A stretch of DNA of 59,638 bases, taken from NCBI GenBank assembly GCA_021325365.1, contig JAJPHF010000160.1:1-59638 (forward strand). Direction: 5' to 3'. This stretch comes from Pseudomonadota bacterium (lineage in GTDB: Bacteria > Chloroflexota > UBA6077 > JAJPHF01). How positions within the stretch are numbered: position 1 is the stretch's first letter; the number at the start of each line of letters is the position of its first letter. A program made the translations under genes and the position numbers. Shown here in pieces: positions 1-59,638 of this stretch. The notes beneath the pieces are model-generated. The model was not told the DNA's origin, searched no databases, and was given only the letters and a program-made list of their open reading frames with translations.

Positions 1-869
1 AGAGCACCGGCCGGAGCCGCTGCCACGGTCACGTTCCAGGTCGCGCTGCCCGTGATGGTCGCGCTACCCGTCAGCTGCCCGGTGATCGGGCAGGTCGAGC
101 CGATGCCGATGCCCGTGGCCGTGCCGTTGATGCCGTTGAACGGCGTGATCGGGTTGATCGGGTTGATCGGGTTGGTCAGCCCAACGCAGGACTGCACGCC
201 GTTCGCGGTGAAGCCGCCCTGCTGCAGCGCGGCCAGCGCCGTCGCGCCGGTCGGCGACTGGTTGGGGCCGCTCACCATCGTGAACAGGATGTTGGTCGAG
301 TTGGTGAAGCCCGTGCCAGTCGACAGGGTACCATTCACCGTGACCGGGTCCACCACCGTCGTCGGCGCGGTTGCGGTCGCGGTCAGCACGATCGTGACCG
401 TCGCGTTCTGGGCAGCGGTCAGCGTGCCGATGGTGCAGGTAACCGTGCCGGTGGTACCGACCGTCGGCCCAGTACAGGTGCCCACCGTCGACGAGGCCGA
501 TACGAACGTCGTGCCCGCCGGCAGCGTGTCCACGAGCTGCACGCCGTTTAGGGTACCACCCGAGATGTTGTTGACCGGGATCGTCTTCGTTACGTTCGAG
601 CCGACCGTCACACCCGTGTTCGGGCTGGCAGTCGCCCCGGTACCGAACGAGACGCCCTGGCTCGTGGCCTGCCCCAGCACGCTCGCCTGGCTGAAGCCGA
701 AGTGATGCGACGGCGCGTCGACGGACCCAACCGAGTCGGTGACCGTCACCGAGTCTCCTGTCCCTACGACCGTGCTGGGAGCCGCGCTCGCGGGCAGCGC
801 GAGGCCGACCATGAGAACGAGCGCCAGCATGGCAGCGAGGACAGGATGCGACGGGATTCCTCGAGTCAT
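1..869 (-). CDS. Secreted/surface protein with DUF11-like repeat, 3' end beyond window
   Basis: Reading the minus strand from the ATG at 869 gives an open frame that runs off the window edge, 289 codons visible. A ribosome site (GGGGGG, about 7 bases upstream) precedes it. The first 29 residues form a signal peptide ending PASA. Around residues 75-150 is a beta-sandwich repeat of the DUF11/adhesin kind, with TLPAGTTFVSA followed by a Cys-containing TVTCTIGTL stretch. After that comes low-complexity sequence with an N-P-I triplet repeat. The composition (Thr, Ser, Val, Gly, Ala; almost no charge) fits an exported cell-wall or surface protein. The function is unknown, and the C-terminus and any anchor are not visible. 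An opposite-strand open frame at 52-705 is its shadow. Confidence 0.8.
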   Translation of the reverse strand, partial: MTRGIPSHPVLAAMLALVLMVGLALPASAAPSTVVGTGDSVTVTDSVGSVDAPSHHFGFSQASVLGQATSQGVSFGTGATASPNTGVTVGSNVTKTIPVNNISGGTLNGVQLVDTLPAGTTFVSASSTVGTCTGPTVGTTGTVTCTIGTLTAAQNATVTIVLTATATAPTTVVDPVTVNGTLSTGTGFTNSTNILFTMVSGPNQSPTGATALAALQQGGFTANGVQSCVGLTNPINPINPITPFNGINGTATGIGIGSTCPITGQLTGSATITGSATWNVTVAAAPAGA

Positions 870-1668
870 CAAGTCGCCCCCCTTTCCTTCGGGATGGTTT
901 CGTGGCCCAATCCCTAACCGTATGGCTAACGCCGTGCGCGAACCGCCAGGTACCTGCGGCGCGAAACCAGACGTGCGACCCACGGCCCCTCCGGGCCAGG
1001 AGCCGCTGCCCGTTCGCCCAGGGCCTACCTTTGCACTCGTTGTCGCCTCGTCCAACTTACCCTCGGCCACAAGCTCGTAAGGTTCACACTACGCCGTCAT
1101 TGCGCCGCGGCAGGCTGCCCCGTGGCGTCGCCGGCCGCCGGTTGCCTGAAGTTCGCGCCTGGCTCTCACCTCCTTCCCTAGTTGCGCCGGCTGCAGCTCT
1201 GCCGAACTGAGAGCGCCCCAACTGTAAGTCCACGGGAGCCCCGTCCGGCCCCCCAGGGCGACCGACTCCCGCCTGCGCAGCACATGCATGCACTGCGCTT
1301 CCACCGTATTAAACGACTCGCCCGGCGAAACGTTACACCTGTTGGCCCGTTGCAGAGGTACTCGCTTCAGCGAAATGCAGGCGCCCCGCGCCCCGCCAAC
1401 GGCCGCCGCGCCCTGTCCCGGCGCGGTCCCGCCGCCCCTAATCGGCCCCGGCGCCGCCCACGCGGCTCATCTGGACCGCCCGCGGATTTGTGATGCAGCC
1501 TAGCTCCTGCGCGCCGCCCCTCGCCGGCGCGCGGCCTGCCGGCGCTCCCGGCCGCGCGCCCGCGCCGCGCCCGGCCGCTGGCTGGCTCCGCTTGGTTGCT
1601 GGGCCTCCGGGCCCGTGTTAGAATCCCGCCATTCGAGCCGTCGTCGTGGCCACCCAAAGGCAGAGCGC
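870..1668. other. Intergenic region between divergent genes
   Basis: About 800 bases without a convincing gene; the short open frames here have random high-GC composition. It holds an imperfect palindrome at 943-959 centred on CAGGTACCTG, about 75 bases upstream of the surface-protein start and possibly an operator. A small GGCCC/GGGCC hairpin lies at 984-997. The promoter of the ATPase gene is at the right end. I saw no match to a riboswitch class I know. Confidence 0.4.
1597..1624 (+). promoter_or_regulatory. Sigma70-like promoter for the AAA ATPase gene
   Basis: TTGCTG at 1597-1602, a 16-base spacer and TAGAAT at 1619-1624. Transcription would start near 1631, some 38 bases before the ATG at 1669. 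The same TAGAAT -10 form recurs at 8821-8826. Confidence 0.45.
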
Positions 1669-2946
1669 ATGGTCGTTACCCCCCAGGCGCCCGCGTTCCA
1701 GCCGAAGCCCGTCGCCAGCCTCGAAGAGACGGGCCTCTCGCCCGGCTTCCTGTCCGACCTCGCGCTGCGGACCATTTACTTCGCAGGCACGGTCAGCGGC
1801 CACGAGGTCGCCCGCCGGATGGCCCTGCCCTTTCCCAACGTGGTGGAGCGCCTGCTCGACGGGCTCAAGCGCCAGCTCTACGTCGAGGTGCGCGGCGGCA
1901 GCGCCGTCAGCAGCGCCAGCTACGAGTACGCGCTGACCGCCAAGGGCCACGCCAAGGCGCTGGAGCTGCTGGAGCGCTCGGGCTACACGGGCCCCGCGCC
2001 GGTGCCGCTCGCGCTCTACTGGGAGGCCGTGCAGACCCAGACGATTCGCCAGGTGATGGTGACGCGCGAGCAGCTCATGCGCGCCTCCGCCCACCTCGTG
2101 CTCGGCGAGCGCCTACTGGGCCGCCTCGGCCCCGCGATCAACTCGGGGCGCTCGATGTTCCTGTTCGGTCCGCCGGGCAACGGCAAGACGTCGATCGCCG
2201 AGGCCGTCGCCCGCTGCCTGGGCGGCGCGATCTACATCCCGCACGCCGTCGAATACGACAACCAGGTCGTCAAGCTCTTCGATCCCGTCTGCCACGAGGC
2301 GCTCGACGCGAACGACGACCGCCGCGCCGACCAGATCGACAAGCGCTGGGTGCTGACGCGGCGGCCGGCGGTCATCGTCGGCGGCGAGCTGACGCTGGCC
2401 TCGCTCGACCTCGTGTACTCGGACTCCAGCCACTACTACGAGGCGCCGTTCCAGATGAAGGCCAACGGCGGCTTGCTGCTCGTGGACGATTTCGGCCGCC
2501 AGGCGATCTCGCCCCGCGACCTGCTGAATCGGTGGATCGTGCCGCTGGAGAAGCGCGAGGACTATTTGAACCTGCGCACGGGGCAGGAGATGACGGTCCC
2601 CTTCGACCAGCTGATCATCTTCTCGACGAACCTGGAGCCGCGCAACCTGGTGGACGAGGCGTTCCTGCGCCGCATTCGCTACAAGATCGAGGTGCCCAAC
2701 CCGGCGCCGGACGAGTTCGAGGAGATCTTCCAGCGCATGGCGGAGGCGCGGAGCCTGGCGTACGATCCCACCGCGCTGGACTACATCTATACCTACTACA
2801 GCCGCATGGGCATCGAGCCGCGCGCCTGCCACCCCCGCGACCTGATCGAGCAGATCATCGACATCGCCCACTTCCAGGGCGTGCAGCCGTCCCTCTCGCT
2901 CGAGCTGGTCGCCCTCGCCTGCGACAGCTACTTCGTGCGGCTGTAG
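1669..2946 (+). CDS. AAA family ATPase with N-terminal winged-helix-like region
   Basis: 425 residues if started at the ATG at 1669, which follows AAAGGCAGAG; an upstream ATG at 1615 would overlap the promoter. Residues about 20-110 look like a winged-helix region. The ATPase core has Walker A GPPGNGKT at 167-174, Walker B LLLVDDFG near 269-276, a sensor-1 Asn in FSTNLEPRN near 321, and a candidate arginine finger in AFLRRIRY near 334. The C-terminal helical part contains CHPRDLIEQIIDIA. It resembles stand-alone MoxR-like AAA proteins in general layout, but the substrate is unknown. It is monocistronic; its stop is 10 bases from the stop of the convergent gene. Confidence 0.85.
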   Translation: MVVTPQAPAFQPKPVASLEETGLSPGFLSDLALRTIYFAGTVSGHEVARRMALPFPNVVERLLDGLKRQLYVEVRGGSAVSSASYEYALTAKGHAKALELLERSGYTGPAPVPLALYWEAVQTQTIRQVMVTREQLMRASAHLVLGERLLGRLGPAINSGRSMFLFGPPGNGKTSIAEAVARCLGGAIYIPHAVEYDNQVVKLFDPVCHEALDANDDRRADQIDKRWVLTRRPAVIVGGELTLASLDLVYSDSSHYYEAPFQMKANGGLLLVDDFGRQAISPRDLLNRWIVPLEKREDYLNLRTGQEMTVPFDQLIIFSTNLEPRNLVDEAFLRRIRYKIEVPNPAPDEFEEIFQRMAEARSLAYDPTALDYIYTYYSRMGIEPRACHPRDLIEQIIDIAHFQGVQPSLSLELVALACDSYFVRL

Positions 2947-2955
2947 CGGTCAGCT

Positions 2956-5799
<2,844 letters not shown>

Positions 5800-6040
5800 G
5801 ATCGCTTTGGCTCCTGGGAACCGGGGTCAGCCGCGACGTGCGTTAGACGTTGGTTAAATGTAGCACAGCGCCCGGCGCCACCGCCGACAATGGCTCGCGC
5901 GGCCGGAGGTTGCCCGCTCCCCGCCCACGCGGTACGCTCAGAAAGGGCCTGTTCGGTTCGATGGGCTCGCCCGCGGACCCTGACGGGCCGCGAAGACGAC
6001 GATGGGGCGCGGCAGGCACGCCCGCGCGGGGAGGCAACCC

Positions 6041-7057
6041 ATGGAGCGACCCCTGTTGGCCATTACGATGGGCGACCCGGCGGGCGTCGGCCCCGAGGTC
6101 GTGCTGAAGGCGCTGGCCGAGCCGAGCCTGAGCGCGCTCAGCCGCCCGCTCGTCGTGGGCAGCGCGGCCATGCTGGAGCGCGCGCGCGCCTGGGCGGGCG
6201 TCGACCTGGCGATTCGGCCCGTCGCGGCGCCCGAGGACGCCACGGGCACACCCGGCACCGTGGACGTGCTCGACCTGGACAACGTGGACGCCGCGCGCCT
6301 GCCGCTCGGTCAGCTCAGCGCCGAGGCCGGCGGCGCCGCCATGGCCTACGTACTGCGCGCGATGGAGCTAGCCCAGGCCGGGCGCGTGGCCGGCATGGTG
6401 ACCGCGCCGATCAACAAGGAAGCGACGAGTCTGGCCGGCTACCCCGACATGGGCCACATGGCGCTCTTCGAGCGGCTCCTGGGCATCACCGACCACGCCA
6501 CGATGCTTGTCGCCGGCAAGCTGCGCGTCGTCCACCTCACCACCCACTACTCGCTCGCCGAGGCGTGTACCAAGGTGACGCGCGAGCGCGTCCTCAGCCA
6601 GCTGCGACTCACGCACCGCTCCTTCGAGACGTGGGGCTGGCGGCGGCCGGCCATTGGCGTCGCCGCGCTCAACCCGCACGGGGGCGAGGGCGGCCTGCTG
6701 GGCCGTGAGGAGATCGAGGCGATCGGGCCGGCCGTCGAGGCCGCGCGGGCCGAGGGCATCGACGCGCGCGGCCCCTATCCGGCCGACTCCCTGATGGCGC
6801 AGGCGCTCGACGGCAGCTACGCGGCCGTCCTCGCCATGTACCACGACCAGGGCCACGTCGCCATCAAGGTCCACGATTTCGCGAGCAGCGTGAGCGTGGC
6901 GCTGGGACTGCCGTTCCTGCGCACGTCGGTGGACCACGGCACCGCCTTCGACATCGCCGGCCAGGGGGTGGCGGACGCGGTGAGCATGGTCGAGGCGATC
7001 CGCGTCGCCGTCGACCTCGCCGTCGGTCGCCCACTCACGGCCGGCGCGGGGGCCTGA
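6041..7057 (+). CDS. pdxA: 4-hydroxythreonine-4-phosphate dehydrogenase
   Basis: 338 residues from the ATG at 6041, preceded by GGGGAGG; an upstream in-frame ATG at 6002 would add 13 non-conserved residues. PdxA oxidises 4-phosphohydroxy-L-threonine in the DXP-dependent pyridoxal phosphate pathway. Seen: GDPAGVGPE at residues 11-19, VTAPINKEA in the substrate site, TTHYSL, and the metal-binding region AMYHDQGHVAIK followed by TSVDHGTAFDIAG. All are standard PdxA motifs and the length is normal. No other vitamin B6 gene is nearby. Confidence 0.95.
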   Translation: MERPLLAITMGDPAGVGPEVVLKALAEPSLSALSRPLVVGSAAMLERARAWAGVDLAIRPVAAPEDATGTPGTVDVLDLDNVDAARLPLGQLSAEAGGAAMAYVLRAMELAQAGRVAGMVTAPINKEATSLAGYPDMGHMALFERLLGITDHATMLVAGKLRVVHLTTHYSLAEACTKVTRERVLSQLRLTHRSFETWGWRRPAIGVAALNPHGGEGGLLGREEIEAIGPAVEAARAEGIDARGPYPADSLMAQALDGSYAAVLAMYHDQGHVAIKVHDFASSVSVALGLPFLRTSVDHGTAFDIAGQGVADAVSMVEAIRVAVDLAVGRPLTAGAGA

Positions 7058-7061
7058 GGCC

Positions 7062-7994
7062 TTACCAGGCCTCGCCTGCCCGCGTCGCCGGCGCGGCCTC
7101 CTCGGCGCCCGGCAACGTGTCCGCGTCCAGGCGCTCGGCGCTCGCCGCCAGGCGCCGTGGCCCGCCACGCCGCGCCCGCCGGAGCGTCTCTTCGATGAAG
7201 GCGTTCACCGTCGCGCCGAACAGCACGACGTGCGCGAGGAAGTAGAACCACGCCAGCAGCAGCAAGACGAACGCGAAGCCGGCCCCGTAACGATTGAAGT
7301 TGCTGAAGTAGTCGAGGTAGACGGGAAACAGCTCCGTAATGCCGACGAGCAGCAAGGCGGCGAGCGCGGCGCCCGGCCAGACCTGGCCGGGGCTGAACTT
7401 TCGGTTCGGCACGATCAGATAGATCAGCAGGAAGAACAGGAACGACCAGGCCAGCGACAGCATCCACGCTAGGCTGACGCCGACGGCGCGCAGGTCGAGC
7501 AGGGGACCCAGCCAGCTGGCGCGCGGCAGCCAGCGTTCCAGCGCCTGCTCGGACACGCTGCCCAGCAGGTCCGCCAGGCTGGCGGCCACGAGCGACAGCA
7601 GCAGCAGCGAGGTGCAGATCAGCAGCATCGCCGTGGCCATCAGCTTCTGCCGGACGTAGGGGCGACCCGGGAGCTGATAGATCCGGTTGAACGCATCCTC
7701 CAGGCTGCCAAAGAGGGCGGAGCCACTGTACAGGAGGCCGGCGATACTGAGCACGCTGAACAGCCCCGCATTCTGCCGCGTACTCCGCAGCATGGCGACG
7801 AGCTGCTGGGAGGCCTCGGGCGGGAAGAGAAACGCCACCGCGGCGATCGCCTGGTCCAAGCGTCCCGGATCCGGGACGATCAGGCCGATCAGCGTGACGA
7901 GGGCCAGCAGCAGCGGGAAGAGCGAGAAAAGCGTGTGGAAGGCGACGGCCGCGGCGAGATTGGGAAGCTTGGCGTCGACGTAGCGCTGGATCAA
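7062..7994 (-). CDS. YihY/UPF0761 family membrane protein, start uncertain
   Basis: The open frame extends upstream to an ATG at 8144, but that codon lies inside the tRNA-Arg gene (8084-8158), so a start there is unlikely. The first in-frame alternative start is the TTG at 7994, giving about 310 residues that begin IQRYVDAKLPNLAAAVAFHT. This fits the family's usual N-terminus (a short helix, then AAAxAFHTLFSLFPLL). No clear ribosome site precedes it. Six membrane segments are visible, with GLLYSGSALFGSLEDAFNRIY and ITELFPVYLDYFS typical of the YihY/BrkB group. The old RNase BN label of this family is not supported by biochemistry. The stop is 4 bases from the pdxA stop (convergent). Confidence 0.8.
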   Translation of the reverse strand: MIQRYVDAKLPNLAAAVAFHTLFSLFPLLLALVTLIGLIVPDPGRLDQAIAAVAFLFPPEASQQLVAMLRSTRQNAGLFSVLSIAGLLYSGSALFGSLEDAFNRIYQLPGRPYVRQKLMATAMLLICTSLLLLSLVAASLADLLGSVSEQALERWLPRASWLGPLLDLRAVGVSLAWMLSLAWSFLFFLLIYLIVPNRKFSPGQVWPGAALAALLLVGITELFPVYLDYFSNFNRYGAGFAFVLLLLAWFYFLAHVVLFGATVNAFIEETLRRARRGGPRRLAASAERLDADTLPGAEEAAPATRAGEAW

Positions 7995-8083
7995 GCGCGC
8001 CGGGAGGCTGCGGCCTGCACGGCGCGCGAGGCGGCGTGCGCGCCGCCACCACGGGGGCGGCGCCGCGCTGGGTAGTGGTAGCC

Positions 8084-8158
8084 TGGTACCCCCTGCGGGA
8101 CTCGAACCCACGCTTCTGGCTCCGGAGGCCAGCGCTCTATCCACTGAGCTAAGGGGGC
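8084..8158 (-). tRNA. tRNA-Arg, anticodon CCG, CCA encoded
   Basis: A full cloverleaf folds on the minus strand. The acceptor stem is GCCCCCT with AGGGGGT (the terminal pair is G-T) and the D arm is GCTC/GAGC. The anticodon stem CTGGC/GCCAG encloses the loop CTCCGGA, so the anticodon is CCG (codon CGG). The T arm is GTGGG-TTCGAGT-CCCGC. The discriminator is A and the 3' CCA is genomically encoded. It reads CGG, expected to be common in a genome of this composition. Confidence 0.95.
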
Positions 8159-8239
8159 GTGCAGCGACGGCGCTGGGCCGTCACTCTGGGATTTTACGGG
8201 ATTGCGGGCGGGGCTGGCAACGCATGGACCACCACGCCT

Positions 8240-8587
8240 CTAGGCGCCCGCGTCGTCCTCCTCGTAGTACCCACCCTCGCCCGAGCCAGCAGCAGCCGCC
8301 TGCAGCTCGTCGCGGAGCTGGGCCACCTGCGGCGCCAGCGTTTGCAGCGCCTGCTGCGACGGCGCGGAGATGCGCACCTTCTGCAGGATGTAGTCGATCA
8401 TCTTGCTCAGCACGTCCGCCTGCTCAGCCGAGAGCCAGAGCGCCCCACTCGCGGCCGCGCCGCTCCCCTGCCAGAACCCCACGTCCGGTCCCAGCCCGGC
8501 GACCGTGACCTCCTCCCCGCCGGCCAGGCGCACCTGTAGCGTGCCGGCTCCCGCGTCGTAGCGCACGGCCGGCGCGTCGTCGTCCAT
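8240..8587 (-). CDS. Small conserved-looking hypothetical protein, 115 aa
   Basis: Unrecognised. It begins MDDDAPAVRYDAGAGTLQV behind a strong ribosome site (GGGAGGAC two bases before the ATG). The N-terminal half looks like a short beta region. Residues about 50-95 form an amphipathic helix pair (SAEQADVLSKMIDYILQK). The tail is acidic and Tyr-rich (GGYYEEDDAGA). It is probably cytosolic. Upstream on the same strand are a consensus -35/-10 promoter (8738-8767) and perhaps a tiny cistron. The tRNA-Arg gene follows on the same strand. Base periodicity and the ribosome site support a real gene; no function is suggested. Confidence 0.65.
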   Translation of the reverse strand: MDDDAPAVRYDAGAGTLQVRLAGGEEVTVAGLGPDVGFWQGSGAAASGALWLSAEQADVLSKMIDYILQKVRISAPSQQALQTLAPQVAQLRDELQAAAAGSGEGGYYEEDDAGA

Positions 8588-8620
8588 CGTGTCCTCCCGG
8601 CCGCGGCCCCGGCGCGCGGC

Positions 8621-8710
8621 TCAGCCGGCGCCGGTCGCGGGGCTCATCCTCACGAAGTAGGCGCGGGCGGCCGCGTCGATCAGGTCGGGTGTCATCGCGG
8701 GGACAAGCAC
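8621..8710 (-). CDS. Possible 29-residue leader or mini-protein
   Basis: Downstream of the promoter at 8738-8767, CCAGGA lies 9 bases before an in-frame GTG at 8710. The frame encodes a short peptide containing AMTPDLIDAAARAYFVRM and stops 34 bases before the next gene start. It could be a small helical protein or only a leader peptide. The evidence is spacing only. Confidence 0.3.
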   Translation of the reverse strand: MLVPAMTPDLIDAAARAYFVRMSPATGAG

Positions 8711-8737
8711 GTTCGTGAATTCCTGGCGGATAGCAGT

Positions 8738-8767
8738 AGTATCGAGAAGGCTGTCCGGACCTGTCAA
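8738..8767 (-). promoter_or_regulatory. Consensus sigma70-type promoter
   Basis: On the minus strand TTGACA (8767-8762), an 18-base spacer and GATACT (8743-8738). The perfect -35 hexamer makes this one of the best promoter candidates in the window. It would drive the 115-aa protein gene and could read on into the tRNA-Arg gene. Confidence 0.55.
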
Positions 8768-8890
8768 GCGGGCTGGCCCGCCGGAACGCGGTACAGCCCC
8801 GGTAACAGGACGCGGTGGGGTAGAATTTGGTGGGGGGCGGCCCAGGCCGGCAGGCCCGCGGCGCCCCCAACCGCGCACGAGGCAACAGCC

Positions 8891-9049
8891 ATGAAGCGCT
8901 TTCTAGCGGCCGCGGCGCTCACCGTCGCGGCGCTCACGTGGGCGGCGGCCGGGGCCGCCGCCCCGGGCACCAACTGCCGCTGGGTCGGCGAGGGCGTCGG
9001 GCTCCTCTGCCTGGAGGGTGATCTCGGGTCAGCGGCCGCGCGGGGTTGA
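8891..9049 (+). CDS. Small secreted protein, 52 aa
   Basis: ATG at 8891 after GAGG with 8 bases spacing; TAGAAT at 8821-8826 is a possible -10. The product starts MKRFLAAAALTVAALTWAAA, a textbook signal peptide with cleavage near AAGAAA. The mature part is only about 28 residues, with two cysteines in NCRWVGEGVGLLCLEG that could form a disulphide. No family recognised. A signal peptide plus paired cysteines in so short a frame argues for a real gene. Confidence 0.5.
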   Translation: MKRFLAAAALTVAALTWAAAGAAAPGTNCRWVGEGVGLLCLEGDLGSAAARG

Positions 9050-9082
9050 GCGTTCCGGCCCGCGCCCGCGACATCAGAGCCG

Positions 9083-9634
9083 TCAGGCGCCGGGCTGGAC
9101 CTCCGGGCGCGCGTCGACGGTGGCGCCGCGCCGCGTGCCGCTAGTCAGCGCGCGAGCGCCGTAGCTGCGCAGGACGTTCTCCACCTCGCGGAGCTGCGCT
9201 TCGTCGACGTCGGCGACCACCAGCACGTCGCCGGCCCGCACGCCGTCCGCGTAGACGGCGACCTGCCGGCGCGCGGCGAGCTTGCCCAGCAGCCAGCCGA
9301 GCACGGCGCCCAGCACCAGCCCGAATGCCAGCCCGAGCGCGGCGATGTTCGGCGCGATCGCCTGCGCCGCGTTGATCGCATCGCGGTTCGACAGCGGATC
9401 GATGTTCGTCGCCGCAGCCCAGCCGGTGATGCCGCCGGTCAGCGCGCCGGCCAGCGCGCCGGTGAGCACGGCGGCCGCGGCGCTCCCCCCCAGGCTGGCC
9501 ACCACCGCTCGCGCCGCCGGTACGTCGCCGGTGATTGACTGGATCGCCTCGGGCGCTACCCCGAGCGATCGCAGCTTCTGCACGGCATGGCCGGCCTTCA
9601 CGTGCTCGCCGATCAGCGCGGCCACCGTTAGCAT
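9083..9634 (-). CDS. General-stress-type membrane protein with glycine-zipper core
   Basis: About 183 residues from the ATG at 9634 (GGAG 8 bases upstream); the frame extends 13 codons further without support. The N-terminus TVAALIGEHVKAGHAVQKLRSLGVAPEAIQSITGD resembles YflT-type heat-induced stress proteins. Residues about 55-130 are two Gly/Ala-rich hydrophobic segments (ALAGALTGGITGWAAA and GLAFGLVLGAVLGWLLGKLAA). The C-terminal part (VAVYADGVRAGDVLVVADV) looks like the repeated ferredoxin-like half of the same fold. The likely role is membrane or stress response; this is inference from family resemblance. Its own promoter is at 9685-9713. Confidence 0.65.
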   Translation of the reverse strand: MLTVAALIGEHVKAGHAVQKLRSLGVAPEAIQSITGDVPAARAVVASLGGSAAAAVLTGALAGALTGGITGWAAATNIDPLSNRDAINAAQAIAPNIAALGLAFGLVLGAVLGWLLGKLAARRQVAVYADGVRAGDVLVVADVDEAQLREVENVLRSYGARALTSGTRRGATVDARPEVQPGA

Positions 9635-9684
9635 GATCGTGCTCCGATTCTCAGAACTAACCATGAACGCCACCAGGTACTCAC

Positions 9685-9713
9685 ACCGTAGCGCCCGTTG
9701 CCCGGCCTGTCAA
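9685..9713 (-). promoter_or_regulatory. Sigma70-type promoter of the stress-protein gene
   Basis: Minus strand TTGACA (9713-9708), exactly 17 bases, then TACGGT (9690-9685). It lies about 50 bases upstream of the ATG at 9634. Confidence 0.6.
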
Positions 9714-9806
9714 TCAATCTCGCGGGCTGGCCGTTCAGCCTAAACGTCTGCCCGGGGATACCGCACCGGTATGGCCAGACGGGTACACCATACCTCCGAA
9801 GCCTGC

Positions 9807-10310
9807 CTAGTCGAGCTGCTCGCCAATGCGGAAGGTCTTCCCCAAGAAGCGGACCACCGGCCGCGTGGCGTCGTCGAGGTGACAAACGAGCACGTCGGCC
9901 AGATAGAGCGTCACGTCGCCCGCGGGCAGGGCGCTCCGCACGCGGCACTCCAGGCTCGCGTGGCAGCCGACCACCAGCGGCGGCGCCACCTCCCGCGCCG
10001 GCCGCGTGGCGAGGCCCAGGGCCGCGAACTTGTCCTCCGTCGTCCGCGCCGACAACACGCGCCCTTGAGGGATGGCGCGGACCTGCTCGTCCGTACACAC
10101 GTTGACGACGAACTCGCGCGTCTGCTCGATCGTCTCGTAGCTGTAGTTGGAGTGCTGGATACCGACCAGGACGAGCGGCGGCTGCTCCCAGATGCCCAGC
10201 CCCCGAAACGCGAATTGCACGTTGGGCTGGCCGTCGCGGCAGGTCGTGATCAAGAACAAGCCGCTGGGGATCGTGCGATACGCCCGCCCGAGGTCCACCT
10301 CCTGAAGCAT
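9807..10310 (-). CDS. Flavin reductase domain protein (FMN-binding split barrel)
   Basis: 167 residues, the normal size for this family. Starts MLQEVDLGRAYRTIPSGLFLITT, the usual first strands (a small-molecule reductase start with GLFLITT). Then come the flavin-contact segment PPLVLVGIQHSNYSYETI, REFVVNVCTDEQ and DKFAALGL. Such proteins bind FMN or FAD and transfer hydride from NAD(P)H, often feeding a partner monooxygenase, but no monooxygenase is adjacent. The ATG lies 14 bases from a heptamer array (10324-10351), which separates it from the upstream gene on the same strand. Confidence 0.85.
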   Translation of the reverse strand: MLQEVDLGRAYRTIPSGLFLITTCRDGQPNVQFAFRGLGIWEQPPLVLVGIQHSNYSYETIEQTREFVVNVCTDEQVRAIPQGRVLSARTTEDKFAALGLATRPAREVAPPLVVGCHASLECRVRSALPAGDVTLYLADVLVCHLDDATRPVVRFLGKTFRIGEQLD

Positions 10311-10323
10311 GCGCCGTCCCCCC

Positions 10324-10351
10324 GAGTGCTGACTGCTGAGTGCTGCGTGCT
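10324..10351 (-). repeat. Four-unit heptanucleotide array
   Basis: Plus-strand units GAGTGCT, GACTGCT, GAGTGCT, GCGTGCT follow each other with exact 7-base period, then AAGC. A core of TGCTGA links it to the GCTGANN arrays in the his/pur region. It lies between two same-strand genes; no opposite arm is seen. Confidence 0.6.
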
Positions 10352-10366
10352 AAGCGCGATGCCGGC

Positions 10367-11533
10367 TCAGGGCGCAGCGCTCAACGCTTTCCGCGCCATC
10401 GCCTGCGCCGTCTTCTGCAGCTCAGGGGTGCGCGCCTGTAGCTCGGCGAGCGCGGCCGGCTCGCTTTGGCCCGCGGCGACCAGCGCCCGCCCCTCTTCCC
10501 GCAGCCGCGCGCGCACCGCGTTCAGCGCGCCCCGGTAGCGCTCGCGGTAGCCGCGCTTCTGGTCGTCCTCCACCGCGTCGAGCTTCACGCCGCTCGCCGC
10601 CAGCTGGGCGCGGAAGACGCGGAACGGATAGACCGCTGTCGCCAGGTCACGAAGGCCGCGCTCCAGTGCGCCCCGTGCCGCCATCTGCCGCTCCAGGTAG
10701 CTCGCCAGGTCGACGCTCGTGAACAGATGCCGTGACGTGCGCAGGCGGACCAGCGCTGCGCGCGCGTCAATGGCCGTCGGCGTCTCGGCGAACAGCGGCG
10801 TGGCCAGCCGCGTGAGTGCCCCCGCGAACCCAGCGCCGAGCCGGAAGTAGCGCTCGGCCCCGTCGATCGTCGCCAGCAGCCCCACGCTGCGATCCATCTC
10901 TGCCAGCCAGCGGCCCAGCTCCCAGCCGTCGAGCGGGCCAAAGAACGCCTCCGGGTCCACCGGGCAGAGCACCACGTCGGCGAGCGTCAGCGGAGACTCG
11001 GCGTGCGCGTTGGCCTCGCTCGCCAGGAAGGCGCGGTTCTCGGGGTGCTCGGGCGCGAAGAACAAGCCATCCACGTACTCCAGCGTCGCGACCGCGAGGC
11101 CGGCAGCCTGCTCCACGGCGGCCAGGTGCGCCTGCACCTGCGGCACCGCGGCGCCCAGCAGCCGCTCGAGGGTCACCGCGCTGACTTGCGGCAGCTCCGC
11201 CCGCTCCAGCGCCCACTTGAAGTCGACGGGCTGCAGCACGGCCGCATCGGGGGCCCTGGTCCCCAGCAGCGCGGCGTCGGGGTTCGGAAGCCCCGTCGCG
11301 TGGATCTCGCGCCGCAGCGCTTCGTCGTCGGCCAGCGCCACCACGGCCCGCGGCACGTACTCGCCCAGCGCGGTCAGCCGCGGTGCGTCGAGCTGCCCTG
11401 CCAGCGCGGCCAGCCCGACCTCCTCCCATTGGCGCCCCAGCGCCTCGTCGGCGCGACCCCAGTTGCCGATGCGCTGGAGCCGCGCCACCGTCCACACGCC
11501 GCGCGCTGCACCGCGCCCTCCGCCGCCTCGCAT
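10367..11533 (-). CDS. Uncharacterised protein, 388 aa
   Basis: Not recognised. There is no signal peptide or membrane segment, and the protein is Ala/Leu/Arg-rich and largely helical. Visible segments include LPNPDAALLGTRAPDAAVLQ, DFKWALERAELPQVSA, LEYVDGLFFAPEHPENRAF, ADVVLCPVDPEAFFGPLDGW and, near the C-terminus, a probable coiled coil (LNAVRARLREEGRALVAAG). The start ATG at 11533 has GGGGAGG upstream, and TACAAT (11566-11561) would place a transcription start about 20 bases before it. It shares a strand with the flavin reductase gene downstream, separated by the heptamer array. Confidence 0.7.
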   Translation of the reverse strand: MRGGGGRGAARGVWTVARLQRIGNWGRADEALGRQWEEVGLAALAGQLDAPRLTALGEYVPRAVVALADDEALRREIHATGLPNPDAALLGTRAPDAAVLQPVDFKWALERAELPQVSAVTLERLLGAAVPQVQAHLAAVEQAAGLAVATLEYVDGLFFAPEHPENRAFLASEANAHAESPLTLADVVLCPVDPEAFFGPLDGWELGRWLAEMDRSVGLLATIDGAERYFRLGAGFAGALTRLATPLFAETPTAIDARAALVRLRTSRHLFTSVDLASYLERQMAARGALERGLRDLATAVYPFRVFRAQLAASGVKLDAVEDDQKRGYRERYRGALNAVRARLREEGRALVAAGQSEPAALAELQARTPELQKTAQAMARKALSAAP

Positions 11534-11678
11534 CCGCTGCCGCCTCCCCGCGTTGGCCGCATTGTACCATCGCCGCCTTCTTTACCCTGACTTAACCCCA
11601 TCCCTCCCGCGCTCGCCCGTTCAAGGCTAGGCCGGGGGCATGGCGTCCGCTATGATGTGGCATATAGGGGAGGACACG

Positions 11679-11837
11679 ATGACCGAACATCCATCCGTCG
11701 AACCGGTCGAGGAACAGGCGGAGACCATCGAGGTGCTCGCCACCGTGTTCCACGACTGGAAGCAGACCCACCCGGAGGGAACCTGGCTCGAGTTCTGGAC
11801 GGCCGTGGGCAACGGCGACGTGCAGATGCCGAGCTAG
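11679..11837 (+). CDS. Small hypothetical protein, 52 aa
   Basis: ATG at 11679 behind GGGGAGGACACG (an excellent ribosome site); TATGAT at 11651-11656 is a likely -10. The product is acidic at the N-terminus (MTEHPSVEPVEEQAETIEV) and ends in a compact aromatic segment (FHDWKQTHPEGTWLEFWTAV). It has no cysteine or membrane segment. An in-frame ATG at 11640 lies upstream of the -10 element and is rejected as the start. Function unknown. Confidence 0.6.
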   Translation: MTEHPSVEPVEEQAETIEVLATVFHDWKQTHPEGTWLEFWTAVGNGDVQMPS

Positions 11838-11891
11838 CGCCATCACCCGACGGGGGCGCCCCGCTCGACCAGACTAGTGCCAGCGCGGCGC

Positions 11892-12518
11892 TCAGTCCAG
11901 CAGCGCGAACACGCGGCACGGGGCGGCCCCGGTGCCCCGCAGCCGCAGCGGCGCGACGTAGAGCTGCACTTCGGGCGCCGTCAGCGCACCCAGGTTGACC
12001 AACCCCTCCACGATCAGCACGTCGCGCTCCAGCAAGAAGCGATGACCCGCGTAGTCGGGCGTGGCGTCGAAGTCGAAGGCGTCGATGCCGAGCAGCCGCA
12101 CCCCGCGATCCACCAGCCAGGCCAGCGACTCCAGTCCCAGCATGGGGCGCCGCCGGTCCCGCGGCGCGATCGGCCCGCCTCGATCGGCATAGCCCGAGCG
12201 CAGGAGCAGGAACGGGTTCCGCCGCACCCGCCCCTCGGCGGGCGCCAGATCCGCCACGCCCAGCGCGCGGCACGACACGTCCACCACGCTCGCGCGGCCG
12301 ATAAAGCGATCGAGCGGCTGGTCGCCCAGCGTGCGACCGCCCGCCAGGAAGTGCGCCTGCGTCTCGACGTGCGTGCCCGCCTGGTCGCTGAGCGCCAGCC
12401 GCGCGACGGCGAACCCGTCGGCCGCCACCGTGGCCGCGGGCGCGATCGCTACCGGCGGATCGCCCGGATAGACGGGCATCCCCGACCACAGCTCCGCCGT
12501 CAGGTCCACCACGCGCAT
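11892..12518 (-). CDS. Cyclase family protein (kynurenine-formamidase-like fold)
   Basis: 208 residues from the ATG at 12518, preceded by GGGGAGCGAGGGG; the longer frame to 12725 adds arginine-rich sequence not seen in the family. Starts MRVVDLTAELWSGMPVYPGD, as in cyclase/KynB-type metallohydrolases. The metal motif normally reads HxGTHVDxPxH; here it is QAGTHVETQAHF, so the first His is Gln and the Asp is Glu. The later segment LLGIDAFDFD and the final beta region are typical. The altered ligands make the substrate and even the activity uncertain. Confidence 0.78.
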   Translation of the reverse strand: MRVVDLTAELWSGMPVYPGDPPVAIAPAATVAADGFAVARLALSDQAGTHVETQAHFLAGGRTLGDQPLDRFIGRASVVDVSCRALGVADLAPAEGRVRRNPFLLLRSGYADRGGPIAPRDRRRPMLGLESLAWLVDRGVRLLGIDAFDFDATPDYAGHRFLLERDVLIVEGLVNLGALTAPEVQLYVAPLRLRGTGAAPCRVFALLD

Positions 12519-12657
12519 CGCCCCTCGCTCCCCGCGCCCCGTACTCACCGGCTCGCCCACCCCTGGTGCAGCATCAGAGAAGCCCTTCGGCCAAGCGCCG
12601 CCCTCCAATCGGGTCCCCCGCGCTCGTGATACCCTGGGAGACTGGGGGACGCCACCG

Positions 12658-14262
12658 ATGACCGCGCCAGCCAACGCCGACCTGCTGCACGCGGCACAGT
12701 TCCGGGCCCGCACCATCCCCGACATTCTATTGCAGGCCCGCGCCCGTCACGGGGCACGGCCGGCGCTGGCGCTCCGCGATCCGGCGCGCGGCTTTAGCTG
12801 GACGTTCGATGAAACCGTGGCGTTCGCGGCGGGCGTGGCCCGTTGGCTGCGGGTGCAGGGCGTGGAGCGCGGCGACCGTGTCGTCCTCTGGGGCCCCAAC
12901 GAGCCGGCCTGGGGCGGGACCTTCTTCGGCGCGCTGCTCGTCGGCGCCGTCGTCGTGCCGCTCGACGCCCGCGGCGCGCCCGATTTCGCCGCGCGGGTGA
13001 CGGAGCGCACGCGCCCGCGCCTCCAGGTGCTCGGCGCCGCGCAGCCGCCGGTGGCGGGCGTGCCGGCGGTGCGCTTCGCCGACCTGCCGCCGCTGGAGCG
13101 CGGTCTGGAGCCGCCCGCGCCGGTCGCCGCCCCGGACGACCTGGCCGAGATCGTGTTCACCTCGGGCACCACCGGGGCGCCCAAGGGCGTGATGATCACG
13201 CACGGCAACCTGGTGAGCAACGTGCGCTCGATGATCGAGGTGGTTCCCATCCAGCCCACCTACCGCCTGCTCTCGCTGCTGCCGCTCAGCCACATGTTCG
13301 AGCAGGCGGTCGGGCTCGGCGCGGCGCTCAGCGGCGGGGCCTCGGTGGTGTACGTGGGCACGCTCCGCCCCGACACGATCTTCGAGGCGCTGGGCGCCGA
13401 GGGGATCACGACCATACTGGCCGTGCCGCAGGTCTTGCAGCTTTTCCTCAGCGCGATCGAGCGCGAGGCGCGGCGCGGCGGGCGGGAGCGTCTCTTCCGC
13501 CTTCTCCAGGCCGTCGCGCCTGCCGTGCCGTTCGACCTGCGCCGCCACCTGTTCGCGCCCGTCCATGAGCGCCTGGGCGGCCGGTTCCTCTTCTTCGTCA
13601 GCGGCGGCGCCTACCTCGATCCGGCTCTGGCGCGCGCCTGGGAGAACATGGGCGTGAAGGTGGTGCAAGGCTACGGCGCCACCGAGGCATCGCCGGCCAT
13701 CGCGGCGAACTCGCTCGCCCGCCGCAACCTGCGCTCCATCGGCAAGCCGCTGAGCTGCAACGCGGTGCGGCTCGCGGCGGACGGCGAGATCCAGGCGCGC
13801 GGCGCGAACATCACGCCCGGCTATTGGGAGGACCCGGTGGCCACGGCAGCCGTGTTCGAGGACGACTGGTACTGCACGGGCGATCTCGCCCGCCAGGACG
13901 CCGACGGCTACCTGTACCTGATCGGCCGCAAGAAGAACGTGATCGTGCTGGCGAGCGGCGAGAACGTGTATCCGGAGGACGTCGAGAGCCTGCTCGTGCA
14001 GCAGCCGGGCGTCCGCGACGCCGTGGTGCTCGGCCTGACGCGGCCGGACGGCGAGGTGGAGGTCCACGCCGTGCTGCTGGCGAGCGACGCCGACGCCGCG
14101 GCGGCCGCGGTCAAGGCCGTGAACCGCCACCTGGCGATCCACCAGCGCGTGCGCAGCACGACGCTGTGGCCCGACGAGGACTTCCCCCGCACGCTCACGC
14201 TGAAACCGCGCCGGCCGGAGATCGAGACGCGCCTGCGGACGCTGCGCCCGGAGTACCGGTAG
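12658..14262 (+). CDS. AMP-binding long-chain acyl-CoA ligase-like protein
   Basis: 534 residues, ATG after GGGGGAC, with GATACC at 12628-12633 as a possible -10. Adenylate-forming enzymes activate a carboxylate with ATP, then usually load CoA. Seen: P-loop FTSGTTGAPKGVMITHGN near residue 167, LPLSHMFEQ, the A5 motif QGYGATEASP, and YCTGDLARQDADGYLYLIGRKKN with the hinge. The C-terminal lid has TLTLKPRR, carrying the candidate catalytic Lys. The LPLSHMFE form and overall order fit fatty-acyl-CoA synthetases. The substrate cannot be told, and there are no beta-oxidation genes nearby. Confidence 0.88.
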   Translation: MTAPANADLLHAAQFRARTIPDILLQARARHGARPALALRDPARGFSWTFDETVAFAAGVARWLRVQGVERGDRVVLWGPNEPAWGGTFFGALLVGAVVVPLDARGAPDFAARVTERTRPRLQVLGAAQPPVAGVPAVRFADLPPLERGLEPPAPVAAPDDLAEIVFTSGTTGAPKGVMITHGNLVSNVRSMIEVVPIQPTYRLLSLLPLSHMFEQAVGLGAALSGGASVVYVGTLRPDTIFEALGAEGITTILAVPQVLQLFLSAIEREARRGGRERLFRLLQAVAPAVPFDLRRHLFAPVHERLGGRFLFFVSGGAYLDPALARAWENMGVKVVQGYGATEASPAIAANSLARRNLRSIGKPLSCNAVRLAADGEIQARGANITPGYWEDPVATAAVFEDDWYCTGDLARQDADGYLYLIGRKKNVIVLASGENVYPEDVESLLVQQPGVRDAVVLGLTRPDGEVEVHAVLLASDADAAAAAVKAVNRHLAIHQRVRSTTLWPDEDFPRTLTLKPRRPEIETRLRTLRPEYR

Positions 14263-14300
14263 CCTGATTTGGTGCTTGGAGGGGTCGATCCATGCCCCGC

Positions 14301-14333
14301 GCCGGGCAGCCGGGAACAAGCCCCGGCCCTACG
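14301..14333 (-). repeat. CGTAGGGC-type intergenic hairpin repeat, copy 1
   Basis: On the minus strand CGTAGGG, then CCGGGGCTTGTTCCCGG. It matches the copy at 59491-59520 (CGTAGGG, then CAGGGGCTCGTCCCCTG) in length and layout, with compensating arm changes. It lies between the ends of two convergent genes and could act as a weak bidirectional terminator. Confidence 0.6.
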
Positions 14334-14394
14334 CCGCGGCCCCGTTTCACGAGTCCTCACCCGCGAACGCCGCCCTCACCCGTAGGAGGCGCGC

Positions 14395-14967
14395 TCAGGC
14401 TTCGGCGGCCAGCGGCCAGAGGCGCGGCAGGGCGGCGCGCGGCACGAGGAGCGGCCAGGCGCCCACGCCGCTGCCCCGCCCCTCGACGAGCGGCGCCAGG
14501 ACGAGCGGCTGCTGCCCGAACACGCCGACCACGAGCCGCGCCCGCGCCTGGTACTCGTCCACTGCCCAAGCGTAGCGCTGCGTGTACGGGTAGGCGCCCG
14601 TCGCGGCGCGGTGCTGCTCCAACAGCCAGACGTAGGCGGCCGCCGGGCCGATCGTCGCCGCAACACTCGCTGGCAGGTGCTCCGACAGCTCCGCCATCAT
14701 CCGCGCCGCGGCCTCATACGGCTGATTGAAGCTGCCGGGCAGGAGCGCGGCTTTGTACGCCAGGTCGATGGCGACGGTCGTGCGCTCGACCGTGTCGGGC
14801 GCGTGCGCGGCGAAGTAGCGCCCGCCCTTGAACGGGGCGCCCGCGGCCCGTAGGCCCGCCAGCGTCAGGCCGGCCGGCAGCCGGACTAGCGTCCAGCCGC
14901 TCTCGGCGAGGGTCCGCGCGTCGTGCGGCGCGAACGCGCTCGCGGCGTCGGCCCCCGGCCCACTCAC
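14395..14967 (-). CDS. Uncharacterised protein, 190 aa
   Basis: Starts at GTG 14967, 35 bases after the stop of the response regulator gene, so probably the third cistron of the two-component operon. Mixed alpha/beta, no signal peptide. Visible: APFKGGRYFAAHAPDTVERT, LLPGSFNQPYEAAARMMAEL, YVWLLEQHRAATGAYPYTQ and WAVDEYQARARLVVGVFGQQ. I do not recognise the family. Its position suggests an accessory or target of the kinase/regulator pair, but that is inference. The start is uncertain; no clear ribosome site. Confidence 0.6.
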   Translation of the reverse strand: MSGPGADAASAFAPHDARTLAESGWTLVRLPAGLTLAGLRAAGAPFKGGRYFAAHAPDTVERTTVAIDLAYKAALLPGSFNQPYEAAARMMAELSEHLPASVAATIGPAAAYVWLLEQHRAATGAYPYTQRYAWAVDEYQARARLVVGVFGQQPLVLAPLVEGRGSGVGAWPLLVPRAALPRLWPLAAEA

Positions 14968-15001
14968 GCTCGCGCTCGCGCGCCGCGCGCATGTCGAGCC
15001 G

Positions 15002-15697
15002 TCATTCGTCGTCGTCCAGCGCGACGAGGCGCTTGCGGACCGCGTAGACGGCGGCCTCGCTGCGCCGCGAGAGCCCCAGCTTGTCGAGGATATGGCTGAC
15101 GTGGTGGCCGGCGGTCTTCTCGCTGATGACCAGCCGCTCGGCGATCTCGCGGTTCGTGCAGCCGCGCGCGATCAGCGCCAGCACCTCGCGCTCGCGCTCG
15201 GACAGCGGGTCGGGCAACGGCTCGGGCGCACGGGCAAGCTGCGTCAGCCGGCGTGTCACCTTGCCGGTAACCGACGGGTCGATCAGCTCCTGGCCGGCTG
15301 CCACGGCGCGGATCGCCCGCAGCAGCTCGGCGCGGCTGGTGTTCTTGAGCAGGTAGCCAGAGGCGCCCGCCAGGATCGACGAGATGACCGCGTCGTCGTC
15401 GCTGTAGGAGGTCAGCATCAGCACCCGCGGCGGGTGGGGCAGGGACCGGAGCGCGCGGCACGCCTCGACGCCGCCCAGCCCCTCCATCACCACGTCGAGC
15501 AGCACCACGTCGGGCCGCAGGCGTCGCGCCTCCGCGATGGCCGCCTCACCGCTCGCCGCCTCGCCGGCCACGTCGAGGTCGGCTTCCAGGTCGAGCAGCG
15601 TGCGCAGCCCCGCCCGCACCACCTCGTGGTCGTCCACGAGCAGGAGACGCGTCGTGCGCGCCGGGTCCCGCGCGCCGGTTGCGCCGTCGTCGGCCAT
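15002..15697 (-). CDS. NarL/FixJ-type response regulator
   Basis: From the ATG at 15697 (GAGG 9 bases upstream) the protein has 231 residues; an ATG at 15760 overlaps the kinase stop and would give 252. The receiver domain has the acidic pair D22-D23, phosphoacceptor D68 in VVLLDVVM, a switch Thr in MLTSYSDDD and Lys in GYLLKNT. The output is a LuxR-type HTH ([20 protein letters not shown], then [16 protein letters not shown]). It is a DNA-binding transcription regulator, translationally coupled to the kinase gene upstream. Confidence 0.93.
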
Positions 15698-15746
15698 CGT
15701 CGCGCACCTCGCTTGACTGGGACTGGGCCGTCCGACCATCCACTCT

Positions 15747-17531
15747 CTACTCGCTAGCATACGGCACGAACAGCTCGACGTGGGCGCCGCCGCCCGGCCT
15801 GGACTCCACGACGACGCGCCCCCTCACCTCGGCCGCGCGCGCCGCCATGCTCGCCAGCCCGTGGCCGCGCGCGACGACGGCCGGGTCGAAGCCCCGCCCG
15901 TCGTCGCGCACCGCGAGCACCAGCGCCGTGGGCTCCCAGCGCAGCGTTACGTCCACCCGCGTGGCGCGCGCGTGCTTGAACGCGTTGGCCAGCGCCTCCT
16001 GGAGCACGCGGTAAACGGCGGCGCGGGCGCGCGGCGACAGGGGCCGCTCGGTCCCGCTCGCGTGGAGCGTCGCCGGCAGCCCGGCGATCGTCTGGAACTC
16101 GCGTAGGGGATTGCGTAGCACGTCCGCGAGCGGCGCCTCGCCGCCCAGCAGCGGCTTGAGGTCGAAGATGTAGTGGCGCACTTCCCAGAGCGCCTGCCGC
16201 GCCAGCCCGAGCAGCTGGTCGAGCCGCGCGGCCAGCGCGGGGGCTGGCGGTCGGCGGTTGGGGGCCAGGGGAGCGGAGGCGACCAGACCATCTCCGGCCG
16301 CTCGGCCCCCCTCTGGCCTCTGGCCCCTGGCCTCTGGCCCCTGTTGCGCCGCCAGCTCGGCGCACGCTTCCAGGTTCAGCGTGAGCATGTACAGCGATTG
16401 GGCCACGCCGTCGTGGATCTCGCGGGCCAGGCGCTCGCGCTCGCCGGCCGCCGCGAGCATGGCCTTGTCGCGCGCCAGCGCGGCGTTGCGCAGGCCAAGC
16501 GTGACCTGCCCGGCGAGCGCCTGCACCACCGCCTCGGTCGGCGCGGCGGCGCCCGGTCGGTAGACGGCGACGAGCCAGGCGGCGGGCGCGTCATCCGCGC
16601 CGAGCGGGGCGGCCACGATATCATCGCCGGCCACCCCGGCGTCGGGAGCCGAGTCCGCACCGGTCGCCCGCGCGGGTAGCGCCAGGGCGGGCAGTGTCCG
16701 CGGCACGCCGTAGCCGGCGAGCAGCGCGGCGGTCGGCGCCTCCGTCGTGTAGATGCCGAAGCCGGGCAGGCGCAGATGGCGCCGCACGGCCGCAACGGTC
16801 TGGGCATACAGCGCCTCCACCTCGGGCGGGCTCTCCAAGACGCGCTGCGCCACGGCGTACAGGGCGCGCGTCTCCTGCGAGACCGCTGCCGTGCGCCGCC
16901 GCTCGACCTCGACGCGGTGAACGAGATCGGCCAGGTAGGCGCTGAACAGCGCGATCAGGTACGCGTCGGCGAACGCGGCCACGAGGCTGTCCAGCTGGCC
17001 GGCGCGCAGCACGCCGGCCAGGCCGTCGCCCGCGAACAGCACGGCGAGCAGGTACAGCGCGTCGAAGACCGTCGCCGCGATGAGCGCGCCCCGCCAGCGG
17101 AAGACCAGCGCGGGAAAGATCAACGACGTGAGCGCGTACTGAAAGAACGGGCTGCGGAACCCGCCCGTGCCGGCGACGGCCGCCATGGAGAGCAGGAGGT
17201 CCGCGGCCGCCCACAGCGCGCTGCCCTGGCGACGGTGCAGGCCCGAGCGCCGCAGGAGGGGGCGTAGTTCGCGGTGCAGCAGCGGATAGTAGACCGTGAA
17301 CAGGGCCGTCTGGAGAAACGTCAGCGCGAGGAACGGCCCGGCCGTGGCGCGGTTGAGCGCGGGCGCGCCGCCGACAAGGGTGATGACGAGCGCCAGCCCC
17401 CAGGCGATCCAGCGCACCGCCACCTGGAAGTAAGCGGGGCCAAGCGCCCGGGCGCGCTGCCAGTGGCGGCGCCAGGTGACGCGGCGCGCGGCCGTCGCCG
17501 CCTTCGCTGTCCGCGCCGGCGCTTCGCGCAC
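15747..17531 (-). CDS. Membrane sensor histidine kinase, HisKA_3 type, with heptamer-encoded insert
   Basis: Start taken at GTG 17531 (GGAGG 6 bases upstream, TATATT -10 at 17570-17565). The frame opens 50 codons earlier, but that would put translation before the promoter. 594 residues. The N-terminus has five to six membrane segments (about 25-215), then a GAF-like sensor region (about 230-355). The dimerisation helix has phosphoacceptor His373 in LAREIHDGVAQSL, and the ATPase domain has VLQEALANAFKHA and VRDDGRGFDP. Residues about 395-431 are a Pro/Gly/Arg/Ala-rich insert between the two DHp helices, encoded by a 7-bp repeat (16311-16345). Partner is the regulator immediately downstream. 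Confidence 0.9.
   Translation of the reverse strand: MREAPARTAKAATAARRVTWRRHWQRARALGPAYFQVAVRWIAWGLALVITLVGGAPALNRATAGPFLALTFLQTALFTVYYPLLHRELRPLLRRSGLHRRQGSALWAAADLLLSMAAVAGTGGFRSPFFQYALTSLIFPALVFRWRGALIAATVFDALYLLAVLFAGDGLAGVLRAGQLDSLVAAFADAYLIALFSAYLADLVHRVEVERRRTAAVSQETRALYAVAQRVLESPPEVEALYAQTVAAVRRHLRLPGFGIYTTEAPTAALLAGYGVPRTLPALALPARATGADSAPDAGVAGDDIVAAPLGADDAPAAWLVAVYRPGAAAPTEAVVQALAGQVTLGLRNAALARDKAMLAAAGERERLAREIHDGVAQSLYMLTLNLEACAELAAQQGPEARGQRPEGGRAAGDGLVASAPLAPNRRPPAPALAARLDQLLGLARQALWEVRHYIFDLKPLLGGEAPLADVLRNPLREFQTIAGLPATLHASGTERPLSPRARAAVYRVLQEALANAFKHARATRVDVTLRWEPTALVLAVRDDGRGFDPAVVARGHGLASMAARAAEVRGRVVVESRPGGGAHVELFVPYASE
16311..16345 (-). repeat. In-frame heptamer array inside the histidine kinase gene
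   Basis: Plus-strand units CTCTGGC, CTCTGGC, CCCTGGC, CTCTGGC, CCCTGTT, exact 7-base period. A looser complementary arm (GGCTGGC, GGTCGGC, GGTTGGG, GGCCAGG) lies about 40-70 bases to the left, so the whole resembles the paired arrays of the his/pur region. It encodes part of a non-conserved insert. Confidence 0.65.
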
Positions 17532-17774
17532 GCGCCGCCTCCGTCCCCTGGCCCCGTCGCAGCAAATATAGCAGCTTGCCGCCGTCGTCCCCCCGCCGAC
17601 CGGCCAGGCCTCAGGCGCCTCCGAACCCTGGCTCGCCGCCACCTGGATTCGTCGCGGCACTATACAGCACGGGCCATGCACCTTATCGTGCTCTTAGGGG
17701 CGGCTGGTATGCTGTTTGCTGGCCGTCGCACCGGCGCGGCCTGCCGAGCGTAGCAAGTGAAGGTGGGACCCATC

Positions 17775-18818
17775 GTGACACACCCGACAACTCAGCTGGG
17801 CAAGGAGCGGCGCCCGCGCCTGCCGGCCGGCTGGGCCGGCGCCGCCGTGGCCGGGCTGGTGGCGGTCATGGCGCTGTCGTGTGCGGCGCCGGCCGCCCGG
17901 AGCGCGGCCGCGCCCGCGGTTGAGGACGCGCCCGCCGCGGTCGTGCGCACCTGGAGCGAGAGCGGGGGCCCGGCCCCGGCGCAGGTTGCGGTGACGGCAG
18001 CGACCGCCACCGAAACGCTGCCACCGGCGACGACTGGCAATGCGCTGCCCGAGTACGTCGGACCCATCCGCGGGCGCTTCCTCGAGCGATGGTTCGACAG
18101 CGCGGCGCTCGAGCGCACCATGCGCTACTTCGTCTACCTGCCGCCGGGCTACGACGTGAGCGGCCGCCTGTACCCCGTGCTCTATCTCCTGCACGGGGCG
18201 AGCGGCGAGGCCGAGGAGTGGGCGGCCTACGGCTTCCTGAACCGCCTGGACGCCGGCATCCTGGCCCACAGTCTGAACCCGTTCATCGCGGTGCTGCCCG
18301 AGGGCGAGTTCGGCTACTGGGTCAACCACGCGGAGGGCGGCGCGCGCTGGGGCGACTACCTGACGCGGGACGTGGTGACCGACGTGGACGCGCGCTATCG
18401 CACGGTGCCCACGCCCGCCGGCCGCGCCGTGGGCGGGCTGTCCATGGGCGGCACCGGCGGGCTGGTGCAGGCGTTCACCTACCCGTCGATCTTCGGCGTA
18501 GTCGGCGCCCACAGCCCATCGCTGCGCGAGGACAACAGCGTGGTGCCATTCCTGGGCGAGGGCGCGGAGTTCGCCGCGCGCGATCCCGTGCAGCTCGCGC
18601 GCACGCGGGATGGACTCGATAGCCTCCGCATCTGGCTGGACATCGGCGAGGCGGACCAGTTCTACCCGCGCGCCGCGGCGCTGCACGGCACGCTGCAAGA
18701 GCGCGGCGTGGCCCACGAGTGGCACCCCTTCCCCGGCGAGCACTACGAGGGCTACTGGATCGAGCACACCCCCGACTACCTCAGCTTCTACAGCCGCGCC
18801 CTCGGCACCAACAGCTAA
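17775..18818 (+). CDS. Esterase-D-like alpha/beta hydrolase lipoprotein
   Basis: Start at GTG 17775, with AAGGTGGG 8-9 bases upstream; an earlier in-frame GTG at 17757 overlaps that ribosome site. 347 residues. A signal peptide ends in a lipobox-like MALSC with Cys36, so the protein is probably a lipoprotein. A Thr/Ala/Pro-rich spacer follows, then the hydrolase domain: YFVYLPPGYDVSGRLYPVLY, LLHGASGEAEEW, nucleophile Ser223 in GGLSMGG, an acid in WLDIGEADQF and a His in FPGEHYEGYW. This is the putative-esterase (EstD/FrmB/Ag85-like) fold. TATGCT at 17708-17713 is a possible -10. The substrate is unknown. Confidence 0.85.
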   Translation: MTHPTTQLGKERRPRLPAGWAGAAVAGLVAVMALSCAAPAARSAAAPAVEDAPAAVVRTWSESGGPAPAQVAVTAATATETLPPATTGNALPEYVGPIRGRFLERWFDSAALERTMRYFVYLPPGYDVSGRLYPVLYLLHGASGEAEEWAAYGFLNRLDAGILAHSLNPFIAVLPEGEFGYWVNHAEGGARWGDYLTRDVVTDVDARYRTVPTPAGRAVGGLSMGGTGGLVQAFTYPSIFGVVGAHSPSLREDNSVVPFLGEGAEFAARDPVQLARTRDGLDSLRIWLDIGEADQFYPRAAALHGTLQERGVAHEWHPFPGEHYEGYWIEHTPDYLSFYSRALGTNS

Positions 18819-18827
18819 GCACCTCCT

Positions 18828-18875
18828 CAAGGATGGTGCGTGGGTACGGTGTAGCTGCCCCACGCACCATCCTTG
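18828..18875. terminator. Long perfect hairpin after the esterase gene
   Basis: CAAGGATGGTGCGTGGG (18828-18844) pairs with its exact complement at 18859-18875: a 17-bp stem with a 14-base loop, 10 bases after the stop codon. There is no T-run, so it may act as a factor-assisted terminator, an mRNA-protecting end, or be a mobile hairpin. Confidence 0.6.
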
Positions 18876-18946
18876 GAAACCGGCCTGGCTGCCCCCTGTA
18901 ACGTTCCCGCCATGGCAGCGTTCTATTTGACGGCCGCGTGTCGATA

Positions 18947-18972
18947 GCCGGCGCCCCGATCCGGGCGCCGGC
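18947..18972. repeat. GC hairpin upstream of the lipase-like gene
   Basis: GCCGGCGCCC at 18947-18956 pairs perfectly with GGGCGCCGGC at 18963-18972 around a 6-base loop, 42 bases before the next ATG. It could be the far end of a terminator or part of the leader. Confidence 0.45.
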
Positions 18973-19013
18973 CTGACGCGCCTGCATTCGAGCCGTCACG
19001 TGGGGGACGTTCC

Positions 19014-21080
19014 ATGCCTGGTCAGGGGCAGGCGCCTGCTCGCCTTCGCGTCATGCTGGTCGCGCTCGCGCTCGGCGCCAGCGTGCTGGGCGGGCTGCTC
19101 CCGCCCGCACGCCACGCGGCGCTCGTCCATGCGCAGACGCTCGGCACGGGGGCGCCCGCCAACGCCAGCAGCGACCAGCCGCAGGCCGACCCGGGCGCTG
19201 TGCCCGCCGGGCAGGACCAGGCGCCCCCCGACAGCCAGGCGACCGGCGAGCAGCCGCCGTTCGCGGCGCCGCCGCTTGGCGCGCTCTGGGCCGCTCAGCA
19301 GTGGCAGCAGGCGCAGTCCCTCGCCATGCTGCAGCAGTGGCAGCAGGCCCGGGCGCTCGTGGCGGCCCAGCAGTGGCAGCTACAGGCCCAGATGACGCTC
19401 GCGGCCTGGAGCCCGAGCGTGCTGGCCGCGAGCCTGCTGGCCCAGCAAGCCGCGCCGGTTCCGCCGCGTCCGCCGGCGCCGCCCGTCCCGCCGCCGCCGA
19501 ACGACAAGGCGCGCATCCAGCGGTCGCTGGTGCTCGACGGCGACGGCCTGTGCGGCCTGCTCGCCGGGCACGTCTGCCAGGTGGGCGGCGACCTGGCCGG
19601 CAGCACGGTCACGCCCAGCGCCCCGGGAACGACCACGGGCAGCCAGTGGCGCATCGTCCTGCCCGCCGGGCGGATCGTCGCGGGCGCCACGGCGACCGTC
19701 TTCGTCCCCACCACGCGCGGCATCGAGTTCTTCGACTGCCCGCCAGCCACGGCCGGCACCCAGACCGTCTGCACCGGCACGACGCGCGGCCACGCGCTGC
19801 AGCACGGCACCGCGCGCGTCCACGTCGGCAACGCGCTCATCGCGCAAGGCACCATCAGCGGCCCGGGGCCGGGCATCCAGAAGCTGCTGATCGTCGTGCC
19901 GGGCATCGACGGCACCCAGTCCAGCGCGCTGTACGACCCCTACCAGCGGGCCTCGAGCTTCTTCGGCTCCGCCATCTGCAGCAGTGTCAGCCCGTGTACG
20001 GCCCTTTTCCCCACGATCGGCTGCCCATCGCAGAGCGGCGGCCCGAGCACCACGCTCGTGCCCTGCGGAACCAGTGGGCTGGCCTGGCTGCCGTACTCGT
20101 ACCAGGGCGTGGCCGGCAGCGGCGCGAGCGGCCTGCCGCTGCTGTACACCGGCGCCGACACCGGCCAGCGCCTCGCTCTCTCCTCGGCCGCGATGGGCCA
20201 GATCGTCGCGCTCGGCCGCGCCCTCCTCGGCTCTAGCGCGACGACGCAAATCATCCTGATTGGCCACAGCCTGGGTGGCGCCGTGTCGTCCGACTGGGCC
20301 GGCGCCAACGCGCCCAACGTGCCCGTCATCACGATGGACTCGCCAGTGAGCGGCATCTGGCCGACCGACGACGCGATCTTCGATCCGTACTGCTTCCACT
20401 CGACCGGCCTGCTCGACGTCTACAACCTGTCGACACTGCTCTGCCGCGCGCTGGCCGACGTGCCCGCGCTCGACTCGGCCGTCGTCCCCGACCTGCAAGC
20501 GCCGGCGACGATCGCGCGCGAGGGGCTGGCCAACGCCGTCAACCTGTTCAACCCCGCCGACGTGATCGTGCCGAGCTGGTACGCGGTGAACCGCGCGGCG
20601 CGGCACGGCGCGGTGCAGTTCGTCACCAACTGCGGCTCCCTCGACTTCAACCATAGCTGCATCCTCGGCTACGCGCCGGCGGTCACGGCCGCGGCGGCGA
20701 TCATCCAGCGCGGCACCTACCCCGCGCCCACGCCGATCCGGGCGTCGATCAACCTGAACGTGACCGTGACGCTCGACGGCTCGCCCGCGCGAAACGTGCC
20801 GATCACGGTGAGGCAGGGCTCGACGCCCACCTGCACGTCCGACTGCAACCCGCCCAGCGTGGTCGTCGGCTCGGCGACGACTGGCCCCCAGGGGACCGCC
20901 ACGGTGAGCGTGCCGTGGCGCGACTCGCTCATCACCGCCAACGTGGGCACCTTCAGCGGCGCCCTCTGCAAGGCCGGCGCACTCCCCGCCAACGACACCG
21001 ACCTCAACGTACGCATCGCCGCGCTCAGCGTCGTCGGCTGCGACTTCTCGGCGCCCGCCCCCGCGGCCGCACGCCGCTGA
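19014..21080 (+). CDS. Large secreted lipase-like alpha/beta hydrolase with Ig-like tail
   Basis: 688 residues. Signal peptide within residues 1-42 (RVMLVALALGASVLGG). Residues about 95-150 are a Gln/Trp-rich amphipathic helix with repeated QQWQ. A Pro-rich linker (PPRPPAPPVPPPP) follows, then a beta region. The hydrolase domain begins about residue 288 (LLIVVPGIDGTQSS), with nucleophile Ser419 in GHSLGG, candidate Asp516 in NPADVIVP and candidate His547 in DFNHSCIL. Many paired cysteines indicate export. From about residue 575 (RASINLNVTVTLDGSPARNV) there is an Ig-like (Big_1-type) domain. Probably an extracellular lipase or acylhydrolase; the substrate is unknown. Confidence 0.75.
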   Translation: MPGQGQAPARLRVMLVALALGASVLGGLLPPARHAALVHAQTLGTGAPANASSDQPQADPGAVPAGQDQAPPDSQATGEQPPFAAPPLGALWAAQQWQQAQSLAMLQQWQQARALVAAQQWQLQAQMTLAAWSPSVLAASLLAQQAAPVPPRPPAPPVPPPPNDKARIQRSLVLDGDGLCGLLAGHVCQVGGDLAGSTVTPSAPGTTTGSQWRIVLPAGRIVAGATATVFVPTTRGIEFFDCPPATAGTQTVCTGTTRGHALQHGTARVHVGNALIAQGTISGPGPGIQKLLIVVPGIDGTQSSALYDPYQRASSFFGSAICSSVSPCTALFPTIGCPSQSGGPSTTLVPCGTSGLAWLPYSYQGVAGSGASGLPLLYTGADTGQRLALSSAAMGQIVALGRALLGSSATTQIILIGHSLGGAVSSDWAGANAPNVPVITMDSPVSGIWPTDDAIFDPYCFHSTGLLDVYNLSTLLCRALADVPALDSAVVPDLQAPATIAREGLANAVNLFNPADVIVPSWYAVNRAARHGAVQFVTNCGSLDFNHSCILGYAPAVTAAAAIIQRGTYPAPTPIRASINLNVTVTLDGSPARNVPITVRQGSTPTCTSDCNPPSVVVGSATTGPQGTATVSVPWRDSLITANVGTFSGALCKAGALPANDTDLNVRIAALSVVGCDFSAPAPAAARR

Positions 21081-21189
21081 TGCATGCGCCCCTACACGCA
21101 AGTAGCGCACAGGCATGGGCTCTTGCGCCGGGATATGAATAAGAACCGGTGAACGCTGCGCTGCACGCCCCCGCGCCGTTCCAAGCGCC

Positions 21190-21219
21190 TTGACACCTTC
21201 CTCGCAATCCGTTTAAGAT
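21190..21219 (+). promoter_or_regulatory. Sigma70 consensus promoter at the left edge of the low-GC island
   Basis: TTGACA (21190-21195), an 18-base spacer, TAAGAT (21214-21219). Transcription would begin near 21227, about 85 bases before the ATG at 21312. Confidence 0.65.
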
Positions 21220-21311
21220 TGCCCGCGGTATCCGGCGGACGACCGTCGTGGCGCGAAACCCGCCGCAGCTGGCGTCACCGAGGACCACCACCGCCTGGGG
21301 AGCGATGTAGC

Positions 21312-22604
21312 ATGCCGCCACGCATCTCGCTGTCGCGACTTGTATCGCATGCGATCTTCTTCCTATTCCTAGCATTCGGCGCGTGGTCACTCCCGGCTCC
21401 TCGGCAGGCTGCTTCTGAACCAAACGCTGCCCCAATCGATCAGGCGTGCAGCCCGCGCCCGTCTGTCCGCCTCTCGGTTGACCCCGCCAATGGCCTCTTC
21501 ACCATCTTCATGGCCGATGGCGGCACACCATTGCAGTCGGTGCGCTTCCCGAGCGCGGCCAACGCTTACGTCAACAACTACGTCGTTGACCACTGGATAC
21601 CGCTCACCATCCCGACTACCGTCACCGTCCCGAGCGGTAGCTCATCTCAGATCAGCTTCGCCGTCAGTGCGGTAAGCGCGGATGCGCCTACGACCATCCA
21701 CCTCGTCGTCGTGGACGGCTGCGGCGATTGGCCGACCTTCGTAGGCACTGGCGGCACGCCGCCATTCCCAGTCGCTACTCTAACCCCGACCGCTACTGCC
21801 ACTCCGACGAACACCTACACACCTACCGCGACCAACACACCCACCAATACGCCCACACGCACCAATACACCTACACCCACGAATACACCCACCAGGACAC
21901 CGACGCCGACGTTCACCCCCACGCCGGCACCTACAATGGCCGCTGACCAAATCAATATCGGCGCTGGCGGTGTACTGACTGCCTACTGGTACAACATCCA
22001 AAATCCTAGCACTAACGACTGGATTGGACTCTTTCCTGCCGCGCAATCGTTGGCCGATCCCACGACCAACTGGGCGCGCACGACCACAGGCACAACGTCT
22101 GGCTACGTACCGTTTGAAATCCCAGTCCACCAACCTGCGAATATCTATCAGTTGCGCTTATATAAAGGCAACGCGAACGGCGGCACCAATCAGTTGCTTG
22201 CCTTCAGCGATCCGATCGTGCTAAATATTGTCCTAAGTGCCTTCCCGAATACACTGAGTCCTGGGAACTCTACCACGATAACCATCTGCAATCTTCGTTA
22301 TGCCCTACCGAACGACAGAGTTGGATTTTACTTTCCCTGGATTGGCGACGCGGCTCCCGTGCCGAGCTCTCCTACCAATGGCTTGCTCTGCGGTAATCTC
22401 CCATTCACTGTGCCGTTGGACGCGAACCCAGGGCTTCATCAGTTCCGGCTGATTGCTCAGGGTACGCGGTTAGCTACAGAAAACCCTGTCATCGTCAATG
22501 GCATCGCGCACAGCACTGACGATCAGGGTAACGAGTTGTGCCCTGCTGTGAAATACTATTGCAGCCACCTAGACTACGATGCCGCTACCAGAATTATCAC
22601 CTAA
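21312..22604 (+). CDS. Secreted protein with two DWIGLF-type beta-sandwich domains; interrupted by in-frame stop
   Basis: 430 residues from the ATG at 21312 (GGGGAG 9 bases upstream) to a TAA at 22602-22604. A signal peptide (AIFFLFLAFGAWSLPAP) leads to a beta domain (about 40-155) and a Thr-Pro-rich linker (TPTNTPTRTNTPTPTNT), as is common in Chloroflexota exoproteins. Two related beta-sandwich domains follow, one with NDWIGLFP and YQLRLYKGNANGG, the second with NDRVGFYFPW and HQFRLIAQG. The same frame continues for 132 codons beyond the TAA (next entry), so this is probably the 5' part of a longer gene. Base composition is near 50% G+C, far from the flanks. Confidence 0.7.
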   Translation: MPPRISLSRLVSHAIFFLFLAFGAWSLPAPRQAASEPNAAPIDQACSPRPSVRLSVDPANGLFTIFMADGGTPLQSVRFPSAANAYVNNYVVDHWIPLTIPTTVTVPSGSSSQISFAVSAVSADAPTTIHLVVVDGCGDWPTFVGTGGTPPFPVATLTPTATATPTNTYTPTATNTPTNTPTRTNTPTPTNTPTRTPTPTFTPTPAPTMAADQINIGAGGVLTAYWYNIQNPSTNDWIGLFPAAQSLADPTTNWARTTTGTTSGYVPFEIPVHQPANIYQLRLYKGNANGGTNQLLAFSDPIVLNIVLSAFPNTLSPGNSTTITICNLRYALPNDRVGFYFPWIGDAAPVPSSPTNGLLCGNLPFTVPLDANPGLHQFRLIAQGTRLATENPVIVNGIAHSTDDQGNELCPAVKYYCSHLDYDAATRIIT

Positions 22605-23000
22605 CTATTCTACAAAGTATCACTTGGCGATTTACCCAATAACCCTAGTGGTAACGTTAACTGGTATCGTATGTACGCGCATGAGTATGACTGCCCTGAT
22701 GATAGTAGTAGCTGCGCGTCGAATTATCCTCCCTATGACTACGGGCGAGTAGGACCATTTACCACTCCTAGCCAGCTAGCAAACGCTGCCTATAGCCAGA
22801 TCGCACCGATTCGTCAAGGTGTATCAGGACAGCTCCACGAGTGGGACGTGCAGTTTGCCTATTCCGGCTACCAGCAAGACCCGAATTGCCAGTTTGCCGG
22901 CTGCCCGCTAGTGCTGAGATGCACCACCCAACAGATTCAGTTTCACTTTAACTTCGACCGGTTCAGCGGGCAAGGTGGCCTATCTGGTCAGCCATGCTAG
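22605..23000 (+). pseudogene. Same-frame continuation after the TAA (C-terminal part of the broken gene)
   Basis: The codons directly after the TAA read on in the same frame as LFYKVSLGDLPNNPSGNVNW, then a Cys-, Tyr- and Pro-rich region (CPDDSSSCASNYPPYDYGRV, HEWDVQFAYSGYQQ) to a TGA/TAG-bounded end at 23000. Amino-acid use stays protein-like across the stop. A start at the ATG at 22671 has no ribosome site. One substitution (for example CAA to TAA) would explain it. A sequencing error or readthrough are the alternatives. Confidence 0.6.
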
Positions 23001-23034
23001 TCACGACGGGTGACGCAGAGCGAGGAGGGCTGTG

Positions 23035-24150
23035 ATGCGAACGCATGACTCTTTGAAGAAGTGGCTTCTGTTCGCCGGCATGCTCCTGCTCGGAGTCGGT
23101 CTATTGGGCCTGGTGGGATACCATAGGGCTACTGAAGCGGCACAGATTCCGACACCACTACCTGTGGCCGACCACTGGCCTCCCTTCATTATGGTGTTCC
23201 AGCAGACCCAGTTTGATCCCGACTCGCAAGGCACGACTCAGGTTGAACGCTTCCGCGTGGAATACACTGATCGTCATCATTTTCGTACAACAGAAATCTA
23301 TCACTCAAGCGAGCCTAGCTTTGTTGGTGCGGTATGGGAACAAGATGGTGACAAGAGCCTGTTCACCCGCTCGACCGGCAGCCAGCCAATGGTGATGGAC
23401 AGACTGCCCACTGGCAGCCAGATTCTTCCAGCACCGACAGAGTTTTTGATCCCCGAGTTCTTTGTGCCTGATAAGCTACGCGCGATGGTGAGCCTGCCAG
23501 AGCGTCGCGTTGAACGGTTAGGTAACGGGCTATCACAATTTGAATGGATACCTGTCCAGGGCGGCTCTGAGCGACGCGAGGTTACATACCGCGAGGCTGA
23601 CTCGATACCAGTTTCTTATAGAGTGTTCCAAAACGGTGTCGAGATTCGCCGTGACGAAGTGCTAGATATCCAGACCTACCCCAAGGGCACTGTCCTGCCA
23701 ACTGCGGCTCCCGCTACTGCTACGGCGCCTGACATAGTACGTGGACCCGATGCGATCAACAATGCCGTACCCCGTGTCCCCATGACCCCTAATCCACCAC
23801 CAAGTGCTACCGCCACCGCCGTGGCGACCGCTACCGCTGTGGCGACCGCCACCGCCGTGGCGACAGCGACGGCCGTGCCGAGCATCGTGCCTACCTCGGT
23901 GCTCCCGGTTGGTACAGCCACCGCAACGGTGGTCGCGTCACGTACTCCTACCGCCGTGGCAACACGGACGTTGGTGCCAACTCCCACGATTGGCCCTACC
24001 ATCGCGCCGCCACCTACAGGTTTGCCCCCGACCTTCCTGCCGCTGACCGTCGTTCCAACTCCGGTGCTCCCAACACCGTTGGGCCTCTCCACGGCGACGA
24101 GAGTTCCAGCCACCAACTCGACTACAGGTGCTGCGCCGGCAGCGCGGTAG
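23035..24150 (+). CDS. Membrane-anchored exported protein with Ala-Thr-Val repeat tail
   Basis: ATG at 23035 after AGGAGG (7 bases). 371 residues. Residues about 8-30 (WLLFAGMLLLGVGLLGLVG) are a signal anchor. The extracytoplasmic domain (about 50-225) is a beta-rich fold with FRVEYTDRHHFRTTEIYH and YREADSIPVSYRVFQNGVEI, somewhat like lipoprotein-carrier or sigma-regulatory folds, but I cannot assign it. From about residue 260 the DNA carries an 18-base tandem repeat giving TAVATATAVATA, then a Pro/Thr/Val-rich tail. It is low in G+C like the gene before it, and the two look like one transferred unit. Function unknown. Confidence 0.7.
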   Translation: MRTHDSLKKWLLFAGMLLLGVGLLGLVGYHRATEAAQIPTPLPVADHWPPFIMVFQQTQFDPDSQGTTQVERFRVEYTDRHHFRTTEIYHSSEPSFVGAVWEQDGDKSLFTRSTGSQPMVMDRLPTGSQILPAPTEFLIPEFFVPDKLRAMVSLPERRVERLGNGLSQFEWIPVQGGSERREVTYREADSIPVSYRVFQNGVEIRRDEVLDIQTYPKGTVLPTAAPATATAPDIVRGPDAINNAVPRVPMTPNPPPSATATAVATATAVATATAVATATAVPSIVPTSVLPVGTATATVVASRTPTAVATRTLVPTPTIGPTIAPPPTGLPPTFLPLTVVPTPVLPTPLGLSTATRVPATNSTTGAAPAAR

Positions 24151-24198
24151 CGCAGCAGGGAGCGATTCGCAGACGGATCGAATGGCCTCCCACGGGGC

Positions 24199-24232
24199 GG
24201 CAGGGGACAAGACCCAACTCGACGCCCCTGCC
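24199..24232 (-). repeat. Intergenic hairpin repeat, variant with longer loop
   Basis: GGCAGGGG (24199-24206) and CCCCTGCC (24225-24232) form a perfect 8-bp stem with an 18-base loop. On the minus strand it reads CTTGTCCCCTGCCGCCCCG, like the right half of the copy at 59491 (CTCGTCCCCTGCCGCCCGG). It sits at the right edge of the low-GC island, about 50 bases after the stop. Confidence 0.5.
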
Positions 24233-24354
24233 AGTCCTCGGTGACTCCACGCTCGCGAACACCACGGTAGGCGATGTAGTCCGGGCGGCGGCACACTCCT
24301 TGCGTTGGTGGGCGAGCGCCAGGCGCATTCCCTGGCGCGAACGGAGATGCGGCC

Positions 24355-24507
24355 ATGCTACTCGCTATCGCGGGCATCCTACTCGTGCTCTGGATCGCGG
24401 GCTTCGCGCTCCACGTGATTGGGGCCTTCATTCACATCCTGCTGATCCTCGCGGTCATCGCCGTCATAGCCCACTTCTTCCGTGGGGCCGGGGCCCGCAC
24501 CGCCTGA
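24355..24507 (+). CDS. lmo0937 family mini membrane protein, 50 aa
   Basis: ATG at 24355 with CGGAG 8 bases upstream. The product MLLAIAGILLVLWIAGFALH, then GAFIHILLILAVIAVIAHFF, has the two hydrophobic segments and the central G-x-FIHILL signature of the small lmo0937 family, at its usual length of about 50 residues. The family is widespread and often stress-associated; its molecular role is unknown. A hairpin (GCGCCAGG/CCTGGCGC, 24316-24338) lies just before the ribosome site and may affect translation. Confidence 0.8.
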   Translation: MLLAIAGILLVLWIAGFALHVIGAFIHILLILAVIAVIAHFFRGAGARTA

Positions 24508-24781
24508 CCCGACCCGCTCGGCGAGCCTAGCGCGGTGTTCGTGGGCATTGAGCCAGCGGCGGCGCCGGGGTTGCGGCCTGCGGGCCGCCGCGGGCGACAA
24601 GCGACCCGCGCTACGGACCGACGACGCCCTAAGGCGCTCCAGCCATCCGAAGTCCGCGCTAAGGTCGGCCGTGAGGGCTGACCCGGCGCGCGGGGCGCGC
24701 TGGCACGGCCGCCTGGCGACCGCCTAAGATGTAAAGGGGGTCGGCGCCCCGAACGGCCGACCTGTGCGAGGAGCGGGGGCC

Positions 24782-26350
24782 GTGCCAGAGGCGCCAGGGC
24801 TGTCCAGGGTTCGCGGGACCAACGACTTCGTGCCGCCCGAGGCGGGCGCGCTGCGCAGGCTGGAGCAGGCGCTGCTCGCCCACGTCGCGCTCTACGGCTA
24901 CGCCCCCATCGCCACGCCGGTGCTGGAGACGACCGACCTCTTCCTCCGTAAGTCGGGCGAAGAGATCGCCACGCGCATGTACGCTTTCACGCACTGGAAC
25001 CGCCGCCTCTGCCTGCGCCCGGAGTTCACCGCGTCGGTCATCCGCGCCTACCTCCAGCACTTGCAGGACCGGCCGCTGCCGCTGCGCCTCGCCTACAGCG
25101 GCCCGACGTTCCGCTATGAGAAGCCCCAGCGCGGGCGCTACCGTCAGTTCACCGAGGTCGGCGGCGAGCTGCTCGGCGCCGCCGGGCCGGCCGCCGACGC
25201 GGAGATCTTGCAGGTGGCCTGCGGCGCGCTGGAGAGCGTCGGCGTGCACGACTACCGCCTGACCGTCGGCCACCTGGGCGTGGCGCTGCAATTGCTGGCG
25301 CAGCTGGGCATCGACGAGCGCGGCCAGGCGCTGATCGTCGGCCAGCTCGAGCCGCTGGCGCGCAAACAGGCCGACGCCGACGCCGTGGTCGAGCACGTGG
25401 CGCTGCTGCTCGGTGCGCCCGCCGAGGCGGCCGACGAGGAGGACGAGGACGGCGAGGAGGCCGCGCTGGGCGACCTGCTGGCGCGGGTCGGCCCCGAGGC
25501 GGCCGCGCTGCTGGCCACGGAGCTGCTGCACCATGCGAGCCTGCCGCTCGACGGCGGCGTGCGCTCGCCGGCGGAGATCGTGCAGCGGCTGCTCGCCAAG
25601 GCGGCGCGGCCCGACCCCACGCCGCAGGTGCGAACGGCGATCGAGTTCTTGCAGCGGCTGCACGGGCTGGCCGGCCCGCCCGCCGAGGCGCTCGGCCGCC
25701 TGGAGGACCTGCTGCGCGCCTACGGCGTGAGCGCCGCGCCGCTGGAGGAGATCGACGCCGCGCTGGCGCTGTTCGCGCGCTACGGCGCCCGCCCGGGCCA
25801 GGTGGTCGTCGATCTCAGCCTGGCGCGCGGCCTGCGCTACTACACCGGGCTGGTGTTCGAGATCTACGACGACGGCCCGGACGGCCCGCTCCAGCTTTGC
25901 GGTGGCGGGCGTTATGACGATCTGGTGCGGGCGCTGGGCGGCCGTGAGGCGGTGCCCGCCTGCGGCTTCTCGATCGGGCTGGAGCGCGCCAAGCTGGCGC
26001 TGGAGCGCCACGGCGCCCTGCCGGCGCCCACGGCGGCCGTCGAGGTGCTGGTGGTGCCCGTCGAGGCCGCCGACCACCCGGCGGCCGTGGAGGCGGCGCA
26101 GGCACTGCGCGGCCGGGGCATCCGCGTGGAGCTAGACCTGCGCGGCCGCGGGCCGGGCGGCGCGCTGAAGCACGCCGATCGCCAGCGCATTCCCCTGGCG
26201 GTGCTCGTCGGCGAGCGCGAGCGCGCCGACGGCACGGTGGTGCTGAAGCGCCTGCACGCTCGCGCCGAGACCGTCGTGCCGGTCGGCGACCTGCCGCTGG
26301 CGGCGCTGGCCGCGCTCGGACGCGAGAACGGAGAGGTCCACCATGGCTAG
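24782..26350 (+). CDS. hisZ: HisRS-like protein: ATP phosphoribosyltransferase regulatory subunit HisZ or divergent HisRS
   Basis: Start taken at GTG 24782 with GAGGAG 8 bases upstream; a GTG at 24764 is also in frame. TAAGAT at 24725-24730 is a possible -10. 522 residues. Class II synthetase core: RVRGTNDFVPPEAGALRRLE, motif 2 FRYEKPQRGRYRQFTEVGGE, an insertion region with an acidic run (EEDEDGEE), ARGLRYYTGLVFEIYDD and GGGRYDDLVRALGG. It has a C-terminal anticodon-binding-like domain. HisRS usually has RGLDYY and a FHQ segment; here these are RGLRYY and FTE, closer to HisZ. It overlaps hisG by 8 bases (ATGGCTAG), which supports HisZ, yet the adjacent HisG is the long form that normally works without HisZ. 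Confidence 0.7.
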   Translation: MPEAPGLSRVRGTNDFVPPEAGALRRLEQALLAHVALYGYAPIATPVLETTDLFLRKSGEEIATRMYAFTHWNRRLCLRPEFTASVIRAYLQHLQDRPLPLRLAYSGPTFRYEKPQRGRYRQFTEVGGELLGAAGPAADAEILQVACGALESVGVHDYRLTVGHLGVALQLLAQLGIDERGQALIVGQLEPLARKQADADAVVEHVALLLGAPAEAADEEDEDGEEAALGDLLARVGPEAAALLATELLHHASLPLDGGVRSPAEIVQRLLAKAARPDPTPQVRTAIEFLQRLHGLAGPPAEALGRLEDLLRAYGVSAAPLEEIDAALALFARYGARPGQVVVDLSLARGLRYYTGLVFEIYDDGPDGPLQLCGGGRYDDLVRALGGREAVPACGFSIGLERAKLALERHGALPAPTAAVEVLVVPVEAADHPAAVEAAQALRGRGIRVELDLRGRGPGGALKHADRQRIPLAVLVGERERADGTVVLKRLHARAETVVPVGDLPLAALAALGRENGEVHHG

Positions 26351-27467
26351 AGCCGCCGAGCGGCGCGCGAGCGAGGAGCTGCGCCTGGCGCTGCCCAGCA
26401 AGGGCATGGAAGATGCCACGGTGAGCTTCCTCGCGGCCTGCGGCCTGAGCGTCGATCGCAGCAACCCGCGCCAGTACCGGGCGGCGCTCCGCACCCCGGC
26501 CGGCGTGACGGTGATCTTCCAGCGCGCCGCCGACATCTTCGAGAAGGTGGACGAGGGCAGCGTCGACCTGGGCATCACGGGCTACGACATCGTGCGCGAG
26601 CACGAGCACGAGGAGGGCACCGTCGAGGTGCTGTACCCCGAGCTGGGCTACGGGCGCTGCCAGCTCGTGCTCGCCGTGCCCGACGCCTGGCTCGACGTGA
26701 AGAGCATCGCCGACCTGGCGGAAGTGGCCACGCAGCTCCGCGCGAAGGGCGGCGAGCTGCGCGTGGCGACCAAGTACGCCAACCTAACGCGCCACTTCCT
26801 CTACGAGCACGGCATCAACTACTTCAACATCGTGAGCAGCCAGGGCGCGCTGGAGGCGGCGCCGACGATGGGCTACGGCGACATCGTGGCCGACCTGATG
26901 ACGAGCGGCGTGACGCTGCGCGAGAACCGCCTGAAGACGATCGCCGGCGGGACGATCCTGCGCTCCGAGGCCTGCCTCATCGGCAACCGCCGCGCGCTGG
27001 CCGCCAGCGACGCGAAGCTGCAACGGACGCGGGCCATCCTGGAGCTGATCGAGGCCTACCTGCGCGGCCGCAACTACGCGAGCATCACCGCGAACGTGAG
27101 CGGCGAGTCCGAGGAGGCGGTCGCCCGCCGCATCACCGCCCACGAGACGAGCGCGGGGCTGCGCGGCCCGACGATCGCGCGCGTGTACTCGAAGGCGGAG
27201 GGCGACCACAAGTGGTTCGCGGTCACGATCATCGCCCGCCGCGATCAGCTTCTCCCGGCCGTGGAGCAGCTTCGCAAGGCCGGCGCCGTGGACATGACCG
27301 TACAAGACCTCCACTACGTCTTCGAGCACCGCTCGTGGCACTTCGAGGCGCTGCAGCGGCAGTTGGGAAGAGCCGTCAGCCGTCAGCCGTCAGCTATCAG
27401 CCAGCAATCGCCAGCGGCCCAGGCGGGGGAGCGCCCCGTGCCCGAGGTAACCACGCCCGTCTCCTGA
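26343..27467 (+). CDS. hisG: ATP phosphoribosyltransferase, long form
   Basis: First enzyme of histidine synthesis (ATP + PRPP to phosphoribosyl-ATP). 374 residues. The catalytic part has LRLALPSKGMEDATVSFL, VDLGITGYDIVRE, the PRPP-loop-like segment EAAPTMGYGDIVADLMTSG and GGTILRSEACLI. The C-terminal domain (about 265-338: YSKAEGDHKWFAVTII, VDMTVQDLHYVFE) is the histidine-binding regulatory domain of the long, feedback-inhibited type. The last 35 residues after QRQL are Ser/Gln/Pro/Ala-rich, encoded by heptamer repeats; the stop codon itself lies in a repeat unit. Second gene of a hisZ-G-D-C operon. Confidence 0.95.
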   Translation: MARAAERRASEELRLALPSKGMEDATVSFLAACGLSVDRSNPRQYRAALRTPAGVTVIFQRAADIFEKVDEGSVDLGITGYDIVREHEHEEGTVEVLYPELGYGRCQLVLAVPDAWLDVKSIADLAEVATQLRAKGGELRVATKYANLTRHFLYEHGINYFNIVSSQGALEAAPTMGYGDIVADLMTSGVTLRENRLKTIAGGTILRSEACLIGNRRALAASDAKLQRTRAILELIEAYLRGRNYASITANVSGESEEAVARRITAHETSAGLRGPTIARVYSKAEGDHKWFAVTIIARRDQLLPAVEQLRKAGAVDMTVQDLHYVFEHRSWHFEALQRQLGRAVSRQPSAISQQSPAAQAGERPVPEVTTPVS

Positions 27468-27484
27468 CGACTGACCGCTGATAA
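27373..27484. repeat. Inverted pair of heptamer arrays at the hisG-hisD junction
   Basis: Left arm 27373-27400: CCGTCAG three times then CTATCAG. Right arm 27464-27484: CTGACGA, CTGACCG, CTGATAA. The arms are complementary in orientation and enclose a 63-base GC-rich core containing GGGGGAGCGCCCC. The left arm and core encode the hisG tail; the TGA stop (27465-27467) is in the first right unit. Confidence 0.8.
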
Positions 27485-27500
27485 CTCGCACGGAGTGCTC

Positions 27501-28853
27501 ATGAGCTTGCTGCGCGTGTACGATGGGCTAGACGCCGCGCGGAAGACGATCCTCGCCAGCCGCCGCTTCGGCGAGGTCGAGCTGCCGGAGGGGGTGCGGG
27601 CGCGCATCCGCGCCGTGTTCGGCGCCGACCTGACCGCCGAGCAGGTGGTCGCGCGGGTGATCGCCGACGTGCGCGCCGACGGCGACGAGGCCCTGCGTCG
27701 CTACGGCGAGGCGTTCGACAGCGTGGCGGTGGACACGTTCCGCGTGGACGATGCGGCGCTCGACGCCGCCGTCGCGAGCGCCCCGCCAGCCCTGGTGGAG
27801 GCGCTGGAGGTCGCGGCCCGGCGGGTCCGCGCCTTCCACGAGCGCGCCCGGCGCCAGTCGTGGCTCGACTTCCGCGGCGAGGGCGCCCTCGGCCAGCTCA
27901 TCCTGCCGCTCGACCGCGTGGGCGTCTACGCGCCCGGCGGCCGCGCCGCGTACCCCAGCTCGGTCGTTATGGCCGTCGTGCCGGCGCGGGTGGCGGGCGT
28001 GCGAGAGATCGTGGTGGCGACGCCGCCGCGCGCCGACGGCACGGTGACGCCGAGCGTGCTAGTGGCCGCGCGCGTCGCCGAGGCCGACGCCGTGTATCGC
28101 GTCGGCGGCGCGCAGGCGATCGCCGCGCTGGCCTACGGCACGGCGCAGATTCCGCGCGTCGACAAGATCGTCGGGCCGGGCAACATCTTCGTCGTGCTCG
28201 CGAAACGCGCGGTCTACGGCGTCGTCGGCACCGACGGGCTGCCCGGCCCGACCGAGACGATCGTGCTGGCCGACGATTCGGCCGAGCCCCGCGCGCTCGC
28301 CGCGGACTTGCTGGCGCAGGCCGAGCACGACCCGCTCGCCCAATCGATCCTGCTCTGCACCTCGCGCGCCTGGGCCGGGCGCGTGCAGGCCGAGCTGGCC
28401 GAGCTGCTGGCGCGGGCGCCGCGCCGCGAGGTCGCCAGCCAGGCGTTCGCGGCGCGCGGCGGCGTCGTGCTCGTGGACTCGGTGGCCGAGGCGCTCGCTT
28501 TCGCCAACGAGTACGCGCCCGAGCACCTGTGCCTGTGCGTGCGCGAGCCGTGGCAGTATCTCGGGCTGGTGCGCAACGCGGGCGGCGTGTTCGTGGGCGA
28601 GCGGTCGGTGGAGGCGCTGGGCGACTACACCGCCGGGCCGAGCCACATCATGCCGACCAGCGGGGCGGCCCGCTTCGCCTCGCCGGTCGGCATCGACGAC
28701 TTCGTGAAAGTGACGTCGGTATTCGCCTTCGGCCCGAACGACCTGGCGACCCTCGGGCCGCCGGCGATTGCGCTGGCCGAGGCCGAGGGCCTGGAAGCGC
28801 ACGCCCAGGCGATTCGCCTGCGGCTGGATAGCGAACAGGCGCGGCAGGGCTAA
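27501..28853 (+). CDS. hisD: Histidinol dehydrogenase
   Basis: Catalyses the last two oxidations, L-histidinol to histidine, NAD- and zinc-dependent. About 450 residues from the ATG at 27501 (CGGAG upstream; a GTG at 27495 is the alternative). Motifs in order: RVGVYAPGGRAAYPSSVVM, VGPGNIFVVLAKRAVYG, GPTETIVLADDSA, zinc and catalytic region LAQAEHDPLAQSILL, FANEYAPEHLCL, and VEALGDYTAGPSHIMPTSG with the catalytic His. Length and motif order are normal. Third gene of the his operon. Confidence 0.96.
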   Translation: MSLLRVYDGLDAARKTILASRRFGEVELPEGVRARIRAVFGADLTAEQVVARVIADVRADGDEALRRYGEAFDSVAVDTFRVDDAALDAAVASAPPALVEALEVAARRVRAFHERARRQSWLDFRGEGALGQLILPLDRVGVYAPGGRAAYPSSVVMAVVPARVAGVREIVVATPPRADGTVTPSVLVAARVAEADAVYRVGGAQAIAALAYGTAQIPRVDKIVGPGNIFVVLAKRAVYGVVGTDGLPGPTETIVLADDSAEPRALAADLLAQAEHDPLAQSILLCTSRAWAGRVQAELAELLARAPRREVASQAFAARGGVVLVDSVAEALAFANEYAPEHLCLCVREPWQYLGLVRNAGGVFVGERSVEALGDYTAGPSHIMPTSGAARFASPVGIDDFVKVTSVFAFGPNDLATLGPPAIALAEAEGLEAHAQAIRLRLDSEQARQG

Positions 28854-28882
28854 GGGACGGTGCCCTGATCAAGGAGAACGAG

Positions 28883-29992
28883 ATGAGCGTGAAACCGCGG
28901 GCGACGCCGCAACTGGTGCGGCCGGTGATCGCCGACATTCAGCCCTACGTGCCGGCCGAGACCGAGGAGGTGCTGGCCCAGCGGTCCGGCCTACCCGTCG
29001 AGCGCCTGGTCAAGCTCGACGCCAACGAGAACCTCTACGGTCCGTCGCCCCGCGTCCGGGCGGCCCTCGGCGCCTACGATCGCCACCAGATCTACCCCGA
29101 CCCCGAGCAGGTCGCGACCCGCGAGGCCGCGGCCGCATACTACGGCGTGCCGGCCGAGAATGTGCTGCTGGGCGCCGGGTCGGACGAGTATATCCACCTG
29201 CTGACGATGGTCTATCTGGACCCGGGCGACGAGGTAATCGACTTCAGCCCGAGCTTCGCCATGTACCCGATCTACTCGGGGCTGATGGGCGGCCGCATGG
29301 TCTACGTCCCGCGCAACGAGCAGTTCGCGATCGACGTGGACGCCGGGCTGCGCGCCGTGACCGACCGCACCAAGCTCATCTTCGTCGCGACGCCGAACAA
29401 CCCGACCGCGACCGCGACGCCGCGCGCCGCCATCGAGCGCCTGCTGGAGACGGGCCGCATCGTCGTCGTGGACGAGGCCTACGCGGAGTTCACCAACCAG
29501 ACAATGGTGCGCGACGTGCTGGAGCACGAGAACCTGATCGTGCTGCGGACGTTCAGCAAATGGGCGGGGCTGGCCGGCTTCCGCGCCGGCGCCGTCGTCG
29601 CGCAGGAGAGCGTGCTGCAGCACCTGTGGAAGATCAAGAGCCCGTTCAACCTCAGCGTGCCGGCGGGCATCGCCGTGCGCGAGTCGCTGAAGGACCTCGA
29701 CTACGTCCAGGACTGTGTGCGGAGGATCGTCGCCGAGCGAGCGCGCATGGCGGCTGCTCTCGCCGAGCTGGACTGGCTGCGCGTCTACCCCTCTGAGGGC
29801 AATTTCCTGTACGTCGAGGTCACGCGCGGCAGCGCCCGCGACGTCCGCGAGCGCTTGGTCGTGGAACACGGCATCTCGGTGCGTCACTTCGGCGGCCCGC
29901 CGCGGATCGTGCAGGGCCTCCGCATTACCGTCGGCAAGCCCGAGCACACCGATCTGCTGGTAAGCGCCCTGCGAGCCGTCGCGCCGGCGTGA
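28883..29992 (+). CDS. hisC: Histidinol-phosphate aminotransferase
   Basis: PLP enzyme making L-histidinol phosphate from imidazole acetol phosphate and glutamate. 369 residues; AAGGAGAACG directly precedes the ATG. Typical type I fold: KLDANENLYGPSPRVRAAL, IYPDPEQVATREAAAAYYG, GAGSDEYIHLL, VATPNNPTATATP, VVDEAYAEF, and PLP-binding Lys226 in RTFSKWAGLAGFRAG. The C-terminal FLYVEVTRGSARDVRERL and ITVGKPEHTDLL complete the domain. Last gene of the local his operon, followed by a hairpin terminator. Confidence 0.95.
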   Translation: MSVKPRATPQLVRPVIADIQPYVPAETEEVLAQRSGLPVERLVKLDANENLYGPSPRVRAALGAYDRHQIYPDPEQVATREAAAAYYGVPAENVLLGAGSDEYIHLLTMVYLDPGDEVIDFSPSFAMYPIYSGLMGGRMVYVPRNEQFAIDVDAGLRAVTDRTKLIFVATPNNPTATATPRAAIERLLETGRIVVVDEAYAEFTNQTMVRDVLEHENLIVLRTFSKWAGLAGFRAGAVVAQESVLQHLWKIKSPFNLSVPAGIAVRESLKDLDYVQDCVRRIVAERARMAAALAELDWLRVYPSEGNFLYVEVTRGSARDVRERLVVEHGISVRHFGGPPRIVQGLRITVGKPEHTDLLVSALRAVAPA

Positions 29993-30051
29993 CCCACCCC
30001 CCCGGCCCCGCTCTCGCTGCGGGGAGGGGAGAGGACGAGGCCGGGGTGGCT

Positions 30052-30078
30052 CCCCCCTTCCTTCCGAGGGAAGGGGGG
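30052..30078. terminator. Bidirectional hairpin terminator between hisC and a convergent gene
   Basis: CCCCCCTTCC (30052-30061) pairs with GGAAGGGGGG (30069-30078), 10 perfect pairs with a 7-base loop, 60 bases after the hisC stop and 8 before the end of the convergent gene. There is no long T-run on either strand. Confidence 0.55.
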
Positions 30079-30085
30079 CCGGGGG

Positions 30086-31645
30086 TTAGGTCCCCCTCCG
30101 GTACACCACCACGTCCCCCTGCTCGAACACTGGCTGCCAGGCGGGCGAGCGCGCCACGGCTTCCACCAGGCCTGGCTGGCCGGTGCGGCTCAGCACCAAT
30201 TGGCCGACGCCGTAGCCCGCGAGGCGCGCGTCCCACCCCGGCTCGGCCGCGCTAATGCGCGCGTAGTCGTCGAAGACCTCGGGGCGGTAGGCCTCGTAGC
30301 GGCCGTCCACGAAGATGCGCTGGCTTGGTCCGAGGCGCCAGGCCAGATAGCCGCCCCAGGCGATGTAATGAAAGACGTGCCCGGCGCGCGCGTCGGGCAG
30401 TACCAGGTCGGCGGCCGCGGCGAGCGGCGACGGCTCGACGACGGCCCGGGCCTCGGGCGCGAGTCCCGGCAGCCGCGCGCGCCACCACGGCAGCGAGCCC
30501 ACCGCCAGCACGAGCGTCAGGCCCAGCAGGAGCCGGTTGAGGGCGGGGCGGCCGGGCGGCGCGGGACCGGCTGGCTTGCCGACGAGCGCGCGCTGGAGTA
30601 GGCCGGCGAGCGGCGCCGGCAGCACCAGCCCCCACCAGACGATCGCCCGGATCCACCGCAGCGCCAGCCAGGCGAACGTCAGCAGCCGCGCCGCCTCCGC
30701 CGTCCCGAGCCCGAACGCCGCGCGCGGGCGGCCCGTGCGCCAGCGGGCGTTGACGTACAGCACGAGCAGCAGCACGACGAGCGAGACGAAGAACGGCACC
30801 CCGCCCGGCGTCGCCAGGCTCGTCGGCAGCCACTCGGTCAGCAGGCCGCCAAGCTGGCGGTGGCCGGGCGACACGGTGAGCAGGCTGCGGAGGTACTCCA
30901 GCGCGCGGAGCCCGTGGGGGCTCACCAGCGGTGCCAGACTGCTCGCTACCAGCACGCCCCCCAGCCGCCGCAGCCCGCCGTTGGCGACGATGCGTCCCCC
31001 AGCCCCGGCGGCCAGCAGGTCCAGCAGCTGGCCGACGAGGGCCAGGGCCACCAGCCCGAGACCCAGCAAGAATGAGCCGTGGACGTTCGCCCAGAACACC
31101 ATGACGAGTGGGAGCGCGTAGAGCGCGGCGCCAGTACGGCACGGTCGGCGCGTCGCCTCGAGGTAGAGCACGAACGGCACAAGCGCGAAGAGCTGGGGGC
31201 GGAGCGCCAGCCCAACGTTGACTAGGGGCAGCGCTAGCACGGTGCACAGGCCGGCCACGGCGGGAACAGCCCCGGCGCGACGACACCCCACGTATAGCAG
31301 CCCAAATACCACGGCCACAATAGCCGCGCGGAGCACCACGAGCAAGGCGAAGCCGCCGAGCAAGTAGGTCCCATACAGTAGCACATCTGCTAGCCATTGC
31401 CCCTGGATATAGGCACCAGGCGCGGGAGTGTAGGCAAGCGGCTCGGCGCTTGGCAGCGCGCCCGCCTGCCATACGGCGCGGCCCAGGGCTAGCGACCACC
31501 ACAGGTCGCCATCGTCCACTTGCAGCGTGGCGAAGCTCAGCACGATGAACGGGTACGCCGCCGCGAGCGCGACCCATACGACGTCGAGAGCGACAAGCGC
31601 AGGCCGCCGCTTACTCAGCGCCCGGCTACGGAGGCTCACAATCAT
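30086..31645 (-). CDS. Polytopic GT-C-like membrane protein, WW type (paralogue A)
   Basis: 519 residues with about ten membrane segments and a soluble C-terminal domain. The first extracytoplasmic loop has DDGDLWWSLALGRAVWQAG, then AEPLAYT; later VFWANVHGSFLLGLGLVAL and the tail LAWRLGPSQRIFVDGRYEAY. The layout (acidic motif in loop 1, many helices, periplasmic tail) resembles GT-C glycosyltransferases that use polyprenyl-phosphate sugars, but no characterised family is recognised with confidence. The protein at 33332-34954 has the same motifs in the same places, so the two are paralogues. Confidence 0.7.
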   Translation of the reverse strand: MIVSLRSRALSKRRPALVALDVVWVALAAAYPFIVLSFATLQVDDGDLWWSLALGRAVWQAGALPSAEPLAYTPAPGAYIQGQWLADVLLYGTYLLGGFALLVVLRAAIVAVVFGLLYVGCRRAGAVPAVAGLCTVLALPLVNVGLALRPQLFALVPFVLYLEATRRPCRTGAALYALPLVMVFWANVHGSFLLGLGLVALALVGQLLDLLAAGAGGRIVANGGLRRLGGVLVASSLAPLVSPHGLRALEYLRSLLTVSPGHRQLGGLLTEWLPTSLATPGGVPFFVSLVVLLLVLYVNARWRTGRPRAAFGLGTAEAARLLTFAWLALRWIRAIVWWGLVLPAPLAGLLQRALVGKPAGPAPPGRPALNRLLLGLTLVLAVGSLPWWRARLPGLAPEARAVVEPSPLAAAADLVLPDARAGHVFHYIAWGGYLAWRLGPSQRIFVDGRYEAYRPEVFDDYARISAAEPGWDARLAGYGVGQLVLSRTGQPGLVEAVARSPAWQPVFEQGDVVVYRRGT

Positions 31646-31678
31646 GGGAGACTCATGCGAGCATCGCGGCGGCCAGAT

Positions 31679-33079
31679 TCACACCGGTAGGTCCCCTGTC
31701 GTACTGAAACCGCCTAGCGTCTGACCGGTGCTCGCTTCGCTGTCTATGGCCGGCACGGTGGCGGCGGAAGGTTCGAGGCAACTACGGACCAGTAGGGCCC
31801 ACAACAGAATGAGCCCAACCAGTGGGCCGCAGCTCAGCAGGTTGCCCCAGCCGTAGCGCCAGGGAAGCGCTGCCAGCGGCACCAGAGGAAAGTAACTCTG
31901 GCACCATTGCTCCGGCCCCAGATCGCAGTACTCGACGGGCAGGCTCAGCAGCAGACCCACCCACAACAGCCATCGCAAGTGCCCCGGCCAGGTCGCTTGA
32001 ACGTATGCCGCGGCTGCCACGAGCCCCACTAGCGCGATCATGAGATTGTAATGACCGTTGATCGGAGACAGCAGTAAGCTGGCTACGACTACCATCGCGT
32101 AGGCGCGCGACCGGCTCTGGCGAGCCGCTCGCGCGCGCCATACTGCATAGGCGCTTGCGCCGAGAATCCCCGCCGCACACAGCGCGGTGAGGCCAGCCGC
32201 CAGTGCTTCGGCGGAGACAACAGGCGTGGTGAACGCATTGTCGCTAAGCAACCGTGTGAAAAAGCCTACGATTGACACGTTGGACGGCATACCGTACCAG
32301 TAATGCAGCGTGGCCACGACGGCGGTCAGGTACTCGCGGTGCGGCTCCCATCCCAGCACCGCTACGGAGGCCGCGAGCTCGAGCAGCGCTAGCAGCGCCG
32401 TGCTGACGCAGGCCTGGTAGCGGCGGCCCAGAACGAGATAGAGTCCCAGCAGCGCGGGGAACCCCTTGAGGCCCGCTGCTACCGCCACGGCGGCTCCAAG
32501 CAGAACCGGGCGGCCTGCCCTGATGGCGGCGTAGCCCGCGGCGACGACGAGCAGCAGGATGGGGCTGAGCTGGCCGATACCTAGCGCTACGACAACCGAT
32601 GGCAGCACGCCGATACAGGGCACCAGCGCCAGCAGCCGGCGCCCGCGCAAGTGCAGATCACTCGCGCGCCAGGTCAGCCCTACTCCGCCAGCCAGGCAGA
32701 CCACCCCAAGGAAGAGCCATGACCAGCGGGCCGCGGGATAGTCGAGCAGACGCGTGAAGGGCGCGAGCAGCAGCGCCAGCAACGGTGGATAGAAGTAATC
32801 GGCATTGGGCGTAGCATATGGACGGTTCTCGGCCAGCCACTCATAAGGGCTGTGGCCATCGGCAACGCTCCTGGCGCCATTCCAATACGAGGTGAAGTCG
32901 TCGCCAACGGCGATCGATCCGCTGATCGTGGCGTGGATCCGCACAGCATTCACGGCGAGGAGGGTAATCCCGAGCGCGCCGCCGCCAATCAGCATCGCCC
33001 AGCGGCCCCAGCGTTCTGCGCCGCGTTCGCCGGGTAGCCCTAGCGCCGTCGGACCAGCATAGCATTTGGGGGTTGCCAT
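31679..33079 (-). CDS. GT87/DUF2029-type membrane glycosyltransferase, copy 1
   Basis: 466 residues, about eleven membrane segments. Loop 1 carries GDDFTSYWNGARSVADGHSP, then YEWLAENRPY and YFYPPLLALLLAPFTRLLDY. GT87 members such as mycobacterial PimE transfer sugars from polyprenol phosphate, and an Asp in this loop is needed in PimE; by analogy the GDDF acid is the candidate. The mid-protein STALLALLELAASVAVLGWE and the tail LPVEYCDLG, then ALPWRYGWGNLLSCGPL, recur in the copies at 38571, 40081 and 41391. Donor and acceptor are unknown. Confidence 0.8.
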   Translation of the reverse strand: MATPKCYAGPTALGLPGERGAERWGRWAMLIGGGALGITLLAVNAVRIHATISGSIAVGDDFTSYWNGARSVADGHSPYEWLAENRPYATPNADYFYPPLLALLLAPFTRLLDYPAARWSWLFLGVVCLAGGVGLTWRASDLHLRGRRLLALVPCIGVLPSVVVALGIGQLSPILLLVVAAGYAAIRAGRPVLLGAAVAVAAGLKGFPALLGLYLVLGRRYQACVSTALLALLELAASVAVLGWEPHREYLTAVVATLHYWYGMPSNVSIVGFFTRLLSDNAFTTPVVSAEALAAGLTALCAAGILGASAYAVWRARAARQSRSRAYAMVVVASLLLSPINGHYNLMIALVGLVAAAAYVQATWPGHLRWLLWVGLLLSLPVEYCDLGPEQWCQSYFPLVPLAALPWRYGWGNLLSCGPLVGLILLWALLVRSCLEPSAATVPAIDSEASTGQTLGGFSTTGDLPV

Positions 33080-33331
33080 AGCGATCGGTACTCCCGCCGG
33101 GATTGCCCTCGCTGCGATGATAGCAAGTCGCCTGCATGCTCCGGTCGCCGTTTGAGCGCTTCGAAGTGCAGAGTGGGTGAAGAGCGCCGCGCAGGCTCTC
33201 CGTGTGTCCCCGGGCCACCGTAACGTCGTTCGGCACCGCCTTCAGCGCCAGGACCGTCCGTCCACCGGGCCGCGTGCTATCCTCCCGCCGGCAGTTGCGT
33301 CGCACACCACTCAACCGGCTAGTTGGCCAGC

Positions 33332-34954
33332 TTAGCAGCCCTCGCGCGAGTCAGGGCCAGCCAGTTCGCGCCGCACGTACACGGCGGCAACATCGTCGCA
33401 GTACACGGCCTGCCAGCCCCCGGCGCCGACGAGCGCGCGTAGGAGCGCGGGCTGGTCGGCGCGGCTGATGACGATGCCATCCACAGCGTGAGCCGCCAAG
33501 CACTCGGCCCAGCCCGGCGCGGCGTTGGCGATGGCGAAGTAGTCCTGGTACACCACGGGCGGGTAGAGTTGGAACCGCGCGTCCACGAAGATGCGCTGCC
33601 GAGGCGCCAGGCGCCAGGCCAGGTAGCCGCCCCAGTCCATTGCGTTGTACAGGCGCGTGGTCGGCAGCGTCGCCAGCCGATCGGCCGCCGCCACCGGCAA
33701 GTCCGGCCCCTGGATCGGCCAGCGGTCGGGCGCGAACAGCAGTCCCAGCGGCCGCAGCCACGGCAGACTGAGCGCGGCCACGGCCAGGAACCCCGCCACG
33801 ATCACCGCGTTCAGCGCCGGAACCCCCACGCGATCGGCGCTCGCATCCCCAATGGTCCCGCCCGCGGACGCTGCCTTATCCACACGCCCCGGCCCCCGGA
33901 CCGCCACGGTGATGCCCCACGCGAGCACCGGCGCGGCGACCATCGCCCACCACAGCGTGCTCCGCACCGCCTGGAGCGCCAGTACGCCGAAGACGAGCAG
34001 ACGCAGCAGGTCGGCCAGGCGCGGCGGGCCGGCGCGCAGCAGCACGACCGCCAGCACGAATGCGCCGAGGAAGAACAGCGTGCCGTGGACGGTGCCGAGG
34101 CTCGTCGGCAGCCATTCCTGCGACAGCGTCGCGAGGCCCGTACCGCCGAGGTTGAACGTGAGGTAGTCGACCAGCCACGGGATGATCCCGGCACCGTACG
34201 GGTTCACGAGCGGCGCCAGCAGGCACAGCCCGAGCAGCAGCGCGAGCCGGCGCGTGAGCGGCTCGCGCCACACGCGGCGCCAGACTCCCACGAGCCCGTC
34301 CAACGGGGCCAGCTCTTCCAGCGCGCGCGCCAACAGGGCGATGCCGACCAGCGCGATGCCGAGCGGGAACGAGCCATGGGCGTTCGCCCAGACGACCATC
34401 GCCGCCGGCAGCGCCCAGAGCGTCCAGCCCCGCCCCGCCGAGGTGGTCGTGCCGAGCAGGAACAGCGCGAACAGAGGGATCGCCAGTAGCTGCGGGCGAA
34501 TGGCGGCGCCGCCGACGACGGACAGCATCGCCAGAGAGCAGGCCGTGGCCGCCGCCGGCGCGCCGGCACCGGCCCGCCGCGCGGCGTGGTAGAGCAGGGC
34601 GGCCGTCAGCACCAGGATCGCCGCCCGCAGCAGCAGCGCCGCCTCCAGCCCGCCCCAGCCGTGGACGGCGGCGAGGACAAGCTGGGCCAGCCATTGCTGC
34701 TCCACGTACGGCTGGCGCGTGGACGTGAAGGCCAGCGGGTCGGCGGGGGGTAGCTGGTGCGTCGCCCACAGCCCCTCGCCCAGCTTCACCGTCCACCAGT
34801 AGTCCGGCTGCTCGGCGGCCAGCAAGGTGCCCGTGAGGAAGGCGAACACGAGCGTGCCGACGAGCCAGACGTGGTCGAGGGTTAGCGTGCGGCGGCCACC
34901 GCGCCGGCCCGTCACGCCGAGAGCCGCGCCCGGCCGCGCCTCCTCAGCGTTCAC
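33332..34954 (-). CDS. Polytopic GT-C-like membrane protein, WW type (paralogue B)
   Basis: Start taken at GTG 34954, with AGGAGGGG 8 bases upstream and TAAGCT (35027-35022) as -10; the frame opens at 35038. About 540 residues. Loop 1 has QPDYWWTVKLGEGLWATHQL and ADPLAFTSTRQPYVEQQWLA; later VVWANAHGSFPLGIALVGI, and the tail LAWRLAPRQRIFVDARFQLY. These match paralogue A (GDLWWSLALGRAVWQAG; LGPSQRIFVDGRYEAY) along the whole length. Predicted membrane sugar or polymer transferase; this is inference from topology. Confidence 0.7.
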   Translation of the reverse strand: MNAEEARPGAALGVTGRRGGRRTLTLDHVWLVGTLVFAFLTGTLLAAEQPDYWWTVKLGEGLWATHQLPPADPLAFTSTRQPYVEQQWLAQLVLAAVHGWGGLEAALLLRAAILVLTAALLYHAARRAGAGAPAAATACSLAMLSVVGGAAIRPQLLAIPLFALFLLGTTTSAGRGWTLWALPAAMVVWANAHGSFPLGIALVGIALLARALEELAPLDGLVGVWRRVWREPLTRRLALLLGLCLLAPLVNPYGAGIIPWLVDYLTFNLGGTGLATLSQEWLPTSLGTVHGTLFFLGAFVLAVVLLRAGPPRLADLLRLLVFGVLALQAVRSTLWWAMVAAPVLAWGITVAVRGPGRVDKAASAGGTIGDASADRVGVPALNAVIVAGFLAVAALSLPWLRPLGLLFAPDRWPIQGPDLPVAAADRLATLPTTRLYNAMDWGGYLAWRLAPRQRIFVDARFQLYPPVVYQDYFAIANAAPGWAECLAAHAVDGIVISRADQPALLRALVGAGGWQAVYCDDVAAVYVRRELAGPDSREGC

Positions 34955-35034
34955 CCTCGCCCCTCCTAGGTGGCCGCAATCCGGCCAGGCGTGTGGGCGG
35001 CGAACGAGTGCTGATCGCGCTAGCTTAGGCCCCA

Positions 35035-36345
35035 TCACGCCGCCGTTGGGCGCGGGCGGGTGCCCGCGCCCAGTGCCGCCTCGCGCGCGGTTTCCGCCAC
35101 CTCAGGCCTCCAGGCCGCGCGTGTCGCCCAGAGGACGAGGAGGACGTTCACGGACAGCATCGCGAGCCCGGCCGCCGGATGGCCGGCCTTTGGCGCCATG
35201 CCGAAGGCCGCGAGAAAGAAGCCCGCACCCGGCAAGACGAGCCAGGCGTTCAGCAGCCAGTTTGGCAGCAGACCGCGGGCGCGGAGGTAGAGCAGCGGCG
35301 CGAGGGCGGGTAGTCCGCTGTAGACGTGCGAGTGCCAAGTGGTCGCGCTGGATGCGGCAAAGCTGCCGAGCAGCGCCACGACGAGCTGATCGTTCGCGTC
35401 GCCGCGGCGCGGCGCCGCCCACACGGCCAGCCCCGCCAGCGCGGTCGCCACCAGCCCCGGCAAGGCGACGCTCCAGGCCGCCACACCGCCGATCAGGGGC
35501 ATCAGGTTGATCGCCAGCCCGCGCCAGTTCATGCCGGCCTCCGGATAGGTCGGGGCTACGCCGCCCGAATAGTACCGGAGCAGCCTGAACAGGCCGAGCA
35601 GGCCATCACTGCCCGCGATGGCGAGCGAGATGCCCGCCAGTAAGGCGCTGGTCAGGCCGAAGCCCAACAACACCCGGCCGCGCCGCCCGATCGCTAGCCC
35701 GGGAAGGACCAGCAGCAGCACCTGGGGCTTGACGAGCATGCCCGCCAGCCAGGCGCCGCCTCGAAGCTGGCGGCCGCGGAGACACGCCAGAATCGCCTCG
35801 CCGAAACAGACAAACAACAGGACGTTCACCTGCCCCGCCACGAGATTCTCATACAGAGCGTACGCCAGGGCCAGCTTCAGGAGCGCCGCGGGCCCGTGAT
35901 CGGCGCCGACCGCTCGACCGAACCGGTAGCAATAGAGCACGAACACGACAAGCCCCAGTCCGGTCCACAGCACGTATCCGGCGATCGGCGGAAGCAGCGC
36001 GAGCGGCACGAGCAGGGCTTGAAACACCGGCAGGTAGGGGTTTGGCGGTGTCTGGCAGGTCGCGGACTCAGCCCGACCCGCGTCGACCACGCGATAGAAC
36101 GCGGCCTGCGCCGACGGATCGTACGCCTGTGCAAAACCGTTGTGGTGAATGAAGCGCAGCGTACACAGCGTGTTCCAATAATCGACGCCGACGTAGGCAA
36201 AAGGGCCAGTGAGCGCGAGCATCATCGCCACGAAGAGCAGGTACGCGAGCGCGATCACGCCGAGCGCGACAGCGAACCATCGTCGCGACGCCGATGCCTT
36301 CACCGGTTCCCCATGAGGACCATGCTCCATCGACTGCGGACTCAT
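35035..36345 (-). CDS. GT87-like membrane protein, divergent copy
   Basis: Start chosen at ATG 36345; the earlier ATGs at 36423 and 36402 lie before or inside an extended -10 (TGCTATGAT, -10 hexamer 36403-36398). About 436 residues with about eleven membrane segments. Loop 1 has GVDYWNTLCTLRFIHHNGFA and NPYLPVFQALLVPLALLPPI; later LAGMLVKPQVLLLVLPGLAI (the V-K-P-Q step typical of GT87/DUF2029) and YSGGVAPTYPEAGMNWRGLA. It lacks the GDDF motif and LPVEYCDLG tail of the tandem group, so it is a separate branch. Its stop overlaps the far upstream frame of the 33332 gene. Confidence 0.72.
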   Translation of the reverse strand: MSPQSMEHGPHGEPVKASASRRWFAVALGVIALAYLLFVAMMLALTGPFAYVGVDYWNTLCTLRFIHHNGFAQAYDPSAQAAFYRVVDAGRAESATCQTPPNPYLPVFQALLVPLALLPPIAGYVLWTGLGLVVFVLYCYRFGRAVGADHGPAALLKLALAYALYENLVAGQVNVLLFVCFGEAILACLRGRQLRGGAWLAGMLVKPQVLLLVLPGLAIGRRGRVLLGFGLTSALLAGISLAIAGSDGLLGLFRLLRYYSGGVAPTYPEAGMNWRGLAINLMPLIGGVAAWSVALPGLVATALAGLAVWAAPRRGDANDQLVVALLGSFAASSATTWHSHVYSGLPALAPLLYLRARGLLPNWLLNAWLVLPGAGFFLAAFGMAPKAGHPAAGLAMLSVNVLLVLWATRAAWRPEVAETAREAALGAGTRPRPTAA

Positions 36346-36673
36346 CCGGGGCGTTCCCACGGCAACACCCCGTCCTACCGCCAGGGTCCCTCGCGCAATC
36401 ATAGCAAGCGGGGAGCGGTCCACGGCTATTTACGCGACGCGCCGCGAAGTGGAGAGACGGTAAAGCTGCGCGGCCAGCCGCGCGGCCCGGCGCGCTCTGC
36501 CCCGGCCCCGACGCCCGAGCAACACGGGGCGGGGCCGGTATGGACGATCCGGCAGCCGCCGACGAGTCATCTCCGCGCCGCCTACCAAGGTGCTGCTGCC
36601 TGTGGCATACTGGCGGCGCCAGGCTGCCGGGCGCCGTAGCAGACCACTGTGCCCGGCGCCCAGCCCCGGAGGA
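36346..36673. other. Divergent intergenic region
   Basis: About 330 bases between two divergent membrane-protein genes. It holds the extended -10 TGCTATGAT for the minus-strand gene (36405-36398) and, near 36602-36610, a TGGCATACT that could be the -10 region for the plus-strand gene. No hairpin with a T-run or other element was recognised. Confidence 0.4.
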
Positions 36674-38335
36674 GTGCCGACGAGCCGTCTTGTCTTAGTC
36701 GCCCCCCCTTGCGGCCCGCAGCGGAGCCCCGCGCGGAGCGTGCTCGGGTCCGCGGCAGCGGTCGTCGGCGTATCCCTGGTGGGAGCGCTCGTGCGCGGCG
36801 GGCCGACGCTGGCGAGCGACTTCCCCCTGAACGACGGCGGCCTGTTCTACGTGATGGTCCGCGATCTCCAGGCCGCCGGGTTCGCGCTGCCGGCGACGAC
36901 CACCTACAACGACGCGGCGCTGCCCTACGCCTACCCGCCGCTCGGCTTCTACCTCGCCGGGCTGCTAGCCAGCGTCGGCCCCTGGTCGCTGCTCGACCTG
37001 TTTCGCTGGCTGCCGCTGGCCTGCAGCGTGCTGACGGTCCCGGCCTGCTGGCTGCTGGCGCGCGCGGTGCTGCCCGGCCAGCGCGCCGCGATCCTCGCGG
37101 CCGGCGCGTTTGCACTGCTGCCGATGAGCTTCCAGTGGCTGGTCATGGGCGGCGGGCTCACGCGCGGCCTCGGGTTCGTCTGCGCCCTCCTCGCGCTCTG
37201 GCAGGTCTACCTCCTCTGTCTCCGGCCGAGCCGGCGCGGCGTGGCCGTGGCCATCCTACTCGCCGCAGCAACCGCGCTGAGCCACCCGGCGATGGCCTGG
37301 TTTCTCGCCTACAGTAGCGTCGTCTTCTTCCTGGCCCACGGGCGGACCCGCGCCGCGCTCTGCCGCCTGCTCGTCGTGGCGGCCGGTATGGTCGTGCTTG
37401 CCGCGCCGTGGTGGCTGACCGTGCTCAGCCGGCACGGGCTATATCCACTACTGGCGTCGGGAGGCTCCGGCTCGGGCATCTTCGCGCCGCTGCAGCTCCT
37501 CACCCTGACCGTCACCAACGAGCCGTTCTTTCCCGTCCTCGGCGCGCTGGCGGCGCTCGGCGCGCTGGCCTGCCTGCGCCAGCGGCAGCCGTGGCTCCCC
37601 GCGTGGCTCGGCGTGATGGCGCTGCTGGACGCGCGCAGTCCGCTGGCCACCGCCAGCGTCCCGCTGGCGCTGCTCGCCGGCCTGGGCGCGAGCGAGGTGC
37701 TGCTGCCCTGGCTAATGCGCGGCGCGAGTGAGGACGCGCTCGGCGCGGCAGCCGCGCCCGGCGGTAGCTCGTGTCTCCAGCGACGCGTCCCCGTGCTCGT
37801 CTGGGCGGTCGGGGCGTTTGTCGTCTTCCTGGCCACGCTCGGCGCGACCGTCGACTTGAACCGCGTGCTCGTCGGGCTCACGCCCGAGCAGCGCGGGGCC
37901 ATGCGCTGGGCCGCTGACGCCACGCCGCCCGGCGCTCGCTACCTGATCGTTACCGGCAGCCTGTTCCCCACACGCGATCGGGTCAGCGAGTGGTTTCCCG
38001 CGCTCAGCGGCCGGGTCAGCGTCGCCACCGTCCAGGGATACGAGTGGGCGCCGGATCAGGCCTTCGCGCGGCGCGTGGCACGCTACCCGGCGCTCCAGCG
38101 CTGCGCTTACCGCGGCGCCGACTGCGTGGCGGCTTGGGCCAGCGATAACGATGCCCCGTTCGACTACCTCTATCTGCCCAAGGGCCCCACCGGCGCCAGC
38201 ACGACCCCGGCGCTCGTTGAGGACTGCTGCTGGGCGCTGCGGACGAGCGTGGCCCAGGATGCGCGCTTCGAGCCCGTGTACGACGGCCCCGGCGCAACGA
38301 TCTACCGACGACGCGCGGGACCACCGGGGGCCTGA
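36674..38335 (+). CDS. Polytopic membrane protein with GT-C-like loop motif
   Basis: The only plus-strand gene in the glycosyltransferase cluster. Start uncertain: GTG 36674 sits directly behind GGAGGA; the frame opens at 36590. About 553 residues with about ten membrane segments. Loop 1 has DFPLNDGGLFYVMVRDLQAA, then YPPLGFYLAGLLA; a middle loop has LVMGGGLTRGLGFVCALLAL. The C-terminal soluble tail holds WFPALSGRVSVATVQGYEW, then FEPVYDGPGATIYRRR. Motif positions resemble predicted membrane glycosyltransferases of the dolichyl-mannosyltransferase-like kind, but I cannot name the family. Its 3' end overlaps the GT87 remnant by 34 bases. Confidence 0.68.
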   Translation: MPTSRLVLVAPPCGPQRSPARSVLGSAAAVVGVSLVGALVRGGPTLASDFPLNDGGLFYVMVRDLQAAGFALPATTTYNDAALPYAYPPLGFYLAGLLASVGPWSLLDLFRWLPLACSVLTVPACWLLARAVLPGQRAAILAAGAFALLPMSFQWLVMGGGLTRGLGFVCALLALWQVYLLCLRPSRRGVAVAILLAAATALSHPAMAWFLAYSSVVFFLAHGRTRAALCRLLVVAAGMVVLAAPWWLTVLSRHGLYPLLASGGSGSGIFAPLQLLTLTVTNEPFFPVLGALAALGALACLRQRQPWLPAWLGVMALLDARSPLATASVPLALLAGLGASEVLLPWLMRGASEDALGAAAAPGGSSCLQRRVPVLVWAVGAFVVFLATLGATVDLNRVLVGLTPEQRGAMRWAADATPPGARYLIVTGSLFPTRDRVSEWFPALSGRVSVATVQGYEWAPDQAFARRVARYPALQRCAYRGADCVAAWASDNDAPFDYLYLPKGPTGASTTPALVEDCCWALRTSVAQDARFEPVYDGPGATIYRRRAGPPGA

Positions 38336-38620
38336 GCCGCGCCGGGGACCGGCCCTGCTGGACCCCAGGCCGCGCTCCCCTGGCCGGCGGGCAGCGGCTC
38401 GGCTCGCGCCCCGCGGGCCGGCAGCCCCGCGCCTCGGAGGGCATCGCCCTCCTCGCTGGCCGCCGGCGGTTCCAGGCAGAGGCGCACTAGCAGCCACCAG
38501 AGCGCGAGCAGGCCGGCGAGCGGGACGAGCATCGTCAGGTTCCACCAGCCCGCTCGTAGCGGCAGCGCGTTCAGCGGGCCGGCGCCCGTGGCGAGAGCGG
38601 CCACGCACCACGACCCGCTC
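38302..38620 (-). pseudogene. C-terminal remnant of a further GT87 copy
   Basis: Downstream of the intact copy (stop at 38571) and in a different frame, the minus strand encodes LPLRAGWWNLTMLVPLAGLL, then ALWWLLVRLCLEPPAA, ending at 38302. It aligns with the ends of the four tandem copies (LPWRQGWGNLLMSARFFGLV, then SLWALLIRLCLERS). No start or upstream GT87 domain is attached, so it looks like the tail left after deletion or recombination between neighbouring copies. Confidence 0.65.
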
Positions 38621-39980
38621 GGACGGGCCGCGCGCCGGGGGCGAGGCAGAGCCGAAAGAGCAGCGCCCAGAGCGCCAGCAGCCCCCACAGCGGCCCGGTG
38701 ATCAGCAAGCTCCCCCAGGCCTGGCGCCACGGCAGCCCCTCCGCTAGGCCCGCCGGCCCCATACAGGCGTCGCGCAGAAGCGCCAGGTCGCACGGCTCGA
38801 CCGGCAGGCTGAGCAACAGCGCGATCAGCAAGAGCCAGCGCAGGTGGCGCGGCCAGGCGCGCTGCACGGCGGCCGCCGCGACTGCCACCGGCACGACCGC
38901 GATCACCAAGTTGTACTGGCCGTTGATCGGCGACAGCAGCAGCATGGCGACCACCGCCAGCCCGAACGCCGCGGCCTCGCCGCCCCGGTCGGACCGCGCC
39001 CGCCAGATCGCATAGGCGCTCGCGGCGAGGAGTGCTGCCGTCGTGGCGCCGATCGCGAGCGACGCCAGCGCGGGGGCGTCGACCACCGGCGTGCCAAAGC
39101 CGCCGGCGCTGAACAGGCGCGTGAACAGGCCGGTCAGGGAGACGTTGAGCGGCATCCCGAACCAGCGGCGCTGCGCGGGAATCACACCCGTAAGGTAGGC
39201 CCAGTGGACCTGCCAGCCGAGCAGCAACAGCGACGCGGCGACGAGCAGCAGCCCCGAGGCCAGGGCGGCGAGCGCCGCGCGCCACTGCCGCCGCAACAGC
39301 AGGTAGCCGCCCAGCAGCGCCGGAAACGACTTCAGGTAGGCGCCCACCGCGACAAGCGCCCCGGCCAGGCGCCCGCGGCCGCCAAGCGCGGCGGCGAACG
39401 TCCCGGCTGTGGTGAGCGCGAGCACGGGACTGAGCGTGCCGGCGCCGAGCGCCGACGTGGCGGCGGGCAGCAGCACGAGCAGCGGCACGAGTGCCATCTT
39501 GCCTGGCCCCCGCGCCCGCAGGCCGCTCGTGCGCCAAGCAAGCGCGGCGGCGACGAGCAGGCAGGCCGCACTCAGGGCCAACCACGCCCAGCGCGCGGCG
39601 GCATAGTCCAGTACGAGCGCGAACGGCGCCAGCAGCATGGCCAGCAGGGGTGGGTAGATGTAGTCCGGCACCTCCTGCGGCCGGTTCTCCGCCAGCCAGG
39701 CGTATGGGCTCTGGCCCGCGGCGACGGCGCGCGCGCCGTTCCAGTACGGCGTGAAATCGTCGCCCGCGACCAGCCCGCCTTGCACGACCAGCACTACGCG
39801 GACGCCGATCGCCAGCAGCAAGAGCAGCGCCAGCGCCACCACGCCCGCGTTCCGCGCCCACGTTCGCCCGCGGCCGGGCGCGCCCGGCCGCGGGCGCGCA
39901 ACCAGGGGGGACGCGCCGCCCTGGCTCGCGTCCGGCACGTCCCCGCGCTCTCTAGTCGCCGGGCGGCCTGGCGGGATCAT
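38571..39980 (-). CDS. GT87/DUF2029-type membrane glycosyltransferase, copy 2
   Basis: Start at ATG 39980 with AGGAGG 9 bases upstream; the frame opens at 40040. 469 residues. Loop 1 GDDFTPYWNGARAVAAGQSP, YAWLAENRPQ, YIYPPLLAMLLAPFALVLDY; middle ALGAGTLSPVLALTTAGTFA and YLKSFPALLGGYLLLRRQW; tail LPVEPCDLA, GLPWRQAWGSLLITGPLWGL. These mirror copies 1, 3 and 4. The last 20 residues (Arg/Pro/Ala-rich) differ from the others and run into the region of the remnant, suggesting that the 3' end was altered by recombination. Predicted polyprenyl-phosphate-sugar-dependent transferase. Confidence 0.8.
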   Translation of the reverse strand: MIPPGRPATRERGDVPDASQGGASPLVARPRPGAPGRGRTWARNAGVVALALLLLLAIGVRVVLVVQGGLVAGDDFTPYWNGARAVAAGQSPYAWLAENRPQEVPDYIYPPLLAMLLAPFALVLDYAAARWAWLALSAACLLVAAALAWRTSGLRARGPGKMALVPLLVLLPAATSALGAGTLSPVLALTTAGTFAAALGGRGRLAGALVAVGAYLKSFPALLGGYLLLRRQWRAALAALASGLLLVAASLLLLGWQVHWAYLTGVIPAQRRWFGMPLNVSLTGLFTRLFSAGGFGTPVVDAPALASLAIGATTAALLAASAYAIWRARSDRGGEAAAFGLAVVAMLLLSPINGQYNLVIAVVPVAVAAAAVQRAWPRHLRWLLLIALLLSLPVEPCDLALLRDACMGPAGLAEGLPWRQAWGSLLITGPLWGLLALWALLFRLCLAPGARPVRAGRGAWPLSPRAPAR

Positions 39981-40080
39981 CGCAAGCCGCCTCCTGCCGC
40001 CATCGCCCGTCGGCCGGAGCGGCCGCGTGGAGCCAGGCACAAGCGCGGGCTGTCGCGCCGGCCGGCCGCCCGCCCGAAGC

Positions 40081-41391
40081 TCATCGCGAGCGCTCCAGGC
40101 AAAGCCGGATGAGCAGCGCCCACAGGGACACCAGCCCGAAGAACCGCGCGGACATCAGCAGGTTGCCCCACCCCTGCCGCCAGGGAAGATCCTTCACCGG
40201 CACGTTGCTCAAGTCGGGGCCGCACCAGTGAGTGAACAAGCCTAGGTCGCAGAACTCCACCGGTAGGCTGAGCAGCAGCCAGACCAGCAGGAGCCAGCGC
40301 AGCCCGTGCGGCCACCTCCGCTGCACACTCGCCACCAGTTCCGCCAGCGGCACCAGGGCCAGCGCCAGGTTGTACTGCCCGTTGATGGGCGCGACGAGCA
40401 TCATCGCGACCACGGTGAGCGCAAAGGCCGCGCGCTCCCCCTCGGCGCTGCTCCGTGCACGGGCGGCCCAATAGCCCGTCGCCGCCAGAACCAGGAGGGT
40501 GCTCAGCGCGATGAGCGCCAGCCCGGCCCCCTGCGCCGCGACAATCGGACTGGTGAACGGCGTATCGACGAACAAGCGGGTGAAGAACCCGGTGAGGGAC
40601 ACGTTGAACGGTCCGCCGAGCCAGCGGCTCTGCGCCGGGATGACGCGCGTCACATACTCCCAGTGGGCCTCCCAGCCGAGCACGGCCAGCGAAGCCGCAA
40701 CCAGGGCGAGGCCCGCACTGATCGCCGCGATGCAAGCCCGCCACTGCCGCCGCAGCAGCAGGTTGCCGAGAAGCAAGCCCGGGAAGCTCTTGAGATACGT
40801 TGCCACCGCGGCCAGCGCGCCGGCCCAGCCCGCGTGGCGGCCGAGCGCCCCGTAGCTGAGCGCGATCACGAGCAGCAGCTGCGGGCTTAGCTGGCCCATC
40901 TCGAGGGCTATACACGTCGCCGGCAGCAGGCCGATGAACGCCAATGCCGCGATGCCGCTCGGCTCGCGCCAGCGCACCCCGCTCGTCCGCCAGGCCACCA
41001 CGACGCCGATCCCCACGCATAGAGCGCTGAAGGCCAGCCACGCCCAACGGGCGGTGGGGTAATCGAGCACCAGCGTCACGGGTGCCAGGAGCAGCGCGAG
41101 CAGCGGCGGGTAGTTGTAGTCCGTGACTTCGAGTGGTTGGTTGGCCTGCGCCCACTCATACGGGCTCCGGCCCGTCGCGACCGCCCGGGCGCCAGCCCAG
41201 TACTGCGCGAAGTCGTCGCCCTCCATCAGCCAGCTATTGACGAGCGTGACCACCTGCACCGCGCCGGCGATCAGCACCACCAGCGCCAGCAGGCTCAATA
41301 CCACCGGCCTCAGCCGAGTCCAGTGCGCCCCGCCCGCCGGCGGCGCCAGCCGCGCCGCCGCAGCCGGCGCCTCGTCGAGCGTGCCCCACAC
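40081..41391 (-). CDS. GT87/DUF2029-type membrane glycosyltransferase, copy 3
   Basis: Start at GTG 41391, whose G is the last base of the upstream gene's TAG (TAGTG), a classic coupled start; the frame opens earlier at 41460. 436 residues, about eleven membrane segments. Loop 1 GDDFAQYWAGARAVATGRSP, YEWAQANQPLE, YNYPPLLALLLAPVTLVLDY; middle ALEMGQLSPQLLLVIALSYG and YLKSFPGLLLGNLLLRRQW; tail LPVEFCDLG, DLPWRQGWGNLLMSARFFG. Closest in layout to copies 2 and 4. Co-transcribed with copy 4. Confidence 0.82.
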   Translation of the reverse strand: MWGTLDEAPAAAARLAPPAGGAHWTRLRPVVLSLLALVVLIAGAVQVVTLVNSWLMEGDDFAQYWAGARAVATGRSPYEWAQANQPLEVTDYNYPPLLALLLAPVTLVLDYPTARWAWLAFSALCVGIGVVVAWRTSGVRWREPSGIAALAFIGLLPATCIALEMGQLSPQLLLVIALSYGALGRHAGWAGALAAVATYLKSFPGLLLGNLLLRRQWRACIAAISAGLALVAASLAVLGWEAHWEYVTRVIPAQSRWLGGPFNVSLTGFFTRLFVDTPFTSPIVAAQGAGLALIALSTLLVLAATGYWAARARSSAEGERAAFALTVVAMMLVAPINGQYNLALALVPLAELVASVQRRWPHGLRWLLLVWLLLSLPVEFCDLGLFTHWCGPDLSNVPVKDLPWRQGWGNLLMSARFFGLVSLWALLIRLCLERSR

Positions 41392-42806
41392 TAGGCCAGC
41401 TCCCCACGTGCCCGCGGCGCCCGGCCGGCCAGCAAGCCAGCCGCGTCCCCCGCCGGACACACGCCCGACACTCGGCGCTGACCGGCACGTTGCAGGCTAA
41501 GCCGCAGCACCAGCGCCCAGAGCGCGATCAGGCCGCAGAACGGTCCGTCCAGCAGGAGGTTGCCCCAACCCTGCCGCCAGAACAGTTCGGTCACCGGCAC
41601 CTGCGCCCCTTGCTCCAGATACCACGCCCGAACGGGCGCAAGCTCGCCAAATTCGACCGGCAGCGCCAGCAGTAGGGATGCGATGAGAAGCCAGCGCAGG
41701 CCGCGCGGCCAGTCAGCTTGGACGCGCGCGGCGGCCGCGGTGAGCGGGATGATGGCCAGGATCAGGTTCCCGTTGCCGTTGATCGGCGACACGAGTAGCA
41801 TGGCCGTCACCGCCAGCCCGAAGCCCAGCGACTCGCTTTCCCAGTCGGCCGGCAGCCGCCAGACGGCGCATGCCGTCGCCGCGAGCAGCGCGGCGGCCGC
41901 CAGCGCGATGGAGGCCGGCGCTATGACCGGCGCGGCGGCGACTGGCGTCGTGAACGGGTTCTCGCTCAGCAGGCGCGTCACCACACCCGTGAGCGAGACG
42001 TTCGACGTCGCCCCGAACCAGAAGCGCTGCGCCGGGACGACGCCACTCAGGTAGCGCCAGTGTGCCTCCCAGCCTAGGGCCAGCAGCGTCCAGGTCAGCA
42101 GCGCTATCCCCGTGGCCGCCACGCCCAGGCAGGCGCGCCATCGGCCGCGCAGCAGCAAATACACCGCGAGCAATGCCGGGAACGACTTCGAGTAGCCCGC
42201 CAGCGCGACGAGGCCGCCCGCCACTAGCGGCCGCCCCGCCCGCAAGCTAGCATAGGCGCCCGCGACCGCGAGGAGCAGCATCGGACTGAGCGTGCCGGCG
42301 GCCAGGGCCGAGACGAGCGACGGCCAGAGCCCAATCAGCGCCGCGCAGGCGAGAGCGCTCACCCCCCGCGCGCGGAGGCCGCTCGTACGCCACACCAGCG
42401 CGACGCTCACCGCGACAAACGCCGCGCCGAGCGCCAGCCAGAGCCAGCGCGCCGTGGGGTAGTCGACCACCCGAGTCAGTGGCGCAAGCAGCAGCGCCAG
42501 CGGCGGCGGGTAGATGTAGTCGGCCGTCTCTTGATGGCGGGCCGTGCTGACCCACGCGTAGGGATCCTGGCCTGCCGCAACTGCGGCCGCGCCGTTCCAG
42601 TAGGGGGTGAAGTCATCGCCATCGGCCAGCTGGCTCGCCACCAGGCCAACGACCCGCACGGTGCCCAGGCCGACCAGCAGGACCGCCGCCGCGAGCAGCA
42701 GGCCGCGCCCCCAGATGGCGAGCCAGCGCGCGCACAGCGCCCGCGCCCTGCCGCGCCCCCCGAACCCGGCTGCCGCCACGCTGCTCTCCGCCCCCCCCCC
42801 GCTCAC
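41391..42806 (-). CDS. GT87/DUF2029-type membrane glycosyltransferase, copy 4, with G10 tract at its start
   Basis: 471 residues from GTG 42806. Codons 3-6 lie in a run of ten G (plus-strand C, 42791-42800). A second in-frame GTG at 42779 has GGAG 6-7 bases upstream and may be the real start, putting the tract in the leader. Loop 1 GDDFTPYWNGAAAVAAGQDP, YAWVSTARHQE, YIYPPPLALLLAPLTRVVDY; middle ALAAGTLSPMLLLAVAGAYA and YSKSFPALLAVYLLLRGRW; tail LPVEFGELA, LFWRQGWGNLLLDGPFCGL. First gene of the copy 4 - copy 3 transcription unit, with TATGAT immediately upstream. Confidence 0.82.
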   Translation of the reverse strand: MSGGGAESSVAAAGFGGRGRARALCARWLAIWGRGLLLAAAVLLVGLGTVRVVGLVASQLADGDDFTPYWNGAAAVAAGQDPYAWVSTARHQETADYIYPPPLALLLAPLTRVVDYPTARWLWLALGAAFVAVSVALVWRTSGLRARGVSALACAALIGLWPSLVSALAAGTLSPMLLLAVAGAYASLRAGRPLVAGGLVALAGYSKSFPALLAVYLLLRGRWRACLGVAATGIALLTWTLLALGWEAHWRYLSGVVPAQRFWFGATSNVSLTGVVTRLLSENPFTTPVAAAPVIAPASIALAAAALLAATACAVWRLPADWESESLGFGLAVTAMLLVSPINGNGNLILAIIPLTAAAARVQADWPRGLRWLLIASLLLALPVEFGELAPVRAWYLEQGAQVPVTELFWRQGWGNLLLDGPFCGLIALWALVLRLSLQRAGQRRVSGVCPAGDAAGLLAGRAPRARGELA

Positions 42807-42814
42807 TCGCCGGC

Positions 42815-42820
42815 ATCATA
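42815..42820 (-). promoter_or_regulatory. -10 element (TATGAT) next to the GT87 copy 4 start
   Basis: Minus-strand TATGAT at 42820-42815 lies 9 bases before GTG 42806, so transcription from it would be leaderless for that GTG or give a short leader, including the G10 tract, for GTG 42779. No good -35 was found. Confidence 0.45.
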
Positions 42821-43064
42821 CCAGGAGCGGTGAATTATCAGCCGCGCCGAGCCCTCCCCCGGCGGTTCAGAGTGAGTGAAGCATCGCCGCCCACGACCCC
42901 GTTGCCACCGCCGGCCCGCCAGCGTACATAATGTCCTGCGCCTCTCCACAAGCGGCCAGCGGCTGGCCGCGAGCAATTCGCGCATGTTGGGCACACACCC
43001 CTTCTTGCCTACTACATGTTGTGTCTTGAGGCGTGCTGGGAGCGCGCCTGGCTCCGTTTGGCGG

Positions 43065-43094
43065 TTGATCCGACCCTTCGCGGTCTGGTATCGT
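43065..43094 (+). promoter_or_regulatory. Promoter of the purine operon
   Basis: TTGATC (43065-43070), an 18-base spacer, TATCGT (43089-43094). Transcription would start near 43101, leaving a leader of about 220 bases before guaB3, which contains the hairpin at 43147-43207. Confidence 0.45.
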
Positions 43095-43146
43095 AAGAGC
43101 AATGGCGGCGACACTTGGGCCAGCCGCCGACGGTTTCCGGGTAACG

Positions 43147-43207
43147 ATGGCTCAGCGACCTTGCGGCCGCTCTCGAGCGCGCTGGAGTCGGTGTCTGAGC
43201 CATTTTT
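43147..43207 (+). promoter_or_regulatory. Attenuator-like hairpin with T-run in the guaB3 leader
   Basis: ATGGCTCAG (43147-43155) pairs with CTGAGCCAT (43195-43203); the T-run TTTTT (43203-43207) follows directly. The 39 bases between can fold further. A hairpin plus T-run in the leader of a purine operon, 110 bases before the start codon, suggests conditional termination. I found no recognisable purine or guanidine aptamer upstream. Confidence 0.5.
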
Positions 43208-43318
43208 GTAACCAGCCCCGACCAGGACGTCAGTGGTCAGCGGCGAGCCGTCGGCTCGGTGGTCGGTCCCTCGGATCGCCGCGGGCTCGGGCGCTGATCG
43301 CTCGCTGGGGAGGTGCAG

Positions 43319-44497
43319 ATGGCCACAGAGCAGCTTACGTCCACGGTCGCGGACATGCACGTAAGCGGGAGCGCACGGCTGCGCCCCGCTTACGGTTTTG
43401 ATGACGTAGCGCTGGTGCCCGGCGCGCTGACGATCGATCCCGACGACGTGGACATTTCCTGGCAGGTCGGCCCTCACCGGTTCGCGTTGCCCGTGGTCGC
43501 CTCGGCCATGGATGGCGTGGTCGATCCCGCCTTTGCGATTGCCCTCGGCCGGCTCAGCGGCCTGGCCGTCCTCAACCTCGACGGTTTGCAGACCCGCTAC
43601 GACGACCCGGCCGAGCCGCTGGCGAAGATCGCCGCGGCGCCCGCTGAGCAGGCCACCGCCCTGCTACAAGACCTCTACCGCGCGCCCGTGCGCAACGACC
43701 TCATCAAGCGCCGTGTCGAGGAGATCAAGGCCGGCGGCGTGATCGCGGCCGTTTCGGCCACCCCGGCCAACGCCGCCGCCTATGGCCGCATCGCGGTGGA
43801 CGCGGGCGTGGACATCTTCGTGGTGCAGGCGACCGTAACGGCGGCGCAGCACCGCTCCCGCGCGCAGACGCACCTGTCGCTGCGCGACTTCTGCCGCTGG
43901 ATGCCGGTCCCGGTGATCGTAGGCAACTGCGTGGCCTACTCCGCCGCCCTGGAGCTGATGGAGACGGGCATCGCCGCCCTGCTGGTCGGCGTCGGCCCCG
44001 GCGCCGCCTGCACCAGCCGCGAGGTGCTGGGCGTGGGCGTGCCGCAGGTCACCGCCACGCTGGACTGCGCGATGGCCCGCCGCGATTACCGCGCGCAGAC
44101 CGGCCGCTACGTACCGATCATCACCGACGGCGGCATGCGCACCGGCGGTGACATCGCCAAGGCTATCGCCTCCGGCTCCGACGCCGTGATGCTGGGCTCG
44201 CCGTTCGCCCAGACCCAGGAGGCGCCCGGCAAGGGCCACCACTGGGGCATGGCGACGCCGCACCCGGGCCTCCCGCGCGGCACGCGCATCAAGGTCGGCG
44301 TCCAGGGCTCGCTGGAGCAGCTGCTGTTCGGCCCCACGTCCCGCACCGACGGCACCCAGAACCTGATGGGCGCGCTGCGCACGTCGATGGGCGTGCTCGG
44401 CGCGGCGAATCTCGGCGAGATGCACGCCGTGGACATGGTCATCGCGCCGTCGATCAAGACCGAGGGCAAGCTCTGGCAGCTCGCCCGGGCATTCTAG
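43319..44497 (+). CDS. guaB3: GuaB3 family IMP dehydrogenase-related protein
   Basis: 392 residues from the ATG at 43319 (GGGGAGG, 6 bases). Core: [60 protein letters not shown], the catalytic loop [20 protein letters not shown] with Cys231 (GAACTSR in place of the usual GSICTTR), and [20 protein letters not shown]. There is no CBS pair, and the length is that of the GuaB3 group found in Actinobacteria, Cyanobacteria and Chloroflexota. A GuaB3 enzyme with IMP dehydrogenase activity is known from cyanobacteria; here the step IMP to XMP is inferred, supported by guaA directly downstream. Confidence 0.9.
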
Positions 44498-44502
44498 CGA
44501 GC

Positions 44503-44638
44503 GGTCAGCTATCAGCTGTCAGCTTTTAGCCGTCAGCTTTCAGCCGAAGGTCGCGGCGCTGCGCTCAGCTGATAGCTAACGGCTGATCGCTGAAAGCTGA
44601 TCGCTGACGGCTGATAGCTAACACACTGAGGGCTGATG
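44503..44638. repeat. Inverted pair of heptamer arrays between guaB3 and guaA
   Basis: Left arm 44503-44544, six units: GGTCAGC, TATCAGC, TGTCAGC, TTTTAGC, CGTCAGC, TTTCAGC. Right arm 44568-44623, eight units: GCTGATA, GCTAACG, GCTGATC, GCTGAAA, GCTGATC, GCTGACG, GCTGATA, GCTAACA. A separate unit GCTGATG at 44632-44638 contains the guaA ATG. Arms are complementary, 23-base GC core. The RNA could form a long imperfect stem. Confidence 0.85.
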
Positions 44639-46354
44639 GCAAACAACTCGCAGGATACCGACACCGAAAGCACTGCCCGCCCTGGCGGCGACTCGCACCG
44701 CGTGGCCGTCAGCGGCGACATCGAGGTTTCGACTTACCTGGAGATTGGCGGCGCGCGCGCCGGCGGCGCGGCCGAGCGCGCCGCGGTCGCCACCGCCCCA
44801 CCCGAGCCGCCCACGCCGCGCGATGCCATCGCGATCCTCGACTTCGGCTCGCAGTACAGCCAGCTCATCGCCCGCCGCGTGCGCGAGAACCAGGTATACT
44901 GCGAGCTGCTGCCGCACGACGTGGACGAGGCGCGGGTGCGGGCGCTCAACCCGCGCGGCTTCATCCTGAGCGGCGGCCCGGCCAGCGTCTACGCCAAGGA
45001 TGCGCCGCGTCTGCCACCTTTCCTGTTCCGCCTGAACCGGCCCATCCTCGGCATCTGCTACGGCATGCAGCTCATGGCCCACGAGCTGGGCGGCGCCGTG
45101 GCGGCCAGCGACAAGCGCGAGTACGGCCACGCGCTGGTCAGCGCCGATCCGCCCGTCTCGCCGCTGTTCGCCGACCTGCCCGAGGAGTTCCCCGTCTGGA
45201 TGAGCCACGGCGACGCCATCACGGAGCTGCCGGCGGGCTTCCGCGCCATCGCGCACAGCGACAACTCGCCGGTAGCCGCGATGGGCAACGAGCGCGGCTG
45301 GATCGGGCTGCAGTTCCATCCGGAGGTCGCGCACACGCCGAACGGCAAGCAGCTCCTGGCGAACTTCCTGTTCAAGGTGTGCGGCTGCCAGCCCACCTGG
45401 ACGCCCGGCTCCTACGTCGACGAGGCCGTGGCCGCCATTCGCCAGCGGGTGGGCGACGGCAAGGTGATCTGCGCCCTGTCGGGCGGCGTGGACTCTGCGG
45501 TGGCGGCCACGCTCATCCACCGCGCCGTGGGCGACCAGCTCACCTGCATCTTCGTGAACAACGGGCTCCTGCGCCGCGACGAGGCCGAGCGCAGCCTCAC
45601 GGCGTTCGAGCGCCACCTGCACCTGAACGTGATCTACGTGGACGCCACGGAGCGCTTCCTGACGCGGCTGGCGGGCGTCACCGACCCCGAGCAGAAGCGC
45701 CAGATCATCGGCGACGAGTTCATCCACGTCTTCGCCGACGAGGCCCGGCCGCTCGGCAAGATCGACTTCCTGGCGCAGGGCACGCTCTACCCGGACGTGA
45801 TCGAGAGCAAGACGGCCGACACCAAGGCCGCCGCGCGCATCAAGACGCACCACAACGTGGGCGGCCTGCCCGACTGGCTGCCGTTCCGCCTGGTCGAGCC
45901 GCTGCGCTACCTGTTCAAGGACGAGGTGCGCCAGGTCGGCGCGGCGCTCGGCCTGCCCGACGACGTGCTCTGGCGCCAGCCGTTCCCCGGCCCCGGCCTG
46001 GCGATCCGCATCCTGGGCGAGGTGACGGCCGAGCGGCTGGACATGCTGCGCGCCGCCGACTGGATCGTCGTGAACGAGATCAAGAAGGCGGGGTTGTATC
46101 ATCGCGTATGGCAGAGCTTCGCGGTGCTGACGCCGCTGCGGACGGTCGGCGTGATGGGCGATGGCCGCACCTACGCCAACGTCGTCGCGGTGCGGATCGT
46201 GCAGAGTGACGATGGGATGACCGCCGACTGGGCGCGCGTGCCCTACGACCTGCTCGCGCGCATCTCGACGCGCATCGTGAACGAGGTGCCCGGCGTGAAC
46301 CGCGTGGTCTACGACATCAGCTCCAAGCCCCCCTCCACGATCGAGTGGGAGTAG
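44636..46354 (+). CDS. guaA: GMP synthase (glutamine-hydrolysing)
   Basis: Makes GMP from XMP, ATP and glutamine. 572 residues, about 45-60 longer than usual because of a disordered-looking N-terminus ([15 protein letters not shown]) before [20 protein letters not shown]. Amidotransferase triad: Cys141 in GICYGMQ, His228 and Glu230 in [13 protein letters not shown]-pyrophosphatase P-loop [16 protein letters not shown] near 277-292; substrate region [20 protein letters not shown]; end PPSTIEWE, as in all GuaA. The ATG is inside a heptamer unit (GCTGATG), with GAGG only 4 bases upstream, so initiation context is poor. Second gene of the purine run. Confidence 0.96.
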
Positions 46355-46363
46355 CCATGGTAA

Positions 46364-46488
46364 CCGTCAACCGTCAGCCGTCAGCTATCAGCAGCGCGAC
46401 TCCTGGCGACGCACGCGACCACCGCCCGGCGCTGGAGCGCCCAGCGCCGTCCCGCCGTCTGCTGACGGCGGAAAGCTGACGGCTGATG
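46364..46488. repeat. Inverted pair of heptamer arrays between guaA and purD
   Basis: Left arm 46364-46391: CCGTCAA, CCGTCAG, CCGTCAG, CTATCAG. Right arm 46461-46488: GCTGACG, a degenerate unit GCGGAAA, GCTGACG, GCTGATG. The core contains the palindrome-like GGCGCTGGAGCGCCCAGCGCC-type sequence near 46429-46447. The last unit holds the purD ATG. Confidence 0.8.
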
Positions 46489-48294
46489 GCTCGTCCGAAG
46501 ATCCTGGTCGTCGGCGGCGGCGCCCGCGAGCACGCCCTGCTGTGGAAGCTCGCCCAGAGCCCCACGCGCCCCACGCTGTACTGCGCGCCGGGCAACGCCG
46601 GCACGGCCGCGCTGGCCGAGAACGTGCCGATCGGCGCCGAGGACGTGTCGGCGCTGGTGCGCTGGGTGGCGGAGCACCCCGTCGACCTGACGATCGTCGG
46701 GCCGGAGGCGCCGCTGGTGGCCGGCCTGGCCGACACGCTGGCCGCCCGCGGCCTGGCCGTCTTCGGGCCGTCCCGGGCCGCGGCCGAGATCGAGGCGAGC
46801 AAGGCCTGGGCGAAAGACCTCATGCAGCGCCACGGCATCCCCACCGCGCGCTTTGTCGTGGCGACCGACCGCGACGCGGCGCGGCGGGCGCTGGACGCGT
46901 TCGGCCTGCCGGTCGTCGTGAAGGCTGACGGACTGGCCGCCGGCAAGGGCGTGACGGTGGCGCAGACGCGCGCCGCGGCCGAGGCGGCGATCGACGCCTG
47001 CCTGGTCGAGCGCGCGTTCGGCGCGGCCGGCGAGCGCGTGCTGATCGAGGAGTGCCTGGAAGGCCAGGAGCTATCGGTCCTGGCGTTCGCGGACGGCCAG
47101 ACCGTCGTGCCGATGGTGCCGGCCCGCGACTACAAGCGCGTGGGCGACGACGACACGGGGCCGAACACGGGCGGCATGGGCGCTTACGCCCCGCCCGCGC
47201 TGGCGACGCCGGCGCTCATGGCCCGGGTACAGCGCGAGATCCTGGAGCCAACGCTGGCCGCGCTCGCGGCTGCAGGGCGGCCCTACCGCGGCCTGCTCTA
47301 CGCCGGGCTTATGCTGACGGCCGACGGGCCGAAGGTGCTGGAGTTCAACTGCCGCTTCGGCGACCCCGAGACGCAGGTGGTGCTCCCACTGCTGGAGAGC
47401 GACCTCGTCGAGGTCGCCCAGGCGGTCGTGCAGGGCCATCTCGACGAGATTGCCGTGCGCTGGCGGGATGCGACCTGCTGCGGCGTGGTGCTGGCCGCGG
47501 GTGGCTACCCGGGCAACTATGCGACGGGCCAGCCGATTCAGGGGCTCGACGCGCTGCCCGCGGACGTATTGGTCTTCCATGCGGGGACGCGGGCGGCCGC
47601 GGGGCAAGTGGTGACGGCTGGGGGGCGAGTGCTGACGGTGACAGCCGTGGCGCCCACGCTGGCGGCGGCGCGGGCGCGCGCCTACGCGGGGGCGGCAGCG
47701 ATTCAGTTCGAGGGCGCACACTACCGCCGCGACGTGGCGGCACGGGAGGTTGCGATGCCTGCGATGGCCGGAGGGGCCGACGACACGAAGCCGCTGGTCG
47801 GCATCATCATGGGCAGTGAGAGCGACCGGCAGGTAATGCAGAATTGCGCGGACACGCTGGCGGCGCTCGGCGTGCCGCACGAGATGCTCGTCATGTCAGC
47901 CCACCGCACGCCGGAGCGCGTGGGCGAGTACGGCCGCGGCGCGGTCGAGCGCGGGCTGCGCGTCATCATCGCGGGTGCGGGCATGGCCGCGCACCTGCCG
48001 GGCGTCCTGGCGTCGTGGACGACGCTGCCGGTGATCGGCGTGCCGCTCGCCGCCGGCGACCTGCGCGGCCTCGACGCGCTCTACGCCATCGTCCAGATGC
48101 CGCCCGGCGTGCCCGTCGCCACCGTCGGCATCGGCAGCGCCGGCGCGCGCAACGCCGCCTACCTGGCCGCCGCGATCATCGGCCAGGGCGACGCGGGCGT
48201 GCGCGAGCGCTACGAGGCCTTCCGCCGCCAGCAGTCGCAGGGCGCGGCCGCCACTGCTAGCCCCCCGCCGGCCGGGGGAGCGAGCCGGGGCTAG
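46486..48294 (+). CDS. purD: Fused PurD-PurE: phosphoribosylamine-glycine ligase + N5-CAIR mutase
   Basis: 602 residues. Residues 1-about 420 are PurD, an ATP-grasp enzyme making GAR: KILVVGGGAREHALLWKL, TIVGPEAPLVAGLADTLA, VKADGLAAGKGVTVAQT, NTGGMGAYAPP, LEFNCRFGDPETQVVLPLL. Residues about 434-585 are PurE class I, converting N5-CAIR to CAIR: VGIIMGSESDRQVM, VMSAHRTPERV, IAGAGMAAHLPGVLASWT, QMPPGVPVATVGIG. They are joined by a short linker. Inside it, ATG 47755 (codon 424) has GGGAGG 5 bases upstream, so free PurE may also be made. The main start lacks a ribosome site and lies in a heptamer unit. No purK is present in the window. Confidence 0.93.
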   Translation: MARPKILVVGGGAREHALLWKLAQSPTRPTLYCAPGNAGTAALAENVPIGAEDVSALVRWVAEHPVDLTIVGPEAPLVAGLADTLAARGLAVFGPSRAAAEIEASKAWAKDLMQRHGIPTARFVVATDRDAARRALDAFGLPVVVKADGLAAGKGVTVAQTRAAAEAAIDACLVERAFGAAGERVLIEECLEGQELSVLAFADGQTVVPMVPARDYKRVGDDDTGPNTGGMGAYAPPALATPALMARVQREILEPTLAALAAAGRPYRGLLYAGLMLTADGPKVLEFNCRFGDPETQVVLPLLESDLVEVAQAVVQGHLDEIAVRWRDATCCGVVLAAGGYPGNYATGQPIQGLDALPADVLVFHAGTRAAAGQVVTAGGRVLTVTAVAPTLAAARARAYAGAAAIQFEGAHYRRDVAAREVAMPAMAGGADDTKPLVGIIMGSESDRQVMQNCADTLAALGVPHEMLVMSAHRTPERVGEYGRGAVERGLRVIIAGAGMAAHLPGVLASWTTLPVIGVPLAAGDLRGLDALYAIVQMPPGVPVATVGIGSAGARNAAYLAAAIIGQGDAGVRERYEAFRRQQSQGAAATASPPPAGGASRG

Positions 48295-48305
48295 GAGCAG
48301 GGCCG

Positions 48306-49664
48306 ATGATCGAGCGCTACACCTTCCCCGAGATGAAGCGCGTCTGGTCGGAAGAGAACAAGCTCGCCAAGTGGCTGCGCGTCGAGATTCTCGCCTGCGA
48401 GGCGTGGGCCGAGCTGGGTGCCATCCCGCGGGACGACATGACCGCGATCCGCGGCGCCACCCTGAACCGCGCGCGCATGGCCGAGATCGAGGCCGAGAGC
48501 CACCACGACATGCTGTCGTTCGTCCGCGCGGTGGCCGAGAGCGTCGGCCCGGCGGGGCGCTTCATTCACCTGGGGCTCACCTCGTCCGACGTGCTGGACA
48601 CGGCGCTGGGGGCCGTGCTCGTGGAGGCCTGCGACATCCTCGCCGCCGACCTGGCGCGCGTCGAGGCGGTCCTGGCGCGGCAGGCGGTGCGCCACAAGCA
48701 CACGGTGATGGTGGGGCGCACGCACGGCATCCAGGCCGAGCCGACGACCTTCGGGCACAAGCTGGCGGTGTGGGTGGCCGAGATTCGCCGCCACCAGGCA
48801 CGCCTCGCCCGGGCACGCGAGGCGGTGGCCGTGGGCAAGATCGCGGGGGCGGTCGGCACGCACGCGAATGTGCCGCCGGCCGTCGAGGAGTACGTCTGCC
48901 GCGAGCTGGGGCTGCGGCCCGAGGAGGCCGGCACCCAGATCGTGCAGCGCGACCGCCACGCCGAGTTCGTGCTGGCGCTGGCGCTCATCGCGGCGTCGCT
49001 GGAGAAGATGGCGACGGAGCTGCGCGGCCTCCAGCGCACCGAGGTGGGCGAGGTGGCCGAGCCGTTCGCCTCGGGCCAGCAAGGCTCGTCGGCCATGCCC
49101 CACAAGCGCAACCCGGAGCTGGCCGAGCGCATCTGCGGCCTCGCGCGCGTGGTGCGCAGCGCGGCCACGCCGGCGCTGGAAGACGTCGTGCTCTGGCACG
49201 AGCGCGACATCAGCCACTCGTCGGTCGAGCGCATCATCCTGCCCGACGCCTGCCTGGCGCTCGACTACATGCTGCGCACCTTCGAGCGCGTCATGGACGG
49301 GCTCGACGTCTTTCCGGAGCGCATGCGGCGCAACCTCGACAACGCGGGCGGCCTGGTGTACTCTGGCCGCGTGCTGCTCGCGCTGGTCGAGAAGGGCCTC
49401 GGGCGGCAGGAGGCCTACGAGCTGGTGCAGCGCCACGCCAAGCAGGCCTGGGCCGACGCCGGCAACTTCCGCGAGTCGCTGGCGGCCGATCCGCGCGTGC
49501 AGGCGCGGCTCACGCCCGACGAGCTGGCGGCGCTGTTCGACCCCGCCTACCACCTGCGCGAGATCGACACGACGTTTGCGCGGTTGGGGCTAGACGAGCC
49601 GTCAGCGGCCAGCGGTCAGCCCTCCGCAGATGGAGAAGCGCTGCCCGCCGGTCGAGCGCGCTAA
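48306..49664 (+). CDS. purB: Adenylosuccinate lyase
   Basis: Cleaves SAICAR and adenylosuccinate, releasing fumarate. 452 residues; GGAGCAGGGCCG precedes the ATG. Motifs: MIERYTFPEMKRVWSEENKL at the N-terminus, ESHHDMLSFVRAV, HLGLTSSDVLDTALG, VGRTHGIQAEPTTFGHKLAV, and the superfamily signature SSAMPHKRNPELAE near residue 260 with the mobile serine loop. The last 20 residues after RLGLDEP are Ser/Ala/Pro-rich and come from a heptamer array. It starts 11 bases after the PurD-PurE stop, so the two are one transcription unit. Confidence 0.96.
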   Translation: MIERYTFPEMKRVWSEENKLAKWLRVEILACEAWAELGAIPRDDMTAIRGATLNRARMAEIEAESHHDMLSFVRAVAESVGPAGRFIHLGLTSSDVLDTALGAVLVEACDILAADLARVEAVLARQAVRHKHTVMVGRTHGIQAEPTTFGHKLAVWVAEIRRHQARLARAREAVAVGKIAGAVGTHANVPPAVEEYVCRELGLRPEEAGTQIVQRDRHAEFVLALALIAASLEKMATELRGLQRTEVGEVAEPFASGQQGSSAMPHKRNPELAERICGLARVVRSAATPALEDVVLWHERDISHSSVERIILPDACLALDYMLRTFERVMDGLDVFPERMRRNLDNAGGLVYSGRVLLALVEKGLGRQEAYELVQRHAKQAWADAGNFRESLAADPRVQARLTPDELAALFDPAYHLREIDTTFARLGLDEPSAASGQPSADGEALPAGRAR

Positions 49665-49736
49665 CCCGCGGACTGCCTGCTGATAGCTGCGAGCTGACCG
49701 CTGATAGCTGATAGCTAATTTGCTGGGGAGTTGATG
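49600..49736. repeat. Inverted pair of heptamer arrays at the purB-purC junction
   Basis: Left arm 49600-49620: CGTCAGC, GGCCAGC, GGTCAGC, inside the purB 3' end. Right arm 49679-49720: GCTGATA, GCTGCGA, GCTGACC, GCTGATA, GCTGATA, GCTAATT. A related GTTGATG at 49730-49736 contains the purC ATG. The core is 58 bases and holds the purB stop. Confidence 0.8.
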
Positions 49737-50651
49737 GCGAAGATGCATCACCCATTTCTCGAGGGCGGGCCGGCGCCAGCGCCGGTCGGCGGCACTGACT
49801 TAGAGCTACCGCGCTTCAGCCGCGGCAAGGTCCGCGACATGTACGACCTGGGCGACCGGCTGCTGATGGTCACGAGCGACCGCATCTCGGCGTTCGACGT
49901 GGTCATGGACTCGCTGATCCCCGGCAAGGGGATCGTGCTGACGGCGCTCACGGCCTTCTGGCTCGGCCGCACCGCCGGCATCGTGGAGAACCAGCTCGTG
50001 ACGACCGACGTGGCCGCGGCGCTGCCCGACCTGGCGCGCGCCCACCCGGAGCTGGAGGGCCGCAGCATGGTCGTGCGCAAGACGCAGCGCGTCGACATCG
50101 AGTGCGTCGTACGCGGCTACCTGGCCGGCTCGGGCTGGGCCGAGTACAAGCGCCACGGCACCCTCGCCGGCGAGCCGCTGCCGCCCGGCCTGCGCGAGTC
50201 CGACCGCCTGCCCGAGCCGCGCTTCACGCCGTCCACCAAGGAAGACACGGGCCACGACGTCAACATCTCCGTCGCCGACATGGCGAACCGCGTGGGCGAC
50301 GAGCTGACGGCACTGATCACGACGACGAGCCTGAAGCTGTACGCCCACGCCGAGGAGTACGGCCGCGAGCGTGGCATCATCATCGCCGACACGAAGTTCG
50401 AGTTCGGCCTGCTCGACGGCCGCCTGATCCTGATCGACGAAGTGCTGACGCCCGACTCGTCGCGCTTCTGGCCGGCCGACCAGTACCAGCCCGGCGGGCC
50501 GCAGCCGAGCTTCGACAAGCAGTACCTGCGCGACTACCTGGAGACGACGGGCTGGAACAAGGAGCCGCCGCCGCCGCCCCTGCCCGAGGACGTCGTCCGC
50601 ACTACGTCCGACAAGTACCGCGAGGCGTACCAGCGGCTCGCGCACAGCTAG
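49734..50651 (+). CDS. purC: Phosphoribosylaminoimidazole-succinocarboxamide synthase
   Basis: Joins CAIR and aspartate with ATP to SAICAR. 305 residues from the ATG at 49734, behind GGGGAG. Motifs: FSRGKVRDMYDLGDRLLMVT, SDRISAFDVVMDSLIPGKG, MVVRKTQRVDIECVVRGYLA, TPSTKEDTGHDVNISV, GIIIADTKFEFGLLDGRLIL, DEVLTPDSSRFWPAD, and the end FDKQYLRDYLETTGWNKEPP. The fusion-free long form (about 300 residues) with this C-terminus is normal for many bacteria. Its product flows to PurB, encoded just upstream. Confidence 0.96.
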   Translation: MAKMHHPFLEGGPAPAPVGGTDLELPRFSRGKVRDMYDLGDRLLMVTSDRISAFDVVMDSLIPGKGIVLTALTAFWLGRTAGIVENQLVTTDVAAALPDLARAHPELEGRSMVVRKTQRVDIECVVRGYLAGSGWAEYKRHGTLAGEPLPPGLRESDRLPEPRFTPSTKEDTGHDVNISVADMANRVGDELTALITTTSLKLYAHAEEYGRERGIIIADTKFEFGLLDGRLILIDEVLTPDSSRFWPADQYQPGGPQPSFDKQYLRDYLETTGWNKEPPPPPLPEDVVRTTSDKYREAYQRLAHS

Positions 50652-50764
50652 AGAACGGCACCGCTGGCCGCAACCCCGGCGTCTGAGGAGAGCGGCGGAG
50701 GCGAACAGCGCTGTGTGGGGCACCGCGCCGCTCCTATCGAGCCCGGAGAGCGGGGGAGCAAACG

Positions 50765-51046
50765 ATGTGGCTCGCGCGGATCCACGTGACGTTGAAGCCC
50801 GTGGTGAACGACCCGCAAGGGCTCGCCGTGATGGGCGGGCTGCACCAGCTTGGCTACACCGGCGTGGAGAGCGTGCGGCTGGGCAAGTACCTGGAGGTGC
50901 GGCTGGCGGCGCCCGACCGCGCGGCCGCCGAGCGCCAGGTAGACGAGATGTGCCGCCGCCTGCTGGCGAATCCTGTCATCGAGGACTACCGTTACGCGCT
51001 CGACGAGGCCCCGAACGCGGCCTCCGCCGCGCCCCCGGCGCATTAG
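50765..51046 (+). CDS. purS: FGAM synthase subunit PurS
   Basis: 93 residues; GGGGGAGCAAACG before the ATG. PurS bridges PurL and PurQ in the formylglycinamidine ribonucleotide synthase complex. Sequence MWLARIHVTLKPVVNDPQGL, then LGYTGVESVRLGKYLEVRLA and MCRRLLANPVIEDYRYALDE are the family's usual features. The last dozen residues are Ala/Pro-rich. purQ and purL, which normally follow, are not in the window: the next gene is an HtrA-type protease, so the purine run ends or is split here. The spacer to purC is 113 bases. Confidence 0.92.
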   Translation: MWLARIHVTLKPVVNDPQGLAVMGGLHQLGYTGVESVRLGKYLEVRLAAPDRAAAERQVDEMCRRLLANPVIEDYRYALDEAPNAASAAPPAH

Positions 51047-51217
51047 CAGTCCAGGCCCCTGCCCCCCGATGCTGGCATACAGGTTGCTGTCTGCTTCCCG
51101 CCGACAACCGCGAGCCCGGCCGGCCGCGAGGGGCGGCGACCGCTCCCCGCTAACCTGCGGGACAGCCGCCGCGGCTGCCGGCAGCGTGCGGCACAACGAG
51201 GGCGGAGGGCTGAGCAC

Positions 51218-52366
51218 ATGGCAGCGCGACACGATCGTCGGCAAGGACGAGGCCGAGTACTCCTGCTCGTGGTCACTATCGGCGCGCTCTGGGGCGCCTC
51301 CCTGGGGCCGGCCGCGACGAACGCCCTGGCCGCGGCCGGCGCGGACCGCATGTCCGGACCAGACGTGTCGCAAGTCCAGGTGCCGGGCGCTGGCCCGCTC
51401 ACCGTCCGCGAGGTAGCCGAGCGCATCCGCCCGGCCGTCGTCCAGATCGTCTCCCAGCTGGGCACCAGCAGCCTGGACCTGCTGACGGGCGCGAGCAGCC
51501 CCGACACCGGCATCGGCTCGGGCGTCGTGATCGACAGCGCGGGCCACATCCTCACCAGTCAGCACGTGGTTGCCGGCGCGCGGTCGCTCACGGTGGCGCT
51601 GCCCGACGGGCGTACGTTCGATGGCCGCCTGGTCGGCGCCGATCCGGACACCGACGTGGCCGTCGTGCAGATCGACGGCACGAACCTCCCGCAGGCGCCG
51701 CTGGGCGATTCCAGCCAGTTAGCCGTGGGCGACTGGGTGGTGGCCATCGGCAACGCCCTCGGGCTGCCGGGCGGCCCGACCGTGACCGCGGGCGTCGTGG
51801 GCGCGCTCGGGCGCACGATCGAGGAGCCGGCCGGCCCGTCGGGGCTGCCCGGTCCCCGACTGTACGACCTGATCCAGACCGACGCCGCTATCAATCCCGG
51901 CAACTCCGGCGGGCCGCTCGTGAACCTGAACGGCGAGGTCGTGGGCATCAACACCCTCGTCGCCGGCTCGGACGAGGAGGGCAACCCGATCCAGGGGATC
52001 GGCTTCGCCATCGCGATCAACACCGTCAAGCCCATCGCCCAGGAGCTGACCGCGACCGGGCACGTGGTCCACGCCTCGCTCGGCATCGCCTACGCCTGGG
52101 CCGGCCCCGCCGATGCGCAACAACTCGCCGGCGTCGCCACCCCCGGCGCGCTCGTCCTGCGCGTCCAGCCCGGTTCGCCAGCCGCGCAGATCGGCCTCCA
52201 GCGCGGCGACCTGATCACCCAGGTCGATGGCCAGCCCCTGCAAGACGAGAGCACGCTCCCTCGCCAGCTACAGGCCCACCATCCCGGCGACCTCCTCCAG
52301 CTCACCGTGGTCCGCAACCGCGTTCCCAGCACCGTCGCCGTGACGTTAGCGGCGCGCTCGTCGTAA
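51218..52366 (+). CDS. HtrA/DegP-like trypsin-type serine protease with PDZ domain
   Basis: 382 residues; GGAGGGCTGAGCAC before the ATG. Residues about 15-40 are a membrane anchor or signal (VLLLVVTIGALWGASLG). The protease domain has catalytic His116 in LTSQHVVAG, Asp146 in DTDVAVVQID and Ser230 in INPGNSGGPLVNLNGEVVGI. The PDZ domain starts near residue 285 with GIAYAWAGPADAQQLAG and contains VLRVQPGSPAAQIGLQRGDL. It should act outside the membrane in quality control of exported proteins. It is unrelated in role to the purine genes before it and probably has its own promoter in the 170-base gap. Confidence 0.92.
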   Translation: MAARHDRRQGRGRVLLLVVTIGALWGASLGPAATNALAAAGADRMSGPDVSQVQVPGAGPLTVREVAERIRPAVVQIVSQLGTSSLDLLTGASSPDTGIGSGVVIDSAGHILTSQHVVAGARSLTVALPDGRTFDGRLVGADPDTDVAVVQIDGTNLPQAPLGDSSQLAVGDWVVAIGNALGLPGGPTVTAGVVGALGRTIEEPAGPSGLPGPRLYDLIQTDAAINPGNSGGPLVNLNGEVVGINTLVAGSDEEGNPIQGIGFAIAINTVKPIAQELTATGHVVHASLGIAYAWAGPADAQQLAGVATPGALVLRVQPGSPAAQIGLQRGDLITQVDGQPLQDESTLPRQLQAHHPGDLLQLTVVRNRVPSTVAVTLAARSS

Positions 52367-52388
52367 GCGGCGGCTAGCTGGCGGCGCG

Positions 52389-53312
52389 TCAGGAGACGGC
52401 AGCGCGGCGCTGCTCAATGCGAGCGCGGAGGCGCGCGAACCGCGTGCCGTCCACGCCGAGGCTCCCGGGGAGCGGGTCGCGCGGGCGCCCGTGCCAGTCG
52501 GAGCCGCCAGTGGCAACCAGGCCCAGCGCGTCGGCCAGATCGCCAAAGGCTGCGCGCTGAGCCCCGTCGTGTGAAGGATGGACGACCTCGACGCCGTCGA
52601 GCCCCGCGGCCGCCAGGGCCGCGACGGCCGCGCGGTCGAGCGCGACGCCGCGCGCGCGACGGCCCGGGTGCGCGAGCACGGCGGCGCCGCCCGCGGCATG
52701 CATCAGCCCGATCGCCTCCGCCGCCGGCATCCCCTGCGCGCTCGCCCGTAGCAGCGGCAGGATCGCGAGCAGATCGGCCCGCGAGCGCAGCAGGCGCCGC
52801 TGGACGAGCGCGAGCAGCAGCGTCGTCGGCGTGGGATAGCGGGCGTGGTAGCGCGCGAGGTCGGCCGACGAGAGGTCGTAGCCGCGCGCGCGGAGCGCGT
52901 CCAGCGCCGCCGCCACCGCCGCTTCCGCGGCGGCACGGCCGTGCGCCAGCGTCTTGTGAAGGCGCGGCGTGGCGGGGTCGAAGCCGTAGCCCAGGATGTG
53001 ACAGGTCCGACCGCGCCAGCGCGCCGTCAGCTCGACGCCGGCGATGACCTCGACGCCCAGCCGCTCGCCCGCGGCCCGGGCTTCCTCGAGGCCGCTAACA
53101 ACGTCGTGATCGACGACAGCGATAGTCTTCAGCCCGCGCGCCACGGCCGCCTCGACCACCACGGCGGGCGCCAGCCGTCCGTCCGAGTGCGCCGTGTGCA
53201 GGTGCAAGTCGACCGGCACCGGGACCGCCTCGCTCGCTGCGCAGTGCCCTTGGGCCGCGGCCAGCGGGGCGCGACCGCCCGCCGCCGCGGCCCAGCGCGT
53301 CGGCACGCTCAC
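52389..53312 (-). CDS. PHP domain phosphoesterase (TrpH/RNase AM-like)
   Basis: 307 residues if started at GTG 53312, 11 bases after the hisB stop; the domain itself starts near residue 34 (VDLHLHTAHSDGR), so a later GTG start is possible. Metal-binding segments: DLHLHTAHSDG, IAVVDHDVVSG, VEVIAGVELTA, CHILGYGFD, AAVLAHPGRRARG and TGGSDWHGRP, the full set of the PHP family. E. coli homologue RnmA/TrpH is a 5'-3' exonuclease on short RNAs and pAp phosphatase-like; the exact substrate here is unknown. Probably co-transcribed with hisB. Confidence 0.85.
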   Translation of the reverse strand: MSVPTRWAAAAGGRAPLAAAQGHCAASEAVPVPVDLHLHTAHSDGRLAPAVVVEAAVARGLKTIAVVDHDVVSGLEEARAAGERLGVEVIAGVELTARWRGRTCHILGYGFDPATPRLHKTLAHGRAAAEAAVAAALDALRARGYDLSSADLARYHARYPTPTTLLLALVQRRLLRSRADLLAILPLLRASAQGMPAAEAIGLMHAAGGAAVLAHPGRRARGVALDRAAVAALAAAGLDGVEVVHPSHDGAQRAAFGDLADALGLVATGGSDWHGRPRDPLPGSLGVDGTRFARLRARIEQRRAAVS

Positions 53313-53322
53313 GCGGCGCTCG

Positions 53323-53919
53323 CTATTGGAGCACGCCCTTGGTGCTCGGCACTTGCTCCGCGACGCGGGGATCGATGCTGGTGGCCCAGTCGAGCGCCTT
53401 GGCGAACGCCTTGAAGGCCGCCTCGACCTTGTGGTGATCGTTCTCGCCCCGCAGAACGTGCACGTGCAGGGTGATGCGCGCTTCCATGGCGAGCGACTGG
53501 AAGAAGTGGGGCACCATCTCCGTCGGCAGTTGGCCCAGGCGCGGCGTCCGAAGCGGGATGTCCAGTGTGGCGAGGCCGCGTCCGCTCAGGTCTACGGCCA
53601 CGAGCGCCAGCGCCTCGTCGAGCGGCACGGTCGCGTCGCCCATGCGACGCAGGCCGCGGCGGTCGCCCACCGCCTCGCCGAGCGCGCGGCCGAGCGCGAT
53701 CGCCACGTCCTCGACCGTATGGTGCTCGTCCACGTGCAGGTCGCCGCTGGCGCGCAGGTGGAGGTCGAACAGGCCGTGGCGCGCGAGCGAGTCGAGCATG
53801 TGGTCGAGGTAGCCGACCCCGCTCGCCACGTCGGCGCGGCCGCTGCCGTCGAGCACCCACTCAGCGGTGATCCGCGTCTCGCGCGTCTCGCGGCTGCAGC
53901 GGCCGACGCGCTCGCCCAT
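53323..53919 (-). CDS. hisB: Imidazoleglycerol-phosphate dehydratase
   Basis: Sixth step of histidine synthesis; manganese enzyme. 198 residues, the normal monofunctional length. Motifs: RITAEWVLDGSGRADVASGV, GYLDHMLDSLARHGLFDLHL, DEHHTVEDVAIALGRAL, RRMGDATVPLDEALALVAVD, the PTEMVPHFFQSLA segment and ENDHHKVEAAFKAFAKAL with the second metal site. Located 23 kb from the hisZ-G-D-C operon and on the other strand, between a PHP protein and a NYN protein, so the pathway is split across loci. Confidence 0.96.
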   Translation of the reverse strand: MGERVGRCSRETRETRITAEWVLDGSGRADVASGVGYLDHMLDSLARHGLFDLHLRASGDLHVDEHHTVEDVAIALGRALGEAVGDRRGLRRMGDATVPLDEALALVAVDLSGRGLATLDIPLRTPRLGQLPTEMVPHFFQSLAMEARITLHVHVLRGENDHHKVEAAFKAFAKALDWATSIDPRVAEQVPSTKGVLQ

Positions 53920-53947
53920 CGTACGCTCCTCTGGCCGCCCACTCGGC

Positions 53948-55468
53948 TCAGGGCGCCGTGCCCTCGGTCGTCGCTACCGCCTCCGCTTCGACCTGGTCAC
54001 GCGTGCGGCGCCCGCGTCCGCCGGTGGGGCGGCTGCGGCGCCGCGCGGGCGGCGCCGCCGGTATCTCGCCCGCCGGCTCCTCCGCCGCTGTCTCCGTCGC
54101 CACGGCGGTCGCCTCGCCAGGCGCCTCGGCGGACGGCGTCTCGGCGGCCGGCGCGGCCGCCGCAGGCATGGCGTCCAGCGCCACCGCCAGCGGCGGCGCT
54201 TCGACCGGGCCGATCGTCGCAACCGCGCGGTCGGCCTCGGTCGGCGCGATCGGCGCGGGCTCGACGGCCCGCGGCGGCTCGGCGGCGGGCGCTGTCTCTT
54301 CGAACGATCCAAACGACGCGAAGCCCAGGCGGCCCGTCGGCGACACCGGCCGCGGCGCGGGCGGAGGCGGCGGCGCCTCGACTTCCTCCTCCAGCGCTTC
54401 CGCGTCGGGCGCCCCCGCGGGCGCCGCCGCTTCCGCCGCGAGCACGCTCGCGCCCGCGCCGGCGGCCTCCGCCAGCGCGTCGCCCTCGGCCAGCGCCGCC
54501 TCCGGCGGCCCGCCCATCTCGATCTCGGCGCTCTCGCTCAGCGCCGCTTCCATTTCCAGCGTCCCAGCACTGCCGGGAGCGCCCAGGCCGGCGCCAGCCG
54601 CCGGCTCCGCCGCGCCCGAACCGCGCCCGCCCCGGCGGCGCCGGCGGCGGCGCGACGCGGTAGCGGCCTCGGCCGCAGTCTGCGCGCCCGGCTCCTCGGC
54701 GTGCGTGCCCACCTCCGCCGGCGGGCGCGCCGCTAGCGGGCCGTTGGGCGGCGCTCCCTCGGCGACCGGGCTGGGCATCGCCGGGGCGGCACCGCTCGCG
54801 GACGCCCCCAGCGGGCCGGCGCTGGTCGGCGCGCGGCGCGGCTCGACCGGCCGGCGGACGTTCGGCCTTGCGGCGGCCGGCTGGCGCGGCTCGGGCAGTA
54901 AGCGCGGGCCGCGCGGCTCGGACTGGCCGCGCGAGAGCGGCACCAGCCCCGCCTTTTGATGGGTCGCCACGGGCACGCCGGTCCCGGCCACCAGGTCCCG
55001 GTAGGTAACGTACTCGTCGGCCAGGCGCCGCAGCGGCACAGCCGTGCGATCGCTGCCGACGACGACGGTGCGCGTCCCGCGCAGCCGCGCGAGCCGGGCG
55101 AGTGGCAAGATGTCCTTGTCGCTCGTCACTAGCACCAGGACCTCCGGCGCGATGCGCCAGATGATGTCCACGCCGTCGGCGACGAGCACCGTGTCGGCCA
55201 GGCTCTTGCCAGGCTGGTCGGCGGTGGTGCGGAAGATAGGCGCGAAGCACGGCTCAATACCCGATTCGTAAACCGCCAGCCGCTCGTTGGGGTCGCCCCA
55301 ATCGGCGTAGGCCCGCGCCACCACCACGGTCCCGTAGCGCTGGCACAGCTCGATCACGCAGCCGAGGTCGAGCGGGCGGCCGGGCATATCATAGCTAGCG
55401 CCGATCTCCAGGTTGTCGTAGTCGATGAGCAGTGCTACGCTGGGCAATTCACGGCGCATCCAGTTCAC
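53948..55468 (-). CDS. NYN domain (LabA/DUF88-like) protein with long Ala/Pro/Glu-rich tail
   Basis: 506 residues. Residues about 10-150 are a NYN/PIN-like nuclease fold: VALLIDYDNLEIGASYD, VVVARAYADWGD, ADTVLVADGVDIIWRIAPEV and VLVTSDKDILPLARLAR supply the conserved acidic residues (DYDN, DxxIIW, SDKD). Residues about 155-190 are a short linker domain (LADEYVTYRDLV). The rest, about 310 residues, is low-complexity Ala/Pro/Glu/Arg with basic patches (RRRRRRGGRGSG; RRRSRPTGGRGRR), suggesting RNA binding or disorder. Likely an RNA-acting nuclease; the target is unknown. TACAAT at 55537-55532 and a leader hairpin precede it. Confidence 0.85.
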   Translation of the reverse strand: MNWMRRELPSVALLIDYDNLEIGASYDMPGRPLDLGCVIELCQRYGTVVVARAYADWGDPNERLAVYESGIEPCFAPIFRTTADQPGKSLADTVLVADGVDIIWRIAPEVLVLVTSDKDILPLARLARLRGTRTVVVGSDRTAVPLRRLADEYVTYRDLVAGTGVPVATHQKAGLVPLSRGQSEPRGPRLLPEPRQPAAARPNVRRPVEPRRAPTSAGPLGASASGAAPAMPSPVAEGAPPNGPLAARPPAEVGTHAEEPGAQTAAEAATASRRRRRRRGGRGSGAAEPAAGAGLGAPGSAGTLEMEAALSESAEIEMGGPPEAALAEGDALAEAAGAGASVLAAEAAAPAGAPDAEALEEEVEAPPPPPAPRPVSPTGRLGFASFGSFEETAPAAEPPRAVEPAPIAPTEADRAVATIGPVEAPPLAVALDAMPAAAAPAAETPSAEAPGEATAVATETAAEEPAGEIPAAPPARRRSRPTGGRGRRTRDQVEAEAVATTEGTAP

Positions 55469-55491
55469 CTCGCCGCAAGATAGGCGGCCGG

Positions 55492-55537
55492 GGGGCGTCC
55501 CGCATCGGGCACGCCCCTTCTCTCTAGCTTCATTGTA
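55492..55537 (-). promoter_or_regulatory. -10 element and leader hairpin of the NYN gene
   Basis: Minus strand TACAAT (55537-55532), then in the leader GGGGCGT (55517-55511) pairs with ACGCCCC (55498-55492), with an inner CCCG/CGGG. The hairpin lies 24-50 bases before the ATG and could influence translation or mRNA stability; an RNA-binding product makes self-regulation conceivable. Confidence 0.4.
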
Positions 55538-55568
55538 AAAGATGGCCGTTGGCCCAAGGCAACCCGCG

Positions 55569-55597
55569 TTGACAGCCCCCCGGACGTGTGGTAGCCT
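55569..55597 (+). promoter_or_regulatory. Sigma70 promoter of the cytochrome b/Rieske operon
   Basis: TTGACA (55569-55574), exactly 17 bases, TAGCCT (55592-55597). Transcription would start near 55605, giving a leader of about 250 bases before the GTG at 55859. That leader is GC-rich and shows no gene or recognised regulatory motif. Confidence 0.65.
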
Positions 55598-55858
55598 GGC
55601 GTAGCCCTCAGGGCGGTCGTCACCGTGCGGCGCGCGGGGCCGGCACTCGATACGCGGCTTCGCTCGTGCCGTCCTGGGGCGCCCCTCTCGTGCGGGCTGG
55701 CGCGCGTGTTGATCGGCTGGTGCGCGTGGTCCGCCGGGCGCGATGGCGTCCGGCGCGAGCGCGCCCCGCCCTAGCCGCCCGACCCCGGCCGAGGGCCGCC
55801 CCGGCGCCAGGTGGCGCCCTCCCCGCGGTCTCGCTTATCCAGGCAGGCGAGGTGTGCT

Positions 55859-56593
55859 GTGATTAGCGACCAGATACAAGATCTGCGGCAGAAGGTCACC
55901 ACCAACCGGGTCTACCGGAGTATCTTCCGCCACAGCTACCCGGATGATGCCCGGACGAGCGCCCTGGTAGTTTTCTCGAACGTCTTCCTGCACCTGCACC
56001 CGATCAAGATTCGCAAGGCCAGCCTCCGCATCACCTACACCTTCTGCCTGGGCGGGCTGTCCTTCTTCCTGTTCCTGCTGCTAACCGTAACCGGCGTGCT
56101 CCTGATGTTCTACTACCGCCCGGCCGTTGAGCACGCCTACCAGGACATGAAAGACCTGGAGACGGTCGTCGGCTTCGGCATGATGCTGCGGAACATCCAT
56201 AGATATTCCGCGCATGGCATGGTCATCACCGTCTTCCTGCACATGATCCGCGTGTTCTACACCGGCGCTTACAAGCCGCCGCGCGAGTTCAACTGGGTGG
56301 TCGGCGTCGTGCTGTTCACGCTAACGCTGCTCCTCAGCTTCACCGGCTACCTGCTGCCGTGGGACCAGCTCGCGTTCTGGGCGATCACGGTCGGTACGAA
56401 CATGGTCGGCAGCGCACCCGGCTTCGGCGACCAGGTCCGCTTTATGCTGATCGGTGGGTACGAGGTGGGCGAGAACGCCCTCATCCGCTTCTACGTGCTG
56501 CACGTAATCGGGCTGCCGCTGCTGCTGGCAGTGTTCATGGCGGTCCACTTCTGGCGTATCCGCAAGGACGGCGGTATCGCCGGGCCGCTCTAA
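55859..56593 (+). CDS. petB: Cytochrome b6-type subunit of quinol:cytochrome c reductase
   Basis: 244 residues from GTG 55859 (GAGG 6 bases upstream); the frame opens at 55811. Four membrane helices. Haem ligands: His114 and His128 in helix B (IHRYSAHG...VFLHMIRVF), His215 and His230 in helix D. The spacing 13 then 14 residues between ligands and 101 residues from first to third ligand match cytochrome b6 rather than mitochondrial-type b. Quinone-site segment [13 protein letters not shown] is present. Separate subunit IV, Rieske and cytochrome c genes follow at 20-, 21- and 9-base gaps. Confidence 0.94.
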
Positions 56594-56612
56594 GCCGCTC
56601 AGGGAGGCACGT

Positions 56613-57407
56613 ATGGCTGAAACCACGCCCGCAGAAGCCGCCCAGCCCAACGAGCCCCGCCAGCGTGTGGCGGCCGCCGCGGCCCGCCGTCCCGGCCGCG
56701 CCGCGGCGCGTGAGCGCGACGAGACCGTCTTCGTCTGGCCCAACCTGCTGGTCATCGAGTTCATCGCCGCCATGGTGATGATGCTGTCGCTGATCATCCT
56801 GGGCTGGCTGGTCAACGCGCCGCTCGAGGCCCACTCCAATCCCGACCGCACGCCGAACCCGTCCAAGGCGCCGTGGTACTTCCTGAACCTGCAGGAGCTG
56901 CTGCTCCACATGCACCCGGCGCTCGCGGGCGTGATCGTGCCGACCGCCGCGCTCATCGCCCTTGCGGCGATCCCGTACATCGACCGCGACACGGACGACG
57001 TCGGCAAGTGGTTCGGTCAGCCGAACGCGATCCCGATTGCCATCTTCACGACGATCTACACCAGCATCATCATCCCGATTATGCTGCTGCTCGACGAGGA
57101 GCAGACGTGCAGCGTCTGCAACTTGAAGCGGCTCCTGGAAAGCATCGCGCACGCCACCGGCCTGCTAGTCCTCACGAACATCTTGGTGTCGGGCGTCATC
57201 TTGCCGATCATCATCATGCTCGGCCCGATCGTGATCCTGGTCATCATCATGCGCCGCGTCTGGAACGCGAACATGCGCGAGATCATGATCGGCCTGTTCA
57301 CCGGGTTCGTGGTGACCTTCATGCTGCTGACGATCTCCGGCACGGTGTTCCGCGGTCCAGGCATGCACTTGTACTGGCCCTGGAACATGCCGCCATCGAC
57401 GGACTAG
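56613..57407 (+). CDS. petD: Cytochrome b C-terminal (subunit IV-like) protein
   Basis: 264 residues; GGGAGGCACGT before the ATG. A disordered Ala/Arg-rich N-terminus (about 1-40) precedes helix 1 ([20 protein letters not shown]). Then [20 protein letters not shown], where the Qo-site motif usually PEWY is APWY, as in menaquinol-type complexes of Chloroflexota, Actinobacteria and deltaproteobacteria (from family knowledge). More hydrophobic segments follow than in plant subunit IV, including a loop [18 protein letters not shown] with a Cys-x-x-Cys of unknown use and an extra C-terminal helix pair. Completes the b haem subunit with petB. Confidence 0.88.
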
Positions 57408-57428
57408 GCCCTTCCTGGGGAGGCGATC

Positions 57429-58157
57429 ATGGACCAAGCGAGCATCACCGTTACCGCTCTCTCGGGCACGGCGCTGATCCTGGCGGCCGCGCGCCTGCTG
57501 CCCCATCGGTCCCCGGCGCTTCGCCTGTCGCCCGCGGTCGCCGACCTGCGCACGGGCTGGTACGCGAGCAGCGCGGCGCCGCCAGCCAGCGGCGAGGGCC
57601 CGACGCCCGCGCCCCCGCCCACGCCTGCCGACACGGCCCCCATCGACACGGTGGCCCGCCGCAAGCTGCTGCGTTGGTTCGGCTGGGCCACGCTGCTGGT
57701 GATTCTCGGCGAACTCGCGGCGGGCTTCCTGCCGTTCTTCTGGCCGCGCCGCACCGGCGCGTTCGGCGGCACGATCGCCGCGGGCAGCGTCGACGACTAC
57801 AAGGTCGGCGACGTGAAGAAGATCGTCGAGGGCAAGTTCTTCATCTCGCGCGTGCCCGAGGGCTTCCTGGCGCTCTGGCAGAAGTGCCCCCACCTCGGCT
57901 GCTCGGTGCCCTGGATCGACAGCGCGCCGTCGCTGGACGACATCGAGCCGACCGGGCGCTTCAACTGCCCGTGCCACGGCTCGCTCTACGACCGCTACGG
58001 CCAGATCAAGGGCGGCCCGGCCCCGCGGCCCATGGACATGTTCCCGCTCACCATTACCGGCGGGAAGATCTCCGTCGTCACCACGCCGAGCGGCGTGAAG
58101 CAGCGCACGGTCGAACAGGGCAACGATCACAGCTACGGCCCGGTACCCGCGGCATAG
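57429..58157 (+). CDS. petC: Rieske [2Fe-2S] protein
   Basis: 242 residues; GGGGAGGCGATC before the ATG. The N-terminus has one hydrophobic segment (ITVTALSGTALILAAARLL), a Pro/Ala linker, then a second anchor near residues 83-105 (RWFGWATLLVILGELAAGFL) preceded by ARRK. Cluster ligands: Cys153 and His155 in CPHLGC with Cys158, Cys180 and His183 in CPCHGS with Cys182; Cys158 and Cys182 can form the usual disulphide. Delivers electrons from quinol to the cytochrome c encoded next. Two membrane anchors are unusual for a Rieske protein, which normally has one. Confidence 0.94.
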   Translation: MDQASITVTALSGTALILAAARLLPHRSPALRLSPAVADLRTGWYASSAAPPASGEGPTPAPPPTPADTAPIDTVARRKLLRWFGWATLLVILGELAAGFLPFFWPRRTGAFGGTIAAGSVDDYKVGDVKKIVEGKFFISRVPEGFLALWQKCPHLGCSVPWIDSAPSLDDIEPTGRFNCPCHGSLYDRYGQIKGGPAPRPMDMFPLTITGGKISVVTTPSGVKQRTVEQGNDHSYGPVPAA

Positions 58158-58166
58158 GAGGCACAA

Positions 58167-59255
58167 GTGCCGCCAATTGTCGGCATACTGTTTGGCGTTA
58201 TCCTGCTCCTGGTGCTCCTCTTCGCCATCGCCTACGCGTCGGGCTGGACGCCGCGCACGGCCGGCCCGAGCGGCGAGGGCCTGGCGCCCGGGGTTGGTCC
58301 CGAGCGCAAGGCGCAGATCGCCATCGCCATCACGCTGGCCATCGGGCTGCTGCTGCTGATCTACGGTCTCAGCGAGCCCAGCCGCCAGGCCGAGGCCTAC
58401 CAGCGCCAGCGCGAGACGTCGATCGAGTTCGGCGCCCACGAGTTCGCGCAGTACTGCTACGGCTGCCACGGCTACAACGGCCAGGGCGCGATGGTGCCGG
58501 GCCAGAACATCATGGCCGCCAACCTGACGCTGCGGAAGGCGACAGGCAATCCCGACGACGACAAGAAGCTATTCGACTTCCTCACGAAGACGATCACGCG
58601 CGGGCGGCCGAACACGCCCATGCCCGCCTGGGGGCTCAGCGACGGCGGCTCCCTGCAGCCCGAGGAGATCAACGAGCTGGCCGTCTTCATCATGAACGGC
58701 GACTACAGCATGATCCCAAGCCTGGTGGCGCCCGGAGCGCCCACCCCGATCTTGCCCGAGATCGCCGGCGGCGGGCCGGAGGCGCAAGCGCTGCAGATCA
58801 TGGTCTCCAAAGGCTGCGGCGCCTGCCACACGATCCAGGGCACGCCGCTCAGTGGCACCGTCGGCCCGAACCTCAGCCAGGTGGGAGCGAACGCGGGCAC
58901 CCGCGCGCCCGGCGTTAGCGCCGACGACTACATCCGCAACCACATCCTGCAAGGGTCCGGCTACCAGTACCACGCGCCGGGCTTCCAGCCCGTCATGCCG
59001 CCCTTCCAGGGCCAGTTGACCGACGATCAGCTGAACACCCTGGTGGCGTACCTCTCGACGCTCGGCACGCCGCAACAGGGCCAGGCGACCGGCGCCCCGG
59101 CCGCGCCCGCCGCCCAAAGCGAGTCGGGCGGCCCCGTGCCCGCCACCCCGCCCGCGTCGGGCACGGGCACCGGCGGCGGCGCGGCCCAGCCCAACCCGGC
59201 GAGCGCGCCGGGCGGCCAGATCACGACCCCCAGCCCCACCCAGCCGCAGCCCTAA
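58167..59255 (+). CDS. Membrane-anchored dihaem cytochrome c
   Basis: 362 residues from GTG 58167 (AGGAGG, 5 bases). Two N-terminal hydrophobic segments (PPIVGILFGVILLLVLLFAI; QIAIAITLAIGLLLLIYGL). Two class I cytochrome c domains: haem site 1 CYGCH at 97-101, then MPAWGLSDGGSLQPEEINEL with the sixth-ligand Met; haem site 2 CGACH at 217-221 with HAPGFQPVMPPFQGQLTDDQ. The last 55 residues are Pro/Ala/Gly/Thr-rich and may span the wall. It replaces cytochrome f or c1 in this complex and passes electrons to a soluble carrier or oxidase not in the window. Confidence 0.92.
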   Translation: MPPIVGILFGVILLLVLLFAIAYASGWTPRTAGPSGEGLAPGVGPERKAQIAIAITLAIGLLLLIYGLSEPSRQAEAYQRQRETSIEFGAHEFAQYCYGCHGYNGQGAMVPGQNIMAANLTLRKATGNPDDDKKLFDFLTKTITRGRPNTPMPAWGLSDGGSLQPEEINELAVFIMNGDYSMIPSLVAPGAPTPILPEIAGGGPEAQALQIMVSKGCGACHTIQGTPLSGTVGPNLSQVGANAGTRAPGVSADDYIRNHILQGSGYQYHAPGFQPVMPPFQGQLTDDQLNTLVAYLSTLGTPQQGQATGAPAAPAAQSESGGPVPATPPASGTGTGGGAAQPNPASAPGGQITTPSPTQPQP

Positions 59256-59274
59256 CCCCGCTCGCCCGCGCGCC

Positions 59275-59310
59275 AAACAGCCCCGCCCTCCTCCGAGAGC
59301 GGGGCTGTTT
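59275..59310 (+). terminator. Rho-independent terminator of the cytochrome operon
   Basis: AAACAGCCCCGC (59275-59286) pairs perfectly with GCGGGGCTGTTT (59299-59310), 12 pairs, 12-base loop, ending in TTT; 20 bases after the stop codon. Confidence 0.85.
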
Positions 59311-59638
59311 CCGTCCGATGAGCCAAACCAGAGTGGCAGAGTCCCGCTACGCGCCCTCTCCCACGCCCCGGTCGGGCCGCTGGGCCGCCCGGGCCCTACA
59401 CCGTCTCGGTCGTAGGAGTCGTAGAACAGGTGCTGTCCCGTTTCGCCCGGCACCGCTGGCGGCTGGCTCGGTACCCGATCGGAGACGAAACGTAGGGCAG
59501 GGGCTCGTCCCCTGCCGCCCGGGAGCCGGCTTAGAGCCGTTTGCGCGCCAGGTGAGCGGCCCGCGTGTCGTAGGGGCGGCTCTCGTGGCCGCCCGCGGCC
59601 TGTGGCGCGGAATACTGCGAGCGCCACTGCCCCCGTGC
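59311..59638. other. Intergenic end of window
   Basis: No convincing gene in the last 328 bases. The open frame on the minus strand here has no domain and runs into the antisense of the cytochrome c gene. The segment carries two copies of the CGTAGGG hairpin repeat. Confidence 0.4.
59491..59594 (+). repeat. Two copies of the CGTAGGG hairpin repeat
   Basis: Copy at 59491-59520: CGTA, stem GGCAGGGG (59496-59503), loop CTCGT, stem CCCCTGCC (59509-59516), then GCCC. Copy at 59569-59594: CGTAG, stem GGGCGGC (59574-59580), loop TCTCGTG, stem GCCGCCC (59588-59594). Same orientation and layout, arms changed in a compensating way. Confidence 0.65.

Follow-up and report, generated by a model that had tools for sequence, protein, structure and literature searches.

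The stretch of Chloroflexota DNA analysed here (59,638 nt; hereafter the window) holds histidine and purine biosynthesis genes, and facing arrays of a heptanucleotide repeat, TCAGCNN on the left and GCTGANN on the right, are found at its hisG-hisD, guaB3-guaA, guaA-purD and purB-purC junctions (elements A to D, respectively; Table 1). An initial sequence-only reading had reported arrays at these four junctions, built from a constant GCTGA pentamer plus two drifting letters in a facing layout, and both descriptions were confirmed. No core recognisable as common to the four elements was found. With regard to exact units, the right arm of A has a single GCTGA and the left arm of D has two matches. 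The purD-purB junction, with 11 nt, is too short to accommodate an element. A fifth array has one arm only, and no opposing arm containing two exact units was seen. An Rfam search of the window at the gathering score retrieved only a tRNA (8087–8158), and none of the elements was matched.

Table 1. Elements and genes of the window (units of elements A to D counted with at most one mismatch to the pentamer).
Feature	Positions	Strand	Remarks
One-armed array (GCTGA, GCTGA, GCTGC, GCTAA; two exact)	10328..10353	+	Stop codon of the gene 10367–11533 (minus strand) is 13 nt away
hisG	26343..27467	+	TIGR00070, TIGR03455
Element A (hisG-hisD), left arm: half unit AGC and 4 exact TCAGC units (27376–27401)	27371..27401	+	Inside the hisG frame
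Element A, core (61 nt), GC-rich	27402..27462	+	
Element A, right arm: 3 units (CCTGA, ACTGA, GCTGA)	27463..27481	+	TGA of first unit (27465–27467) is the hisG stop
hisD	27501..28853	+	TIGR00069; start from our gene finder
guaB3	43319..44497	+	TIGR01304; start from our gene finder
Element B (guaB3-guaA), left arm: 6 units (one TTAGC)	44505..44544	+	Begins 7 nt after the guaB3 stop TAG (44495–44497)
Element B, core (23 nt)	44545..44567	+	
Element B, right arm: 8 units (two GCTAA)	44568..44621	+	
guaA	44636..46354	+	NF000848
Element C (guaA-purD), left arm: 4 units (TCAAC and 3 TCAGC)	46367..46392	+	
Element C, core (68 nt)	46393..46460	+	Internal hairpin GGCGCTGGAGCGCCCAGCGCC
Element C, right arm: 4 units (GCTGA, GCGGA, GCTGA, GCTGA)	46461..46486	+	Final A doubles as the first letter of the purD start ATG (46486–46488)
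purD-purE fusion (not plain purD)	46486..48294	+	TIGR00877 and TIGR01162
purB	48306..49664	+	TIGR00928, residues 1–427 of 452
Element D (purB-purC), left arm: 4 units (TCAGC, CCAGC, TCAGC, TCCGC)	49602..49627	+	Inside the purB frame
Element D, core (51 nt; 58 nt if measured from exact units)	49628..49678	+	Contains the purB stop TAA (49662–49664)
Element D, right arm: 6 units	49679..49718	+	15 nt ahead of the purC ATG (49734)
purC	49734..50651	+	NF010568; start from our gene finder

Two of the left arms lie within reading frames. Since the family match of HisG stops at residue 326 of 374, its tail is encoded by element A; that of PurB also ends before the C-terminus, with the left arm of D in the same frame. 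Such read-through, which also concerns a phage head protein (locus L333), lengthens proteins and therefore matters for annotation.

Three of the four window elements form facing pairs with at least two exact in-phase units per arm, and none was obtained in 400 shuffles of the window (200 Markov order 2 and 200 order 4). In 1.87 Mb of loci, many of them chosen for holding GCTGA arrays, a scan open to every pentamer retrieved, at period 7, 47 arrays that had an inverted partner, 39 of them GCTGA, compared with 1, 5, 6, 2, 0 and 0 at periods 6, 8, 9, 10, 11 and 12, respectively. Pentamers with fewer than three different letters were left out of all the 5-mer scans (period, shuffle and other-heptad).

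Four consecutive GCTGANN units were present in 48 out of 393 genomes in the class of a relative, G016, the exact four-unit array being absent from the remaining 345, and in 22 of 118 and 13 of 119 genomes of two other phyla. These searches used the GCTGA pentamer as the query, so that its sameness between phyla is partly a matter of that choice; other genomes carry other heptads, and in G001 we found a second facing family, GGGTANN, which bears a G-tract and is arranged in the order GGGTA..TACCC. On a tailed-phage contig, arrays occupied 22 of the 28 called junctions. The placement "at metabolic operon junctions" that had first been highlighted is thus not a property of the element, as arrays in relatives lie at many kinds of gene border, including one 11 nt from a tRNA-Val gene (L120), and one is situated within the phage head gene of L333. 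Such scattering of similar elements through unrelated bacteria and a phage suggests a mobile repeat.

Placement was analysed with our own simple gene finder, in relatives and phage contigs alike, and several of the stretches had been selected for holding arrays (G181, G159, G065, G148, G079, G083, G426, G578, part of G016 and G001, and the first G467/G505 set). With that sampling, the cluster midpoint fell between genes in 90 of 99 clusters, while the sampled G016 and G001 DNA was about 81% coding; the random, partly mid-gene placement against which the sequence-only reading had set its proposal was hence not observed. In co-directional gaps, the distance to the stop codon was 3–13 nt in 10 of 13 clusters of G016 and 6–13 nt in 9 of 12 of G001. 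Clusters were nearer to stop than to start codons, both in G016, G001 and the window (mean ratio 0.28, p 0.003, n = 27) and in four other sets (mean ratio 0.38, p 0.045, n = 30), with clusters at an edge or with a midpoint inside a gene excluded from the distance lists. Among gaps of at least 60 nt, clusters were rarest between divergent genes (11 per 115 gaps) compared with co-directional (58 per 370) and convergent ones (14 per 75). Orthologous junctions in relatives (12 guaA-purD, 6 guaB3-guaA and 10 purB-purC) had no GCTGA array, and an array of at least three units was present in just one of the 80 GuaA loci, L023, where it lies behind purC.

Facing pairs of 3+3 units in the order TCAGC..GCTGA gave 253 matches, nested ones included, in 15 of 24 array-carrying genomes, and the opposite order gave none in the same 24. 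The other nine, Dehalogenimonas among them, had no 3+3 facing pair within 15–45 nt; they include G181, G159 and G148, whose stretches contain mostly single arms. Two neighbours in the opposite order were detected on each of two phage contigs. An explanation of the fixed order by stop codons is disfavoured, because in the GGGTA..TACCC family of G001 the stop-bearing arm comes first. As a separate observation, 25 of 26 arrays in the G159 stretches point one way, on account of which integron-like arrays were considered for that genome.

Arms of four units were the most frequent class in several sets: 20 of 43 in G016, 16 of 28 in G181, 14 of 29 in G159 and 44 of 70 in phage, whereas arm length in G001 peaked at five. 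In 30 Desulfobacterota copies, which were located through their core and not through their arms, four units were counted in 18 left and 11 right arms. The same copies allowed pentamer and spacer to be compared: in the innermost right-arm unit, 150 of 150 pentamer letters were constant against 36 of 60 spacer letters, and in the next unit, 147 of 150 against 34 of 60. Spacer pairing between arms was not above chance (29 of 327 pairs identical versus 0.113 ± 0.020 in permutations), and no RNA covariation of spacers was found. A constant pentamer with free spacers that do not pair above chance fits sequence recognition better than mere pairing. Active avoidance of complementarity between arms, which a first test indicated (z about −3.4), was unconfirmed in a register-free test (p about 0.1).

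Copies sharing a core were found in some genomes. In the G016 stretches examined, one element had 25 further copies with 71–80% local identity that included the core, and conservation fell off outside borders consisting of AGC (19 of 26) and GCT (24 of 26), with little common sequence beyond them. One G016 element, placed between two convergent stop codons, has an empty counterpart in the relative G426 (11 nt versus 100 nt), and the same junction in G423 also carries no array. No target-site duplication was detected at the G016 borders (longest shared word, 2.32 versus 2.15 ± 0.18 permuted). In Desulfobacterota (G467, G505 and G541), copies have inverted ends, TTCATCCGGAAAC and TTtCGGATGgAA, that lie about 130–220 bp apart and were displayed without 13 of the 30 loci, which are on the other strand. 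They are flanked by direct repeats of about 9 bp, with a mean of 6.32 of 9 matches versus 5.35 ± 0.10 permuted in a test where most copies entered on both strands. No such terminal repeats were observed among the Chloroflexota copies.

A 2.3-kb span between two G016 arms contained ordinary genes only, and no autonomous copy was found among 84 exact G467 terminal repeats, where the one inward-facing pair of ends 1–3 kb apart turned out to comprise ends that each belong to their own complete copy (140 or 155 bp). The Y1 transposase domain (PF01797) was detected in 18 of 40 genomes, being present in 14 of the 22 that carry arrays and in 4 of the remaining 18 (MAGs may be incomplete); although commoner in carriers, it had no match in the array-carrying G016, G181, G159, G153 and G148, which disfavours dependence on RAYT.

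Taking together the observed architecture, polarity, pentamer constancy, four-unit mode and dispersal, the one empty site, and the terminal and direct repeats of one phylum, we tentatively favour, at slightly short of an even chance, a reading in which each structure is a copy of a dispersed, non-coding, probably mobile repeat that carries rows of protein-binding heptads behind stop codons. Its full plan comprises a half unit AGC, usually four TCAGCNN units, a core, usually four GCTGANN units and a half unit GCT; the core measures about 2–70 nt, sometimes more, and varies from one lineage to another, and single arms are found as well. A pentamer every 7 bp, three steps of which make two helical turns, would constitute a row of predicted protein sites, one per heptad, and the two inverted rows of a full element would be its recognised ends. 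Copies would settle in intergenic gaps, often just behind a stop codon; in a copy inserted at the 3´ end of a reading frame, the protein would be lengthened by the left arm and could be ended by the TGA-rich right arm. We infer a candidate binding protein and, in Chloroflexota, movement of the element by this protein or a linked transposase. The window copies themselves may be mobile by analogy, because they have no core in common and the Desulfobacterota ends were not seen in Chloroflexota. Of the roles initially listed, the protein-binding array and the mobile element gained indirect support, while translation insulation gained none.

A less probable alternative, with an appreciable minority chance, is RNA punctuation: once transcribed, the element would form an extended hairpin after the stop codon, through which the preceding mRNA is protected or processed or neighbouring genes are kept apart in translation, and selection on the host or phage would maintain it at each site. 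In line with this, three of the four window elements folded far more stably as RNA than shuffles, element A being the exception (z = −6.79 for B, 44503–44622; −7.35 and −3.71; −1.74 for A), and the proximity to stop codons, the lower frequency per gap between divergent genes and the arrays at most junctions of the phage contig all agree with it. However, any complementary pair would fold, and yet the pentamer is constant and spacers are not paired above chance; moreover, exact four-unit arrays are missing from most genomes of the class, and single arms are common in some genomes.

We consider it improbable that the arrays are functionless heptanucleotide microsatellites (STRR/SSR) born by slippage, growing and shrinking in tolerant DNA. 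Perfect runs exist in some genomes (TG runs in G426, TT runs in G648), intergenic confinement would be expected since GCTGANN holds stop codons, and 7-nt indels between Cyanothece strains are described by MacGregor (in the portion of PMC4679880 consulted). Nevertheless, neighbouring units were the same in 14 cases and different in 207 across 11 sets, below the expectation from unit frequencies in most of them. Slippage as the main source is disfavoured by this neighbour identity, yet the deficit is lost when G426, which has perfect runs, is included (22 of 141, not below chance, versus 6 of 96 without it). The four-unit mode, the fixed order (253:0) and conserved cores with constant pentamers also speak against this origin.

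Very improbable is a bidirectional intrinsic terminator whose stem was lengthened by heptads: its stop-side position and the C-tract/G-tract inner stem in G016 would suit one, but a T run directly follows the right border in only 1 of 26 G016 elements, and the purine genes that flank the window elements follow one another closely in the same direction and resemble one operon. Least credible of all is a site that controls translation from ahead of the start codon, the role suggested by MacGregor for TAACTGA repeats, which in BOGUAY most often end 1 nt before the start codon (PMC4679880, in the part consulted); the right arm of C does run into the purD start and those of B and D end 14–15 nt before guaA and purC, but clusters are nearer to stops than to starts and also occur between convergent genes.

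Among the literature matches listed, mainly open-access papers represented by titles and abstract openings, no description of GCTGANN arrays appeared. REP/REPIN elements, GTAG and CGTC palindromes that are miniature mobile DNA (PMC3116915 and PMC3733652, from the excerpts available), are similarly inverted, hairpin-forming short modules that are dispersed and mostly downstream of genes, between unidirectional or convergent ones; they are palindromes of 20–40 bp, however, and GCTGANN elements are rows of heptads. The AGC/GCT borders of G016 carry no GTAG or CGTC tag. Miniature inverted-repeat transposable elements (MITEs) are a general class with terminal inverted repeats, a target-site duplication and an autonomous partner with a transposase. 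The Desulfobacterota copies, and these only, resemble MITEs in length, inverted ends and direct repeats, unlike the Chloroflexota copies, which have no such ends and no detected duplication; MITEs are named in the consulted parts of PMC4692102 and PMC6382973.

As a works-like comparison only, the pSM19035 parS site consists of contiguous, non-palindromic 7-bp heptads, 5´-WATCACW-3´, bound by the ribbon-helix-helix protein omega/ParB with one dimer on each heptad, and full activity in ATPase stimulation requires four or more heptads in a row; the site differs in sequence, in mixed heptad orientations and in belonging to one plasmid's centromere and promoters (PMC9499535, excerpts). The TAACTGA direct repeats of Beggiatoaceae, Cyanobacteria and Bacteroidetes (MacGregor 2015; PMC4679880, same portion) share with GCTGANN the letters CTGA, an intergenic location, a patchy distribution across phyla and suspected horizontal spread, but their unit is near-exact, only one set among 170 is inverted, they lie mostly before starts in BOGUAY, and the BOGUAY table has no direct repeats of TAGCTGA. 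The likeness to STRR put forward at first holds for head-to-tail, mostly intergenic 7-nt units and is otherwise loose.

Much closer are the heptamers GGGAATC/GGGANTN of Xanthomonas, described together with GGGGA(C/T)T of Nostoc by Rehm et al. 2015 (PMC4692102, in the sections available, as for all that follows on these repeats). They are intergenic, mostly between aligned genes and on average 28 nt from the nearer one, within 0–50 bp of stops on the coding strand and rare between divergent genes; four units are commonest, and 70 and 75 inverted pairs occur in two genomes, so that the facing architecture, initially judged unusual, is not unprecedented. GCTGANN agrees with them in fixed and free heptamer positions, four-unit mode and inverted pairs near stops, but has another sequence. 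The Xanthomonas repeats are explained by G-quadruplexes and generally show no insertion-sequence association, and terminal repeats and target duplications are not mentioned in those sections. Neither GCTGANN nor TCAGCNN has a G-tract; consequently the G-quadruplex account of fours cannot hold for them, and something else must set the rules for the same unit number, pairing and position. Extending this comparison, it is possible, if doubtful, that facing four-heptad elements punctuate gene boundaries in bacteria and phages as a general class. Unrelated heptads (GCTGANN, GGGTANN in G001, GGGAATC in Xanthomonas) would then share period, facing order and stop-codon place, with a separate protein that steps by 7 bp for each heptad; phages would carry them between phyla, and most junctions of at least one phage bear such marks. 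If one protein reads the GCTGANN heptads, phyla share a recognition sequence for which no reader is known; if there is no such protein, the heptads represent a mobile palindrome with no known transposase.

Facing TCAGCNN and GCTGANN arrays had been claimed from the sequence alone at the hisG-hisD, guaB3-guaA, guaA-purD and purB-purC junctions (elements A to D), and all four were present in the window, the GC content of which is 71%. They also withstood shuffling: with a facing pair defined as at least two exact units in each arm, none occurred in 400 shuffles versus three in the window. One further array there has no facing partner, and an Rfam scan of the window returned a tRNA gene as its sole match, with none at the elements. 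The window derives from a Chloroflexota genome: the twenty best matches of its GuaA (63–70%) came from MAGs whose labels read Chloroflexi, Chloroflexota or Dehalococcoidia and kin. The left arms in the window carry no stop codon in the entering frame and can therefore extend into the end of a gene. In particular, family matches cover PurB up to residue 427 of 452 and HisG up to residue 326 of 374; beyond these points, the PurB frame crosses the element D left arm, and the HisG frame crosses both the left arm and the core of element A. The hisG stop codon is a TGA within the first right-arm unit of element A, and the right arm of element C runs into the purD start codon.

Within a selected subset of orthologous junctions in relatives, no GCTGA array was found at guaA-purD (0/12), guaB3-guaA (0/6) or purB-purC (0/10), and many of these junctions were far shorter than their window counterparts, with exceptions such as guaA-purD in locus L002. 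At the guaB3-guaA junction of L013, another heptad row, AGTCGNN (433-460), begins at the guaB3 stop codon. Arrays with two exact units occurred in three of 80 GuaA loci (L006, L018, L023), one of which (L023) holds a facing pair, behind purC. Three consecutive GCTGANN units were detected in 8 of the 40 genomes of the first loci and in 5 of 20 relatives of the Chloroflexota genome G016, itself counted in; 15 of the 20 were empty, and three, including G016, had 49–135 matches each. For four units, the counts were 48 of 393 in the class to which G016 belongs, 1 of 14 in a mixed set, 22 of 118 in the phylum of a Desulforhabdus genome and 13 of 119 in that of a Planctomycetes genome; judging by their record titles, these two phyla are named here Desulfobacterota and Planctomycetota. 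The backward-read pattern had zero matches in most carriers, exceptions being G012, G083, G155, G277 and others, and G038 matched in this backward form only.

The order of the arms was fixed in the genomes scanned. Three TCAGCNN followed by three GCTGANN units, 15–45 nt apart, gave 253 matches, nested ones included, in 15 of 24 array-carrying genomes, and the reverse order gave none in the same 24. No such pair was found in the other nine, among them G181, G159, G148, G153 and G241; the examined stretches of G181, G159 and G148 held mostly single arrays. In G159 (L166-L168), 25 of 26 arrays share one direction and sit among other repeated intergenic sequences, CGTCATTGCGAG.. and GTAGGGGTCGGCC.. 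Across 370 kb of sequence from G016, 22 GCTGA and 23 TCAGC arrays had at least two units, and neighbours were facing in 16 cases, opposite in none and in the same direction in four; three shuffles gave 2–5 arrays and no neighbours. TCAGC or GCTGA accounted for 38 of the 40 in-phase triples present there when any pentamer was allowed. The modal arm had four units in core-anchored copies (18/30 left, 11/30 right), G016 (20/43), G181 (16/28), G159 (14/29) and phage (44/70), and five in G001, where arrays reached 11.

In 30 Desulfobacterota copies chosen by core, the pentamer letters of the inner two right-arm units were identical in 150/150 and 147/150 cases and their spacers in 36/60 and 34/60, while outer units decay. 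Spacers were also compared between the two arms of the same element: 29 of 327 such comparisons, over 44 elements, gave identity, scored as complementary pairs (permuted fraction, 0.113 ± 0.020). A structure kept for pairing alone would let the pentamer vary. The constancy observed points to a putative reader of the sequence itself.

With gene borders in relatives and phage contigs taken from a simple gene finder, and part of the stretches chosen for holding arrays, cluster midpoints were intergenic in 90 of 99 clusters from seven sample sets. Classified clusters lay in 58 co-directional, 14 convergent and 11 divergent gaps, compared with 370, 75 and 115, respectively, among gaps of at least 60 nt. 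In co-directional gaps, the stop-side distance was 3–13 nt in 10 of 13 cases (G016) and 6–13 nt in 9 of 12 (G001), and the start-side distance was usually larger; this pattern is weak in G159 and G065. Two right-arm arrays in G016 (L120 17428-17499) stop 11 nt short of a tRNA-Val gene, on its 3' side; a similar neighbour at the end of L121 (17974-18053) is interrupted by the contig end and went uncalled. A pentamer-free scan revealed in G001 a second facing family, GGGTANN..TACCCNN, with four pairs in one order throughout, all overlapping a called stop codon or within 2 nt of one; its architecture and stop-codon position are those of the GCTGANN family.

Copies in the Desulfobacterota genomes G467, G505 and G541 have common hairpins CCGGAAAC..GTTTCCGG, an AT-rich core and inverted ends, and are flanked by direct repeats of about 9 bp (6.32/9 matches versus 5.35 ± 0.10 permuted, over 56 flank pairs with most copies entered on both strands). 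In G016, 26 copies with a C-tract/G-tract core align from AGC to GCT, and conservation falls off at those borders; no target duplication was seen at G016 elements. An element that separates two convergent stop codons in G016 is absent from G426, whose corresponding interval measures 11 nt rather than 100; no array was present in the stretches retrieved around that site from G426 and G423. Y1 transposase had no matches in five carriers, and the examined spans contained ordinary genes or complete short copies and no transposase.

An IMG/VR scan yielded 72 stretches with three units per arm; picked by the facing pattern, these had 127 facing and 5 opposite neighbouring arrays. A 34,160-bp tailed-phage contig carries genes for a tape measure protein, an exonuclease and a replication-initiation-like protein. 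Its 17-kb relative (L362) gave matches to portal, capsid, terminase and head-morphogenesis proteins, and L333 has frames of equal length. Called junctions held arrays in 22 of 28 cases in the 34-kb contig and in 16 of 19 in its relative; for gaps of at least 60 nt, the corresponding counts were 18 of 21 and 12 of 13. In the larger contig, neighbours were facing in 23 cases and opposite in 2, and several elements have a common short core like TAAACCGC. Two elements lie within the L333 head-morphogenesis frame (6317-7195), in steps preserving the open frame, and encode QQSAISDQP.. and QQSAISGQ..; the window HisG peptide QPSAISQQ resembles these. Such a peptide may mark proteins that read through an element.

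Coordinates and sources of individual features
Feature	Position or stretches	Strand	Source
Array without facing partner	10328-10353		window
tRNA gene (sole Rfam match)	8087-8158	minus	window
tRNA-Val gene	L120 17511-17587	minus	G016
GGGTANN..TACCCNN pair	L132 11517-11587		G001
GGGTANN..TACCCNN pair	L138 19692-19789		G001
GGGTANN..TACCCNN pair	L143 12720-12784		G001
GGGTANN..TACCCNN pair	L145 9545-9626		G001
Tailed-phage contig, 34,160 bp	L333, L340, L341		IMGVR_UViG_3300045936_000120
Close relative, 17 kb	L358, L362		IMGVR_UViG_3300045933_000102

We tentatively regard the GCTGANN structures, at little short of an even chance, as an element that is dispersed, probably mobile and equipped with rows of putative protein-binding heptads; our confidence is slightly reduced because nine of the 24 genomes have no close facing pair. 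A role as RNA punctuation comes next, with about half that probability. This reading draws on the rules shared with Xanthomonas heptamers in the absence of G-tracts, and on a precedent for heptad binding. According to Rehm et al. (PMC4692102), the Xanthomonas GGGANTN heptamers likewise have a four-unit mode, inverted pairs and a stop-side position, and are accounted for by G-quadruplexes, whereas the GCTGANN arrays lack G-tracts. TAACTGA repeats are almost never inverted, as described by MacGregor (PMC4679880). For omega/parS, PMC9499535 reports that the protein can occupy contiguous 7-bp heptads, four of which are required for full activity.
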